In this document: positions 1-64,000 of the stretch, piece by piece | Layout of the letters: every line of letters begins with the position of its first letter | Position numbering within the stretch: position 1 is the first letter of the stretch | Assembly (NCBI RefSeq): GCF_003073045.1 | Contig: NC_037596.1 | Span: 9,979,950 to 10,043,949, forward strand | DNA length: 64,000 nucleotides | Direction of reading: 5' to 3' | From: Pomacea canaliculata | Lineage: Eukaryota; Mollusca; Gastropoda; Architaenioglossa; Ampullariidae | Notes under the pieces: model-generated | What the model was told of the DNA's origin: nothing | What the model saw: only the letters and a program-made list of their open reading frames with translations | Database searches by the model: none | Program-made: the position numbers and the translations under genes

Positions 1-305
1 CTCGACTGTCGCTACGATTATCAGGATAAAGATCGCATCCTTGAACACGTGACAGGATCTGCTCCTGTGACAGCGACAGTGATAACAAAGCGTACTGTAC
101 TGCACAATACTTTACTGTACTTATGTTTATTGATAATGATGTAGGGTGCTGTGTTAGGATAGGTGTTTGGATAGGCTAAGTGTTTGCAGTACTGTACTGT
201 TATTGTGGTACAGTGCTGTATGAGCGTATGATCCGACTTACGTCAAAATTCGGTTTACGACTCCGCGTTAAGAACGGATCCCCGTCGTAAGTCGAGGACT
301 ACCTG
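1..305. mobile_element. End of a pogo/Tigger-like DNA transposon
   Basis: The last bases before 306, read on the minus strand, begin CAGGTAGTCCTCGACTTACG. This is the style of terminal repeat seen in pogo/Tigger-type elements, and it abuts a TA dinucleotide (306-307) as expected for a TA target site. A second CGACTTACG-type stretch lies about 60 bp further in. The rest contains repeated TACTGTAC words and no coding sequence. The element runs off the left edge, so the other end and any transposase cannot be seen. The family call rests only on the terminal sequence and the TA. Confidence 0.45.
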
Positions 306-2933
306 TATTTTCTCCCTGATTTATCTTACCATCTGAGGCCTTTTCAAGGAACGATCGGGAAAGAGCCTTCAATGATGCAACGATCGAGAAACTGAAAAAT
401 ATGAAAATGAAAATACTGGTAATTTTGTAAACATAGATATCTAAGTATGCCTTATATTTTTGAGTACATGGGTTCTCTGTTGTCACCACGGTTGTTCGTG
501 TTTATGATTATTTGTTGTTTTCTTTAAGTCTGCTTTTCGTATTCCTTACACATGCTTTTGTTTCTTCCCTAATGTGGACGGATTATCAAAAGTACACTTG
601 CCGCAGATGTGCTACCAAATAATCTTACTGCTTCGAGTTCTGATGCCAAGAGTTTCCAGGGAACCAGTCCTTCTGGAGGTCTTTAGCCTGAAGATGATAC
701 AGTCATAACAATTCAGACAGACATGTACAAATGCACAGATATTTCCTTATTTTGTTCAGTTAATTAAGCAATTGATTGAGACTGAGATTTTGATTAGAAT
801 GAAGACCCATAACATTATTCTTAGCTAACGGGGGTGAAGAAAGTTTACTGGGTGAGTTAACCTCAAGAGCAGTTAGAAACCGCTTCGGCCCGTCGTGTAT
901 TATCTTTTGTCAACTCGCCTTTGGGTAGCCTCGACGTTAACTTCAAGGCGTGTCAGCTACGACTGTGGTTGAAAAGAAATCTAACATGCAAGCAAAGAAA
1001 GTTGCTACCTTTATGATAATTAAGATATTCAGCAGTACTCGTAAAATAGTTTGTCTTCCACTACGTTTACGTTATGGTAGAAAAGTCGATACGCATCAAC
1101 ACAATAAGCACAATCTGTAATGGTTCTTAAGAACGTTATTATCGATGATGTGGAAGACAGACTTAGAAATGTAAGCAGGTAAGTATTGCAAAAAACCAAA
1201 AAAAAAAAAAAAACTAAAAAATCCCCACGATAATATTATGGTAGGCTTTCATTTGGGACAACAGGCTACTCATATTTTGTCATTACACTTCGCAAAGTAT
1301 TTAATTAGTGCTTAAAGTTCTAAATTTAAGCACTAGCTTAATTATGACCTTTGATCCATTTATGGATAAGTTTGTAATATGACAACATCATCACATTGAA
1401 AACCTACAGATATATCAATATTTCCACAAACAGCTAAGAATTGGTTTCTGTTCGTCATTTAACTGTTGTAACGATAATTTCCTTCTAGTTTCATCATCCT
1501 GGTCATTAAACATACCAGACGATTCAGCCAGTGAGAACCGCCATCGTCCGTTTTCTGTTTCTGCTTGAAAGGGCCGTGACTCCAAACCTATCTGGCTCTT
1601 GCTTGGTGAGTAGTTGTCTCAGCATTACACTAATAAAAACACATGTTAGAACCAACATGAAACTTTGCACTTCTTCAAACTGGCTATCATCCATCCCTCT
1701 TTACACTCTGACTCGCCTAGTATTTTAAAAAAAGTTATTGTTTTTTATCAGTATTGCAAAGTCATAAGGTGCATTCTGCTTTAATGTGCTTCCGTTGAAA
1801 CACAGTGTATCATGCCCCTCACATTCTTATGTATTCGAAATATTGTTTGAATGTTACAAAACAGAGGAAGCCAATCGAATACACACATTATTGGCGTACT
1901 TTGTAACTGTAAATAATCGGTGCTATTAATTCTTATGTCTCTCAAAAAGAGCGTTAATTAGCGTCAACCTCTTCCCCACTTCGCCCAATCTAGTTTTAAA
2001 AGGAGGCTTTCACAAGTCTTAAAAAAAGGAGTAAAATGTGGCTTCCGATAGTCTCGGAAAGTTTATATTTCTTAAGATATAAAACGTGAGGGATGAGAAT
2101 TCCAAGAGTGTAGCTCCTTCGATGATCATCCCTTATTGTCAAAAAAATTTGTTGTTGTTGTTGTTGTTGTTGTTGTTTCTATGACTGTCGAAATTACCAC
2201 GTTTCCTGAGAAGAAATGAAAATTTTGTGCCCTGATGCTACGTGTCAAAACACGAAGGGGTTGAAGTGAAGGGCCGGAAGGGTAGCCGATTGTTAATTTT
2301 TAATCGCTCTCTGCGTGAAGCCAGCGATTAAGTGTCTCCGCCGATGTTGAAGCAGCAGGAACATCTAATCATAGAAGCTGCCAAACCTTTTAGACATGCG
2401 TGTCCTTGTCAACCAGCCAAAGATACTGACACAGTACTCACCTCTAGTGTCACCCGAGCAGCCATGGCTTGTAGGTGAATGTACTTTCCAATTACCCTAG
2501 CACCAGGTATTCATAAGCAGTGAGTCATGACGATCTGGGATATTAGCTGCGACGTGACAAGACAGCAAATATTTTGAACACCCATCGTCCAGAATTTTTC
2601 ATACATATGTACATACACTTTCTTTAGGGATGTACTTACAATTAATATTCTATGACTGGTGCAGTGAAACCTCGATAAACTATATAGATATTATCGACGT
2701 ATTTATTTACGAAAAAGACGATGAAACTGAATAAGACTAAATTGTGCCCTTCGCTTATTGCATCGGAGCCATTAGATTTTTCTCTCTTCACCAAATTCAC
2801 ACACAGATATGTTGACTTATCTATTTCACGCGATGAAATAATGGCATGTTTTGTACGGTCATTATTTTAGAAACATAAATTAGTTAAAACTACAAGCCTT
2901 GGCTGAGATAGAGCGATATGCTCGGTACACGGA
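306..2933. repeat. 2.6-kb long direct repeat, copy 1
   Basis: This stretch matches 30279-32889 from end to end in the same orientation, with only scattered substitutions and small indels (about 97% identity by eye). It encodes no recognisable protein. It contains an A-run near 1200, a (TTG)n run near 2149-2177 and a few short chance ORFs. The left edge is the TA next to the transposon end at 1-305, and the right edge is where a 15-bp minisatellite begins, so both edges may be set by later insertions. A diverged third copy lies at 48.7-51.5 kb. Confidence 0.85.
2149..2177. repeat. (TTG)n microsatellite
   Basis: About nine uninterrupted TTG units inside repeat copy 1. The same site in copy 2 (about 32110-32142) carries more units, as expected for slippage after duplication. 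Confidence 0.9.
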
Positions 2934-3075
2934 CTTTTCGACGACGGACGTTTTGCCGACCGGACGTTTCGGAGCCGGACGTTTAGCCAACGTATGTTTC
3001 GTCGACGGAGGTTTCGGCGCGGGGCCCTCAGCCGACGGACGTTTTGTAGACGAACATTTCGGCATTTCACGCGAG
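2934..3075. repeat. 15-bp minisatellite
   Basis: About nine degenerate 15-bp units follow the consensus GACGGACGTTTCGGC, with variation mainly at the unit ends. It is far more GC-rich than its surroundings. It starts exactly where repeat copy 1 stops matching copy 2, so it is probably the left part of an insertion that also brought the transposase remnant at 3880-4791. Short ORFs across it on both strands only reflect the periodicity. Confidence 0.75.
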
Positions 3076-3700
3076 ACCTTTAGCCGAAGTCAAGTGTGTG
3101 ACGCCCCTTAGCTCACACGTTTCTCTCGCCATTGTATCACTGTATCAGTGAACTCTCTCTCACTATCCCTTCTCATGTGAACCGTTAGCTCACACATTTC
3201 TCTCGCCATTGTATCAATGTGTGTCTCTGCCAGTTCTCACGTTCACCTTCCACCTGGACAATATTTCTGTTTGTCATCTGTCTCACGTTCCCTCGAGATA
3301 GTGCTTCATTCATTCATGTGTAGAGGGCCGGTAGTCCAGCGCTTGTTAGGTTTTGGCGGAAGTGCTGATGCACGCGAAAAAAGTGCTGATGCATGCGATC
3401 GCGAAGGATCGCAAAAAGTAGCCGCCCCATAGGTATATAAGGGCAGAGCTGAGACGCAAGGACAGTAGAGAAAACTGCGAAGTGAAAGCTCGAGACAAGT
3501 GACGCAGCCGTGCCTTTCTGATTTGAGTGCTGGACTGTTGTGGTCACTGTTCGACTCCCCTCACCACGCAACACTTGGTTACACATGTGCAAGATTCTGA
3601 GAAGTAAGTAAGCATCTCTCTCTGTCTCTCTCTCTCTGTCTCTCTCTCTGAGAAGTAATTAAACGTTTAAAGCTTTCAGCTCGTTGTACAATTCTACCAC
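3076..3700 (+). promoter_or_regulatory. TATA-bearing promoter-like segment
   Basis: Two copies of a roughly 35-bp sequence (GCTCACACGTTTCTCTCGCC and close variants, near 3111 and 3187) precede a good TATA box, TATATAA at 3434-3440, followed by G/C-rich sequence and a (TCTCTG)n tract near 3610-3650. It lies between the minisatellite and the transposase ORF on the same strand, so it could be the promoter of that element. An old LTR is also possible. The TATA box is seen directly; the role is inferred. Confidence 0.35.
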
Positions 3701-3879
3701 AAAACCAAAAATTATATAGATATGTGTATGTGGGCGCAGGTTCCCTCAATGTCTACTTTGGTTTTCACATGTCAACTCTACACTCCTGCCTCTGTGTCTG
3801 TATATGTCTGTCTTCTGGAGCATATTAGTAACATCACGTGAAACTTTGGAACTTATCTAGTGCATCTGGTGCATTTCAG

Positions 3880-4791
3880 ATGGAATTCACATTCACAAAG
3901 AGGAATAAGCGAAAGCTGTTGCACGAAGGCTACGCCTATGTCATGGACCGCACCAAAGCCGACAACGTCACAATTTTCTGGCGATGCGAAAACCGAGGAG
4001 AGTGCAAAGGAAGGTTAAAGACAGTAAACGACGTTCTGAAAGGCCGTCCATCCACCCATTCCCATCCGCCAAGTGTAGCCCGTTGCCTGGCTTTGAAAAC
4101 GGTTGGTGATATAAAACAGCGCGCAAAGCAGTCTGAAGAAGCCACAAGTTCGATAATCAACAACTGCACAGTAGAATTTCCACTCGCCGCCGCAGGTTCT
4201 CTTCCAAACAAGGAGACTTTGGCAAGGATGATCCGAAGGATATGGAAAGCTCCAGACAGCGACATCATCAGCGAGGAGCTGAAGCTTACAATGAGAGGAG
4301 AACAATTGTTAGCGTTTCAGACGGACGACATCGTTATTCTAACCACTCCATCCAATCGTGACGTTTTAGCACGTGACGCCCACTGGTTTTGTGATGGAAC
4401 ATTGGACAGCGCTCCGTTAGCAACACAACTTTACACCGTCCATGTTCTTGTTGAGGATACTCACACTCTGCCTCTTGTTTACTGTTTGACAAACAACAAA
4501 AACAGGGCCACATATGACGCGATCTTTACTTACCTGAACGGCCAGAGAGGTCTCAACCCAGAGACCATCACAATAGATTTTGAACGAGCCGCAGTAAACA
4601 GCATCAGTGAACACTTCCCAACCACAGCCGTGCAAGGGTGCTTTTTTCACTTTGGCCAATGTCTTTGGAGAAACCTCCAGTCGCTTGGACTACAAGATTG
4701 GTACTTGGAGCCAGAGAACTCTCTTCTCATCAAGACCATTCAGGCCTTGGCTTTCGTGGTCCAAGGGAGACTACTACGCTGCAAGCCGTAG
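3880..4791 (+). pseudogene. FLYWCH/MULE-type transposase, C-terminally truncated
   Basis: The open frame continues upstream without an ATG; the first ATG (3880) starts MEFTFTKRNKRKLLHEGYAY, typical of this family. Residues 2-60 form a FLYWCH zinc finger (W-x-C, C-x-GR, then H-S-H). The catalytic MULE domain follows, with D172 in CDGT and D233 in a TIDFERA context, then the CFFHFGQ zinc-binding-like segment. The frame ends soon after an ALAFV motif, so the region that normally carries the third acidic residue and the C-terminal half is missing, and I could not find it downstream in another frame. This is a Mutator-like (MULE) DNA transposon remnant. A FLYWCH-only domesticated gene is unlikely because the catalytic region is present. 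Confidence 0.8.
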
Positions 4792-7700
4792 TTCCTTTTT
4801 CCTGCTGGACTGTCGCTCACTACAGCCTCATAGTCAAACACACATTAATTTTATGTGTTGCTCAATTTCCTTCTCTATCCTCAGTTTCTTGATTGTGTTA
4901 CTCCTGTAACTTCGTATGTAAACCAGCTTCTCATCGTCAATACTGACAGAGTGAATGATAAAGGCTGTAATTTCAGTGTCATTGTTTAACAGATTCCAGT
5001 ATACAGATGTGAGATATTTGAGATATGTGAGATATTTCTCCGAGCAATGATCACATCAATGCGTGTGCAGCTGTTTTTCTCCCTGTCACTTTATTTTTCC
5101 CCTTTAAAGCATCGGAGATTTGTGTCTTGGTTGATATTGTGGATTAAAAACCACGCAAAACTAGACACAAAGGAGAGACATAATTAATCACACAGTTTCT
5201 TTGTTATCGAATGTAAAGACCAAGTCAGCAAATGTTAATGGAGATAGTTTGCTACTCTTCCTTACTTCGATTCAGGCGAAAAGTACTTCCTTCCCTTGTA
5301 CACTCGTACCTAACAGCACAATATGATGGTTAATGATCGTCTGACCTGCACTTTGACCTCTTGACGCCATGTCACCTTTTTTTGGATGTGAATGCTTCCT
5401 CCTTAAATTTTACTTTACGTCTAAAAAAGTATGCAATTAGTAGTTTTATGGGTATCTTTATTTTTGCTTGCAGATCGTATAAGCCATGGTATGTAATCGT
5501 AGGAGTAGTGTATCTCGAGCAGACTGAAACACTAGCGAACTCTTAAAAAAAAAAATAAAACATTAAACCAGTCGCATTTATCCTCGTAGCCGTTACCTCG
5601 AACGTCTGCTTCACCTCAAAGCATACAAAGTACAGGTTGATAGACACCCTGACCTCCCACAGGTTCCAGTAGTCTCTGACTATTCAAGAACAAAGTATGA
5701 CAATAAAAGTACCAGGTTGAGAACAAATATAAAATAAAAAGTGTTCTCTTTCAAACCATTAAAATTGAGATTTGTCCATAATGTTAAGAATGTCGATAAA
5801 AAATGTTGGTTTTTTGACAATAAGATAACTAATTTCCTTTCATGTATTTTCACGGTGTGAGGCATCCGTGAAGTGGTTCCAATTACGAGTATGTTTGCGA
5901 TTATCCTTCCAGGATTGTTATCTCTAGTGTGTATTTATATGTTTCTAGGTGTATCTATTTTCTTCAGAGAGGAGTGTTTTAAGTCCACCCATTGTCACAA
6001 TATAAAACTGCATTTTTATATCATTGCGTGTTGGCTAGAGAGCTATCATTTTTTAAAGTGGAATGCGACAAAGATTATTCATTATATCTTTATTCACATC
6101 AAGTGAGTATGGTTATTCTAAATCTTAGACTTATCTGAGTTTCAGGCATCATTACCTAAAGTGCTAATGTTCATCGATCATCATAATGCTTTCTTTACAC
6201 AAATATAAGTCAAGATTGGAGCCACCCACCTTCACTGGGAAATCCATGCTGGGTAACCGGAAGTTACAGTCACGAGAAAGTTCCGATTGGAAACTACAGC
6301 ACACTCCTACGGCTTTTCTAAGGACACAATGAAGGGCTGTATCAAAACTTCCTCGAAACCCATAATTACTTTACTAATTATTTCCCCCATCCTGTCATTA
6401 TATTCTTGTATCTCTCTACATTATATTGTGTGTTTTTATTTATATTAGGGTGTGCCCATGTTCGTAAAGGTTGCACTCGCAAGTATTCTAGTATCTGTGT
6501 GTGTGTGTGATCGTGTTCACACGACGTAGTCTTTACTGTTTGTGAGCTCTATTGATGTTAGCTTATGTTTACATATACAATATCATTTTATATCATTGTG
6601 GTTTAATAAATGTTTTACTGTTATGCGTAAAACTTCTGTACACTCCAAGATTATTTCCTCGAGTAAGGGGAGACTATTAGTAAAAACAAAATACATTTCT
6701 TTCTTTGTAATGCAATCTGCAAACCTAACATAGAACAAATTATTTTCCACAGGCAAGATTTAAACAGATGGACTAATGATTTGAGCGAATAACACGGGAC
6801 CCTTGAAGATGATCTATATAATTAAGGTCAGTTTTTGACTCATTTGGAAGAGACCTCCACAAACCAGGGATAAGCTTCAGAGTTGGGCGGACTGAACATC
6901 AGATATAGAAGTTCCCTATGATTGTTCACTGGTGTTTACAGCCCACCATCAAAACTGTCTACAGTACACAAAGTCAAGTACTGGTCCTAGTTTAAAGTAA
7001 CCCACAGTCTTAGCTGACATAGGACTAGAAGGTTCGTGAGTTTACTGCTACCGGCATTAATCTCAGATTTTACATCTGGCTCGCAGCTTGCTTTACAATG
7101 ACTAATTATCTTCGATATTTCCTGAAGGATATTCGGGGAAAATACCCGTACATCTGAACTACAATTAGGATGAGAAATAAGACATTTTAATGCCACTTTA
7201 TGGTTCCGTGTTAGAACACACTTAAAATATAGGGAACATTTTATTTGTAAGTTTTACTTCATTTAATTTAGTATAGTTTCTGTTCTTCGTTTTTACTTCA
7301 TGTCTTTGTTGCAAACTAAAGTGTAAATTGATGAATTGCCTTCAGCCCTGGTTACTTTCGGGAGCCACACAATAAGCCATTCATCGTTTCTTTATCTACT
7401 TCTCTCTCCTTTCATACTTCTATCTCTCACACAGTCCTTCACTCTAGCTCTTGTCATTTCTTATCAACATTCTTTGTGTCAACATTATCTCAACCATCAT
7501 CCTCAACAAAGCACAATAGAAGTGAAGAGGGTTGGTTTTTAGGACACATTTTTATGTATGAAAGGAAGTTGGCTAGTTTTAGCAAGGCCTTACTGTTTAG
7601 AGAAAAAAGTTTCCGAAACTTGCAGGCGTAACATAATGCAATACAAAGGTGCAACTGTTTTACTTCAATAGTGTATTGAAAGACCTGATAGTTTATTTCC

Positions 7701-8541
7701 TCCTTACTGTCACTTGAGATAGTAGATATTATTATTTAGTATCTTTGCTATCACATAGCTACAAAGAGTTTCATATCTCGAATTGTTTTCTTTTTTCTTG
7801 TTTACATTGACCAGTTCTTTGAACTCCATATGTAATCATATGAGCATATGAAATATATATATAAATAATGAACTTTGAGATGAAATTATTCTTAATCTCT
7901 GAATTCCTAGCAAGCTGAGTGACAAAGTCTCCAGTTTAACCAGACGAGACTGGCGTAAACAGGAAAATAATGACAATCCATATTCCATTTCCTGTTGGAG
8001 CAGATTAAGTGCTAGACAACGTCAGCACAAATCTTCTCATTATGGTAATCTTCAGTGAAAACCTGTCGAAAGTGAAGGTCAAACTCCCATGTTAATTCAG
8101 GCCTGACCTGTGCACGTGACCTGTCTCCCGGCTTTGAGCTCAGGTCAGCTAAAGCTGATTAATGTCGATATTAGTCTTTCTAAGAGGTTGTATGATAACA
8201 GGATCAAACTTCCTTAATATTCACTGCCATGTTTAATATATTCTCAAGTGTCTTCCTAGCTAAACTGTTACCAAAGACTCACATGTCTGTAACTTGTGTA
8301 CCACTAAGAATTCCTGAAATGCATCATACCAATAATACCAAAAGACTAAATTAGATACAAACATTTTGAAAAGCCTTTTGGTTCACACGTAAATCCCACC
8401 TTCAAGTAATTTCACACAATGGTTCATTTTACTGAAGTTATATATATATCTCACATGCACAGTTATCTCCCTTGTTAATAACACTCAGGTTGCCTCTTAT
8501 TCACTCGTACGCGCGCGCACACACACACACGCGCCTATGTC
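4792..8541. other. Gene-free stretch 3' of gene A
   Basis: No supported gene. It holds only short ORFs, a (GT)n run near 6499-6509, a mixed CG/CA dinucleotide run near 8508-8535, and AT-rich spacer. From about 7890 it begins to match the sequence downstream of gene B (from about 35195), which marks the 3' edge of the block duplicated between A and B. An ATTAAA on the minus strand (8232-8237) is a possible poly(A) signal for gene A. Confidence 0.6.
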
Positions 8542-8837
8542 TTAATCGTTTGATTTTCTATCAATGACAGGGAAAGCATTTGCCATCAGGCGAAGTGCGC
8601 AGTATTCTGTCTCCTCGTGTGTGGGCGGTGGGCGACACCTCACACCATTGCCGACATCAAAGGCGGGGAAGGTGTAAAGAAGTCCTGCCGAGTTGAGCCA
8701 CCTGCCATCATCGACTGTATGAGAACGTGAGGCAGGACTGCGAGCATCCAACTGGACATAATCCTCATCTTGTTCTGAATGTGGGCCCATAATATTCTGG
8801 TAATCGCCTAAGTCATCGCTTTTACACTTGGAGTCTT
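8542..8837 (-). CDS. Gene A exon 11: terminal cytoplasmic exon with three tyrosine motifs
   Basis: The acceptor tctacag gives phase 1 and opens the frame EDSKCKSDDLGDYQNIMG; an acceptor 13 nt earlier would bring an early stop. It holds DYQNI (Y720), DYVQL (Y734) and TEYCAL (Y786) and ends at TAA (8542-8544). Confidence 0.8.
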
Positions 8838-11800
8838 CTGTAGAGTAAACCTGAAAATGTGTCAAATTATCGCGTTTGAATTTTTTCATAAGGTAGATGT
8901 CATCTAAAGTTTTTTTCCTCAGATTTCAGCATTTTTCTGTCAGTCTTTCAATGTAAACTAAATTTAGAATTAACAGACCAAGATTTGGAGGGCAATGAAA
9001 ACAGTGATATGTCAGAAACAGCATTAGCTGCTTGCTTAGTGCATGAATTAGCCATGTACTGACCAGGAAAGAAAGACTGGAAGTTTGAAACAGCTGCTTT
9101 GTGCCTGTTCCAACAAATTCTTTGTTTTATTATGTACTTTCTGGCACATTATGTCAATGTGTGGCCACTTCTGCTTACTGAACTCTATGCCCGTAATAGA
9201 AACTACATCAGGGCTATGTCTAAGTGTTCCGGGAAAAAACGCTTAATTTTGTCCATGAATTTATTTTTGATTACTTCCGGTAAAATTAACTTTTGGTTTC
9301 GATTATGGGGTCGTACTTTTATTGAAGAGAGACCTTAGGATTTACTAACAGACTTAGTCCTGTACCCTCAGTTTTATTCATGCACCCATATGCATACTCC
9401 CGCAAACCAACCAACCCACACAAAGCTTAACTAACCTCTTTCCTTCGACCTGCACACAGAAAATTCCGTTTTGTGTTGGTTAACTCCGTAAAGAAGACAT
9501 TAAAAATACGAATTGCTCCACTGTATGCACAGCACAAGTAGTATTACTATATAATAACAACAACAGCAGAAATATTGATAATATTACATTTAAATACATA
9601 ACACCTTTCTAAAATTCCTTAACTATTGCAGCTGGAGAATAATGCTCAACAATCCTATTCAATGGAAAGCATCATAATTAAGCTGATTAAAAAATAAACT
9701 CTACATAACTTTTAGTTTCTCATTCGACCACCTATTCAAAGAGAGAAGGAAGAAAAGAAAAAAATGTCTGAGTGACTGAATGAAAGAAATGAGAGAAACA
9801 AACAAATGAAGTGGCAAACAACTAACAGTCAACATACACTAATACAAACATACAGATCGTATTGCTTTTGTCTTTTATAGCAAGATAAGGTATAGAACTA
9901 AATTTACCATTCTCTGTTTTGGGACGTTTATCCATGCCCACCGTTTGAAAGTTATCACACTTGCCTGCAGATTTGTTTTTGGTCTTGTCAACAACAGCGT
10001 ATACTACTTGACACGTAGGTGGGAGGCTCGGTTCTGAACCTTCAATACCTGTAAACATCCTCGATCGATTGCAAAATGTATTTTTGACCGACTGCTCATT
10101 CACTCAACCGAAAGGGATAACCTTTTACCCTCTTAATTCTGTATAACATGAACCCAAGGTGACTTAACTGTGGTGTAGCCACTTACACAGCAAGAATGTA
10201 TTGATAACAGCACTTGTAAGTATTCTATTCAGCATCGACTACAGAGTTGAATTCCACTTACGACAGGTCATCGCAAACCTCTTGATCCTTGCTTTAATTC
10301 GGAATATGCTGTAGGGATACCGTTTAATTTTTTTTTTTTTTTTGAGAAGAGACCCATACTAATGGGAAATTCCTTAGTACAAATTGCAAGCACAGTTGTA
10401 AGACATTCCTAATTTCATAGTTTTCTTATTTACCTTAGCACATAATTAAAATGTAATGCGATAGGTTGATGATAACCAATTCACCTTGTTTGATTTCTTT
10501 CTCCATTTGTTTTTCTTTGTCAACGATGCTGGCGGGGCGCTGGTTTCCTTTCTTTTTTTTCTTGTCCACTACAGCATACAGGGGCGTCTGACAGGGCTCC
10601 GGTTGTGAAGCGCCGGTAGTTATGAGTCTTAAGTGGGGCTGGAATTCAATCATTATAAGGAGGAGGGCTAGGAACCAAAGACATCACAGCAGTACTGATG
10701 GACAATAACTTGTTATGGGCCTCACCAAAATGTTCTGTACAAGTGAATGCTGCTGTCACTCTTCTCACCAGCAAGAACTTTGCCCCCTTAACGCGAGTTT
10801 CTTGCGGCATTGACATGCCGGGCTGATGGCAGTCTACATTCACGACATTTAAAAACGATCATCATTGCTTTTTAGTACTCTCGGCACTTTAGCACGAACA
10901 ACCAATAAATCTCGGAAGATTGTGCGAACCAATATGAGGATGGCCGAAAAAAGCTGATAAGATATGACCGGGAGCGGTTGACGAACCCTGATGCTTAAGA
11001 AGCATCACGCTGCTAAATTTTATCTGTTATCAAGTAGAAGGCAAGAAGCCTCTCTGGAGTGGTCTATAACCCTGAGGTATTAAGCTAATAATAAGCTTAT
11101 TATATTACAATAAATTACTCCGACATCTACAATGAACAAAATATCACTCGACCAAGTTTTATTCAAGCTAGAAAGAGTTGTTAATGGCCTACCATTCTTT
11201 TTCCTCCTTTTTTTAAGTGTAACGATGACAACAATAAATATGAAGACGACTACGATGCCACTTACAACACCAACAATAGCAAATGAATTATGTTGTTCCA
11301 GTTCATCTAGGACACATAGAAGACAAAGTTAAAATAATGGACAAAGAATTTTTATGTTTATTTGGCTTTAACCTCATAAATGTTAGGAATAATAATAGTA
11401 GGCACATAATACAAGAACTAACTTTAACAGCAGACATATATTATTACAGTCAGAAACACCGTTAGCATACCGCGAGAAAGAACGAGAATAGTCCTCGTGC
11501 CAACTATAACAGCTGAACAGTAATAAACTTATTAGTGATATATTTGAAGTCACTCACTGAAGTCTATTCTGACGGTGACGTTTCCATCGCCAACCTCGTT
11601 GATGATTTGAACCTTGTACAGACCAGCTGACTGGGAAGTTAAGTTGACGAATGTCAGAATGCATGTAGATAGGTAACGATTTACTTTTCCAGCCTTACAA
11701 GTTATATTTAACATGTGGTCTTTGATGTTATCGATGCTCATTGTATTGCTGCTCTTTGATGATCTTACCAACCACATATGATACTCGTACGGCACAGGGT

Positions 11801-14800
11801 AAGCGATGATATCAAACGTTACTTCCTCATGTGTATATATTTTGTAGTCACCAATATGCGTAGATAGCTGACCTCGAGGTTTGCCTTTAAAACAAAAAGC
11901 ACACACACACACATAGAGACACAATAACCCAATAACCCACGCATAATCACAATAATGATTGTCTGTAGGGATAAATTCAAAGTGATATATGTACAGCTGT
12001 ACAGACGCATTATTCGTACTCAAGTACAGTATAATGTTTGGAGAGAAGGCTGTCCAAAGGTTATACTTACACAAAACACCGAGTTCGAGACGGAGGGAGG
12101 TGGTCACGTGATGTGAAAACTCGTTCCTGGCAGAGCACAAGTACATTGCTGTGTCTTCACAGCGAGCGATGAAAGTGTAGTTGGCAACATTCGAGCCGTT
12201 AAATATAACAGTGTTGTTATTACGATAGATGGAGATGTGTGGTGAAGGTCGGCCATCTGACTCACACAGAAAGTCCACTTGGTCTCCATCATTCACTGTC
12301 TGATTCCGTCCAGAACCGTTCAGCGAAAACCGACTGACTTTTGCAGCATCTGTAAAACAGAAGCTGTCAAATTTATTATTTTGTACAGCAGCTAGGACAA
12401 CTCCTGTTCACACTATTTGGAAACAGTCTTTGAGGAATTAAAAAAAAATTTTTTTTTTCCCTGTTTTGTCATACGGGGTAATGGATGTTAAATAAAATTT
12501 ACGAACAACACTGTAAGAGTCTTGTTAGTAGAATCATTTCAAAAGAGGACCATCAGCATCTTCCACAAGCATTACTATGATAATCAAGATGATACGCAAA
12601 AGGATTTTGATAATGACATACTATAAAGTTATTCATAAAACATTATTTAGAAAATAAATCATATTTCTTCCACGGCACTACACTTAACTGTGCACAGAGT
12701 TAGATAACACATTTCTCTCAAGTATCTCTGCAAAACAAAAATATAAATCAATATAACCCACCCCACGAAAGAGTGAATAATTTTTATGATAGAGTAAGGA
12801 AAATTAGTTAATAAATCGATGGGTGAACTTTTAGGAAGGTTGAATGCATTAAAGGAGATAGAATCAATTTGAAATCACACTGAAATTTGTTTCTATTATC
12901 GTCAGATGGTTCTATAAAAATATCACACCCAATAGTAAATGCATAGTCTAAACATACATGTATGCATTGATACAAATTATCACATAGACAATGACAATGA
13001 CAATGACAATTCTTTATTTTCACGCGTGCTAGAATAAGCAGAAGGCTTTTTAGATGAAATCTTTTTCTGAAAAGGCAAACAAAAGAGCAGCAAGAAAAAG
13101 AAGAAATAATGAAAACAGATTAGCTATCAAAGAATATACTAGCGTTCAAACATCGATAAAGAGGTGAAAGGCGATAGGATTGTTTACTTACACCCAACAT
13201 TAGCTGTGTAGATGTTCCCACGGGTCTCATTTCCTCTTCTGATGACGTCACACCTGAACCAGGTTCTCTCATGATCCGAGAGAGTCAAGCGATGAGTAAA
13301 GTTCATTTCTTGTGATCTCACGGACAGGTACTCTTGCCTTGCTGGTTGTCCTTGGTTTGTCTGGTTACCAATGACCCACCTCAGGTAGCCTGCAGGTTGT
13401 CCTAGACTATTGGTCTTACAGGTACAGGTGACATTAGTGTTTTCTAACACGTAGGGATGTGGGCTACACGACACTGTTGGCATGTGAGGTCCTTCTGCAC
13501 AAATAATAGGTAGTTTTAGAGTCTTACTTGTGCATAACATCTTGTTCTTCTATGATGTTTAGACTTCATGCTTCTTTTTTGCGAAACAATTCAAGATAGT
13601 AAGATTTCAATTTTGATAAATAAAAAAAAAGAGAAGCAAAGGCACAAACTGAGCGGAAATATGATGTACTGTCATTTGTTTCACTGGTTTTTCTTGTTCT
13701 TTATAAAAATGAAGTTTCTATCTGTACCCGACAGCGCGTGTGCGAAAGTTCAGACGTCAGTGTGTGTGGGAGAATGGGTGTACTAAACTAATGTGGAAAT
13801 GTGCACACGACTGCGTGGTCACTAGACTAGTACTTAAAAAATGCAGGTGATGATTACTGTGGTGTGTATTTGTGCAGAGAGGTTGGTAGAGAGTGGGCCA
13901 AACGGATAAAAGTGTGGGTTAGTTAGGGAAACGTTGAAATATAATATATTGAAAGAGCTCCCCATATTCCTTCCTTCAATTTAAGTAATTTTTATCTTAC
14001 CATTTATAATCCACTCGAAACCACCAGTCAATTTTGCATTGTAAGTTCGTCCACCAGGATAGATGACAACATAAAAACCATAACGTCCTGTTTCTACTGG
14101 GAGAGTTGTGTTGAACAGACAGGAGCCTGACACTTTCACTTCACCCTGGGTGCTCTCGCTGGTTGGAAACGTCACCATCGTGATCATTTCTACAGTTTCA
14201 TTTCTTGACTGCAGTAACAAAAACATAGGGAGGGGGGCAAAATTCAATATCATAATCATCATCGTCGTCGTCGTAGTCGCCATCATCATCAAACGATATA
14301 CTTAGACAATGTGGCTTCACACCTTACCAGATAAGAACTAAAAGTAGCAAAGCAAACGTCAACATAGAGAGTAATTAATTTTTTTTTATCGTTATTCAAG
14401 ATTTAGTTATTCTCGTAAAGAAAAGCCAGATAAGAAGCCATTCAAAACTGATTTCTTTACAATAAAAGATTTGCTACGAAACTGCATCGTTTGTTTCAAT
14501 GGAAAAAAAATTATGTATTCGTAAAACAAAGTTAACTCGTCAACAAAAAAATCACTTGGATTTATTTGTTTTGTGGGTAACTAACTGTAGTTAGCATTTT
14601 ATCTATAATTTTTAGATTAATGATTGTCAGAGGTTTGGGAAAATTATAGAAATAAACTTGGATCACTAATATTTGTAAATGTTTAAGCTGTCTCTGCTGG
14701 CAATTCGCATACAAACTATACACGTGCATAGAGCCACCAGAGAATAGCATTGCTTTTCAGACACGCAGTCCCTAACTGAAAAAAATAGTGAATCTCACAC

Positions 14801-16152
14801 AGATTACCCACATCGTGGTTTCTCCTATACAACTGACACAAGTAACGTCCACGGGAGGAGTAGACACTGCCGATGTCACATGATACATTCACGATCCATG
14901 ACGTATTAATTGCGGTGCATGAAACGCCCTCTGGAGGATCTAAAATAGTTGAAATAAGTTACGGTACGGACGACTGGACAGAAAGACAAAACTGAATTTT
15001 TATATATAAAAGAGACAAATTTTTTAAAATGTAGTTTCTTTCTCTTACTGATACAAGGTACATAGAGGTCTAGTCGAACAAAATTTCAGACTTTTTCCAA
15101 ACATTTTCAGACGAGAAACTTTCCACTTGAAAGCACATACAAAGGCGGTCTGGCGGAACTGCAAGTATGGACGACCTTATGCAAAAGGCTTTTTAACCAA
15201 CAGAGCAGAGTATGGACAGCGTGCAGTGTTTGAGCTACTGAACGAAGTGGGAATGGAGTCAGCAGGGTGAGGAGGGAAGACAGGAAATCAGGCGCACAAT
15301 GATGGAGACATTTATAATATAATCATATGTAATGGAACAGAAATAATATTAACCTACAATAGTTTTATAATATAATAATTTTAAAACCAGAAGACAAAGT
15401 GCTTACACACAAAGTTGAGTTCACAATGACCCGAGTTCACAGGTGATATTCCAACTGTAAGAACACACTGAAGACTAGCGTTTAACAAAAGACCGATGTC
15501 TGAACGATTTGAAGCTTTGATGGTCATAGAACTTGAATGGCGAGAATTCACTACAGTGGCAATAAACAGTTTCCTGAAATCATCCGTCTTAATGCAAGTA
15601 TCAGCGCATGTTGATAACAAATCAGAACTATCGGCGCCCTGGCGTTGCAGTCTCCAGTCCACTTCTCCCTGAGCCGTGCAGTTGAAGACAGTGTCTTGGC
15701 CAGCCAGCACTTCTCTCACGCCGTCTTTACCACAGGGGAATATAAGTACACCTGAAACTTCATGTTTTACAGAAGCCACAAGCCACCGTTAATTCATGAC
15801 AGAAAATAGTAAAGTAGTTCTTTTTTCTTTCTTTTTCTTATTTTCTGATATTTTTCTTCTTTTTTTTTTCGCTGTCTCACACACGCAGAAATAACCATCC
15901 ATGCAGTCATACATTTCAAAATATTGTCTTTTCCCATGTACTACAGCGGTTGAATATCATATTACTCATGATGATTAAAGCCGGAGTGACAAACATACGT
16001 TTTATCTCTTCCTACGCCATCTACACAGATACATGTAGCACTTTGTAAATTTTTTTACCTCTGTCTACTGAAGAGCGAAGAGAAAGCAAGAGAGCTGCTA
16101 CCCACAAGCACCATTGCTTTTTCCCATGCTGATGTAAGGCGCAGATGTACAT
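8542..16152 (-). CDS. Gene A: five-Ig transmembrane receptor with tyrosine-motif tail (11 exons)
   Basis: Joined minus-strand exons: 16152-16059, 15751-15407, 14939-14812, 14208-14001, 13494-13192, 12349-12071, 11884-11558, 11306-11193, 10667-10485, 10048-9908, 8837-8542. All junctions follow GT-AG and the frame is open for 805 codons. Order: signal peptide (about 1-31), Ig-like modules D1 (32-146), D2 (147-258, split over two exons by a phase-0 intron), D3 (259-359), D4 (360-452) and D5 (453-561), TM (about 570-592), then a basic stop-transfer KKRRKK and a 200-residue tail. Exon borders between modules are phase 1, as in shuffled Ig domains. Many NxT/S sites suggest a glycosylated surface protein. 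The tail has Y630, Y677 (VVYAVV, ITIM-like), Y720 (DYQNI, YxN), Y734 (DYVQL) and Y786 (TEYCAL), suggesting phosphotyrosine signalling through SH2 proteins. Gene B is its paralogue. Ligand and vertebrate equivalent are unknown; the exon model is inferred from sequence alone. Confidence 0.85.
9908..10048 (-). CDS. Gene A exon 10: cytoplasmic exon with ITIM-like VVYAVV
   Basis: Encodes GIEGSEPSLPPTCQ followed by VVYAVVDKTKN (Y677), which fits the ITIM pattern [IVLS]-x-Y-x-x-[ILV]. Phases 1-1, donor gtaaat. The motif resembles PLYAVVDK in exon 9, so exons 9 and 10 may be an internal duplication. No counterpart is found at the gene B locus. Confidence 0.78.
10485..10667 (-). CDS. Gene A exon 9: cytoplasmic exon with PLYAVVDK
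   Basis: Encodes A600 to Q660, with a YxxV motif at Y630 (PLYAVVDKKKK) and a long run of charged residues. The acceptor ttcctag and donor gtgaat give phases 1-1. The homologous sequence in gene B carries an early stop. Confidence 0.78.
11193..11306 (-). CDS. Gene A exon 8: transmembrane exon
   Basis: Encodes a stalk (NELEQHNSF), about 22 hydrophobic residues rich in V and I, then LKKRRKKN as stop-transfer. Phases 1-1, donor gtaggc. It aligns with gene B exon 8. Confidence 0.85.
11558..11884 (-). CDS. Gene A exon 7: membrane-proximal Ig-like module D5
   Basis: Starts KPRGQLSTH and contains FDIIAYPVPYEYHMW, a C-x7-9-C pair, and SAGLYKVQIINEVGDGN, a typical late Ig beta-hairpin. The donor gtgagt overlaps an in-frame stop just downstream, so the frame must be left here (phase 1). 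Confidence 0.86.
12071..12349 (-). CDS. Gene A exon 6: Ig module D4 (I-set-like)
   Basis: Contains VDFLCESDGRPSPHISIYRN and the hallmark CEDTAMYLCSARNEF (D-x-A-x-Y-x-C). This is the most orthodox Ig domain of the protein. It lacks the usual Trp after the first Cys, as does gene B. Phases 1-1, donor gtaagt. Confidence 0.88.
13192..13494 (-). CDS. Gene A exon 5: Ig module D3
   Basis: 303 nt, the same as gene B exon 5. The core is CTCKTNSLGQPAGYLRW, then RTWFRCDV near the end, the C-W-C pattern of an Ig domain. Phases 1-1, donor gtaagt. Confidence 0.88.
14001..14208 (-). CDS. Gene A exon 4: second half of module D2
   Basis: Enters in phase 0 after ctgcag and leaves in phase 1 before gtaaga. 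It contains VKVSGSCLFNTTLP and YPGGRTYNA, both conserved in gene B exon 4 (VKVSGFCQFNTTLP, SPGGRTYYA). Confidence 0.85.
14812..14939 (-). CDS. Gene A exon 3: first half of module D2
   Basis: 128 nt, the same length as in gene B. It starts PPEGVSCTA and contains YSSRGRYLCQLYR. The acceptor is tattttag; the donor is best placed at GAT|gtgggt, giving phase 0, because only phase 0 opens the frame of exon 4. Confidence 0.75.
15407..15751 (-). CDS. Gene A exon 2: N-terminal Ig-like module D1
   Basis: Phase 1 to phase 1, 345 nt, exactly the length of gene B exon 2. Conserved features are REVLAGQDTVFNCTAQG, a WR pair about nine residues later, paired TC-x-x-TC cysteines, the string RHSSSMTI and a C-terminal Cys. 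It reads as a V-type Ig fold with extra disulfides. Confidence 0.85.
16059..16152 (-). CDS. Gene A exon 1: signal peptide
   Basis: Starts at MYICALHQHGKKQWCLW and continues into VAALLLSLRSS, a basic stretch followed by a hydrophobic core. It ends in phase 1 (AGA-G) before a gtaaaa donor. The W-x-W-x-A-x-x-LL pattern matches exon 1 of gene B, which supports the start choice. Confidence 0.7.
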
Positions 16153-16914
16153 TCCTCTGACTGGTTTCAAGAAAGGTTTCGCAGAAAATGATCGTGCTAT
16201 CTTTCAGCCTCTTTTCTCTATTGTAGATTATTTCATAACCCGGAATGTAAAGTGGACTTTAATACATCCTGTTATTACAAGAACTCTTACTTTAACACAT
16301 AAAATATATATGATCCTGGAATACCAAGGCAGAGAAGGTTCCTCCTTTTGCCTAGTGATGGATGTCTTAGTAAAGTTTAACGATGGAGTCCTCAAGTTGT
16401 TCATACATCAGCGGCTGGCTGAGTCTCGGTAAATGAAAGCTAATGAACGATGCCTCGGCTTAGCCTAAATGCTGTTGAACGTGGAAGGAAATGCTTCCGC
16501 AGTCAAGTGAGGGGACAGACAGCGAATGTTGTTAAGGTGGGAGGCAGACGAAGACCACGAACATGTGATGGAGGCGTGGCTATCATGCAAATATGTTACT
16601 CAAAACAATGGAAAGGCCATCTTCATATTTTTTACATTTTTATTGTCTCTGTGCAAACAGTTAACAATTCCTTCAAAATCTTTTTTGATGAATCTGTTGT
16701 CTTGATGAATAGTCAACATAAATTTGATGACAATCCAGTATGGTCTTCAGAATGCCCAGGTCAGCAGTCAAGCAAAAAAGGTCATTGAACCTACACAAAA
16801 TGCGTGCAATTGCAGCATATCCAAATGAAAAGGCAGAATCAAACTGTAGAAAACATGCAGTGGACGTGTCCATTGTCTACACAACAAATGTGCCTTGTTA
16901 ATAGTGCCTCAGAA
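16153..16914. other. Spacer between gene A and a Tc1 remnant
   Basis: No gene is supported. An ORF starting MPRLSL at 16450 superficially resembles a Tc1 transposase N-terminus, but a better N-terminus for the nearby Tc1 copy lies at about 16920. No clear TATA box was found for gene A. Confidence 0.5.
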
Positions 16915-17840
16915 AAGACGATTAAGTACTGTCGAACAAGGAAGGGTCATTTCTTGGCTGCAAGAGGGCAAAGGTGTTTGAGAAAATGGCCAACGATTGC
17001 GAGTTCCTCACTCTGTCATTCAAATTCTACGAGACCGCTACAATGCAACGGGAAGTGTAATAGAACGTATAGAAACCCAGTCAACTATCAGACAGCAGGA
17101 CAGGTTCATTGTTCTATTGGCTCTAAGTCAGAGAACAGCCACTGCCAGCACACTCAGGAGACAGCTGCAAGTTGCCGCCTACGTGTCAGTGATCACACAG
17201 TTCGCAACCGACTCAGGGAGAGCAATCTTCAGTCAAAGCGATGTCCGACTTGTCTCTGTGCTGCTCGTCTTGAATGGACACGAGGCCATCGGGCATGGAC
17301 AAGGTAACAGTGGGCCTCAGTCCTCTTCAATGATGAATCTCGCTTTGCCAGGTCCTTTCACGATGGCCTAATCCGCGTCTCGTTTCCAGACAATTTAGTA
17401 ACACTCTCCGTGTTACTAAATTATTGCTATGGTGGTTAATCCATCATGGGGTCGGCATACAGAACTCCCCTCTACCTGGTGCAAGGCAAGCTGACAAGAG
17501 ATACCATTTTAAAACCTCTAGTACTGCCAGTACTGCATAAAATTGGATCAGGCGCTGCTTTTCAAGATGACAACTCCAGACCGCGTAGGGCAAGGGTCGC
17601 CAATGATTTCCTGCAGCACCACCGTCAACCGCATAAACTGGCCGGTATTCCCCAGATATAAATCCCATTGTGTATATGTCATGGCCCAGCGGCTTTCATA
17701 CCCCAACCCAACAGTTGGCCCCAATCAGCCGTGCCAGTTTCTTCAGTAAGAGTGGCAGGCAATTCCTCAAAGGACTCTGAGACAAAGGTTCCTTACTTGT
17801 ATTAATGCCAATGGTGGACACACACAATATTGACTTTTTT
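16915..17840 (+). mobile_element. Tc1/mariner-family DNA transposon remnant
   Basis: Read across frames, the plus strand gives the standard Tc1 transposase order: an N-terminal LSTVEQGRVISWLQEGKG, then a DNA-binding stretch with RVPHSVIQILRDRYN and QQDRFIVLLAL, VSDHTVRNRLRESNLQS, WASVLFNDESRFA (first catalytic region), FQDDNSRPRRARVANDFLQ (second Asp region) and a C-terminal INANGGHTQY. Several frameshifts, a stop after the N-terminal helix and lost sequence after the ESRF motif show it is dead. No terminal repeats were pinned down. A small hairpin (17392-17422) sits at the internal break. Confidence 0.85.
17392..17422. repeat. Perfect 13-bp inverted repeat hairpin inside the Tc1 remnant
   Basis: AATTTAGTAACAC (17392-17404), a 5-nt loop TCTCC, then GTGTTACTAAATT (17410-17422). 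It lies where transposase coding sequence has been lost, so it may be an insertion scar or a tiny foldback. Confidence 0.8.
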
Positions 17841-19196
17841 CTCTGATACCACTTTTTCTGAACTTTGAAACCATTCGTCATGTCAGACCAAGCTCAGTTT
17901 TAGTTGTTAAAAAAGATTTTATTTCAATAAAATTGGCTGATTCAGGTTTCGTTTAATGAATAAAAAAAGCTTCGAATTAAAATTATTGTATTATTTTTGG
18001 CCCGAAACGATGAATTACTATACAGGTGCTCGTTTGATTGATTCGAGTAGTATGCAAGCCGCAAGACATCTATACTGGACTTCAAGCTGTAGCCGCTTTC
18101 CTTATCTTGCGAAGTCTTTAGAAACTGCTCTGCTGTTTAAATGCATCCATTTCGTATGAGTTGGAATGAAAACGCTTTTTTTCTTCCAATGAACTCATTG
18201 ATTGAAGTTTCGGCATTAGATTGTAAGATTTACTCTTCATTATTTATAAATTTATGACGTCTCTGACTGTAAATCATTATATGTATTATGATGAATAAAT
18301 AAATGACTTTTAGATTTATGTGAGAAAAGTAATCTGGAACCAACTGCTATTCACTTTTCCATGACGACGCTCTTGTCTATTAGTCGGGGACTCGTCGATC
18401 TAGTCATTACATCTGCGTGCAATTACTCGTTTCTGTGCAATATTTCGTTACACCTATTTGAGTATATCAGAGATGTGCATGACTGCCGACGATACACTTC
18501 ACTTCGACTTTCCTTCTCGGGATAATTCCTGAAATCCTTACTTGGCTATGAATATTCATATTGAACTTTAACTACCACTGTTACAACAACAACAAAACAA
18601 TAATACCTCTTTCCATTATCATGATTTCCAACCAAATATTAAATTTTCACACCATTCTTTACCGATATGGAGGTAGCCAAAGCAATAAAAACAATTAACT
18701 CGTCTCATAACTTGACTAAGCAAGGAATTCCCCGGTCTCTTTCACTCATAAATTCGCTACAGTGTCTCTCTTCTTCGACGACTGGCGAGGGAATAAACTC
18801 AGTTATTTCCCAAACAGGGGTTCAGTGAACCTTTCGCTCACTCATGCACGCTACCATGCATTCCAACTAGTACACAGTTAAGGGGAGTAATCTCTGCTTC
18901 CCAACAGACAAGGGCGACAACCCCTCCTAACAGAAACCGGCGAGCCATATGGGCGGTAGCTCTTTGAAAAATATGGAGTTATGGTTTAATCAAAAAGGCA
19001 TAGATCAAACCGGCTAGCTGAAACAGAAGACTAAAATTTTAATTACAAACAAGGATCATTAAAGATGATCTTACATCAGCTTTTGCTTATAACCGAGAAG
19101 CATATAAACAAAGCACAACAAATCAACTCAAGGTTCTTTCACATGAAATTTGTGTCATTGAATTCCATCCTTCCTTGTTTTTTCCTTGTTTTCTGT
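17841..19196. other. Spacer between Tc1 remnant and gene D
   Basis: No gene, RNA or clear repeat found. AT-rich with short chance ORFs. Confidence 0.5.
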
Positions 19197-19202
19197 TTTA
19201 TT
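19197..19202 (-). terminator. Poly(A) signal of gene D
   Basis: AATAAA on the minus strand about 170 nt past the proposed stop codon of gene D. Confidence 0.4.
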
Positions 19203-19368
19203 CTTCTTCTCAGCCATAGTACTGACTAAACCTGTGAAAAAATAGAAAATTTCCATGAAGTACAGAAATGAAAAGTTCTTGTTTAAGAAGTGATTAACAT
19301 CGATCGATCTGCAGCAAAACAAACTTCAAAGCAATACCTTATAAAAATAACCTAAAAAAAAAAGACTG

Positions 19369-19557
19369 TTACATTTTCTTCAAAACTAGTGACAAGTGAT
19401 CCCCCAAAAGTGGATGCTGTTTCAGATTAGCAGATGAAGTTTCCTTGAATGCATTTATTTCTGCATCAGACACACATAGTTTTGAAATTATTTTGTGTAT
19501 GCTGAAACTTTCTGACTTTTTGTTAAAAAATGAGATAAATCCATCAAAGCAGAAAAT
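19369..19557 (-). CDS. Gene D exon 4 (tentative): cytoplasmic tail
   Basis: After a gcaag acceptor the phase-0 frame runs IFCFDGFISFFNKKSESF to KKM and a TAA. It is in phase with exon 3 and has a poly(A) signal shortly downstream, but there is no homologue in C or E and the acceptor is weak. Confidence 0.4.
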   Translation of the reverse strand: MFCFDGFISFFNKKSESFSIHKIISKLCVSDAEINAFKETSSANLKQHPLLGDHLSLVLKKM

Positions 19558-22500
19558 CTTGCTGCCGAAATTAATTTTGTCAATAAAGTATGTTTGAACG
19601 ATAAAGGTAAAGGTCATCCCAGGACCTTTTCAGGTCATTAGGAAGTAAGGTGTTAGACACCTCACTTTTCTAGGGGCAGTGCAAATCTCCACGGCTAGCC
19701 TTTAGGTTTGGACGCAAATGCTCTAACCACTCGATCCCCCTAAAAATTCTGTTTACATTCTTGTTATTACTTTGCAACTGATATTTGTAACTAACGAGCG
19801 GTATATTTGTTAGATTGAAACAAACTCTAGCTCTCAAACTATTTTTAGCAGGGATTGGTGACAAAAACACACGTTAGATTAAATACATATAGGGTAGTGA
19901 ATTTTACCTTAAGGGTATGGCTAGAAATGCTCTGCTTTATCCAAAAGTTTGACATCAAGGAAACCACAGTGAGCAATACCAACGTTCCACTAATCACATA
20001 TGCTCCTGATGTCCCTGTATCTGCTGAAATTAGCAATAGAGTTACAACAATATTAGGACACACAAAACCGTTTTTGCTCTTTGAGAAGACATCTTCTATG
20101 ATTTTCCCATAGATGAAAGAAGAATGATAAATCTGGTCAAGGTGAAACAAGCATTGTAGCTCCGAATAACTAATAACTTCTGTCCAATACAAACATCATC
20201 TGTTTTGTTTATAAGATTTCACCTAAGATATTACAGGTGGCTTGGGAAAAAAGTACTATTCAAAGATAATGTTGAAAATGATGTTATTAAGATGGTATAA
20301 GTAAGGGAATGGGACAGTGAGTGGGGGACATATTTTAATAGAGATAGATACACAGTAGAGAAGGCAGCCCACGGAACCATATTGCTTTTCTCTTCTTGTC
20401 TAGAAACATATCAGGCGACTTTCGCTTACTTAATCTACTCCTTTGAGCACTGAAAAAAATCTCAAGCAAAGGAACATCAACCAGGCAATGCGGTGTACTG
20501 GTGTTAGTATGTGTTCGCGTGCACATGCAATTCATTTAATGAAAATGTATAAGAGAAATATTAAGGAACACTGACAAGAAAAAAAAGTTGGGGGTAATTT
20601 ACACAATAACATCCCCAACAACCACTACCATTGGCTTATACTTTGGCTTGCTTTCTCAAACATTTCCCTTAAGTTCACCTAATCTATCTGGCAACAATAA
20701 TTTTGACTATTTGTGTCATCTAAATATGTAATGGAAGGCATAATGAATGGCTATCTTTCAGAGTTAGAACGAGTCATTCAACTTTATCTCAAGGGAACAC
20801 TTACCGAAGCTTATATTTTTGCAGACTTTTATCTTCAAAGGACTTTTTGTTATTGCACAATATTTGCATTCTAGCAGTGCTCCATTATCTTGGCTTATAT
20901 TGGCCCAGTAAGCAAATATATATGTAAAGATATCTTGGGTGGAATCATCACACCAGCAGCTGTTAGGAAGTGAGCTATTCTGTTTTTTACAATTAGAAGG
21001 TTCTGGTAAAGGTGCTCGGCATGGTGTTGATGTGATTTTACCAACTGTGCGATCTATTCTCACATATTCTGGTGATGATAAGCATCCTGCATTATCAACT
21101 GCTGTTTTGTTGATCTTGCATATGAGTTTGTTCTGTCCTTCCTTGAATTGTGGGCATGTCAACTCCACATCAGAAAGGTCCACTGTAACAGTGCATGATA
21201 AATATATTAACAATTATGAGGAGTCATTTTGTATTCCTGTCTACTTAATTCATCTATTGGAATTATTTTTCTTGACAAAGTCTGAGAATATTAGAAGCTG
21301 TAAATAAAGTTCAAAAATCGAAAAATTTTCAATACGAATTTAACTGACACAAACAGAAAACCAATCAAAGTATCTCTAAATCAATACTTTGAGAAACGGC
21401 TTCAGATAAATGTGTCTAATGCACTCACACACAAAAATTTGTACATACATCCAAGACTTATAGTTAATTCGAATCCTATAGTGCCCTCAACAATCCCATA
21501 ATAATTCATGTGGTTAGATCTTCATTCTCACAGTGAAGGAACTACCATCACTATTATTTTAGGTGTGAGAAAAAAGTGAAAAAAGAAGTAATTATATAAT
21601 TACCTCCAAAGTTAACTTATTTGTGAATACAGTTTTTTAAAAATAACAACATTACTAATGTTCTATACTCAGACACTGAATAAAATAAAGTTATATGAGC
21701 CACTAAAAACTGTCCATACTTTCAGCCTCATAAACCTTCAAGACTTTCACCTGCTTTTTTGTTGGGTTCAAAATACCAACTTTAGCTCTTCTCTTCAGGC
21801 AGCATTTTTCTTTCTTTATCCAAAAAGAGTTGTACTCCTTCAGTAACATAGAAAGGTAGACTAATGCTAAACTGGAAAAATGAGCTCGGAGGTAGTTCTC
21901 TCCCCTACTACAATGTGATATGTAACAAAGCACAGAAGAGTTTTCCACTGCAATACTTTACCAGTCCATGTTAAAAATGTCTTATACAAAATTATTCCCA
22001 CTAAAAGTATCAATTTTCATGTCAGGTAAAATTTGTTTTCCAGGAACTGAAGTTTGCTGGCTTCAAATCCAAGAATGTTAAATCACTAATATTAGATTGT
22101 ATTGTGTATTTATTGTGTGGATTTGTGTGTTTATTGTTACTCATTAAGAATATATATAAGTAGTTATTGATCAGATGTACATGGTTTTACAGGTATGGCA
22201 TAACAAAGTCTAGTGCTCATAGTGAATATTATTATGTTTATTTTACATCTTGAAAAGAAAAAGCATTTCTATCTTTAAATTCTAATCCTAACCCTGTAAA
22301 ATCTTGCTTAAAATTACTTAATAAATACTTAATAATTACTACTTATCTCATAAGTATATGCAAATATCATCTAAAACTTATTGAAAACAGACTTTTGATA
22401 CAAGGATTACACTAATACAGCCATATGCAACAAGTAAATGGTTCTTCATGCTCTTGTTTCACAAGTGCTTACAAGAAAACAAAATGCATAATATTCTGCT

Positions 22501-25500
22501 TTACAAAATTAATAATCAGAGAAGCTTCTTATGTCTGATTTGTTAAAAAAAAAAAAAATTGTTGTGTAGCCTGATATGCTAAATGAAGATGGGTTCTCCT
22601 TGGGTAGGTGGAATAGCTAGCATTTCTCTTCTTCCCATGCCATCCAGCATCTCATATGTTGTCAAAGGCTACAAACTCCAAGTCTATGCTTGTTTACTTT
22701 TTTCTAGCTTCAGAATGTCTATGTTAAGCTTTGCATTCTTTCATAACTGACATTTTGCACAAGTGAATTTTACTAAAAATATGCTAATCTGTTCGAAAAA
22801 AGTAAACAATCAAAATTTAAAAAAACAAAACAAAGAGAAACAAAATTCCTATCGGTATCCAAATATCTGAAATCAGTAATTCTGGCACTATAAGTCGAAA
22901 AGGTTTCACAGTAAGGTTTAGTTTTTATTAACCATCTTTTTAAAATCTTAGCAGTACTTAATATTTAATATTTTTCTAAGCATGTTTAAATTGTATCTAA
23001 CGTGAAGGAATTTATAGTTTGTGACATCTCTCTGTAATAAGCAGTAGAATTGTTGTGGTTTAAATTGCATTACAAAATTATCACAAATTATTTCTTGCAC
23101 TTCTTGAAGAAGAAGAATTCTAAAACATTCTGTAATCAATGTAAAATAAAATCTTTTTATAGTCGAAATATACTGATTTCAAAATGCTAATCTTTCTGCT
23201 TCTCATTTTTTTAAATATAAAATTACTTTTGTTCGGTTGGCTGCTTTAGCAGGAAAGTGCTTCAACATTCAGGCAATTTTGCACTATGGAAAACGGGAAT
23301 GGTGAAGGGAGAAGGAAACCAGAATTAAAAGAGACCCCCCCCCCCACCCCAAAAAAAAAAAAAAAAATGGCAAGGCCTGTAAACAAATAAGGAGTGTCCC
23401 GAAAAAATATCTGAATCGTACCTTAATTTACACTCCAGCTGTGACAAACAAGACTGCACAAACTCCTGACTTCACGTGCAAATTTCACAAATCGCAGAGC
23501 AGTTAGAAAGAGTAAGAGCTTAGCAAGAATCAAATAACCCCTTATCTATGAAATATCATCTATGAAAATGATCCCCCTTTCTTCATGCTTTTGTCAAGTG
23601 TTTTAAAAAGTTGAAGCTTCCTTGATGGTGCATGATCACAGTTATTTCCCTTGATATCCATAACTGGATATGAAGCTATCTTGCTATGAGTGTGATGTCT
23701 TTTTCTTAAATATAAAGCAACAAATGTAGGTTTCAAATAAAAAATAAATTAAAGGCTCTGTTGAATGATCAGTTACTTAATGATAGTGACCTATAAAAGC
23801 TGTTGCTGAATAATAAGAATATGTTAATAACTGACGTAAAAATAAACAAGAAAGAATTAACTCCATGATGAACTGTATTAAAAAAAACATAGAGATCTCC
23901 AATTCCTTCTATAATTTTTTCTGAGACCTTTTTATTAAGGAAAACTCATCTACAAGCATCGACATAATTTACGTAATGTTAAATACAGAGAGAGGAATGT
24001 TATTATGTTAAGCTTATGTTTAAGGGGTTTAAATTTGTGGCAGCTGGATATATGATTCTCTTTTATGAATGGCAAACCATCATTGAAGAAGGAATTTTGT
24101 GACAAGACAGCTTATTATACACTACTTCATTGCCATTAAAGTATCTGATAAAAGAGAAGAAATATACAACCATTTCTGTCATGTAAAAAGACAACCATTC
24201 ATCTAGGTGGATGGAGGGGAATTGCTATTTCACACCGAGCCAGCAACAAAGGATATATATCGGGGCAAGGCTGCCATCCACCTTAAGCGGATGCCACATG
24301 TAGAGATTCATCTAGGTGGCTCAAGCCTTTTGGAAAAGGGTTTTAATCAATGGTTATATTTCTGTCATGATATTTATCTTTATTATAATACACTCGGTAC
24401 TTTTTGTTATACATTAAATTCCTATACCACTAATAAAGGGTACAGCTTATCGAAAATATTCTTATAACTGTCAAGGACAACAACTATTGTAATAAAACAG
24501 CATTAAAGCAGGTGGGTTTGTGAACTGTAAATAAATGTCAGTCTGCATCTGGCAGAGGCATAGGAGTATCAAATTTAGTCATAAATGAATGCTAATGGAT
24601 GTTATAAAAGGAAAAGGACTGAATAACACAAGCTTTTGGAATAGTGTGCTGCAAGTATACTTTCAAATGCTTCATTAACAATGATTCTAACAAGACAACT
24701 AAACTGACAGCTCTGTGGATGTCAGTTTCTTTTTGTATCTTTGCCTACAATGGAGGCACTGCTGCTATTACCTAGTTTTTTTTTATTGGTGCATAGACTG
24801 CAGATTGCTATAGATCACTGTAACGATTGGCGATTCAGGCGAATCTAATTAGACTCTCATTTATTTTTCATTCTCCTTATAGTCAGGGAAGAGCAGTCGC
24901 GCGGAGCCGCGTCAGCTCTCATTCTTATACGTCATGTATGAAGTGACGTAATTGAGCTCGACACAACGTAACTAGGACGACGGTAGTCAATGGAGGGAGA
25001 AGCCACGCCGACCCTGTAACATTGTACTGATGATTGGTCGATCCAAGAAAGGCTGTGAAGGTTGTCCTAGTCACCTAGTCGCGAAGAACCTGATTGGGCA
25101 AGAGCTCTGAAGAGAACGAGTTAACTTAGGAGATCTAACGTTTCTCGGGGAGTCGAGACCGAGCAGTGAGAGAGTAAACATTGTGTGTGTTAACTGCTTT
25201 CAACGTTATATCCAACGTTCTTCAGAGGGAGATTATCATATGTATTCCAAGTTTTGGTGTAGCTATTAATTCCTTTGGAATATATCAGCTTCGCCGATAC
25301 AAGTGATGTGGCTTTAATGTGGCTTTTAGACTCACGAACTTCTGAAAATATTCGTTGGAAATAACCTGCTGGTCCAGTCGGTCACCTCGCCAGCCCGTCT
25401 GATAACCATAGGAGGGGGTTGGCGGTGAGGGAGTAGTGTTCTTTTATTTTGTTTCATCCGCATTTCATCACTAATTAATTTCTTAAACATTAAATGTGTT

Positions 25501-27210
25501 AATCGTTGGCCGGACCTTTTTGCTGAAAAATGTGAAAGAGTGCGGCAAGCGTGGTTTACATGTAGATGCTTACACGCGCTCGCAGACACATTTAAACACT
25601 CTTTTCAAAAAACGTTACGATCACATGAAAAGCTGAAGTGTCCCATGGCCTAGTGCAGCGGGTGTAAAAGCATTAGAAGTGAATGTAACTCTAACAACCA
25701 TCTTTAATTTCCCTTATAAAACAAACACCTGGCTGTTGGGTGGGCAGGCACGTTTTGCAATCTCAGGCCTTTCTTGTCTTGAAACTAGCAATTTGTTCTC
25801 CAAAATGCACTTACTACTAAGGCCATAATACTTCATAATTGCTGTTGAATAAAAATTAGAAAACAGAAATAAAAAGAATACTAAATGAAGTAAGTGCTTG
25901 TTAACTAGCAATATAAAATAAACCATAAAGTAGATGTCCAATTTTACAAAATATCTAAAAATAAGTTAATTTTATGCTACTCATCGCATGTCATTTCTGT
26001 AATATGGAAGCTGATTGTACAATGATGACCATGTCATTCTTTTTATAAGTATCATTAGAAACAAATATCAAATAGATCATGTCACATTTATCTTTTACAA
26101 GCAATTTGATAATCCAAATATGAAATTCAAATCTCCGTTATGACATTCTTCAGTGTCAATCTACTGTTGTTTAGAGCTGCTTGTGAAAACAGTGATGACC
26201 CTAATACTATTTGCTGGCTGTGGTCTGGAATTGTTTTGTTCTGCAAGAAATGTAAGTTGGTAATGTGAAAAAATGTCAGAAATTAACTGATTAAATGGGA
26301 TGCAAACTAAACTGTAAATGATGTTCATCTCTCTCTTTTTCACATACACGGTGATCGTAACTGGGAAACCATATACAGATAAGGGAGTCCATGATAGCTG
26401 GTTTTTTTTTCATTGTTTGTAAGTTTATCACGATGGCCATTGCATAGCACAAATGAACAAACTGAAGTACACTCACCGACCACTCATGATCCTACTAGTA
26501 CTACTGTCATGTAGTAGGGCTGACCTAAAATTAGTTTCAGATAGATACGTTATAATATTTATGTGGCACAGAAAAATTTGTTGTCCTGCTATTTGTGTTA
26601 CTGTAGTACTAGAAGATCAAGGTTCAAGAAAGAGTAAGTTTCTAAAGACCTTTTGAAAAAAAGAGTGTTTTTTGCGAATACGGAAGGGCAACTAGTGTTG
26701 TACAGGTGTGTAGACCAAACATGCGGCGAAAAATCGTCGGTATTTTGCGCCAAAAGTCGACTCTGAAAATAAATTTGTGGTAATATTTTATCGATATAAG
26801 GACTTACAATTAAATAATGCATAACCTACATGTTCACCTGAGGAACACTACAATTTTTTTCATTAACTACTAATGATTTGTTTAGTGTCATATATAGCTG
26901 ATTTTTATTATTTACAAGTAATCATTGCAAACAACGAAAATGTACTACAAACTGGAAAGGGAATCCAGATGCAAACGAGAGAAACACGGATGCAGGCTAA
27001 GTAACAGGTAAGTTTATTTGCGAATGCGTAGAGCAGGGCAAGTAACGAACAGACCATGAACGTATATAGGGATATTCGTGAACAGACGATGACTCATTTC
27101 AAGAGTTACATAATTAAGAAACACAAATAATTTATTTTTTCGACCCGTTAAAGTGATAGCTTACCTGATGGCAAGAAGTATAAAAGCTGAGTAAAGAGAA
27201 ATATCCACAT
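19369..27210 (-). CDS. Gene D: small one-Ig-like-domain receptor (4 exons)
   Basis: Joined minus-strand exons: 27210-27165, 21182-20805, 20023-19908, 19557-19369, giving 242 aa. Exon 1 is a signal peptide. Exon 2 is one Cys-rich Ig-like domain (LTCPQFKEG, CKINKTA, SCWC, LECKYC). Exon 3 has one TM segment, and exon 4 a 63-codon C-terminal tail. An AATAAA (19197-19202, minus) about 170 nt past the stop supports the end. Its paralogues are C and E, with identical phases. It is probably a type-I surface glycoprotein. Intron 1 (6 kb) holds a solo LTR-like fossil, and the intron before exon 4 holds a SINE. Exons 1-3 are well supported; exon 4 is the weak part, and reading through the exon 3 donor would give a shorter protein ending near 19845. 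Confidence 0.7.
19603..19740 (-). mobile_element. tRNA-derived SINE fragment
   Basis: Read on the minus strand it begins GGGGGATCGAGTGGTTAGAGC, which resembles a tRNA A-box region, continues through a weak B-box-like GTGGAGATTTGCAC, and ends in a simple ACCTTTACC-type tail with a palindromic AGGTGTTAGACACCT segment. The form is a tRNA-headed SINE, in the intron before gene D exon 4. Confidence 0.5.
19908..20023 (-). CDS. Gene D exon 3: transmembrane exon
   Basis: Short ectodomain linker ADTGTSG, hydrophobic AYVISGTLVLLTVVSLM, then a tail with K residues and donor AAG|gtaaaa (phase 0). The acceptor is a NAGNAG tandem (tttcagcag), so one Ala may be included or skipped without frame change. Confidence 0.72.
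20805..21182 (-). CDS. Gene D exon 2: Cys-rich Ig-like domain
   Basis: Phases 1-1 between ttacag and gtaagt. The residues VDLSDVELTCPQFKEGQNK start the domain. Cysteines recur at the same places as in C and E: after LT, in LICKI, at AGC, before the SCWC pair and in LECKYC. Several NxS/T sites. Confidence 0.85.
21183..24818. other. Gene D intron 1, distal part
   Basis: Very AT-rich. No exon, RNA or clear repeat found apart from poly-A/C runs near 22545 and 23335-23365. A direct repeat of CATCTAGGTGG (about 24199 and 24310) brackets a 110-bp GC-richer patch that may be a short mobile fragment. Confidence 0.5.
24819..25618. mobile_element. Solo LTR-like fossil (about 800 bp)
   Basis: Starts TGTAACG, ends with the complementary CGTTAC, and is flanked by short direct repeats (GATCAC at 24813-24818 and 25619-25624, of which 5-6 bp would be the target duplication). 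No internal coding region is present, as expected for a solo LTR, possibly of the Ty3/gypsy group. It lies in intron 1 of gene D. A DNA-transposon derivative with 6-bp ends remains possible. Confidence 0.45.
25625..27164. other. Gene D intron 1, proximal part
   Basis: No supported gene. Short ORFs only. Confidence 0.5.
27165..27210 (-). CDS. Gene D exon 1: signal peptide
   Basis: Encodes MWIFLFTQLLYFLPS plus one base (phase 1) before a gtaagc donor; aaaaca precedes the ATG, as in gene C. The length (46 nt) equals that of gene C exon 1. A TATA-like ATATAAG lies about 50 nt upstream (about 27258-27265), and the module shared with gene E begins about 115 nt upstream. Confidence 0.72.
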
Positions 27211-27324
27211 TGTTTTAAACAGAACGAAGGCGACCTTTAAAATTTCCGTAAGGAAAAACTTATATCTGATCAACCGCGCGAACTAATATAATCATGGACG
27301 TACATTGATGAACTGATGTCTGTA

Positions 27325-27367
27325 CGCCGAGACTCACTCTTGGCCTCTTGCGAAGTGAGTCTCGGCG
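27325..27367. repeat. Perfect 14-bp inverted repeat
   Basis: CGCCGAGACTCACT (27325-27338) pairs with AGTGAGTCTCGGCG (27354-27367) across a 15-nt loop. It is in the upstream module of gene D; the gene E copy has only one arm. Confidence 0.85.
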
Positions 27368-27525
27368 AGCCGTAGCAACAAAATAATGTGAATAAACCGG
27401 AAGCTATGTTGTCTAATACCTCGTTTAAGTAGTTTATCAGAAATGTGAATAAATCGAAAGCTTTGTCATCTAATGCTTCGTTTTAGCTGTTCACTGAAAA
27501 AAAAACTTCTGCCAGCAGTCCAGAG
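27325..27525 (-). promoter_or_regulatory. Shared upstream module of gene D
   Basis: Read on the minus strand: GGACTGCTGGCAG, a T-run, CAGTGAACAGCTAAAACGA, then two tandem copies of a block ending in TTTATTCACATT, then CTACGGCTCGCCGAGACTCAC. The same order occurs upstream of gene E (57480-57605), and a partial copy lies at about 43790-43870. It ends about 115 nt before gene D exon 1, so a promoter role is likely. A mobile sequence captured by the family is the alternative. Confidence 0.55.
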
Positions 27526-27529
27526 ATAT

Positions 27530-28100
27530 TCGTGATATAAGCGCTACTTTGTCGTTCATTGTCAATCCTCACCTGCAACCTATATATATAGACATGCACC
27601 TGCTGTATTTAACCAATCATACCACGCAAAAGCACTGGAAAGCATTTTGTTAATAGGAAATAGATGCCAAAGGCTTTGTCATGAACCAGCCTGGTTCAAG
27701 GCCAGAAAACAGTGTCGGGCTAGTAATAGAAACATTAAAGAGGGGCAGTTGGTACCCTGAGGCGATACAGGCTGTGGGTGAACAATAGGGGTAAAGATGT
27801 TATCTCCCTTTGTGGTAGCTGAGCCTGGGAATCGAGGCCGCTTACGAAATAGGGGCCGCAGGCATCACTTCACGGGTACGTTAATTCACGGGTGCTAATG
27901 GAAAGGCCCGTACACTCGGTCGTGAGAACAGAGTTTGTTTTCTTTACCACCGACTGGACACCGGTGCCGAATAGGGGAGCTAGACGGAGTGTCGCGACAG
28001 TCGGAGGGTGGTGTGGCCGACCGTGGGAAGATGAGCGGCGGATAGATGATGGGTACCCCGAGTATAGCGCGAGGGGGTGTAGTCCCTCTAGTCAGAGTTC
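27530..28100. other. Upstream region of gene D
   Basis: No gene supported. GC content rises from about 27800 into the LTR-like segment. Confidence 0.45.
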
Positions 28101-29110
28101 GATAGCGTCAGAACTAGGTTGGTAGAATTGACAGGGGCCACGTGGCCCGGTAGTATATAAGCTAGAACCGCACTGTAGTCGAGGCTTTTTCCCCTCGTGT
28201 TCCAGCAGAGACGTAGTCTCTGAGTGATTGTCAGTCGCAGGCAGCAGGTCTGAAATAGGGAAGCCGTTCAGTCAGAACGTATCACTACCTGCTGGCACTT
28301 GTGATCTGGTGGTGTAGAGAGGAGAGTGTGCGCTGTAACCAAGGGTTAATTCTCCCAACGACAAGTGAGGGAGGTTACTGTGTCCGGCAGCGAGACGTGC
28401 GAGGCAGCGGTTGGCAGACCCCACCGCGCCACCGGTCCAGTGTGGTCATCTACAGAACAGCCTACAGTCATCTCTACTGCGAGAATCGTCGCTGCATCCA
28501 TTGCCTGGAGCAACTGGGTGGGACAGTGACAAGAAATAATCTACGAGACCAGGTGTATGCAGGCAGCTGCACCCGTCTTCAGGAAACAACGACTTCCAGT
28601 TCAGAAGTCAGCGCTACTACGAGTATCGTCGCTGCATCCGTTGCCTGGGGCAACCGGGGTGGGACAGTGTCAAGGAATCGCCTAGAAGCCCAGGTGTACG
28701 CAGTCAGCTACATCCATCTTCAGGAAGCAACAAGCGAAGTAGTCGAGGGGACTATCAGTACGATATTATTCCAATACTGTGAATTGTGTGTCAGGGACGG
28801 ACCGCGTGTCCGGACCTATGTGCAGATACGTGCAGATACGTAAGATCAAACCATCTTCTAAATTCATTGTTGTTTAATTGTCTTCATGTCAACCTAACTT
28901 GCTTTTGTTTTAATTATAATCTTTTACTTTGTACACTGTCTTGTCAGTTGAGTGTTTGCGCACGCGGGTGAGTGTGACTGCTAGTCAGGACGCGTGCGGA
29001 GGTGCGTACGGGCGGGCGAGTGTGTGTGAGGGTGAAAGCCGGGTGGAGCGAGCCAGCTAAAGAGACCCCTTTCCCCTCGGGCTAGTCAGGCCAGCCTTCT
29101 CCTAGCCTAG
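28101..29110 (+). mobile_element. LTR-like promoter segment with 140-bp tandem repeat
   Basis: A GC-rich block unlike its surroundings, with a TATA box (GTATATAAG near 28152) followed by a likely transcript start region, and two tandem copies of a 140-bp unit (28481 and 28621, each starting GAGxATCGTCGCTGCATCC). The ORF across it reflects the repeat and has no known domain. The layout resembles a retroelement LTR or leader, but ends and target duplication were not found. Confidence 0.3.
28481..28750. repeat. 140-bp tandem duplication
   Basis: Two copies spaced exactly 140 bp, sharing TCGTCGCTGCATCC, TTGCCTGG, GTGGGACAGTG and CTTCAGGAA in order, about 80% alike by eye. Confidence 0.8.
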
Positions 29111-29810
29111 TTACGTCACAGGCTTTAACAGATCAACACTCGGTAAACACACATAAGAAACCGACAATTATTCGTAAAAATCGAATCTTGTGTACAGAGA
29201 ATCGAAAAATCAAGCATTCATATGTAACAGGCATAGACAATATATATATGTCTCTGGGTGAGGCTCACAACCCACAGTTTTCTCAAGCTGAAGTTTGTGT
29301 TGCAGGCACCTGCTTAAAGAAAAGAGAATGGTTTGATGTGTTACCTCAATTGGCTTTATAAAATACATTAGAACCCACCACTGAGCTATGTTGATAAAAC
29401 GAATTTTGATTAATCCTTGTCATTAATATTATTCAAAAACTTAAAAAAACAGTAGATATACATACTTAACTTAAAAAATATGCTTTTAAAACTTGAAAAT
29501 GATTTGTCAAATAATAGATAACTGTATTTGCTACTAGCAAGAACCGATCGGAATGCTGTACGTGCTTACATGTACATGAAATGTCCATGGATCTGACCAC
29601 TGCAGTGCATATATAATATATAGGTGTGTGCATATTAAATGAGGGCTAATGATAGATTTGTTAAAGCATATCTTCTTTTGCACAGGTGTCGAAGGCAGTG
29701 GATTTTCAAAGATTTTATGTACAAGAAGTATTAACATATATTAACGCCTTTTGCTAAAAACAGTATGCGTGATCAAGGATTAAGTGGAATGTAATGAAGA
29801 CCTGTCAATG
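29111..29810. other. Spacer
   Basis: AT-rich, no gene or repeat recognised. Confidence 0.5.
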
Positions 29811-29818
29811 CTATAGAG

Positions 29819-30263
29819 CAGTGATGCCCAACCTTTTTCGGCCTGCGGGCCATACACATTTCCGACATGCGTGTCACGGGCCGCTTCACAGCAAAAATAA
29901 AATAAAAAAAATATAGAGCAGATACCATTTTTATTAGAAACAAGTTGTACTTACCATTAATTATGTAGTAATTAGTGGGATATTTGAAGTTGTTTACCTG
30001 AAACCAACTTCTGAATGTCCGGCTGCATGAAGAGACACCAAGTCGGAGCACTGAATCGAAATGTTTGTCCATCGAAAAAAAAGATTGAGATACACCCCTA
30101 GGTAGGGATATATACTTCTTCTCCCCTTGGTTTTCGTTTTTTTTTAGGTCTTCTTTTATTACTAACATGCCGATTTCCTGCACTGTGGGCAGAAGTTTCG
30201 CGGCCGGATGGCACCGCGTCGCGGGCCGGAAATGGCCCGCGGGCCGTAGGTTGTGCATCGCTG
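29819..30263. mobile_element. Non-autonomous hAT transposon with 8-bp target duplication
   Basis: Ends CAGTGATGCCCAACCT and (reverse-complemented) CAGCGATGCACAACCT, with subterminal GCGGGCC-rich repeats typical of hAT elements. Flanked by a perfect 8-bp direct repeat CTATAGAG (29811-29818 and 30264-30271). At 445 bp with no transposase it is a deletion derivative or MITE. It lies just left of repeat copy 2. Confidence 0.9.
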
Positions 30264-30278
30264 CTATAGAGAGAGTAA

Positions 30279-32108
30279 TATTTTCTCCCTGGTTTATCTT
30301 ACCATCTGAGGCCTTCTCAAGGAACGATCGGGAAAGAGCCTTCAATGCTGCAACGATCGAGAAACTGAAAAAGATGAAAATGAAAATACTGGTAATTTTG
30401 TAAACATAGATATCTAAGTATGCCTTATAGTTTTGAGCACTGGGTTCTCTGTTGTCACCACGGTTGTTCGTGTTTATGATTATTTGTTGTTTTCTTTAAG
30501 TCTGCTTTTCGTATTCCTTACACATGCTTTTGTTTCTTCCCTAATGTGGACGGATTATCAAAAGTACACTTGCCGCAGATGTGCTACCAAATAATCTTAC
30601 TGCTTCGAGTTCTGATGCCAAGAGTTTCCAGGGAACCAGTCCTTTTGGAGATCTTTAGCCTGCAGACGATACAGTCATAACAATTCAGACAGACATGTAC
30701 AAATTCACAGATATTTCCTTATTTTGTTCAGTTAAGCAATTGATTGAGATTGAGATTTTGATTAGAATGAAGACCCATAACATTATTCTTAGCTAACGGG
30801 GGTGAAGAAAGTTTACTGGGTGAGTTAACCTCAAGAGCAGTTAGAAACCGCTTCGGCCCGTCGTGTATTATCTTTTGTGAACTCGCCTTGCGGTAGCCTC
30901 GACGTTAACTTCAAGGCGTGTCAGCTACGACTGTGTTTGAAAAGAAATCTAACATGCAAGCAAAGAAAGTTGCTACCTTTATGATAATTAAGATATTCAG
31001 CAGTACTCGTAAAATAGTTTGTCTTCCACTACGTTTACGTTATGGTAGAAAAGTCGATACGCATCAACACAATAAGTACAATGTGTAATGGTTCTTAAGA
31101 ACGTTATTATCGATGATGTGGAAGACAGACTCAGAAATGTAAGCAGGTAAGTATTGCAAAAAACCAAAAAAAAAAAAAAATCCCCACAATAATATCGTGG
31201 TATGCTTTCATTTGGGACAACAGGCTGATCATATTTTGTCATTACACTTCGCAAAGTATTTAATTAGTGCTTAAAGTTCTAAATTTAAGCACTAGCTTAA
31301 TTATGACCTTTGATCCATTTATGGATAAGTTTGTAATATGACAACAACATCACATTGAAAACCTACAGATATATCAATATTTCCACAAAACAGCTAAGAA
31401 TTGGTTTCTGTTCGTCATTTAACTATTGTAACGTTAATTTCCTTTAGTTTCATCATCCTGGTCATTAAACATACCAGACGATTCAGCCATTGAGAACCGA
31501 CATCATCCGTCTTCTGTTTTGCTTGAAAGGGCCGTGATCCAATCCTATCTGGCTCTGCTTGGTGAGTAGTTGTCTCAGCATTTACACTAATAAAACACAT
31601 GTTAGAACCAACATGAAACTTTGCACTTCTTCAAACTGTTTATCATCCATCCCTCTTTACACCCTGACTCGCCTAGTACTTAAAAAAAAGTTATTGTTTC
31701 TTATCAGTATTGCAGAGTCATAAGGTGCATTCTGCATTAATGTGCTTCCGTTGAACCCCAGTGTATCATGCCCCTCACATTCTTATGTATTCGAAATATT
31801 GTTCGAATGTTACAAAACAGAGGAAGCCAATCGAATACACACATTATTGGCGTACTTTGTAACTGTAAATCATCGGTGCTATTAATTCTTATGTCTCTCA
31901 GAAAGAGCCTTAATTAGCGTCAACCTCTTCCCTACTTCGCCCAATCTAGTTTTAAAAGGAGGCTTTCACAAGTCTTAAAAAAAAAGGAGTAAAATGTGGC
32001 TTCCGATAGTCTCGGAAAGTTTATATTTCTTAAGATATAAAACGTTGAGGGATGAGAATTCCAAGAGTGTAGCTCCTTCGATGATAATCCCCTTATTGTC
32101 AAAAAAAT

Positions 32109-32144
<36 letters not shown>

Positions 32145-32889
32145 CTATGACTGTCGAAATTACCACGTTTCCTGAGAAGAAATGAGAATTTTGTGCCCTG
32201 ATGCTACGTGTCAAAACACGAAGGGGTTGAAGTGAATCGCCGGAAGGGTAGCCGATTGTTAATTTTTAATCGCTCTCTGCGTGAAGCCAGCGATTAAGTG
32301 TCTCCGCCGATGTTGAAGCAGCAGGAACATCTAATCATAGAAGCTGCCAAACCTTTTAGACATGCGTGTCCTTGTCAACCAGCCAACGATACTGACACAG
32401 TACTCACCTCTAGTGTCACCCGAGCAGCCATGGCTTGTAGGTGAATGTACTTTCCAATTACCCTAGCACCAGGTATTCATAAGCAGTGAGTCATGACGAT
32501 CTGGGATATTAGCTGCGACGTGACAAGACAGTAAATATTTTGAACACCCATCGTCCAGAATTTTTCATACATATGTACATACACTTTCTTTAGGGATGTA
32601 CTTACAATTAATATTCTATGACTGGTGCAGTGAAACCTCGATAAACTATATAGATACTATGGACGTATTTATTTACGAAAAAGACGATGAAACTGAATAA
32701 GACTAAATTGTGCCCTTCGCTTATTGCATCGGTGCCATTGGATTTTTCTTTCTTCACCAAATTCACACACAGATATGTTGACTTATCTATTTCACGCGAT
32801 GAAATAATGGCATGTTTAGTACGGTCATTATTTTAGAAACATAAATTAGTTAAAACTACAAACCTTGGCTGAGATAGAGCGATATGCTC
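30279..32889. repeat. 2.6-kb long direct repeat, copy 2
   Basis: Matches 306-2933 throughout in the same orientation. To the right its sequence continues without the minisatellite seen beside copy 1 and then matches the diverged copy 3 (50195 onwards), so copy 2 shows the uninterrupted arrangement. It includes a (TTG)n run at about 32110-32142. Confidence 0.85.
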
Positions 32890-35889
32890 ACCATAGTAGA
32901 AATGTATGGTTTAATCATCGACGGTAGAAGCAAAATCATAAACACCAACAACAACAACAAAATCGAGTGGAATTTCTGTAGCTTTCAACGTGAAGTACAT
33001 ATGTCTGCAGTTGTTTTCGCTTACCTTTCTTCCAGGTAGGTACATGTCACCTGACAGTGTCACCCTTGCTTCACGTTGAAAGGCACAGCGGCACTACTTT
33101 AGCTTCCTTTGTGCTGGGCATGTGCCCAGTCGGTAAGTTCGATGAACCAATCAAAGACGATGATGATGAAATTCATATTGTTCGATTTGCTGCTAACGGT
33201 AGTAGTCTGCGTACCTGCAACGGGGCTTTATCGCTGTTTCCATCATGCATCTTGCTACTTATTTTCCTAGCTCGGTTCACTGCCTTTAAAATGTCGGGCA
33301 TGCGCTGTGTACTTCTTATCTGCCCCAAATACTTTCCGGTGACAATAATAGATATTTATATTGCTTACATAGTGGGTCTATATAAAGTTACTGCACACTG
33401 AGCATTGGTTCAACGAATATGTAAAATAACCACACTAGCTTCTAGTATATCTCGCACAGATGCACTAAAATCTTCAGACCTGGGCAAAGGCAGGCCCGCG
33501 GGCCGGATCCGGCCCACCTCCTGTCTCTGACCGGCCCGCCCGCTCGCCGCCAGTATATATACTATATACATACAGTATTGGGTAAAACTGAGTTAACTAT
33601 ATTAGTCCGGCCCTCTAAAAACATTCCAACTTCTCATGCGGCCCCTTGGGAAAATTAATTGCCCACCCCTGGCTTAAAGAGTTTTAAAACGACTAGTGCG
33701 CTATGAAAATGCAAAGTATTTAATACTTTCAAAAACATTTAATCAGTCTCTTCTGAAATAAATCAAGAAAAGAAACAAATAATTTTCTATGAACTTGCAA
33801 GAATTTTATTTGTCAAGTATTTGATTATTTGTCGTATCCAAAGACTGAGAAATGTTTAGGTAACTGCTACTAGCATATTGCCAAAAAGTCGTCATAGATT
33901 ACTTCCCTTTAAAACCGACATTTTCTTTTATTATTTTATCTTCCTTATGTTCCTGTCTGGATTTTCCTTCTTTCTGTAGCTGCTTATCTTTTTTATTTAT
34001 TTTTTTCTTCTTTCTTTCAACCCTATTTTATACACATAATACAATAGTGTTATATGAACAAAGAGAAGCATTATCCTGAGAGCTTACAAAGCACTACACT
34101 AAGAAAAAAAAAAAAGGACGACACGCACAAAAGACCCTTCTGTTTTATTTATCAGCTTTTCTGGTTTTTAAGAAGGAAGGATAAGATGTAAACTAAATCA
34201 ATATCTTTTCTTAATAGACACATTGTACACTTGTGAAAGTTTAAACAATCTTCCTGCTTGTCAAAATGGTTCTTTTGACTGAGTGACCATCAAAGGCTGT
34301 GAAATAGCTGGCTAGACGAAACTTTCGTCTAGATGTCACTAATATCACATGTACACGTATTAATTTGTTTCCCTACACAGAGCCACTGGCGATCTGTGGA
34401 GGTTGTGTGAATGGACTCTTTTATTTGCTCTTGAAGGCAGCACATACTATGTTTTGGCTTGTGTCATTGAAAGACCTCACGGCGAGTGAAATCGATGTAA
34501 CCATGGCTAGAAGTAAACTCGGAGCATAAACATGTAAATAACGTGGTTCAGCCGATTCACCCGACTGTTTAGGTATTAACAGAACTGGTGGCAGTTCATC
34601 AATAACGACCAGTCTTCATGTGTGTAGTATGGGGCATTCAAGTTTGTCATTGTGCAGTGGTACAAGTGCTTTTTGTTTATGGTTAGTTTGATTAGTTCGT
34701 TCACTATTTGGGGATCGTTCTTTACCTTATTTGTGTAATAAAAAAAAATTCGTTAGCCGCCTCGACCAAGGTTGAATAAAATAATAATGTGCTTATATCA
34801 TCTGTTCAATCAAATTTCATTTTTAAGTGCAATTTAAAAGTAGAGACGAAGAGTTATGAGAAGCATGCAGGGTTTTCATGTAAGCAATGTGAGCACAAAT
34901 GGATAAATATAGACGTGACGTCACAGCAATGTTAATTTTGGAATTTTCGAAGTACCTGAATATTGTAAGTGAAATTCGATGGAGTTTTTATTTTCGGAAA
35001 AAACTGCCTCGTTCTGAAAAAAGACAGCAAAGTATGGTTGTCACGTTGATGTCGCCACAACACTGCTTGCCACCCCAGCGATCAAGCACCCGTTGAAGCA
35101 GGCAAAATCTCCACTGAAACCGTGTATGTGTGTCTACCAGACAGAGCGAAGTATCTTATCTCTGTGATTAAATGGTATTTAGAGCTTCTCTCTGTTTGAC
35201 TGTTAACGAGGTCTTCAGTTTAACAAATAAGACTTGCCTAAACAGGAAAATAATTAGATTCCAATCCTATTTCACGATGGAACAGATAAATACCAGACAC
35301 CATGAGCACAACTCATCATCTTTAAGTGATCTTAAGGAAGAGCCTGACTGAAGTGAAGATTCATCCAAAGTGTGACTTTAGCACCGTTTTAAATTCGTTG
35401 TACATGTTCATATGTTCACTATTTTCGAGCCTGACTTGACAAATGAAAAGCCGATTAAAGGCGGGTTAAACCCTTTTAAAGAGGTTTTATGATGAACTGG
35501 ATCGAAAGCTTTAACATTCAGTGCCTGTTCTGTAGCAGTCAAGTATTCTAAAATGTCACAGCTCACACTTCCACACTGACTGACATGCTCCAAAATAATG
35601 TCTGTCATGTGGGTCCGACTGAAAATTTGCTAAAATGCATAAGAGCAATTATGATGAATGACTAAATAAGAAACTTTTTTTTTCAAAACTTGATCTGCAC
35701 ATAAATCTCATATACTAGTGATTTCCATGAATAAATCATTTCACTGAAGAAGTACCTCATGAGCAATTTTGTTACTGTTTAATGACACTCAGCAAATCTC
35801 TTGTGCACTGTACTCGTATTAGTTAATGGCGCTATGACACGCACGAACACACACACACACACACAAATGCATGTTCACAAATGTTTTTC
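32890..35889. other. Duplicated non-coding flank 3' of gene B
   Basis: No gene supported. Blocks at about 32890-33250, 33840-33900 and 34270-34620 are alignable by eye with 50195-50520, 50990-51070 and 51110-51380, so this is part of the repeated unit. From about 35195 it matches the flank of gene A (7890 onwards). Confidence 0.6.
33475..33671. mobile_element. Short hAT-like element
   Basis: Starts CAGACCTGGGCAAAGGC and ends (reverse-complemented) CAGGGGTGGGCAATTAA, with GGCCCGCGGGCCGGATCCGG just inside the left end. This is the usual pattern of short hAT derivatives. No clear 8-bp target duplication was found. Confidence 0.6.
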
Positions 35890-36030
35890 CCCATCAGGCA
35901 AGTCGTGCAGTATTGTCTTCACGTGCATCGGCGGTGGGCGATATCACTGTCACTCAAAGATGGGAGCTGAACCATCTGCCCTCATCAAGAGTATGGAAAG
36001 GTCAGACTGGACTGCTTACATCCACTTTTA
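35890..36030 (-). pseudogene. Relic of the last tail exon at the gene B locus
   Basis: Aligns with gene A exon 11 (about 8580-8750): shared blocks are CCATCAGGC, GCAGTATT, GGCGGTGGGCGA, a deletion of roughly 50 bp, and then a block with CTGCC-TCATC and GGACTGC. The reading frame is destroyed. It shows that gene B once had the long tail that gene A keeps. Confidence 0.75.
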
Positions 36031-36789
36031 GCATCTTCATGTGGTGCTGAACGCAGTATTCGGACACTCGCCCAAATGATGGCTATTCTGTTATAAAAAA
36101 AAATAAATAAATAAAAAAAAAATAAAAATTACCGTGTGCGAATTTTTCCTCACATTAACTTTCTGTATCTGTCAAAGGGATATTTTTTTTATTCGACCCA
36201 GATGCTAGGATATACTCAGAGATTTATTTATGTATTATCCATTTTCACACGCACTCATGCGTGAACTTACTAAACTGTTCTCTTTCCTTTGACCTGCACG
36301 CAGAGAAATCAGTTTAAAGCTGCTCAACAAAGTACTAAAGAATGATACACTCGATTGTTTGTGCATCACCACACATGATGCTACATAGTCACAAAACTAA
36401 CAGGGAGATAGTTAACGCTATATAAATCTTTCAAAAATACATAAACTACTCTGAGGGTGTGCACTCCACACATGGAATGTCCACCAATGCTATGCAATGG
36501 CAAGTATCAGAAGTAAAAAAATGCAACAAAGCGTTGTTTTTTGTAGAATTCTCGTTACAAATCATTCACTTTCGTATTCATTAAAGTAAAGAAGGAAACG
36601 ACGCTCAGACAACATGTCTTAAGATATACTTATCTTATATCCTTTGTCTTTGCCAGCACGATAACACACAAAACTAAATTTACTCTTACCTGCATGAGCA
36701 CGTTAGTCATCGTTATGGAGGGACGAGGGTTTCCTTTCTTTTTTTGTCTTGTCCACTACAGCACACAGGGGCGTCTGACAGGACTCCGG
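36031..36789. other. Former tail-exon region of gene B
   Basis: Contains possible poly(A) signals (AATAAA minus at 36188-36193 and 36223-36228). Around 36640-36715 the sequence passes from intron matching gene A near 9870-9905 directly to sequence near exon 9, so the counterpart of gene A exon 10 has been lost. After the stop of gene B, the old exon 9 frame reads PESCQTPLCAVVDK, with Cys in place of the motif Tyr. Confidence 0.6.
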
Positions 36790-36857
36790 CTATGAAGCTT
36801 CGGAAGCTATCGCTGCTTTGAAGATGTGAATCCTCAGTATTATTGTAAGGAGTAGGT
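36790..36857 (-). CDS. Gene B exon 9: short terminal exon
   Basis: The acceptor cttcccag gives DLLLTIILRIHIFKAAIASE and then A, S and TAG. It aligns with gene A exon 9 (ALLLIMIEFQPHLR...GAS). The stop replaces a Gln codon and removes the tail. Confidence 0.75.
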
Positions 36858-39800
36858 CTGGGAAGCTAGTATGTCACAGAGGTTCTGACGGACAAGAACT
36901 TCCCTTGGGCATCATAGCAAATGTTGCTCTGTATACGTGAATGTTGCTTCCATTCTTCTATCACCAGCAAGAAGTTTGAACCCCCAACACGACTGTATGG
37001 AGTCTTTACACGCCTGATTGACTGAAGTCTATGTTCCGGACATTTAAAGCGATCACCATCACTTTTTATTATTACTCTCTTCTCGGTTTAGTGCAGACTA
37101 CCAATAAAGCTTGGCAGATCGTGCGAAATAATAGGGCCATAACAAAAATGTCTTATAAAATCTTATCGGATATAGTTGACGAACATAATGTTAAGTAGAC
37201 ATCACCCAGGAAAGCTGTATTAGAATGTTGTAAAGTGGGATAAGAGAGTTCGGTTTGGGATGGTCTATAAAATCGAACTATGAGGACAATAAAAAGCTAT
37301 GGTAATACATAAAGAATAGCATGACATTTACATTTATCCGAGTAAATCATTCGATACCACTTTCTTTTAATTAGAAGAGGTTATCTATTACTTACCTTTG
37401 CTTCGCTTCCTTTTCTTAAGTAAGACAACGATAGCAGCAATCGTGAAGATAAAAACGACGACACACACACTAGTAAATGCAGGGTAATATGATTCCAGGT
37501 CTTTCGGGACATCTAGAAAAAAAGATAAAATATAAACTAATAACTTATTTTATTTACTTGGCATTAATGTACACAATTATATTACTATGCAGAAAAAATA
37601 GTAGAATGTGACGTGTGTGTTTGTGTGGCTTTTGTTCAAATCCGCACCGTTCGCACGATTCCATTTAATTTGGCAGACGTATTCCTCTAAGTGAAGGTCT
37701 CTGGAAGATATATGTTGCTCCAGAACATGTTTAACATTTATATTTATTTTCTGCGTTCTGAGAAGTTACTGCTAGTCCCAGATAAAACAGTACTGTGCAA
37801 AAGAAATTTAACAGGCATCTCTTACACAGAAAAAAATGGCATCAGAGTTTGATTTCGGGTCCTATGAAAGCTAAAGAGATAGAGCTGGCATCAGATACAG
37901 GAAAAAGAAGAAAGGGAACGAGAGACGAAGAAGCACACAGATAGGTAAACAAAACCAAAGAGACTGAGAGAGTTTTTTTAGCCACTTGACTATTCACTTC
38001 TCTACCGCGTTAAGACTTCTAGAAAACTTCACATCCCCTCTGTTCTGAGACTTCTGACGAGCGCGCACTTATGAACAAACCCGAGAAAGAAGGAGAATTC
38101 TGACAGCTAAAATATCTGAGCAATAAATAAATATACCAGTGATCTCATCACATTTACTCACTGAAGTCTATTGTGACAGTGAAGTTCTCGTCACCAGCCT
38201 CGTTAATGACCTGTACCTTGTAGGACCCGGTTGTCAAGGAATTGATGTTGACGACTCTCAGAGAGCATGTGGACAGGTAACGGCGAAATACAGACTGACA
38301 GGTGATATTTACCATGGTGTCTTTACCTTCATTGTGGGCATCTTCACTGTTGTTTATTGGTGATTTGACAAACCACACGTGGTACTCGTGTGGTACAGGG
38401 TAAGCGATTATGTCAAAGTTCATTTCCGTTTGGTGGTTCATCATGTCAAACCCAAGTCGTGTAGACGAGTGACTTCGAGGCTTGCCTGTTAAAGACACAT
38501 ATAACAAAGAAAACAAATAAAGCACAAAACACAACACATACAAACAAATAAATACATGAAAGCAAACACGAAGCCGTGTGTGTGTGTGTTTGTAAGGGTT
38601 TTGAATGTGAGACGTATATCGCTGGAAAGTTTCGAATAAAAATCAGAAGAAATGACAGCACAGGTCACGTGGTGACCTACAAAAGAATCTTCCACTTACA
38701 CCGGACGTTGAGGTCAAGACTGACCGAGGAGGTCACGCCTGACTGACGTGAAAACTCGTTCCACGCGGAGCACGTGTAGGTGGCCGTGTCCTCACAGCGA
38801 GCGATGAAGGTGTAGTTGACAGGAGACAAATCTCTAATGATGACGGTGTTGTTGTCGTTGTTATAGATGGAGATGTGTGGTGTGGGCCGACCGTCAGATT
38901 TACACAAAATGTTTACTTGTTGTCCCTCATTTACTGTTTGATTTTGTTTGTAGCCGTTGAGCAAAAACTCAGCTACTCTGGGAGCGTCTGTACAAAGTAT
39001 CAGTTAAATTTATTTCTTTGCTTACGGCTGGAACTAACATGAACTAATTAAAATTTTATAACATAGATGATCTTTTTGGTCTTAATCGTTAGCTAAGATG
39101 TGATCCATTAATTCAGATATAGCATAGGATTTACTGCATTGAAGAAATTAAGAGTATTGTGTACCGTAGAAGATACCAACATGTTGTTTTTGAATTTATA
39201 TGATGATAGATAATGATCAAGAAGATCACTGATGCTTTTCTACTCGGCCTAGAGTAACAATTAATAGTAAAACAATAAGTGCAAGGATTATTATTTTTCT
39301 TTCACATTGTTTATTCATATGTATGCAATCCCTGTACTTCCGGGTGTATTGTTGTCACTGCGCCGTAGAAGAACATTTTAAAAATTTATAAAGCAGCTGC
39401 TAACCACGGACGATTAAACAGCTGAGGTATGAATATGTGCCCATGGGTGGGGATTTCATGTACGTAAATTTAGATAAATCTATGAGAAAATTTGCAGACA
39501 GACTAGAAGAAGTTCAAAGTGTAGTCAGAGACGTGTATAATTTAGAATAAATTGTTTACATACATCCTATATTGACAATGTAGTTTTCTCCATGTATCTT
39601 CTCCAGTCCCCAGACCACGTCACATCTGAACCAGGTTCTGCCATGGTCTGCTTGAGTGAAGAAATGCGTATAATGTAGTTCGTGTGATGTGAAATTTTGT
39701 TGGCCTTCAGAGGCTGCTGTCTCCAGGTCTGTCTGGTCACCTATGATCCATATCAAGTAGCCTGCAGGTTGGCCCACAGAAGAGGTTTTACAGGTACAGG

Positions 39801-42714
39801 TGGCGCTTGTAGTCTCTAACACGTATTGTTGTGGACCACACGACACACTGGGCAAAGAAGGGCGTTCTGCACAGGAAGACTTAGAATCTTAATAGGTATA
39901 TATGTTCGTAGTTTTAAAAAGAAGAGGATGTAGAATGAACCTATTACTCCAAATTTTAGTAAACACACACAGAGAAAGAGAGAGAGAAACACAGAGTGAT
40001 AGAAATACAGGACATTTCTCTCATGAACATGGTGCGAGAAAAAACGGTAGAGAACTAGAAGGACAGAGACAGATAAGATGAGAAAAAGTTGGTGAGAAGC
40101 GATCACCGTAGCTCGGAGAAAGCCAGTATTCTTTTCAAACCACAGCTGTATTTTACCAGTTGTAATCCAGTTGTATTTATCTGTAAAGTTTGCATAGTAC
40201 GTCCGTCCACCTGGTGAAACAGAGACATGAAAGGCATACTGTCCTTCTTCCCTTGGGAGTGTGGTGTTGAACTGACAAAAACCTGAAACCTTCACTTCTT
40301 TCTCTCCTATGTACTCGCTGGTTGGTGAGGTCAGCATTGTGACTGTTTCCAAGCTTTTGATTTGTGACTGTAAAAAAGCAACCATGAAAGCATGAAGAGA
40401 AAACTATGAAAATTCAATTTGCACGAGAACATGGAAGAAAACAAGCAAAAGCTTATTTTACAAATGCAAAACAATTTAAATGGATATTAAAACATTAGAT
40501 ATGCACTGACAGTGAATTAAAAATTAAACAATTGATTTTCATAGAATTGAGCTATCACTTTTAAAAGGAGTTTACAAACTTTTTTAACGAATCGGACACA
40601 GCTATGTAAGATTATTAATCACGTTAGTTTGATTCCCTTTATTAATCTTTTACTCTGAAATTGTTTAGTTTTTATTTGGACACTATTTAAAATGCAGAGT
40701 GCAAGAAATGAAAACAAAGGAACGAAAATGTAAGTCGTTTAAATAATGAATATAATATTATTATTTATATGAATTGTAACATGAAAGAGTAGGAAATATG
40801 TTTAAGGCAAACATCAAACAAAGTTGATTCAGCAAAGGAACTGTTGCTTGGTACTTTAAATTATCGAGATCATTCAACACAGCCATGAATTTGCTGTTGC
40901 ACGTTTAGAGTAAAAACTATCGCACTCTTATCATTTCACATGAGCTATGTATATAAGATTTAATTTAGAGATATGTTTGCGTGTATTATAAATCGAGCAC
41001 CAAAGACAACTGCTTGCATATAACTACATGTATTTCATTTTTTTCGAAGAGAATCAATGTGACACTAAACACTGACTGCCTGGTTTAGCCGGTAAAGCTG
41101 ACACGTGTAAAGTCCACGTGAAGAGTAGACACGTCCGACGTGGCAGGACACAGTCACGGTCCAGGACGTAGTAACGGCCGTGCATGACACGTCCTCGGGT
41201 GGATCTGTAAATGACTGATTATTGTACAGGACAAAACGACAATAAACTGATACAGGTGCAGGCACCGCATTCCATATATATATATAATAGGCTATGATAA
41301 TCTGTTTAGCACAGAGCTTTAATATTGTTTGTGTTTTAGCGAGACTTTGTTTTTGTGCGGATGTATACTTCCACGCACAGGAGAGATCATAAATGGAGAG
41401 AAATGGATATGTTAGAAATGGAAGAAAGTGGTGATGAATGCTTCACTTTTTTTACACTTTTAGGATGGCACAATGCCTTTCTTTGTAGGAATTTTTTTTA
41501 TCATTGTTATCCTTGATTTTTTTTTTTTTTGCTGGCGTTGCGGTAATGATGGTAGTAGAGATGTTACAGACATTTGCTGACTATAAAGTTGACAAGGTGC
41601 ATGCGTCAGACCTATCCTCTCTAGATTTTCTTATTCTAACCAGAAGAAATGCCTTTTAACAGCAGAAGCTGACACGCATTTCAGGGTGGGACCTTACGCA
41701 AGTTTGTAGCACCTTTAACATCAAATGAATTTACATTTACCTTCATTTTCCTTATTTTCTAACATTTTTCATATAAAAGTGTCTATAATATCACAAAACT
41801 CATAGGTCTACAGTACATATAGAAGAGAGATGAAAAGGCTGATGTTACCCTCGAGAAGAGCAACCGTTGAAAAGGGTGAGCGTGAGAATCGAGAATCACG
41901 AAGTAGAAGAATGATTATGGTCTAACACTTAAAGTTATAAATAATATCTTTCGTGAAAATACTTATACATAGAACAAAGGATATGAGATGAAAGGAAGCA
42001 CTTAAAGATAATAACGGCTTAAGTTTGAAAGACTTAAGCGTGAATAAATAAATATAAAGAAAATCGTCGGTTGTGCTTACACACATAGTGGAGTCCACAG
42101 CGAGCTGATGCCCCTTGCCCTGCTCCAGCCATACGATAACACAGAAGACTGCCGTTTGTCAAATGGACAATGTTCCGATGTTTTACAGCTCTAATGGTCA
42201 TAGAACTTGAATGGCGAGCTTTTACTATACTGGCTTTAAACAGATTGTTGAAATCATTTAGCTCTTCGCAAGTACTTTCGCATGTCGCTAACGAAACGAA
42301 ACGACTGGAATAGTTGTACCCAAATCTCCACTCGACTTGTCCCTCAGCCGTGCAAGTGAAGACAGTGACTTGGTCAGCTAGGACTTCTCTCACACCGTTG
42401 TCATCACAGGGAGAGATGTTTACACCTGAAAATAACAGCTTTACAGCAACCTCAAGGTTCAAATTTATTTTCTACACAGACATTATTTTGAAAAATCTCT
42501 TTCATTCTTGTTTTCTTCCTCTTTCATATATAAGCGAAATTGATATTCCCTTTCATGGTTCTCAAACATCTTACCTTGATGTTAGCATTACAGCTTAACA
42601 TGTTACAGTGTTCCTCATAACCTTACCTGTGACAACCAAAAATAACAAGACAGGTGCTGTCCATACAGTCCACATCCGTGGTTTCACGACCTCACGCAAG
42701 TCACAGAAGAACAT
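36790..42714 (-). CDS. Gene B: five-Ig transmembrane receptor with truncated tail (9 exons)
   Basis: Joined minus-strand exons: 42714-42627, 42425-42081, 41204-41077, 40367-40157, 39866-39564, 38987-38700, 38485-38162, 37512-37396, 36857-36790, an open frame of 623 codons. It has a signal peptide (1-29), the same five Ig-like modules as gene A (exons 2, 3 and 5 identical in length; 4, 6, 7 and 8 differ by whole codons), and a TM segment (about 574-594) followed by KKRKRSK. The last exon adds 22 residues and a TAG, at a codon that is CAA (Gln) in gene A, before the first tyrosine motif. B therefore has a short tail without tyrosines, and the tail has a second hydrophobic run (DLLLTIILRIHIF). 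It may be a decoy, a partner-dependent receptor, or on the way to decay; the intact ectodomain frame argues against a plain pseudogene. Function not known. Confidence 0.84.
37396..37512 (-). CDS. Gene B exon 8: transmembrane exon
   Basis: Stalk NVPKDLESYYPAF, hydrophobic TSVCVVVFIFTIAAIVVLL, basic KKRKRSK. Phases 1-1, donor gtaagt. Confidence 0.87.
38162..38485 (-). CDS. Gene B exon 7: membrane-proximal module D5
   Basis: FDIIAYPVPHEYHVWFVKS and TTGSYKVQVINEAGDEN match gene A exon 7. Donor gtgagt in phase 1, with an in-frame stop just beyond it. Confidence 0.87.
38700..38987 (-). CDS. Gene B exon 6: Ig module D4
   Basis: VNILCKSDGRPTPHISIYN and CEDTATYTCSAWNEFSRQ. Three codons longer than in gene A. 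Phases 1-1, donor gtaagt. Confidence 0.88.
39564..39866 (-). CDS. Gene B exon 5: Ig module D3
   Basis: CTCKTSSVGQPAGYLIW and RTWFRCDVVW give the C-W-C Ig pattern. Phases 1-1, donor gtatgt. Confidence 0.88.
40157..40367 (-). CDS. Gene B exon 4: second half of module D2
   Basis: SQIKSLETVTMLTSPTSEY, VKVSGFCQFNTTLP, SPGGRTYYA. Acceptor ttttacag in phase 0, donor gtaaaa in phase 1. Confidence 0.85.
41077..41204 (-). CDS. Gene B exon 3: first half of module D2
   Basis: PPEDVSCTAVTTSW and YSSRGLYTCQLYRLNQA. The donor is a weak gtcagt giving phase 0, required by exon 4; an in-frame stop follows nine nt later. Confidence 0.75.
42081..42425 (-). CDS. Gene B exon 2: Ig-like module D1
   Basis: GVNISPCDDNGVREVLADQ, FTCTAEGQVEWRFG, paired cysteines in CESTC and the conserved RHSSSMTI. 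Phases 1-1, donor gtaagc, acceptor ttttcag. Confidence 0.88.
42627..42714 (-). CDS. Gene B exon 1: signal peptide
   Basis: MFFCDLREVVKPRMWTVW followed by TAPVLLFLVVT and a phase-1 donor gtaagg. The second Met (MWTVW) would also give a good signal peptide. Confidence 0.75.
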
Positions 42715-43785
42715 TCTTGCTCCTGGGGCGAGAACACATTAGCTTCTAACGAAGCCGAGCGCCTATACAGTGTAAACCTTTCCGCTTAAACTCGGTCTTC
42801 TTACATTAGAATATCTATGCAAGGAGTATGACTGCATACGAGGAAGTGTAAACTAATGTACCCATCATAGCCTGATTACTGTACATGGAAGAACAACAAC
42901 AGATTCCATCTTTAGTCAACTACAAATTCTGGTTGTGCAGGCTGATAGCTGAAGAAGGATTGTAGGAGTGTAGCGACATCTTTTCACAATAGTTAAATTT
43001 TAATCCCTCAGTTATTACAGGAATTGATCATGGTCATTCAGTGAATAATCTGTTTAAAAATTATTCATCATCATGGTTGTGACCTTTTTTTTAAAAAAAG
43101 CCACATGCAAAACCCTGTATAGACAAAGTCCTCAACACTAGCCAACTGTTTTCGTACAGTACTGATGTTTCAAACGTGAGTTGTAAGCTAGGCAATGAAG
43201 CGGAGTAGGTAAGCTTTTGTGTGTTGAATTTTTGAGAATGCATGGTAGTCTGACTACATTTGCACAATTTTCTGTTTCTTTTCTTGACTATAAACCCTAA
43301 TGGGCATTAGTAGTTATGATACAATGGTACATACAAACCAAAACGAATTTCGTTAGAAAGCGGACTTGCCTGTGTGAGTAAATTAGTATGAACTGTAAAT
43401 TTTAAGAAAACTATTATGTGTCTATAGTGTCTAAGCTGAATGAAAGTCGTTGTATACGGCTATTTCTATTTGTCTCACTTTCTGAATTAGGCTGCTAGCA
43501 ACTTTTTAAATTCACGCATCCTTTAAGGACGGATTACATGGCCGAACCTGATCCACCAGTGGTTTCTGATGTCACACAAGGATACCGACAGTGCTCCATA
43601 TAAAGTCATTGGGTTTTGTGTTCCTTGTAAGAGACTCGGAGCAGTCCCCTCTCGCATGTAGTTTCGAATGTTTCTATTCACCCTCTGTATCAGCAAGAGA
43701 AGTCCAGCAGGATGGGGGATACGAGAGGCTTGTAGGGTCTGTGCTTAGTAGTAAACCTGATGGTATTATCATGACTTGTATTAAT
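42715..43785. other. Upstream region of gene B
   Basis: No supported gene or core promoter element. Short ORFs only. Confidence 0.45.
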
Positions 43786-43870
43786 GGACTGCTTGCAGAT
43801 GATTTTTCTCAGTTAACTACTAGAACGAAGCTGGTGTGCACAAAGCTTCCGGTTTAGTCACATTCATGGT
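43786..43870 (+). promoter_or_regulatory. Orphan partial copy of the D/E upstream module
   Basis: Plus-strand order GGACTGCTTGCAGATG, T-run, CAGTTAACTACTAGAACGA, then AAGCTTCCGGTTTAGTCACA, matching the modules of D (27325-27525, minus) and E (57480-57605, plus). The GCTCGCCGAGACTCAC part is absent, and no signal-peptide exon follows, so it may mark a lost plus-strand gene or be a mobile repeat. Confidence 0.5.
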
Positions 43871-44389
43871 TTAAAGGCGGACGTTGTGGTTTCACCCATG
43901 CGAGGAAAAGTAGAACAAAACGGCTTCTATCTTAACGGACTGTCAGGATTAGGACTTAAAGTATTCTCCAAAAATGAAGATAGAATATAAAGGAGAGAAG
44001 GATGGACAACGCAGATGACACAAACGTAAAGGCGATTGAATTTTTAAAACTTTATTTTTATTGTATTTAAATTTTTTTGTTTACTCATAAGAGGGGATAT
44101 CACTATTCAACATTTTCAGTTCATTCTTCTGATGACCGTCAACTGAAAACAAAGTCCAACGAGGAGAAGGCTATGTAGGAACGGCTTGATACTGACTAGC
44201 ACTGGTTATAGGGGAAATGCGTTTATAATTTCTTAAGACAGTTTATTAATAACATGCAAGAAAATTATGGAGCTACATGCATCACCTTGTTTAACGCCCT
44301 TTGTTTGGTTTAGTCCTTGTTACTCCTCAAGGAGCAAACGGCCGCCACACCACCTCGCCAGCGGACCTTGTATAGGGCAGCTCCCCTCA
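43871..44389. other. Spacer
   Basis: No gene or clear repeat seen. Confidence 0.45.
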
Positions 44390-44640
44390 GTGGGGCTCAT
44401 GTGGTTCTGATGTCCTTTCCCTCTCTCTCTACTGTTCCTTTCCAAGTCTGCTTTGGTCTCCCAACTCGCCTCTTCCTCTGAGGATTCCAGTCAAGTGCCT
44501 GCCTGGCAATGGTGTCAGCTGGTTTGCGCAGGGCGTGTCCTGTCCAGCTCCATTTTGGTGTTTTCGTAAACATCTCAGTGAAAGCCAAAACTTCAGGAGC
44601 GTGACGTCAGCGTCCTTGACAGTCCGCGCTGAGGGAAACA
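44390..44640 (-). mobile_element. LINE reverse-transcriptase C-terminal fragment
   Basis: Translated on the minus strand it gives WSWTGHALRKPADTIARQAL, then W-N-P-Q-RKRRVGRPKQTW, the well-known C-terminal motif of metazoan LINE proteins (WxGHxLR ... GRPxxTW). A frameshift separates it from matching sequence just upstream. Only the 3' end is present, as usual for 5'-truncated LINEs. Confidence 0.8.
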
Positions 44641-45745
44641 TTGGTTTCAATCTTTCAAGCTAGGCAAACTTGTTATGAGGCTAGACTGAACGTTTGCAAA
44701 CTATCAAGGGCTGCATAAAGTCAATGATGACAGAATACATCAAAAAAGAGAAACAAATATTACCCAAACAAAGCAAAAATTGCACACTTAAGCTTTGAAC
44801 GCAATGCGTCTAAAACAAACAGCACCGCGTGTAACCATTACATTACAGAAACATTACTCACAAGACTGTCTAAGCTAACTTAATCGACTTATATCATTAC
44901 GGTTGTTTTGAGCCTTAATTTAATTTACCTGTCATCAGTTGTCAGCCTTGAGTTATCTTTGCATGTGTCAAGGCACGGAAGCTTCAAGAACACACTCGCA
45001 CCAGACAATGGCGCGTTCTTTCAAGATAACGATTGCCTGAGGCTGCCTATTTCATGTTAATTTCGTTATCGAGTGGCTCAGGACTTTACAGACAACGGCA
45101 CATATACTTATTTGTAAACAACCAGCCTCAACAGAGCGTTCTCAAGGCGACGAAAATCTAAACGATGTATGCAATGTTCACATCCGGGGCACTCCCCACG
45201 AACAGCCTCAGCATAGACACGTCTTGAGATCAAAGATGGAGATTTTACGCTCCTTGCACTCTCTCCTACTGTTTAGAATTAAGGTTCAATAATCTGTCTC
45301 ATAACAGCTCTAGAAATCATTGTGTACGTTACTCACAGTTCAACATCCCAATATCTTAGCGTTGTCACCCTTCGCATCTTCAACCAGCTAGAATCCAAAT
45401 AACACATTACACTTCACATAGAATCAGTTGATCTTTCCCCCATGGGGGGAATCGGGGTGGAAAAGAAACTCTTTGGTCGCTCTGCGTAACTCAGCTGTTG
45501 ATGACACGCGAAGGCACTACACACTGCCTTGTCGGTGAGGAGGTTACCGGGGTCACAGCAGAGGTGGACTGGCCTATTCACAAATCCTCGATAGGCCAGT
45601 CGGTCTATCTAGTACAGTTAGCCCACGTGCTGCTGGGTGTTGGACCGAAGGTGGTCAAGGACTGGTCCGAAGAGGCAATTTTAACCACGTAAAATGTTCG
45701 TAAAATTTTACTACTGTCACAAGAGAAGAAATTACCATCTCCTTC
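44641..45745. other. Spacer 3' of gene C
   Basis: No supported gene. A 64-aa plus-strand ORF (45498-45692) spans an inverted repeat and resembles nothing I recognise. Confidence 0.45.
45567..45601. repeat. 11-bp inverted repeat
   Basis: GACTGGCCTAT (45567-45577) and ATAGGCCAGTC (45591-45601) with a 13-nt loop. Significance unknown. Confidence 0.75.
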
Positions 45746-45840
45746 CTAATCATGAAAGAAGTTGAATGACAAGAAAACTGGAAGAAGCAATGCCGCAGTC
45801 GTATAAATCATATGTGCACTTGGCGCTTGGTTATCAGCTT
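45746..45840 (-). CDS. Gene C exon 3: C-terminal anchor signal
   Basis: Acceptor tctcacag, phase 1, 30 codons and TAG. Hydrophobic C-terminus without basic tail. Confidence 0.7.
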
Positions 45841-48406
45841 CTGTGAGAGAACATTAAAGTATCAGACAAATAACTTAATAGTGCATACAAGGACATATTT
45901 ATACAACTACTTTATGTTGTCCGTTTCACTCAAAACAAACGTGCATACATGCTACTATACAAGTTTATTCTAAAAGACGTAGCATATAGATACCTACATT
46001 ATTTCTATTACACACACACAGTCAAACAAACTGAAGGAACCTGTGGCACTTACCAAAGCTACTAATGTTGCAGCCAACGATGTCGTTTGTGTTTGATGCA
46101 GTTATACAATATTTGCATTCCACGACTGCTCCCAGATCCCTCGAAGTAGCATTGAATAAAAACGTGTAAGTAAAAATGTTATCCGATTTAACACACCAAC
46201 AAGGATTAGAGGACGTGTTTTGCGATGTACTACAACCAGAAGCTGCTGGTGGTGGTGCATAGCAAAGCTTAGTATCTCCCTTTTCAAAGGTCACATTCTT
46301 CTGCAAGGAGTCACATGCTGCATTGTTAACTGCTGTTGTGTTGATCTTGCAGGTGATCTTGTTCAAGCCTTGATGAAATTTTGGACAAATATATTCCATT
46401 CCTATAGGCACCACTGAAACAATACATAGAGAGAGAAAATTAAATACATTAACAATCATGAACATTTGTTGTATATTGTTTTTATTAAAATTTAGAAATT
46501 CGTGCAGTACAACAAACAGTGTGACAAAGCCAGAACTATGACGAGAGACTGCTCGTTTAAAGGTGGCTGCAGGTACAAATTTGTTTACAAATTTTAATGT
46601 CATGTGTAAACAGACAAAATTAACTCTGTGCATTGAGGCATCTTCAAGCAAATTAACTATGTTCTTAGCGCCTTAAGTGCAGCAATAAAATCCTATTAAA
46701 ATGTATATTTTGAGCAGCTACCTAATTTGCCATTTACCTAACTCTAGGGATGATATGTAGTAAATCAAGTTTCACGTTTGAAAGGATATTGACCGTCGAC
46801 ACAACTTTAGCCCGAGTACTCATAAGCCATATAAGCGAAATGAAAGGGCTATAACCTTGTCAAGGTTTCCTAATCGCTTTTACACAGTTGTGTCCCTAAT
46901 GATGTAGGTGAAGCCGATGTCAAAGAAATATCTCTCGTCATTTAAACAAACTTGGCTTCTTGAATCCACTGCAGTAGAACGCAATAACTTCTGAACCCTA
47001 TGTATGATCAGCGCAGTGGCTTGCTCTTATGGATATGTGATAATTATAATTCTGCCACAATGTTCAAAGTATCATCTCTTCCCAGTTCGTACACTAAAAT
47101 CTTTGAGTTCCTTTATTCAATATTCAGTAAATCAGCATATATTTAGCACACTGCCTTTTCTGTTACATCTCCCTGAATCGTTTTGTCGGCAGGTGAAGGA
47201 CGTTTACCAAAAACAAAAGAAAGAAACAGAAAGTAAGTCGCACATTTAGTGCAAGTCGATTATTGGTCTTTGAGAGTATTTTAATTCTACAGAGGCTTAT
47301 TTAATTAACGTATAGATCTTAGTGATAACCTACTCACAAATTGCACCCAACAAGTCCTTTAAAAGGCCACTAAAAATTGACAAACAGTGTTTTGACTAAG
47401 TCCCTAACAGAAAAAAACGAAAACTGTTGAGAATCATGATGTTAATCGAAAGCTTAGTATATATTTACAGTTAAATTTTCTTTGATCTCATTTAAGAAAT
47501 GCACAAGTACTCAGATTTCGCATTATGGCAACCTTTGTACTGTACAGATGACAATTCGAAATCCAGTATTACAGACTTTTTTATACATAGATCTGTGCTT
47601 ATATGTTTTGGTTGCCTGTATACCGGCCCGTGAGGCCCTGTTCTGGTTTCACGATGCCACGTGCGTGAATTAAGGTCCATTACCAACTGTTTGATATCGG
47701 ACTAAAGAAACGTCTTCTTTTTTGACATTATGGAGGATCGTTTTATTTTGTTTTCGTTGTGTTTGAAAAATACTCAATCTCAATATGATATTCAGATTAT
47801 AGCTTATAAGCAGATGTTGTTTTTGTAAGCAATTTTATGTATGAACTGCTATGCTAACATGTCTGCCACGCAGAAGAAAGTTAGACATAATGATCTGACA
47901 ACCAGACAAGTTAGGACATCAGATTGAACACAATGGTGTATAGACGTGGTCGTCGATTTAGTCAATGTTCCAGTTGGCCGGCCCATAAGAACCAATTGAT
48001 TAAATGATTAGGCCACCTGCCCTAATATTGCAAGAACGATGATATATATATAATTAAATTATTCTTACTACATTACAACACTACAATGCCCTGAGAACTG
48101 TTTCCTCGTATAAACATCAGGGCTTCTGCTAAGGCTAAATTCTTTGGAGTCCCAGGGACCCCTTCTTCAGATTTTTAAGGGGTCCCTGTTCTTCGCCCAA
48201 TTTGAAGGGGACCCCATTGACGAAAATTGAAGGGGTCCTCCGAACTTTTAATGCGTACTGTACTCAATTTTTTGAGTAAGCAGAAGCCATGAACATCATT
48301 ATCTCGTTTTCAAGCATGTAGCGTATTGTTGGTTAAAATAGTTTGTTATGTAATTACTACCTGGCGGGAAGAAGCAGAAATACAGAAGCAGATGAAAAGT
48401 TGCCAT
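45746..48406 (-). CDS. Gene C: small one-Ig-like-domain protein, GPI-like anchor (3 exons)
   Basis: Joined minus-strand exons: 48406-48361, 46413-46054, 45840-45746, giving 166 aa. Signal peptide MATFHLLLYFCFFPP; one Cys-rich Ig-like domain homologous to gene D exon 2 (EYICPKFHQGLNK, CKINTTAVNNAAC, PCWC, VECKYC); and a last exon EADNQAPSAHMIYTTAALL ending in LPVFLSFNFFHD and a stop. The C-terminus is a hydrophobic stretch with no basic stop-transfer, preceded by small residues, which suits a GPI-attachment signal better than a TM segment. Expected to be an outer-leaflet or secreted relative of D and E. The exon 1 donor (gtagta) is weak, but exon length and phase match gene D exactly. A MITE lies in intron 1. 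Alternative: initiation just upstream of exon 2 at MFMIVNVFNFLSLCIVS, which also reads as a signal peptide. Confidence 0.75.
46054..46413 (-). CDS. Gene C exon 2: Cys-rich Ig-like domain
   Basis: Acceptor ttgtttcag, donor gtaagt, phases 1-1. Cysteine spacing matches gene D; several NxT/S sites (NTT, NVT, NTSS, NATS). Confidence 0.85.
46414..48119. other. Gene C intron 1
   Basis: No further exon or RNA seen. Short ORFs only. Confidence 0.5.
48121..48288. mobile_element. Foldback MITE in gene C intron 1
   Basis: Terminal inverted repeats GGCTTCTGCTAA and (reverse-complemented right end) GGCTTCTGCTTA; internal foldback CAGGGACCCCTT / AAGGGGTCCCTG and further GGGGTCC words. Similar sequence on both sides (ATAAACATCA left, ATGAACATCA right) suggests a target duplication of about 8 bp. 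Confidence 0.7.
48361..48406 (-). CDS. Gene C exon 1: signal peptide
   Basis: 46 nt, MATFHLLLYFCFFPP plus one base, phase 1, after aaaacaATG as in gene D. Confidence 0.65.
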
Positions 48407-48729
48407 TGTTTTGTGCAGATTAATTTTCCAAATACGCTGCGTTGGTATCAAAGTCCTGCCACGAGTCTTCTTTCAGTGTGTTCGCTGAATGGAGCAAATC
48501 GTTTGCATGTCTTTCATGGCGTGATGTAAACACATTCTACATTTTATTTTCCAAATATTGCGGTTGATGCTTCAAGACCTGTTTAAAAATGCCTTTGGTA
48601 AATTGTGTATCTTTTGATTCTTTAAAGTATAACCCTGTAACATAAGAACATAATATCAGTTTAAAGCCTACATATGTATGAATAGTTGTGCACTCATCTA
48701 AGAAACAGTTTCTGAACATAATATAGTTA

Positions 48730-51460
48730 ATACAGCCATAATTTAGTTATTCCCATCATAAGTTCAGTCTAGACGTCATAATTTGTCTTTACATACCAGT
48801 CGATAATCGAGTGAGAGCCGCCATCACCCAGCTTTGTCCGCCTTCTGTTGCTGTTAGAGTGATCCGGCCCTAGTCAGTTGTTCTTTCTCTCCTGCGGAGG
48901 GGAGTGCTCTCTCAGCATTATGCTTTGAAAGTATGCCATTCTGGATAAAAAAATGAAATATACATTATTTAAATACTTAACTATTATATGGTAAATAGTA
49001 TCTCACAATCTGATATTTCCCAACTGCTGGCATAGGGCGCACAACTGACCTGCCTGAAAATGCTTTGTAGAAAAACTAGTGATACCGGACACGTGGAATG
49101 TTAACATAAGAGGAGTGAACGTGTAAATATAATGAATGGTGTCGTTAGTACCAAGAAGTAATTTGGCAAGACATCTCAGCTTTCACATTCTCTTATCGAA
49201 GTCTAGTCTAAGGGGAGACTATACATGGTCTAGTGTGTCTCTAGTCAGAACGCTTTCACACGTATGTGAAAACAAACGACCAGCAGGTGTAAAACTAGCT
49301 GTAACTCTTAATATTATCAAAAGATTTGTACTTTACTACACAGAACCCGCTAAGGGCTGCTCAGACCCTGAGGCTACGTGTCCCAAGTGGTGGTGGTGGT
49401 GGTGGTGGTGGGGGGGGGGTTAGTGGTATTGTCACGTGTTTAATCGCTGTCTGCGTGAAGCCGCAGATTACTTGTCAACAAATCTCTCATTCGCTCTTCC
49501 CTCAGCAATGCGAATCTAGTCATACAGAACTGGTTAATGAAAACCTCTTAGGTGAGCACCTGTACCTGTCTACTCTCTCTATCTCTTTCTATCTGTGTGT
49601 TTGTTTGCGATCGTTGTTTAACATGTGTGTGTGTGTGCCCGAGTGACAAAACGTGTCTGCAGACAGTGACTGTTAATCGTTACCTGAGGCAGTATATATA
49701 TATAAAAGCCTTGTCACCCGATCAAACGTATTGACGTAGCGCTCACGCCATGTGTCACCGAAATGTCACGACGTGTAGGCGAGTCTGCTTCACATCTACA
49801 CACTGAGGTACCCTGCTACAAGGTACTCATGTTGCAGTGTGTCATAACGACCTGAGATACTAATTGTGACATGACACAATAGTAAATATTTTGTCCTCGA
49901 ATCAAGAACTCGTCATTTAGCTAGACATACATTTCTTAGGAACCGAAGATTCAGTGGTCTATAATTAGCGCAGTGAAACACCGAGTGACTAATATATTGA
50001 CATGCTTACCTGCGAGAAATTGATTAAAACTATATTTACTCACTCGCTGTTTTCCTTAAAGTAACTGGATTTTTCTCTCTTTTCCCTAATTCAAAAATTT
50101 TGACTTCTCAATTTCATATGGTCAGCTACCACACACTAGGTGATCATTTTCGAAAAATACATTGGCAAAAGCTTTCAACTTCATGGTTATCTCGCTCACC
50201 ACAGTTGAAATCTGTGATTAAATAATCAACGGTACTCACAAAATGACAACAAAAATCGAACGGAATTCCGAGTGCTTGCATAAGCCCGTGAATCTAGGTT
50301 TCATTTACACTCCTCTCCCTCTAACCCTGACTCGCACACCGCATTACGCAGCAGTACTCCAGCGCCATGTTTAATTCCACAAGGAGGCGAGATATGTGAC
50401 CTGTCAGGGAGTTCATAAACCACCACAAGGTGATCATGATCCATACTTCGATTTGCTGCCGACAGTTGTAGTTTGTGTACCTGCAAAAGGCCTTGCATCG
50501 CTGTTTGGTCATGCCAATTGCTCCACATTTTCCTCGCCAGATGATACACTTTCACAGTTTATAGGCGTCTTACTCCCTTTACGGTCTGTCATGTAATGTA
50601 CGGCGTGTATCTTATTTCACCAACCCTACCCACAATCGATCATGTATAACCTACCCAATTTTTGAAGAAGATTTATACAATTGAGGCCTGGTTATGTATA
50701 TATCATCGCGTTGTAGAATCGTATACAATAATTCTATACATCAAATGTCTCTATCTTGAAGAATTCCTTCTGCAAAATCTAAAACTTGTCTTATTATTTA
50801 TTTAAACACTTTAAAAACGTCTGATGCGCTATAACTGGGTGGTTGATGCAAAACATTTTCTGTCTTCATAAAAATAACACCTGCCTGCTTCACGTCACCA
50901 CTATAAAAACTTGTAACACAACTAAACTGAACCCTTAAAATATTTTTTAAACTTTATTTCTTTAAAATATGTATTTGATTGCTCATTGTCGACAGACGGA
51001 GAAATGCTGGATAACCGCTGCTAGCATTTTGCAACAAGAATCCTGGATTACCTCTCTTGTTAAGAGACCCATTGTAAAATCCTGAATTTCGCAGGACTTC
51101 AAACAAAGAAACCTGTGATGTTTAGCATCTGAGGCTGGGAACTAGCCGGCTAGGCAAAAGCTTTCAGCAGATGACATTAACATCGTATGTTGATGTAAAG
51201 ATTTCTCCCCCATGTTGTGTTATTCAATGACCTCAAGGAAAGTGAAATCGACGTAACCATGGTGAGAGGTAAACACCTGCAAACGTTTGATCACTCAGCC
51301 CATACACCCGATTGTTTCGGTGCTAACATAACTGGTGGCTGTTCATCAATACCGACCAGTCCTCATGTTGGCAGGGGTCATTCGAGTTCATCTTTGCGTA
51401 GTTTGCTGATTTCACTTCAGTACACCAAGTGTTTTGTCTGTTTATGACTATTTTCACAAG
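48730..51460. repeat. Diverged copy 3 of the repeat and its right flank
   Basis: Alignable by eye with 31430-34640: shared landmarks include GTGAGAnCCGCCAT, CTGCGTGAAGCC, the GCAGTGnGTCATnACGA block, the TCGATTTGCTGC...GTACCTGCAA block and the GAAATCGACGTAACCATG block. Identity is patchy, well below that between copies 1 and 2. A (GGT)n run lies at 49388-49411. No gene within. Confidence 0.7.
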
Positions 51461-52139
51461 TCCCTCCATATCTGCCGTTCGTTCTTTACCTTATTTGCGT
51501 AATTAAAAAAATCCTCAGCCAACTCGACCAGGTTGATATAATCAAACTTTCTACATTAATAATGTACTCTATCCTCTGATTACTGAAATTTCTGAGGTCT
51601 CAACCTCATCCAGCGACTAAGGTTATAGCACAGCAAAGCAGCCGACAATAAACATGTTCCACATGAAAAAAGCGCGCGTTGAAGACAAGACTTGATCCCC
51701 ATCATGTAGTGCTTAAACGGTGTTTCTGTGGAAGCTACACAAACACAGTTAAGAGATTGCATATGAACAGATTATTTTTTTCATCCCAGTTTTCTGCATT
51801 ATCTCTCCAGTGCGTAGTATCTATCTCAATGACAAAGGGTAAAAAGTTACGACTACATTGTTAATGAAGTATGTAAGTCAAGTTTAACCAGATAAAGTCG
51901 AAGAGATTTCAGTAGCTACTTACCTGTAGGCCGCGTGTGTTTCACAATACATAGAAATTGCGACGCATTAGCCATGTTTATAATTGTTAGTTTTCTAACT
52001 GTGCCACTGCCACAGGATGCAGTGTAATGGGGGAAACAGAAGATACTGTGTTGACAGCTGACATGGATTTGTTTGTCGCTCAAAGAAGTAAGTTAAACTG
52101 ATTATATACGTAAGAGCTTTTATCAAGCTCATTTCTGCA

Positions 52140-52350
52140 CTGAATGGTGGCACATGCTATATTTCTACTTATATCACACAATGATCTCAAGGTGTAGGTA
52201 ATCGATGTAACCATGGGTGGAAGTAAACATAGTGCAGTGATATTAAAACTCATACAAATTATTGTTCACTCAGCCAATGTGCCCGGATGTTTCGATACTA
52301 AAAAGCTGGTGGCTGTTCATCAATACCGACCAAGTTCACAGTTGTCATCT
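52140..52350. repeat. Extra partial copy of the repeat flank
   Basis: Repeats the block seen at 34430-34610 and 51200-51360 (ATCGATGTAACCATGG..., then GGTGGCTGTTCATCAATACC). Confidence 0.65.
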
Positions 52351-53039
52351 CTACCACTCTGCCTTCCACCTGACCATGACACGCACCACTGACTCAATCG
52401 AAAGGGCCGCTGGTACCAAATCACCATGAAGGAAAATGAGGTACATCAGGACACACACATACACAGTTTGTGATTACATGGTATGCATATACTTCATAAT
52501 GTAAATAATGTGTAAGGAGGAAAAAGGTGCTTAACAGGTGATAAGAAAGACAACATATGCTATCAACGTACGGGAAGAGTGTAATCTCTCGAAAGAGGGA
52601 AGGAGGACACTTTCAGTCTTTTTTATCACAATATTTGCAGGTGTACTATCAGTTGAATAATAGGCAGTGGACTTTAATTTCTTAAATTTGATCATTTTAC
52701 ATATTATAAGAGTTCATTCATAATGCGGCGAGGGTGATCACGGAACTTACTTTCCTTTTGTCTTTAGTATTATAGGCTCGTAAGTTCAATTTGTTCTTCT
52801 TGCTAGTCTACAACATGTAGCCGTTGGTACATATCACGCAAGTACAGTCTTTACACACAAGAACAAGCTTGTATATAATTAGATTAATATTTCTTTATGC
52901 TAGACTACAAAATTTAACGTATGCCAATCGCTCCTCCCCCTTCAACCTAAACTAACTAAATATAAAAAGTTTGTTTGTGTGTGTGTGAGAGAGAGAGCTA
53001 TGCCATCAAAGGGGACATTGAGACTTTGTCAAATAAGGC

Positions 53040-53450
53040 CTGGCGAGAGTAGGGGATGGGGACAAGTGGGTCTGGTGTACCCGGGTACGTGGTTGTAAAG
53101 GAGGCCCGGCCTTGGACAGTAGATTTTTTTTCCTTCTTCCTTTCCTTGTCTTTTTCTTTTAAAGAAAGGTTGACATAGAATTCAACACTCAGATTTTCTT
53201 TCTTTTGAGCGGGGTACTACAACTTTGATCGTTTAATGTCATTTTCTTCCCATTTGCTAACCACTCACGTCAGCAGGGCCACCGAGAGCACGGGTCAGAG
53301 GTCTCTCCGGGCCCTTGTAATTGTAATCATAAATAATTTGCCCAGTATTATGTTTACAATTCGATTGTCGATATCTACATTTCATTCAGTAACGTAATAT
53401 AGACTGTAAACATTAGAAAAAAAAAACCGCTAGGATGTACATCACTGCTT
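53040..53450 (+). repeat. Dispersed repeat, plus-oriented copy
   Basis: Contains GTACCCGGGTACG, GGCCCGGCCTTGG with a T-rich tract, then CCCTTGTAATTGTAATC and AATATAGACTG-AAACATTA. The same modules appear in reverse orientation at 54890-55335 but in a different relative order. Confidence 0.6.
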
Positions 53451-54889
53451 AAACATTGGATAATACAGTGGAAATGGATTGTTCTTGTTGGCCGAGACCC
53501 CATCAGTCGCTATCCCCTAAAATACTGGCTCAGTTTTAAAAGACAAAGAAAATGTTTTAAAGACTCATTAAAAGCAGTAACTGTTGTTAAATTTGATATT
53601 TAAGTTGATCAAAAGGAGAGTGTTTTGTAACAATGACAAAAATATATATGTATGACATATTTTGGCTGAATTGTTATTTTAAAAAAGTTATGCAGTTCCA
53701 ATACTGTAATTTTATCTGCTGACTAAGGACTGTAATGCTATATTCGTGAGCTTTTCTCACAACTTCATTTTTAGTCAATTTGACACGCTTGCTGGTCACT
53801 CAGAAGAGTGCGGGGAGAAAAGAATGTTAAACTTAGTGTATGTGCCAATCTCTAAGGTCCGACCGTCCAAGCTTTCTTTGGTACAAGGACTCGAGCAAAA
53901 GGGAAGGGACTCATCTAAATAGCTCATAAAGATGTCGGTCTTTACCTCCAAACCCCGAACATTTAGTTCCCATGAAATCCCATCCCGTCGAATCTTCCAG
54001 AAACTATCCCCCCACTTCCCTTCTTGTCAGGGGTGCAGCAACAATGCATTCCGGCCCATGGGTGGAAGTTGCTGTCACTGGTCTCTAAACCATAACAGGG
54101 CCATCATAGTCTGTCTGTACCTGGATTGGGGGTGTCAAGAAAAGAAGCAGTTTAATAAAAACCTATACAAACTAAGTTAACATTCGTGTCATAGCACAGC
54201 TATAAACTTCTCCTCCTCCCTTCTTCATTGTGAAACAAATACGGATTACACGAAGCACCTTAAAAACGACAAATATAAGCATGTGATTATTCGAAAAACA
54301 AATGTCACAGCCACCACAAAAGCTATAGACAGCAGCATAACTGACAGCTTCCTTAAATACAACTAGCTCGCGATAAGAATGATTCCGAGGTGGCTTTTGG
54401 GGACATATGGGGAGTAGAGATTATCTCCCTACCCGGGTGGTGCTTGGGCGAAGAGCAGAATAAGGTGAGAGACTAGAACGAAAGATAACGACCTGCTGGT
54501 CGATGTCTTATTGCACGGTGATGCTGGTACATCGCCAGTGGAAGGTGGCCGTCTGATCGTCCCTTTTAAGGTGTCACCTTCCTGGTAGCATTAACTTTCC
54601 TCCCACACATCCGACCCCCGCATGGACACCTTCTCTACTTAAACTTAAATTATCTTTTTCATGGTAACCTCCTCTTTTTCATCCTTCTCCCAATATACTT
54701 GTTTGTTTAGTGTTGGAGAAACTAGAAGAGAACGTTTCACTGTGTAGTTAAGTAACTACGAAAAAAGCACCCTTGACCTCTTGCTTAGAAGTTGCAGAGA
54801 CGGGCGGGTCCCCATCCTCTCCGTTAATAGAGTGGCCAATCGTCAGTAGCATTGGAAATTGTATACTGGACACTTATATAGATTTGAAA

Positions 54890-55335
54890 CTCAGCATCTG
54901 CATGTATAATGCTCGGGTGTTCCTTCTTCGCTGTGAAGGGGACCCGGCCTTGATCAGTGGATTTTTTTCCTTCATCTTTCCCTTTTCTTTCTCTTTCAAA
55001 GATAGAAGGAAAAATCCACTCACCAAGGCAGGACCCCCTTCTCAGCCGCGGACCCGGGTACAGCAGACACCCCCCTCTCCCCATTCTCCCCTCCCTCTCG
55101 TCAGACCTGCTCACGTGAAAACAACTCTATATTCAGGTAGTGATGTAGATCCGAGCTCACTTGTCTTAATGTTTGCAGTCTATATTACATTACTGAAGGA
55201 AATGTAGATATTGACAATGGAATAGTAAGTATATTATTATACACTGGGAAAATAATTTACGATTACAATTACAAGGGGCCTGGAGATATCGCGATCTACC
55301 CCGGGACCCTTGCTGGTTCTCGACGACCCTGGCCA
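54890..55335 (-). repeat. Dispersed repeat, inverted copy with foldback
   Basis: Reverse complement matches 53040-53450 in modules. Within it, CCTTGATCAGTGGATTTTT (about 54951) and AAAAATCCACTCACCAAGG (about 55011) form an imperfect foldback. Confidence 0.6.
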
Positions 55336-57479
55336 CCTGTACTAACGGCGATAGTCTACACACATATGGGATTGCGCACACACACAGTCACACATGCATA
55401 CACACTTGCATACCATCGGTAGCGCGCACACACACACACACATGCGAATTATAAGTGTTAAGCGTTAATTTCAGCCGAACATAGATGCTAGCTCCATTGA
55501 CTTTAAATCACCGACTGACAAATAACTAATTAGCCGACGCCAACTGTTGCCACGTTAAAACAACTGATGAAAAACGCACATTAGGAGTGGCTTATCATGG
55601 TTTTGCGTCTAGTGACTAAAATATTAGACCACGGGGTGCATAACAGACAAATAAAGTTAAGACACTGACATGTCCCATCTGAAATATGTTTTGTTTAAAG
55701 TGAAAAGCGCTATGTCATTTGACAAATTTTCACTTGCGTTTTTCTGGAAATGATTCTAAGACTATAAATGTGTTAGTGTATATAGATAGATATGAGCAGT
55801 ATTATCTGTTTTATATGCATCAACGTTCCCATATATTCACCGATCATACAGCTGACATATCTACTTTCTGACTGAACATGTGGAAGTCAAAGTGTTGTAC
55901 CTAGTACCGTCTCATAAGATACTTAAAAATTGTATTTTAATGACTAGTAACGGCTTTCTATTATTACTAATGTAATCAGGTAGTGTGTGGTAGAGGCACG
56001 TATGAACAGGTCAGTATATACAAATGACTGGTAGGTGAAGGGTAAGGGGTGGGGGTTGGGTAGTGTTGATTGAAGTGAAAAGCTGATTTGTAGTTGGCAT
56101 AAAATATTTTGACATTTAATTCTAGTTCTTGTGGGTGAGGAATTCGAGAACACAATAAGGATGTACATGCAGATGTGAGGAAATATCTTCTTGGACTGAG
56201 TTTTACCTAGACAAAAAGAAGTTAAACTGTACACCTCAGAAGACGTGATATAAAGACATAAACTTAATAACTACAAATGTGGGAGAGGGAGGGGGTGGTG
56301 GTGGATGTGGAGTGAGTCAGTTGCAGACGCAGCTCTGTGTGTGTGAGAGAGAGAGAGAGAGACCATATACATTAATATACAAAAACTAGGGCCATGTTTT
56401 GGAGTAAGTTGTAAAGCATGAGGTTGAAATGGAAAGCTGTTTTGTAGTCGTTTGTAGTTGGTCAAAATAGTTTGGCATTTAAGAAAAATTCTAGGATCAG
56501 GTACACTCATGAAGGCACACACACACACATACACAAACACATCAACACACACACAGAGTGCAACGAATGTACCCTCCACTATGCTCTCAAAACATCCACC
56601 ACAAGACATGCAGTAATTAGAAATAACAATGATAACAATTTTTTTTAAATACGCTACTAGCGTTCTTTTTTGTTAACTTTATGGTATTGCGCAACCGTAA
56701 AGTACTGACTGCAGCAAATACCTGTCGTGTGAATATTCATGCCCGCCAACGTCAGCTGAATCAATGATATTAATAGTGATGTTAAGGCTGACTGCAAACT
56801 GTATTGTCGAGACACACCCAGTCCCGAGACCGACTGAATGGCATACAGACCGGATTTGTAGTTGTTTACTGACTGGTGTACGCAATGGTGCAGACATACT
56901 CACAGGACTATTGTGTGGGTTATTTTCTTGAAGCCACGTAAGTAAAACAAAACATGGAAATGACGGAATGTTGACGATCATTTTTAAGCTGGTTTTAATG
57001 ATTATACACTGCGTGCGGACAAGTTCTTACCTGATATTTAAAAAAAGCACGGGCATTAATAATGCATTTAGCTTTGTTGGAGATCAGGAATAAAAGGTAG
57101 GAGGATGGCGCTGAAGAAACACTATCTGCGAGAAAATAGCGGAAGCGCACTTTAGTCTATCAAAAGGTTGGTAAAAATTTGTGGAACAATTAAGTATTTT
57201 GATCAGTGACTGAAAGTAACTTGTGCTTTGTCCCTCTTGACTGATCGCGATTGTAATGTGGAGACAATGCATTAAACCAGAACAAAATTTAAGCTCCTCA
57301 AAATAACTGTTTGGATGTAAAACGTTTTACTCACCTTTAGGAACTGTCACAAAAACATTTTGTCGGACTTTGGTAAGGCTCCAAGATAAATGAATCATTT
57401 TAGTTTGCTCAAAACGTCCACAAGCCAAAGCAAATGACTTGATAAGATGGAAGTTGCAACGGTTACCACGAACTAACAT

Positions 57480-57605
57480 CCCTGGACTGCTAGCAGACGG
57501 TTTTTTTCCAGTTAACTGCTAAAACGAGGCATGAGACAAGAAAGCTCCCGGTTTAGTCACAATCTTTGTTACGGCTCGCCGAGACTCACAGCGGATGACT
57601 TCTCA
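57480..57605 (+). promoter_or_regulatory. Shared upstream module of gene E
   Basis: GGACTGCTAGCAGACGG, T-run, CAGTTAACTGCTAAAACGA, CCCGGTTTAGTCACA and TTACGGCTCGCCGAGACTC in the same order as upstream of gene D. It ends about 265 bp before the gene E signal-peptide ATG, on the same strand as the gene. Likely promoter or a conserved 5' sequence of the family. Confidence 0.55.
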
Positions 57606-57869
57606 AGAGGCTAAGCGTTGGTCTTGGCAATCCACCTAAACACGTCCGTGGTTTACCAGATGAGAATAAGATTATATACCTGGAAGGTAAGTCACTGTTG
57701 CACGTTTGACATCCATCTAGAGACTTCAGTTTTTCAGTCAGATCAACTTTGTTATCAAGTTATATTGTTATCAACCTGATGTCTGTCAGTTCAAACAATA
57801 TTTTAAAATTTGCAGTGTCTTCAAATGGCATTGTTCTCTGAGCCGGTTAACACGTGTACACGTGCAGTC

Positions 57870-57921
57870 ATGTTCTCGGCAATTGTTCTTTTGTCCTTGT
57901 CCTGGCTTTGCATCAAATCTG
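57870..57921 (+). CDS. Gene E exon 1: signal peptide
   Basis: 17 codons plus one base, phase 1 like C and D exon 1. Weak donor gtttgt. Confidence 0.6.
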
Positions 57922-60900
57922 GTTTGTAGCTTTGATTAGCAGTCTTGTACAGAATAGTTTCCAGATCCTTTGCCGATTGAGAGTGAGTTTGTTCCCAGCT
58001 ATACATGCTCGAGCAGACTGTGAAGAGGGAATCGTTTGCTTACGACTACCGGCGTGGGGATATCTCACTTCCTGTCCTAGCCATTGTTCTTGTTAATAGT
58101 GACACAACTTTGCTTGCATTGTTGAGCCTGCTTTTCTTATATCTAGTCCACTGCATTGTGAATGTCTATAAATACAAATGTTGGCATTATGCTTTTATTA
58201 AATAACCATGACTGAAGTGACGACTGGGATAAACATTATCGGTACAGAATATTTGACCAAGTGTTCACTAGGTCTTGTTATATATACGTGTTATCTCACG
58301 GTTTTGGCCATATTTTTGTGCATTCATCTCGAGAACGACATTGTTATTTACCCACAATTAGTTAAATTATCTTAGATTGCACTTTGCCCTATCAATAGAA
58401 GAAAATGATACCGACTAGACCTGAAGATGTGGTCTGGCAGCTCAATTATTTTCTTGCTACTTGATTATTCTCCTTTATTGCTAGTGCCAGTCTTTTTACA
58501 CATAATGATGAGTTCCTGTCTTTGCTTCTTACTTCTTGATGTGTTGTTTACATGGCTGATTCTTATCAAAAGTAAAACCAGAGTATGTAGTCTCTTTTTG
58601 TCAAATCTCCTATTGTTACAAACCAAGCTTGTTTATTCAATGACAGAGTTTTGTTGAGGACTTGTTCTATTTTATAAACACACTGCACTTGTCTGTCCTT
58701 CCTACTAGGCAGATGTGTTACTTGGTCTTCTGCGCTGTGTTGTTGTGTAAAACAAATCATTTCAGACACATGAAGCTTTGGGTAGATAGTTCTTTCAGAG
58801 TCTTTACAGTGCAGATGGTCACACTGAGAGATCCGTAAGGTGATTTACATGTCTTCCTTTTAATTGGATTGGCATTATTATTACTTTGGCCATTTCTCAA
58901 AGAGAGATTGAAGACCGCTGTGCTCCCTATATCTTTTAGAATATATTATTAGGCTTTCTATCTGACCCTGGAAACTGTATACGTGTTTGCTTCTTCATGG
59001 AAATAGCAACTAAAAGGGTTTGAGAGGCTGTTTCATGACATTCATTTTTTGTAAAAAAGGATCCGCATGCTAAATTTCTGTTGGAGAAGGACTGACTAAA
59101 AGATTGCTTTTCTATGCATAGTCATCCACCAAGAGGTTGCTCACTGACCTTGCTTTCACGAGTACTTTATTGGTTTTCAGATCCCTAGTCACTGATTTTT
59201 ACTTCCACTTGTTTAGGTTTCAGCCATCTTTCTCAAAGATCAGGACTGCGTTGTTTTCATCTGCTATTCTGTTGCTTCTCTGGCTGCTGACAACAAAATT
59301 TGTCAAGGTCTTGCAGGTGATTTGATTGTACTTTCTTCAGGCTTCTGTTGAGGCTAGATGGTGTTTATCTTTTCCCTCTTCCAGTTCTTCTTCCATAGAG
59401 CCCATCCGGCTGTACGGTCTCTATAGGTCACCTGCTGCAAAAGAAGCTCCAGCTTGGTACAGTTTAGAGAAAGTGGTCAACCATTTGGACAGTATATTTA
59501 GGACACGATTCTCTTTGTTGGTCAGTTTGATTCCGATCACTTGATGCCTGGTATTGGTTAGAACCGGGGAAAGGGAGGACCTTCGTGATTTAGTGTCAGT
59601 GTTAGTTGCACTGGCTTTAAAGGGCTCACTTTGGTTATATATCCTAGATTTTTTTTTTGTAGGAACTGCCCTGCCTTTAGCTTCTGATCCCTTCTCCTAC
59701 CCTGGTAGTACAGGGAATATTGTTTGCCAATCCTCCCACTTTAGGAATCGCAGTTCTTTGTAGTATGACGAATCCGTCATTGGGCACTTGGAGGTTTTAA
59801 ATAAAAGAAACAGTACTTCTTGTCAGCTCTTTCCAAGGTGTTAGACCTCTTTGTTACTATGTTCCTCATCCAGCTTGCCTGACATTTCTTAGTCAAATTT
59901 AAATCTGAAGATCTTTGACTATCTGCCATCTGAGACACGCTTTTTAGACAGTCACCTTTTCAGGAAACATGATCAAATTAAAAATCCGCAAAAAAGCTTA
60001 AATAATTAATGTAAGTTTTTGTTTCCATTTTGGAGTAGTTTTATTTTCATAAACTTTTATTGAACGTCCATAGCTGCCTCTGGCATGTAACATCGCTGTC
60101 GGCATCAGCCTTAACGATCAATCGTGTTCGTGACCGGCTCAGTGAGGTGTGCACGCACAGCGCCAGTGAGTGGTTTACGGGACAAGCCAATCACATTCTG
60201 GCATCGGAAATAGCTTGCATGCAGCATCGACGCAGACTGGGTTCTCCTTGTGACATTATAAACATGTTAGTAACAACAAGTCACAATAAATTTAATTGAA
60301 GTTTTAGAAATCGCCATCCCTTGAAAGAATTCCTCATTCACCATAGCCAACGCTTTATTTGATTAAGTCCTGTTCAATTCACACAGAACACAAAATAGTG
60401 TCTTCTTGTTGGAGAAGCGGGTAGTTCTTTCGCATCTTCGTATTCCCACGGGTGTAGTAGCAAACGTTGGACTTAAGGTGGTTGTTCACGATCATTCACA
60501 CTAAATTAATAGGCTAATTATGGATTTCAAAGTCTAAACGTAGAACAAATCGAGTCCTAAAATATACACTGCACACATTAGCTAAACATAAATCTTGTCT
60601 TCAAGGCTGATTACTACTGTGCTTACATTACATTAAGAATACGCGAGTGGTTCAGTGCCATCCTCCGGACATGACATCTTGCCGGAGACGACCCTTGAAG
60701 GATAGTTTGAAGAAAAGCTGGGAGACGAACATCAAGGGAAAGACCGGCTGTTCGCTGAGGAATCTTCTGACTTGGACTTTTTTTTTTTTTTTTTTTTGAG
60801 CGGTACAACTGACAATGAAACAAAACAATGACCTACCGTAAATTGTATAATTTAAAGAAATAACGAAGATACTAGAAATGACATAAAACCTTATTTGTAG

Positions 60901-63239
60901 TGAGTATTAATATCATTATGCACATCAACACTTTTGAATATATTATGAAATGTAGTATAAAGGAAGCAACAAAAAATTAGTTTGTTCTTAAGTTTGTTTC
61001 TTTGTGCAGGTTCGTAGTTATGCGTTTACCATGGCTGTATCTTCAATCTCTGTCTTTGTGATCACTAGAAAGTAGCACATCTTATTTCTTTTTTGTATTA
61101 TTATTTACATGCTACGTATTAAGAAGTTATCAAAGACAATTCCAAGTTTAAAATCACGATGTGCTTATTATATATTCTATCCAAGCTTCTTGTAACCAGT
61201 ACTAAGCAGCTAATCATATCAATTGTTACAGGATGCAGTTCTTGATTTAGTCCATGTTCTTGTCGGTAATTTCTTTCTGTCAGTGTGAATATGGAGCACA
61301 AAATGCTTTCCTAAAGCAAACAATGTTTTTGTTTCAGTCTTAGCCACTGGCGAGGAACTTTGCTTCCTCGATGGCCGAGAGGACGAGTGGATCCGTGTGA
61401 CGTGCACCTTCAACAAAAACGTCATCAGAGACACAGTCTGCCAGGTCCACCGTAACGGTCCTCTGTTTGATGTTCCCCTCAAGCCGAATTCAAAACCATT
61501 CTCCATCCTCTGCCTCCGAGAAGATTACAACACTAGCAAAACGAATGAAGTTGGTTATTGCATATGTGTAGAGTCACGTGATGGGAATTCTGCATGTACA
61601 TTAACGTTGAACACAACTCAGCTAGAAAAACAACAAGTCGTGTGGAAATATTGCAATCAGCAAGAAATAGATCTAACCGTCGATAATAATATCACCAGCA
61701 AACCTACTCGTAAGTATAAAATATGGTATTGTATAAGTATATCATTTTAGAAAAATAAACAATATCGGAACACATTGTTACCGATGAAGCCTGTCCATTC
61801 ATTTTAATTTCTGAGGCAGACCTTTGTCGGACAATGCAATGAAATACAAGCAGACAACTGCAGTGTAGGCAGTGTGGGAAAGATAGGTACAGTCAAAGCA
61901 TTTACACTTCTCACTGTATACCTTCTCGACAAACGACCTTCTCCTCTCCTCCCAACCTCCTGTTTTTTTTATGAAAGAAAAGAAAACAAACAAGAAGCTA
62001 ACAAACTATCTCAAAAAAACTAACTAAATACATAACTACCTAACCACCATGCAAACAACAAACTAATAAAGTGATTTCGTTGAAAAATAAGGAACGCTCA
62101 ACAAGATTGGCAAGTTATTCCTTTACTGGGAACACTAAATGAGATTTGTAAAATATGTATCATGAAGTTACAATTTTTATAGGTATACTCGTTCTACTGC
62201 ATGAATCCTTTACACATTTGTTGCTATTCGTTATTTTTTTCGTCTCATCAACATCACTATCCATTTCACTATCATCACCAGCAGCAGGTACAACAGAAGT
62301 GGAGTCCTTTAGTCATGCGTGGCTACTGGGGCGTTTGACAGTAAAACACACAACTCTAGCAACTTTCTTGATTGTCTGCCTAAGATTCGACGAATGATTT
62401 TTTCCAGTCAGTGTATCTGCACATTTCTTTTTTTTTTTTAAATTGGTCTTCCTCTTCTTTTCGTGTGTGTAGTGTTCTATGCAAATTCTGATGAAATATG
62501 TTCATACCACTTAAACTTTCTTTTCATCAGACAAAAGATCTTCATAGGGTCGAATTATTTTTCTAAATTCTCTTTCCTCACTGACATCGTTGATGGTGAT
62601 AATGACAGTGTAGGGGAGAGCATTTGATACGTATATTACCTTCGAGTTTTTTTTTTTTTTTTGTTTTTTTTTAGCTTACTTGCAATATTCCACCAGTAAA
62701 AAAGGTGTACTAGAACAGAAAATTCAGCTTCTTCGGGAGGTGCTTTCCTCAAATAGGAATTATTTCAAGGACTAGTTGTACAACATGTTTCTAAGACTTA
62801 CGCCTGCTCTAAGGATCTTAGGGACGAGGCTTTTTTTTTTTTTTAAAGTTGATCGAATGTTATTTAGATACATTGCACGAGCGCACATAAACATTTTTGC
62901 TGATGGGAATGGAAGTCTAGATTAAACAGTTTTATCTTATTTAAAACAGTTTTAGTTTAAAATATTATAAAACTTATTACTTATATTTATATAAGTTCTA
63001 AAGTGTTTACAATTAAAAATGTAGACTGAAATATGATATGTAACCTGCCTCTGGATAGTTCCTTCGAAATGGTAGAGAGGGAGAAATTAGAACCCTTTGT
63101 GCAGACAAAAACACTGTTGTGGTGGTACCTGTAAAATATAATAAACCAGTTAGGATTCCTTTTTTTAAATAAACACACTGCTTGATGCGTTTTGCTAATG
63201 CGTAGAAATAATGTTACTTCATGTACTATTGCCTGCAAC

Positions 63240-63285
<46 letters not shown>

Positions 63286-63533
63286 TACAACACAATACAC
63301 ATACACATACACATAACATACACATACACTTGCATGCTGCTGTGCCAATTAAATGAGATTTTATGAGATTTGAAATTTAATTATTTTATAAATTTCCAGC
63401 GAACAGTGAAGAGATGCCAGCAAAAGACGAGAGCGGTCACATTGCTGCAATTGCTGCACCTATAGCTTGTATTGCTATAGTAACCATTAGTATTATTATT
63501 ATTCGGTTGCTGTTGAAGAGACGAGGGCTGTGA
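57870..63533 (+). CDS. Gene E: small one-Ig-like-domain transmembrane protein (3 exons)
   Basis: Joined plus-strand exons: 57870-57921, 61338-61709, 63400-63533, giving 185 aa if the TGA at 63531 is used. Signal peptide MFSAIVLLSLSWLCIKS; one Cys-rich Ig-like domain (ELCFLDGREDEW, VTCTFNK, YCICVES, VVWKYC) with the same cysteine plan as C and D; TM segment IAAIAAPIACIAIVTISIII followed by RLLLKRRG. A GT at 63530 (CT|gtgagt) could instead splice to a further tail exon beyond or near the window end. ATTAAA at 63688 would serve as poly(A) signal for the short form. The exon 1 donor (gtttgt) is weak but is followed at once by an in-frame stop, and position and phase fit the family. It is the only plus-strand receptor. 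Confidence 0.72.
57922..61337. other. Gene E intron 1
   Basis: No extra exon of the family found. T-rich on the plus strand between 58.1 and 60.0 kb with several short ORFs of unknown origin (for example around 59326-59544 and 59554-59763); they look like pieces of an old mobile element that I cannot name. Confidence 0.45.
60640..60800 (+). mobile_element. Possible LINE 3' tail
   Basis: Plus-strand translation RRRPLKDSLKKSWETNIKGK followed by TGCSLRNLL resembles the last residues of jockey-like LINE proteins (RxxxxWxxNIxxxTG). It is followed by a long T-run (about 60779-60797). Short and degenerate. Confidence 0.35.
61338..61709 (+). CDS. Gene E exon 2: Cys-rich Ig-like domain
   Basis: Acceptor ttgtttcag, donor gtaagt, phases 1-1, 372 nt (C 360, D 378). 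The closing WKYC matches CKYC of C and D. Confidence 0.85.
61710..63399. other. Gene E intron 2
   Basis: No exon seen. Poly-T tracts and a (CATACA)n microsatellite near the 3' end. Confidence 0.5.
63240..63330. repeat. (CATACA)n microsatellite
   Basis: About 14 hexamer units with two small interruptions, in gene E intron 2. Confidence 0.9.
63400..63533 (+). CDS. Gene E exon 3: transmembrane exon
   Basis: Acceptor aatttccag, phase 1. Linker NSEEMPAKDESGH, then the TM helix and basic RLLLKRRGL and TGA, or a splice at 63529. Confidence 0.72.
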
Positions 63534-64000
63534 GTACATACAAGTTTTGTAGTTTTCCCTTTTCAACAGGTTTTTTTTTTCAAACGGACTGCATTCTACG
63601 TGTATTGTTTATCCTTCAGTAGATAAATACATGGATTTCAATAGATAAAGAGGTTCTACATACCTATTTTTTAATTTGTTATGCTTTATTAAAAATTCCT
63701 GCATTAGATTTTTAAGCCCACTTTGCATTTCTTTTCTTCAGTAAAGGGAATGGAACTTTGTTTGATGTTATCTGTAGTTAAGAGCTCGTGATAATGTGTA
63801 GAAGCGTTTGTCACCTCTTTATATTTAGAAGTTTATTTGTTCTATAAGTTGTAAAACATAGATATGCTTATATTGGCATAGTAATAACAAAACGAAGCGC
63901 AGGTTAGAAACCCATGTCTTTCGGTAATTTTTTTTTTCATTGTCTTTTTCTCTCTCGTTCGCTGACAATCTACATCGCCTGTCATTTTATTGCTAATCTG
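63534..64000. other. 3' flank of gene E
   Basis: No gene seen. ATTAAA at 63688-63693 is a possible poly(A) signal. Confidence 0.45.

What the first reader, a model, noticed from the sequence alone, without database searches (positions are those of the whole stretch)
8542..42714. Paired IgSF receptors: one with a tyrosine-motif tail, one that lost it
Genes A and B share an ectodomain exon by exon, but A has an ITIM-type VVYAVV, a YxN and three further YxxL/I/V motifs, while B stops 22 codons after its TM exon. Seen directly: both frames and the stop. Known: vertebrate inhibitory/activating receptor families (for example SIRP, KIR, Siglec) repeatedly evolve pairs that keep the ectodomain and change the tail. 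Inference: an independent invertebrate example, possibly immune or self-recognition. B's tail has a second hydrophobic run rather than a known adaptor-pairing signal.
Basis: partly seen in the sequence, partly recalled or inferred. Interest (0 to 1): 0.8.

Follow-up and report, generated by a model that had tools for sequence, protein, structure and literature searches.

The report
Snail Ig receptor without signalling tail
In this snail-like genome a large cluster of cell-surface immunoglobulin receptors contains genes with a tyrosine signalling tail and a small branch of sister genes whose tail decayed while the outer part stayed readable, which resembles the paired immune receptors of vertebrates but is not yet shown to work like them.

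Summary
Genes A and B share seven ectodomain exons plus a TM exon, with AG/GT sites and equal phases; each is longer than stated (an extra first exon found, D1). B has no usable tyrosine tail, but it is no clean truncation: homologous tail exons lie downstream as wreckage. A and B are two members of a tandem family (26 D4-type exon hits, all on C7, a lower bound), and A is not B's nearest partner. B's close relatives are B' and B'', with the same tail deletion, and E, with a B-like ectodomain (84-96% nt per exon) and an intact A-type tail. In a tree of 18 members B, B', B'' form one clade (97/93) beside tailed E: one loss, then duplication. After the loss, B/B' show 0 indels in 1,959 ectodomain bases (8.9 expected) and omega 0.50 (LRT 9.6): moderate evidence that B is still used, weakened by possible gene conversion and a near-neutral B'. 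Nothing supports 'activating': no TM charge, no motif. Tailed members carry ITIM- and ITAM-spaced motifs. Most likely B is a signal-dead (decoy or co-binding) receptor.

The parts
20805..21182 (-). Gene A exon D1 (Cys-rich N-terminal ectodomain exon)
15407..15751 (-). Gene A exon D2
14812..14939 (-). Gene A exon D3a
   Evidence: phase 1-0
14001..14208 (-). Gene A exon D3b
   Evidence: phase 0-1
13192..13494 (-). Gene A exon D4 (C2-set Ig match below cut-off)
12071..12349 (-). Gene A exon D5 (I-set/Ig_3 domain)
   Evidence: Ig_3 46.5 bits for the protein, cut-off 30
11558..11884 (-). Gene A exon D6 (Ig-like by a medium-confidence fold prediction)
   Evidence: (pLDDT 62.5)
11193..11306 (-). Gene A TM exon, no charged residue in the hydrophobic core
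10485..10667 (-).
9908..10048 (-). Gene A tail exon T2 with VVYAVV (ITIM consensus)
   Evidence: identical in A'
9436..9449 (-). Gene A 14-nt micro-exon T3, joins phase 1 to phase 0
   Evidence: identical in A'
8542..8850 (-). Gene A last exon T4 with YQNI-x10-YVQL (ITAM spacing) and YCAL, stop codon included
46054..46413 (-).
42081..42425 (-). Gene B exon D2
41077..41204 (-). Gene B exon D3a
40157..40367 (-). Gene B exon D3b
39564..39866 (-). Gene B exon D4 (C2-set Ig match over cut-off)
38700..38987 (-). Gene B exon D5 (I-set/Ig_3)
38162..38485 (-). Gene B exon D6
37396..37512 (-). Gene B TM exon, no charged residue in the hydrophobic core, donor GTAAGT
36690..36857 (-). Relic of tail exon T1 in B: the acceptor open in A' and E is deleted, in-frame TAG at 36790-36792, Tyr of YAVVDK now Cys (TGT at 36763-36765); 118 of the 141 bases of T2, with its YAVVDK codons, are deleted just after it
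36280..36293 (-). Relic of micro-exon T3 in B: acceptor kept, donor lost (AACAGT)
35875..36080 (-). Relic of last exon T4 in B (limits approximate): acceptor gone, 8- and 2-base gaps break the YQNI and YVQL frame

Best explanation
B belongs to a tailless branch (B, B', B'') of a tandemly duplicated IgSF receptor family whose ancestral form had a tyrosine tail. In the ancestor of the branch the tail was destroyed (most of T2 deleted, T1 and T4 acceptors lost, T3 donor lost); the branch was then duplicated. Shown: homology, relic exons, shared lesions, tree position, open ectodomains. Inferred: B makes a membrane protein with about the same binding surface as its tailed sister E and cannot recruit SH2 proteins. 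It would therefore act as a decoy or co-binding partner: it competes for the shared ligand, or sits in mixed complexes with tailed receptors, and so dampens or tunes their tyrosine signal. On this reading the tailed genes (E, A, A') are the signalling half; the sign of their signal is not known.
For: Homologous exon/phase structure with intact splice sites in B. Lesions shared by B, B' and B'': T2 deletion with the same break points, T1 acceptor deletion, T3 donor, T4 acceptor and frame. Tree of 18 members: B+B'+B'' 97/93, with tailed E 100/100. E/B ectodomain exons 84-96% nt while the six introns compared are 58-77% (the D1-D2 intron was not compared). After tail loss: B/B' 0 indels in 1,959 ectodomain bases against 39 in 8,619 non-coding bases, 8.9 expected; omega 0.50, LRT 9.61 for omega=1; B/B'' omega 0.52, LRT 16.7; B private changes 16 N: 15 S against 74% N expected, p=0.007. 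No YxxI/L/V in the four B read-outs tried.
Against: No transcript, protein or ligand data. The B private-change test loses significance (13 N: 8 S, p=0.21) if states shared with A are left out, and 10 of 31 private states equal A's base, so gene conversion may keep exons open without selection on B. Exon by exon, only D3a of the seven B/B' tests rejects omega=1 (LRT 4.96), and D5 is at 1.0. B' evolves close to neutrality (30 N: 12 S, p=0.72) and has a 2-base frame shift in its TM exon; B'' is only weakly constrained (70 N: 35 S, p=0.09). E plus the B-branch stem is also near neutral (60 N: 23 S, p=0.71). A/A' and B/B' form an inverted duplication; false duplication of haplotypes cannot be excluded, although B'' (78-95% nt to B) is clearly separate.
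Confidence: 0.5

Rival explanations
1. B is an early pseudogene: tail first, ectodomain next. It is open only because it is young and because gene conversion from tailed sisters overwrites its exons.
For: B' already has a TM frame shift and near-neutral private changes; exon mosaicism: in B/B' the D3b-D4, D4-D5 and D5-D6 introns are 7-16% diverged against 1-4% in the other non-coding parts (the misaligned 138 bases upstream of D1 set aside), and exons are more alike than introns among B, B'', E; B's private-change test fails without A-shared states.
Against: All eight B exons found (D1-TM) and their splice sites are intact; 0 indels against 8.9 expected; omega 0.50 with LRT 9.6; three tailless copies exist.
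Confidence: 0.28
2. B is the activating half of an inhibitory/activating pair and signals through an adaptor, as short-tailed KIR or SIRP-beta do.
For: Ectodomain sharing with a tailed sister, short tail, clustered genes.
Against: No charged residue in the TM core of B or of the 13 other family TM segments examined by eye; the short tail differs in length between B, B', B''.
Confidence: 0.07
3. B uses a tail that was missed: an alternative downstream exon, or trans-splicing or read-through to an intact tail.
For: RNA evidence was not available; only consensus splice sites were considered.
Against: In the window no Y-x-x-V-[DNE]-K frame on the minus strand between B's TM and A's own tail; a motif scan of 4.3 kb after B's TM gave two candidates, neither like the family's tail; the homologues of T1, T3 and T4 found there are broken.
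Confidence: 0.1

Closest known systems
Vertebrate paired receptors (KIR/LILR, Siglec, SIRP, CD300A/C, CEACAM, Xenopus FcR-like XFL)
   Same: Clustered IgSF genes; very similar ectodomains with different tails; [quoted passage not shown] PMC12447643 and PMC3533184 seen only in listings; KIR, LILR, Siglec, SIRP recalled)
   Different: Activating partners there have a charged TM residue with an adaptor, or an ITAM (recalled; XFL with FcR gamma in the abstract of PMC2413239); B has neither. Not a vertebrate genome, by my inference
Hydractinia Alr family and Botryllus fester co-receptors (FcoR)
   Same: Invertebrate multigene Ig-type receptors in a cluster with ITIM, hemITAM/ITAM or core YxxI/L/V motifs; some FcoR loci switch motif by splicing (PMC12065747, passages; Alr also in PMC11999971, passages)
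   Different: FcoR: V-type Ig, sushi and two C2 Ig domains; Alr: V-set and I-set; both tied to allorecognition. Here D1-D6 with Ig matches in D4-D5 only, unknown role, and a tail lost by exon decay
Oyster IgIT / CgIgIT2
   Same: Molluscan IgSF receptor with five Ig domains, TM and a tyrosine-motif tail. The review passage says ITAM, while the titles it cites say inhibitory (PMC11999971, passages and reference list)
   Different: No tailless sister genes mentioned in the passages seen; sequence homology not tested
Biomphalaria polymorphic transmembrane clusters (PTC)
   Same: Clustered transmembrane genes in a snail (PMC7494358, title, start of abstract and one passage)
   Different: A term search of the text found no 'tyrosine', 'cytoplasmic' or 'extracellular domain', and 'immunoglobulin' only in another sense; homology not tested

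Membership tests
Immunoglobulin superfamily | Ig domain recognised by profile | tested here: met
   D5: Ig_3 46.5 bits in A, I-set 35.5 and Ig_3 31.8 in B, over cut-off; D4: C2-set over cut-off in B (22.8), below it in A (19.4). D6: Foldseek hits to Ig domains at E about 1e-4, but TM-scores of the top 50 lie near 0.3-0.5 and pLDDT is 62.5. D1, D2, D3 and D6 have no Pfam match at E<=1; the D1 model is unusable (pLDDT 36)
ITIM-bearing inhibitory receptors | [S/I/L/V]xYxx[I/L/V] in the cytoplasmic tail | tested here: met
   VVYAVV in A T2, T2 identical in A'; VLYAVV in E. Weak alone: 17% of shuffled tails have one
ITIM-bearing inhibitory receptors | Phosphorylation-dependent SHP recruitment and inhibition | not testable with these tools
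   needs biochemistry
ITAM receptors | Yxx[I/L]-x6-12-Yxx[I/L] | tested here: met
   YQNI-x10-YVQL in A (0.6% of shuffles), also in A', E and g9909; second Tyr absent in g9838, g9882, g10211. Signalling not tested
Paired activating/inhibitory receptors | Highly similar ectodomain, different cytoplasmic part, in one cluster | tested here: met
   B/B'/B'' against E: ectodomain exons 79-96% nt; tail intact only in E
Paired activating/inhibitory receptors | Activating partner has a charged TM residue or its own activating motif | tested here: not met
   B TM core uncharged, no motif; hence not filed as an activating partner
Paired activating/inhibitory receptors | Shared ligand, opposite outputs | not testable with these tools
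   no binding or expression data
Hydractinia Alr / Botryllus FcoR / oyster IgIT | Homologous ectodomain | not tested
   no invertebrate proteome was searched

The most novel reading that the evidence does not exclude
A protostome has evolved, independently of vertebrates, a paired system in which tailless receptors are kept as ligand-tracking decoys: one ancestral tail loss, repeated duplication of the tailless form, and continuing exon-bounded gene conversion that keeps the ectodomain exons of tailless (B, B'') and tailed (E) genes alike while their introns drift apart.
Probability: 0.25. Interest if true: 0.75.

Novelty: new variant of a known kind. Interest (0 to 1): 0.55.

Why it matters
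ITIM/ITAM-type receptors are reported from cnidarians, tunicates and oyster, but a tail loss with the dead tail exons still readable, in what I take for a protostome gene cluster, would show that the ectodomain-keeping, tail-changing route to paired receptors is general. The case is directly testable, because tailed E and tailless B have similar ectodomains and can be compared in the same animal.

Tried and rejected
Rejected: B as a clean truncation (relics found); A as B's nearest partner (E is closer); the 22-residue run as a functional tail (not conserved); adaptor pairing by a TM charge. Led nowhere: signal-peptide exon search (none); D1 fold (pLDDT 36); tails of g9754, g9762, g9852, g9963, g9972, g10132, g10220 could not be settled from the stretches held, so I do not claim further tail losses; of 16 genes scanned for a TM exon, none was found in three: g9851 (called g9852 elsewhere), g10337 and B' (frame shift). 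B' was left out of the TM dN/dS for its frame shift. Nine open-library searches listed no paper on this cluster or on paired receptors of gastropods; most subscription papers are not held, and lists were capped. PMC6994640 was asked for and is not held.
Full report
Setting. The window is C7:9979950-10043949 of a 440-Mb, 24-contig genome. Genes A and B are on the minus strand.

Observation. I rebuilt A and B exon by exon. Both have D1, D2, D3a, D3b, D4, D5, D6 and TM, with AG acceptors, GT donors and the same phases (1, with D3a/D3b joined at phase 0). D5 is an Ig domain by Pfam in both, D4 in B; D1-D3 and D6 have no Pfam match. A PDB sequence search with A's D4-D6 gave Ig proteins such as VEGFR2 and NCAM2 (best E 2.8e-6). 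A D6 model (pLDDT 62.5) is nearly all beta with weak Ig matches. A's tail is T2 (VVYAVV), a 14-nt micro-exon T3 and T4 (YQNI, YVQL, YCAL, stop). YQNI-x10-YVQL fits the ITAM spacing; 0.6% of 20,000 shuffled tails have such a pair, against 17% for at least one ITIM. A's T1 (PLYAVV) is doubtful: the acceptor open in A' and E leads in A to a frame shift from 17 missing bases.

B's tail. After TM, B has recognisable T1, T3 and T4 relics. T1 lost its acceptor, has an in-frame TAG and Cys in place of the motif Tyr; 118 of 141 bases of T2, with the motif codons, are gone; T3 lost its donor; T4 lost its acceptor and frame. Four read-outs of B (retained intron, two upstream acceptors, the T3 acceptor) give 2 to 22 residues after the TM exon with no YxxI/L/V.

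Family. A protein search of the own genome with A's ectodomain and TM gave 71 matches, all on C7; 26 of them cover D4, 20 at 9.75-10.34 Mb and 6 at 6.6-6.9 Mb; 64 of 417 candidates were scored, so these are lower bounds, and two D4 hits 1.2 kb apart may be one gene. The tail query gave 27 matches up to E 10, of which 10 are strong T4 exons (E under 1e-9). Close relatives: A' (97-100% nt to A in D1-TM, tail intact), B' (93-98% nt to B in D1-D6), B'' (78-95%), and E, with a B-like ectodomain (84-95%) and an A-type tail (T2 87%, T4 96% to A). A(-), B(-), B'(+), A'(+) lie as an inverted duplication. B, B' and B'' share the T2 deletion with the same break points and the T1 acceptor, T3 donor and T4 lesions. 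The TAG and the Tyr-to-Cys change are shared by B and B' only; B'' has instead lost 22 bases that held the YAVVD codons of T1. B' has a 2-base shift in TM. In a tree of D4-D6 from 18 members, the three form a clade (97/93) that joins E (100/100), and one change explains the tail label among the 12 members with a state given. Six members in that tree had unknown tails, and 9 of its 15 inner branches are weak.

Selection after the loss. B and B' both descend from a tailless ancestor, so their differences arose without the tail. Ectodomain: 99 substitutions and 0 indels in 1,959 bases; non-coding: 39 indels in 8,619 bases, 8.9 expected in the exons (138 badly aligned upstream bases with 4 indels are included). 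Pairwise ML omega is 0.50 (dN 0.043, dS 0.086, LRT 9.61) for B/B'; 0.52 (LRT 16.7) for B/B''; 0.63 (LRT 8.5) for B'/B''; 0.55 (LRT 12.5) for B/E; 0.71 (LRT 4.5) for B''/E; 0.49 (LRT 39) for A/B; 0.93 (LRT 0.04) for A/A', whose tail exons T2+T4 give 0.32 (LRT 2.4). Exon by exon, of the seven B/B' tests only D3a passes 3.84; D6 of B'/B'' is at 4.6 (LRT 3.4). Private changes: B 16 N: 15 S (p=0.007), B' 30:12 (p=0.72), B'' 70:35 (p=0.09), E plus stem 60:23 (p=0.71); the B against B' contrast itself is p=0.09. Leaving out states shared with A, B is 13:8 (p=0.21) and B' 21:9 (p=0.68). So constraint on B is likely, not proved.

Exon mosaicism. Among B, B'' and E the ectodomain exons are 79-96% alike while the introns compared are 58-77%, except D5-D6 and D6-TM of B/B'' at 86-90% (D1-D2 introns not compared). 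In B/B' the three introns from D3b to D6 differ by 7-16% against 1-4% elsewhere. This fits recombination or gene conversion confined largely to exons, plus purifying selection; I did not separate the two. It matters because conversion from tailed genes could keep B's exons open.

Mechanism. Most likely (0.5) B is a membrane receptor with E's kind of binding surface and no signalling part: a decoy or co-binder. An early pseudogene is the chief rival (0.28). An activating partner is unlikely (0.07): by eye none of 14 TM segments has a charge in the core (13, B'').

Known systems. Molluscan tyrosine-motif IgSF receptors (oyster IgIT, CgIgIT2) are described in a review of which I saw passages (PMC11999971); ITIM and hemITAM or ITAM motifs occur in Botryllus and Hydractinia allorecognition genes (PMC12065747, passages). 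Paired receptors with continual diversification are described in vertebrates (PMC2413239, abstract). What I did not find in nine library searches is a gastropod cluster in which a tail loss can be read from its relics and placed before two duplications.

Noticed in passing
306-2923 and 30279-32889: A 2.6-kb direct repeat, 96.5% identical, flanks gene A on both sides; unequal exchange between the copies could delete or duplicate A.
   Followed up: partly
61289-61750 (+): An open Cys-containing stretch of 153 aa near the centre of the A/B - B'/A' inverted duplication, D1-like to the eye; no Pfam match and no convincing family exon in the stretch around it (a TM-like hit at E 0.09 and a 27-base relic-like hit only).
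   Followed up: partly
3832-4791 (+): FLYWCH plus MULE transposase reading frame.
   Followed up: no
16447-17371 (+): Frames that look to the eye like a degenerate Tc1/mariner transposase between D1 and D2 of gene A; no Pfam support for the one frame tested, 16982-17368.
   Followed up: partly
C7:9836942-9837052 (-), L027/L047: Another tailed member (g9838) also has Cys in place of the T1 tyrosine (PLCAVVDK) while its T2 keeps VYAVVDK: T1's motif may be dispensable.
   Followed up: no
C7:10067255-10067373 (L036): The B' frame shift lies in a (GT)n run inside the TM exon, a spot prone to allelic or assembly length changes.
   Followed up: no
A (window) versus A' (C7:10080082-10087882), D1-D3b: A/A' ectodomain omega is 0.93 overall, with point values above 1 in D1, D2 and D3b (none significant) and 0.32 in T2+T4: the membrane-distal part may be diversifying.
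   Followed up: partly
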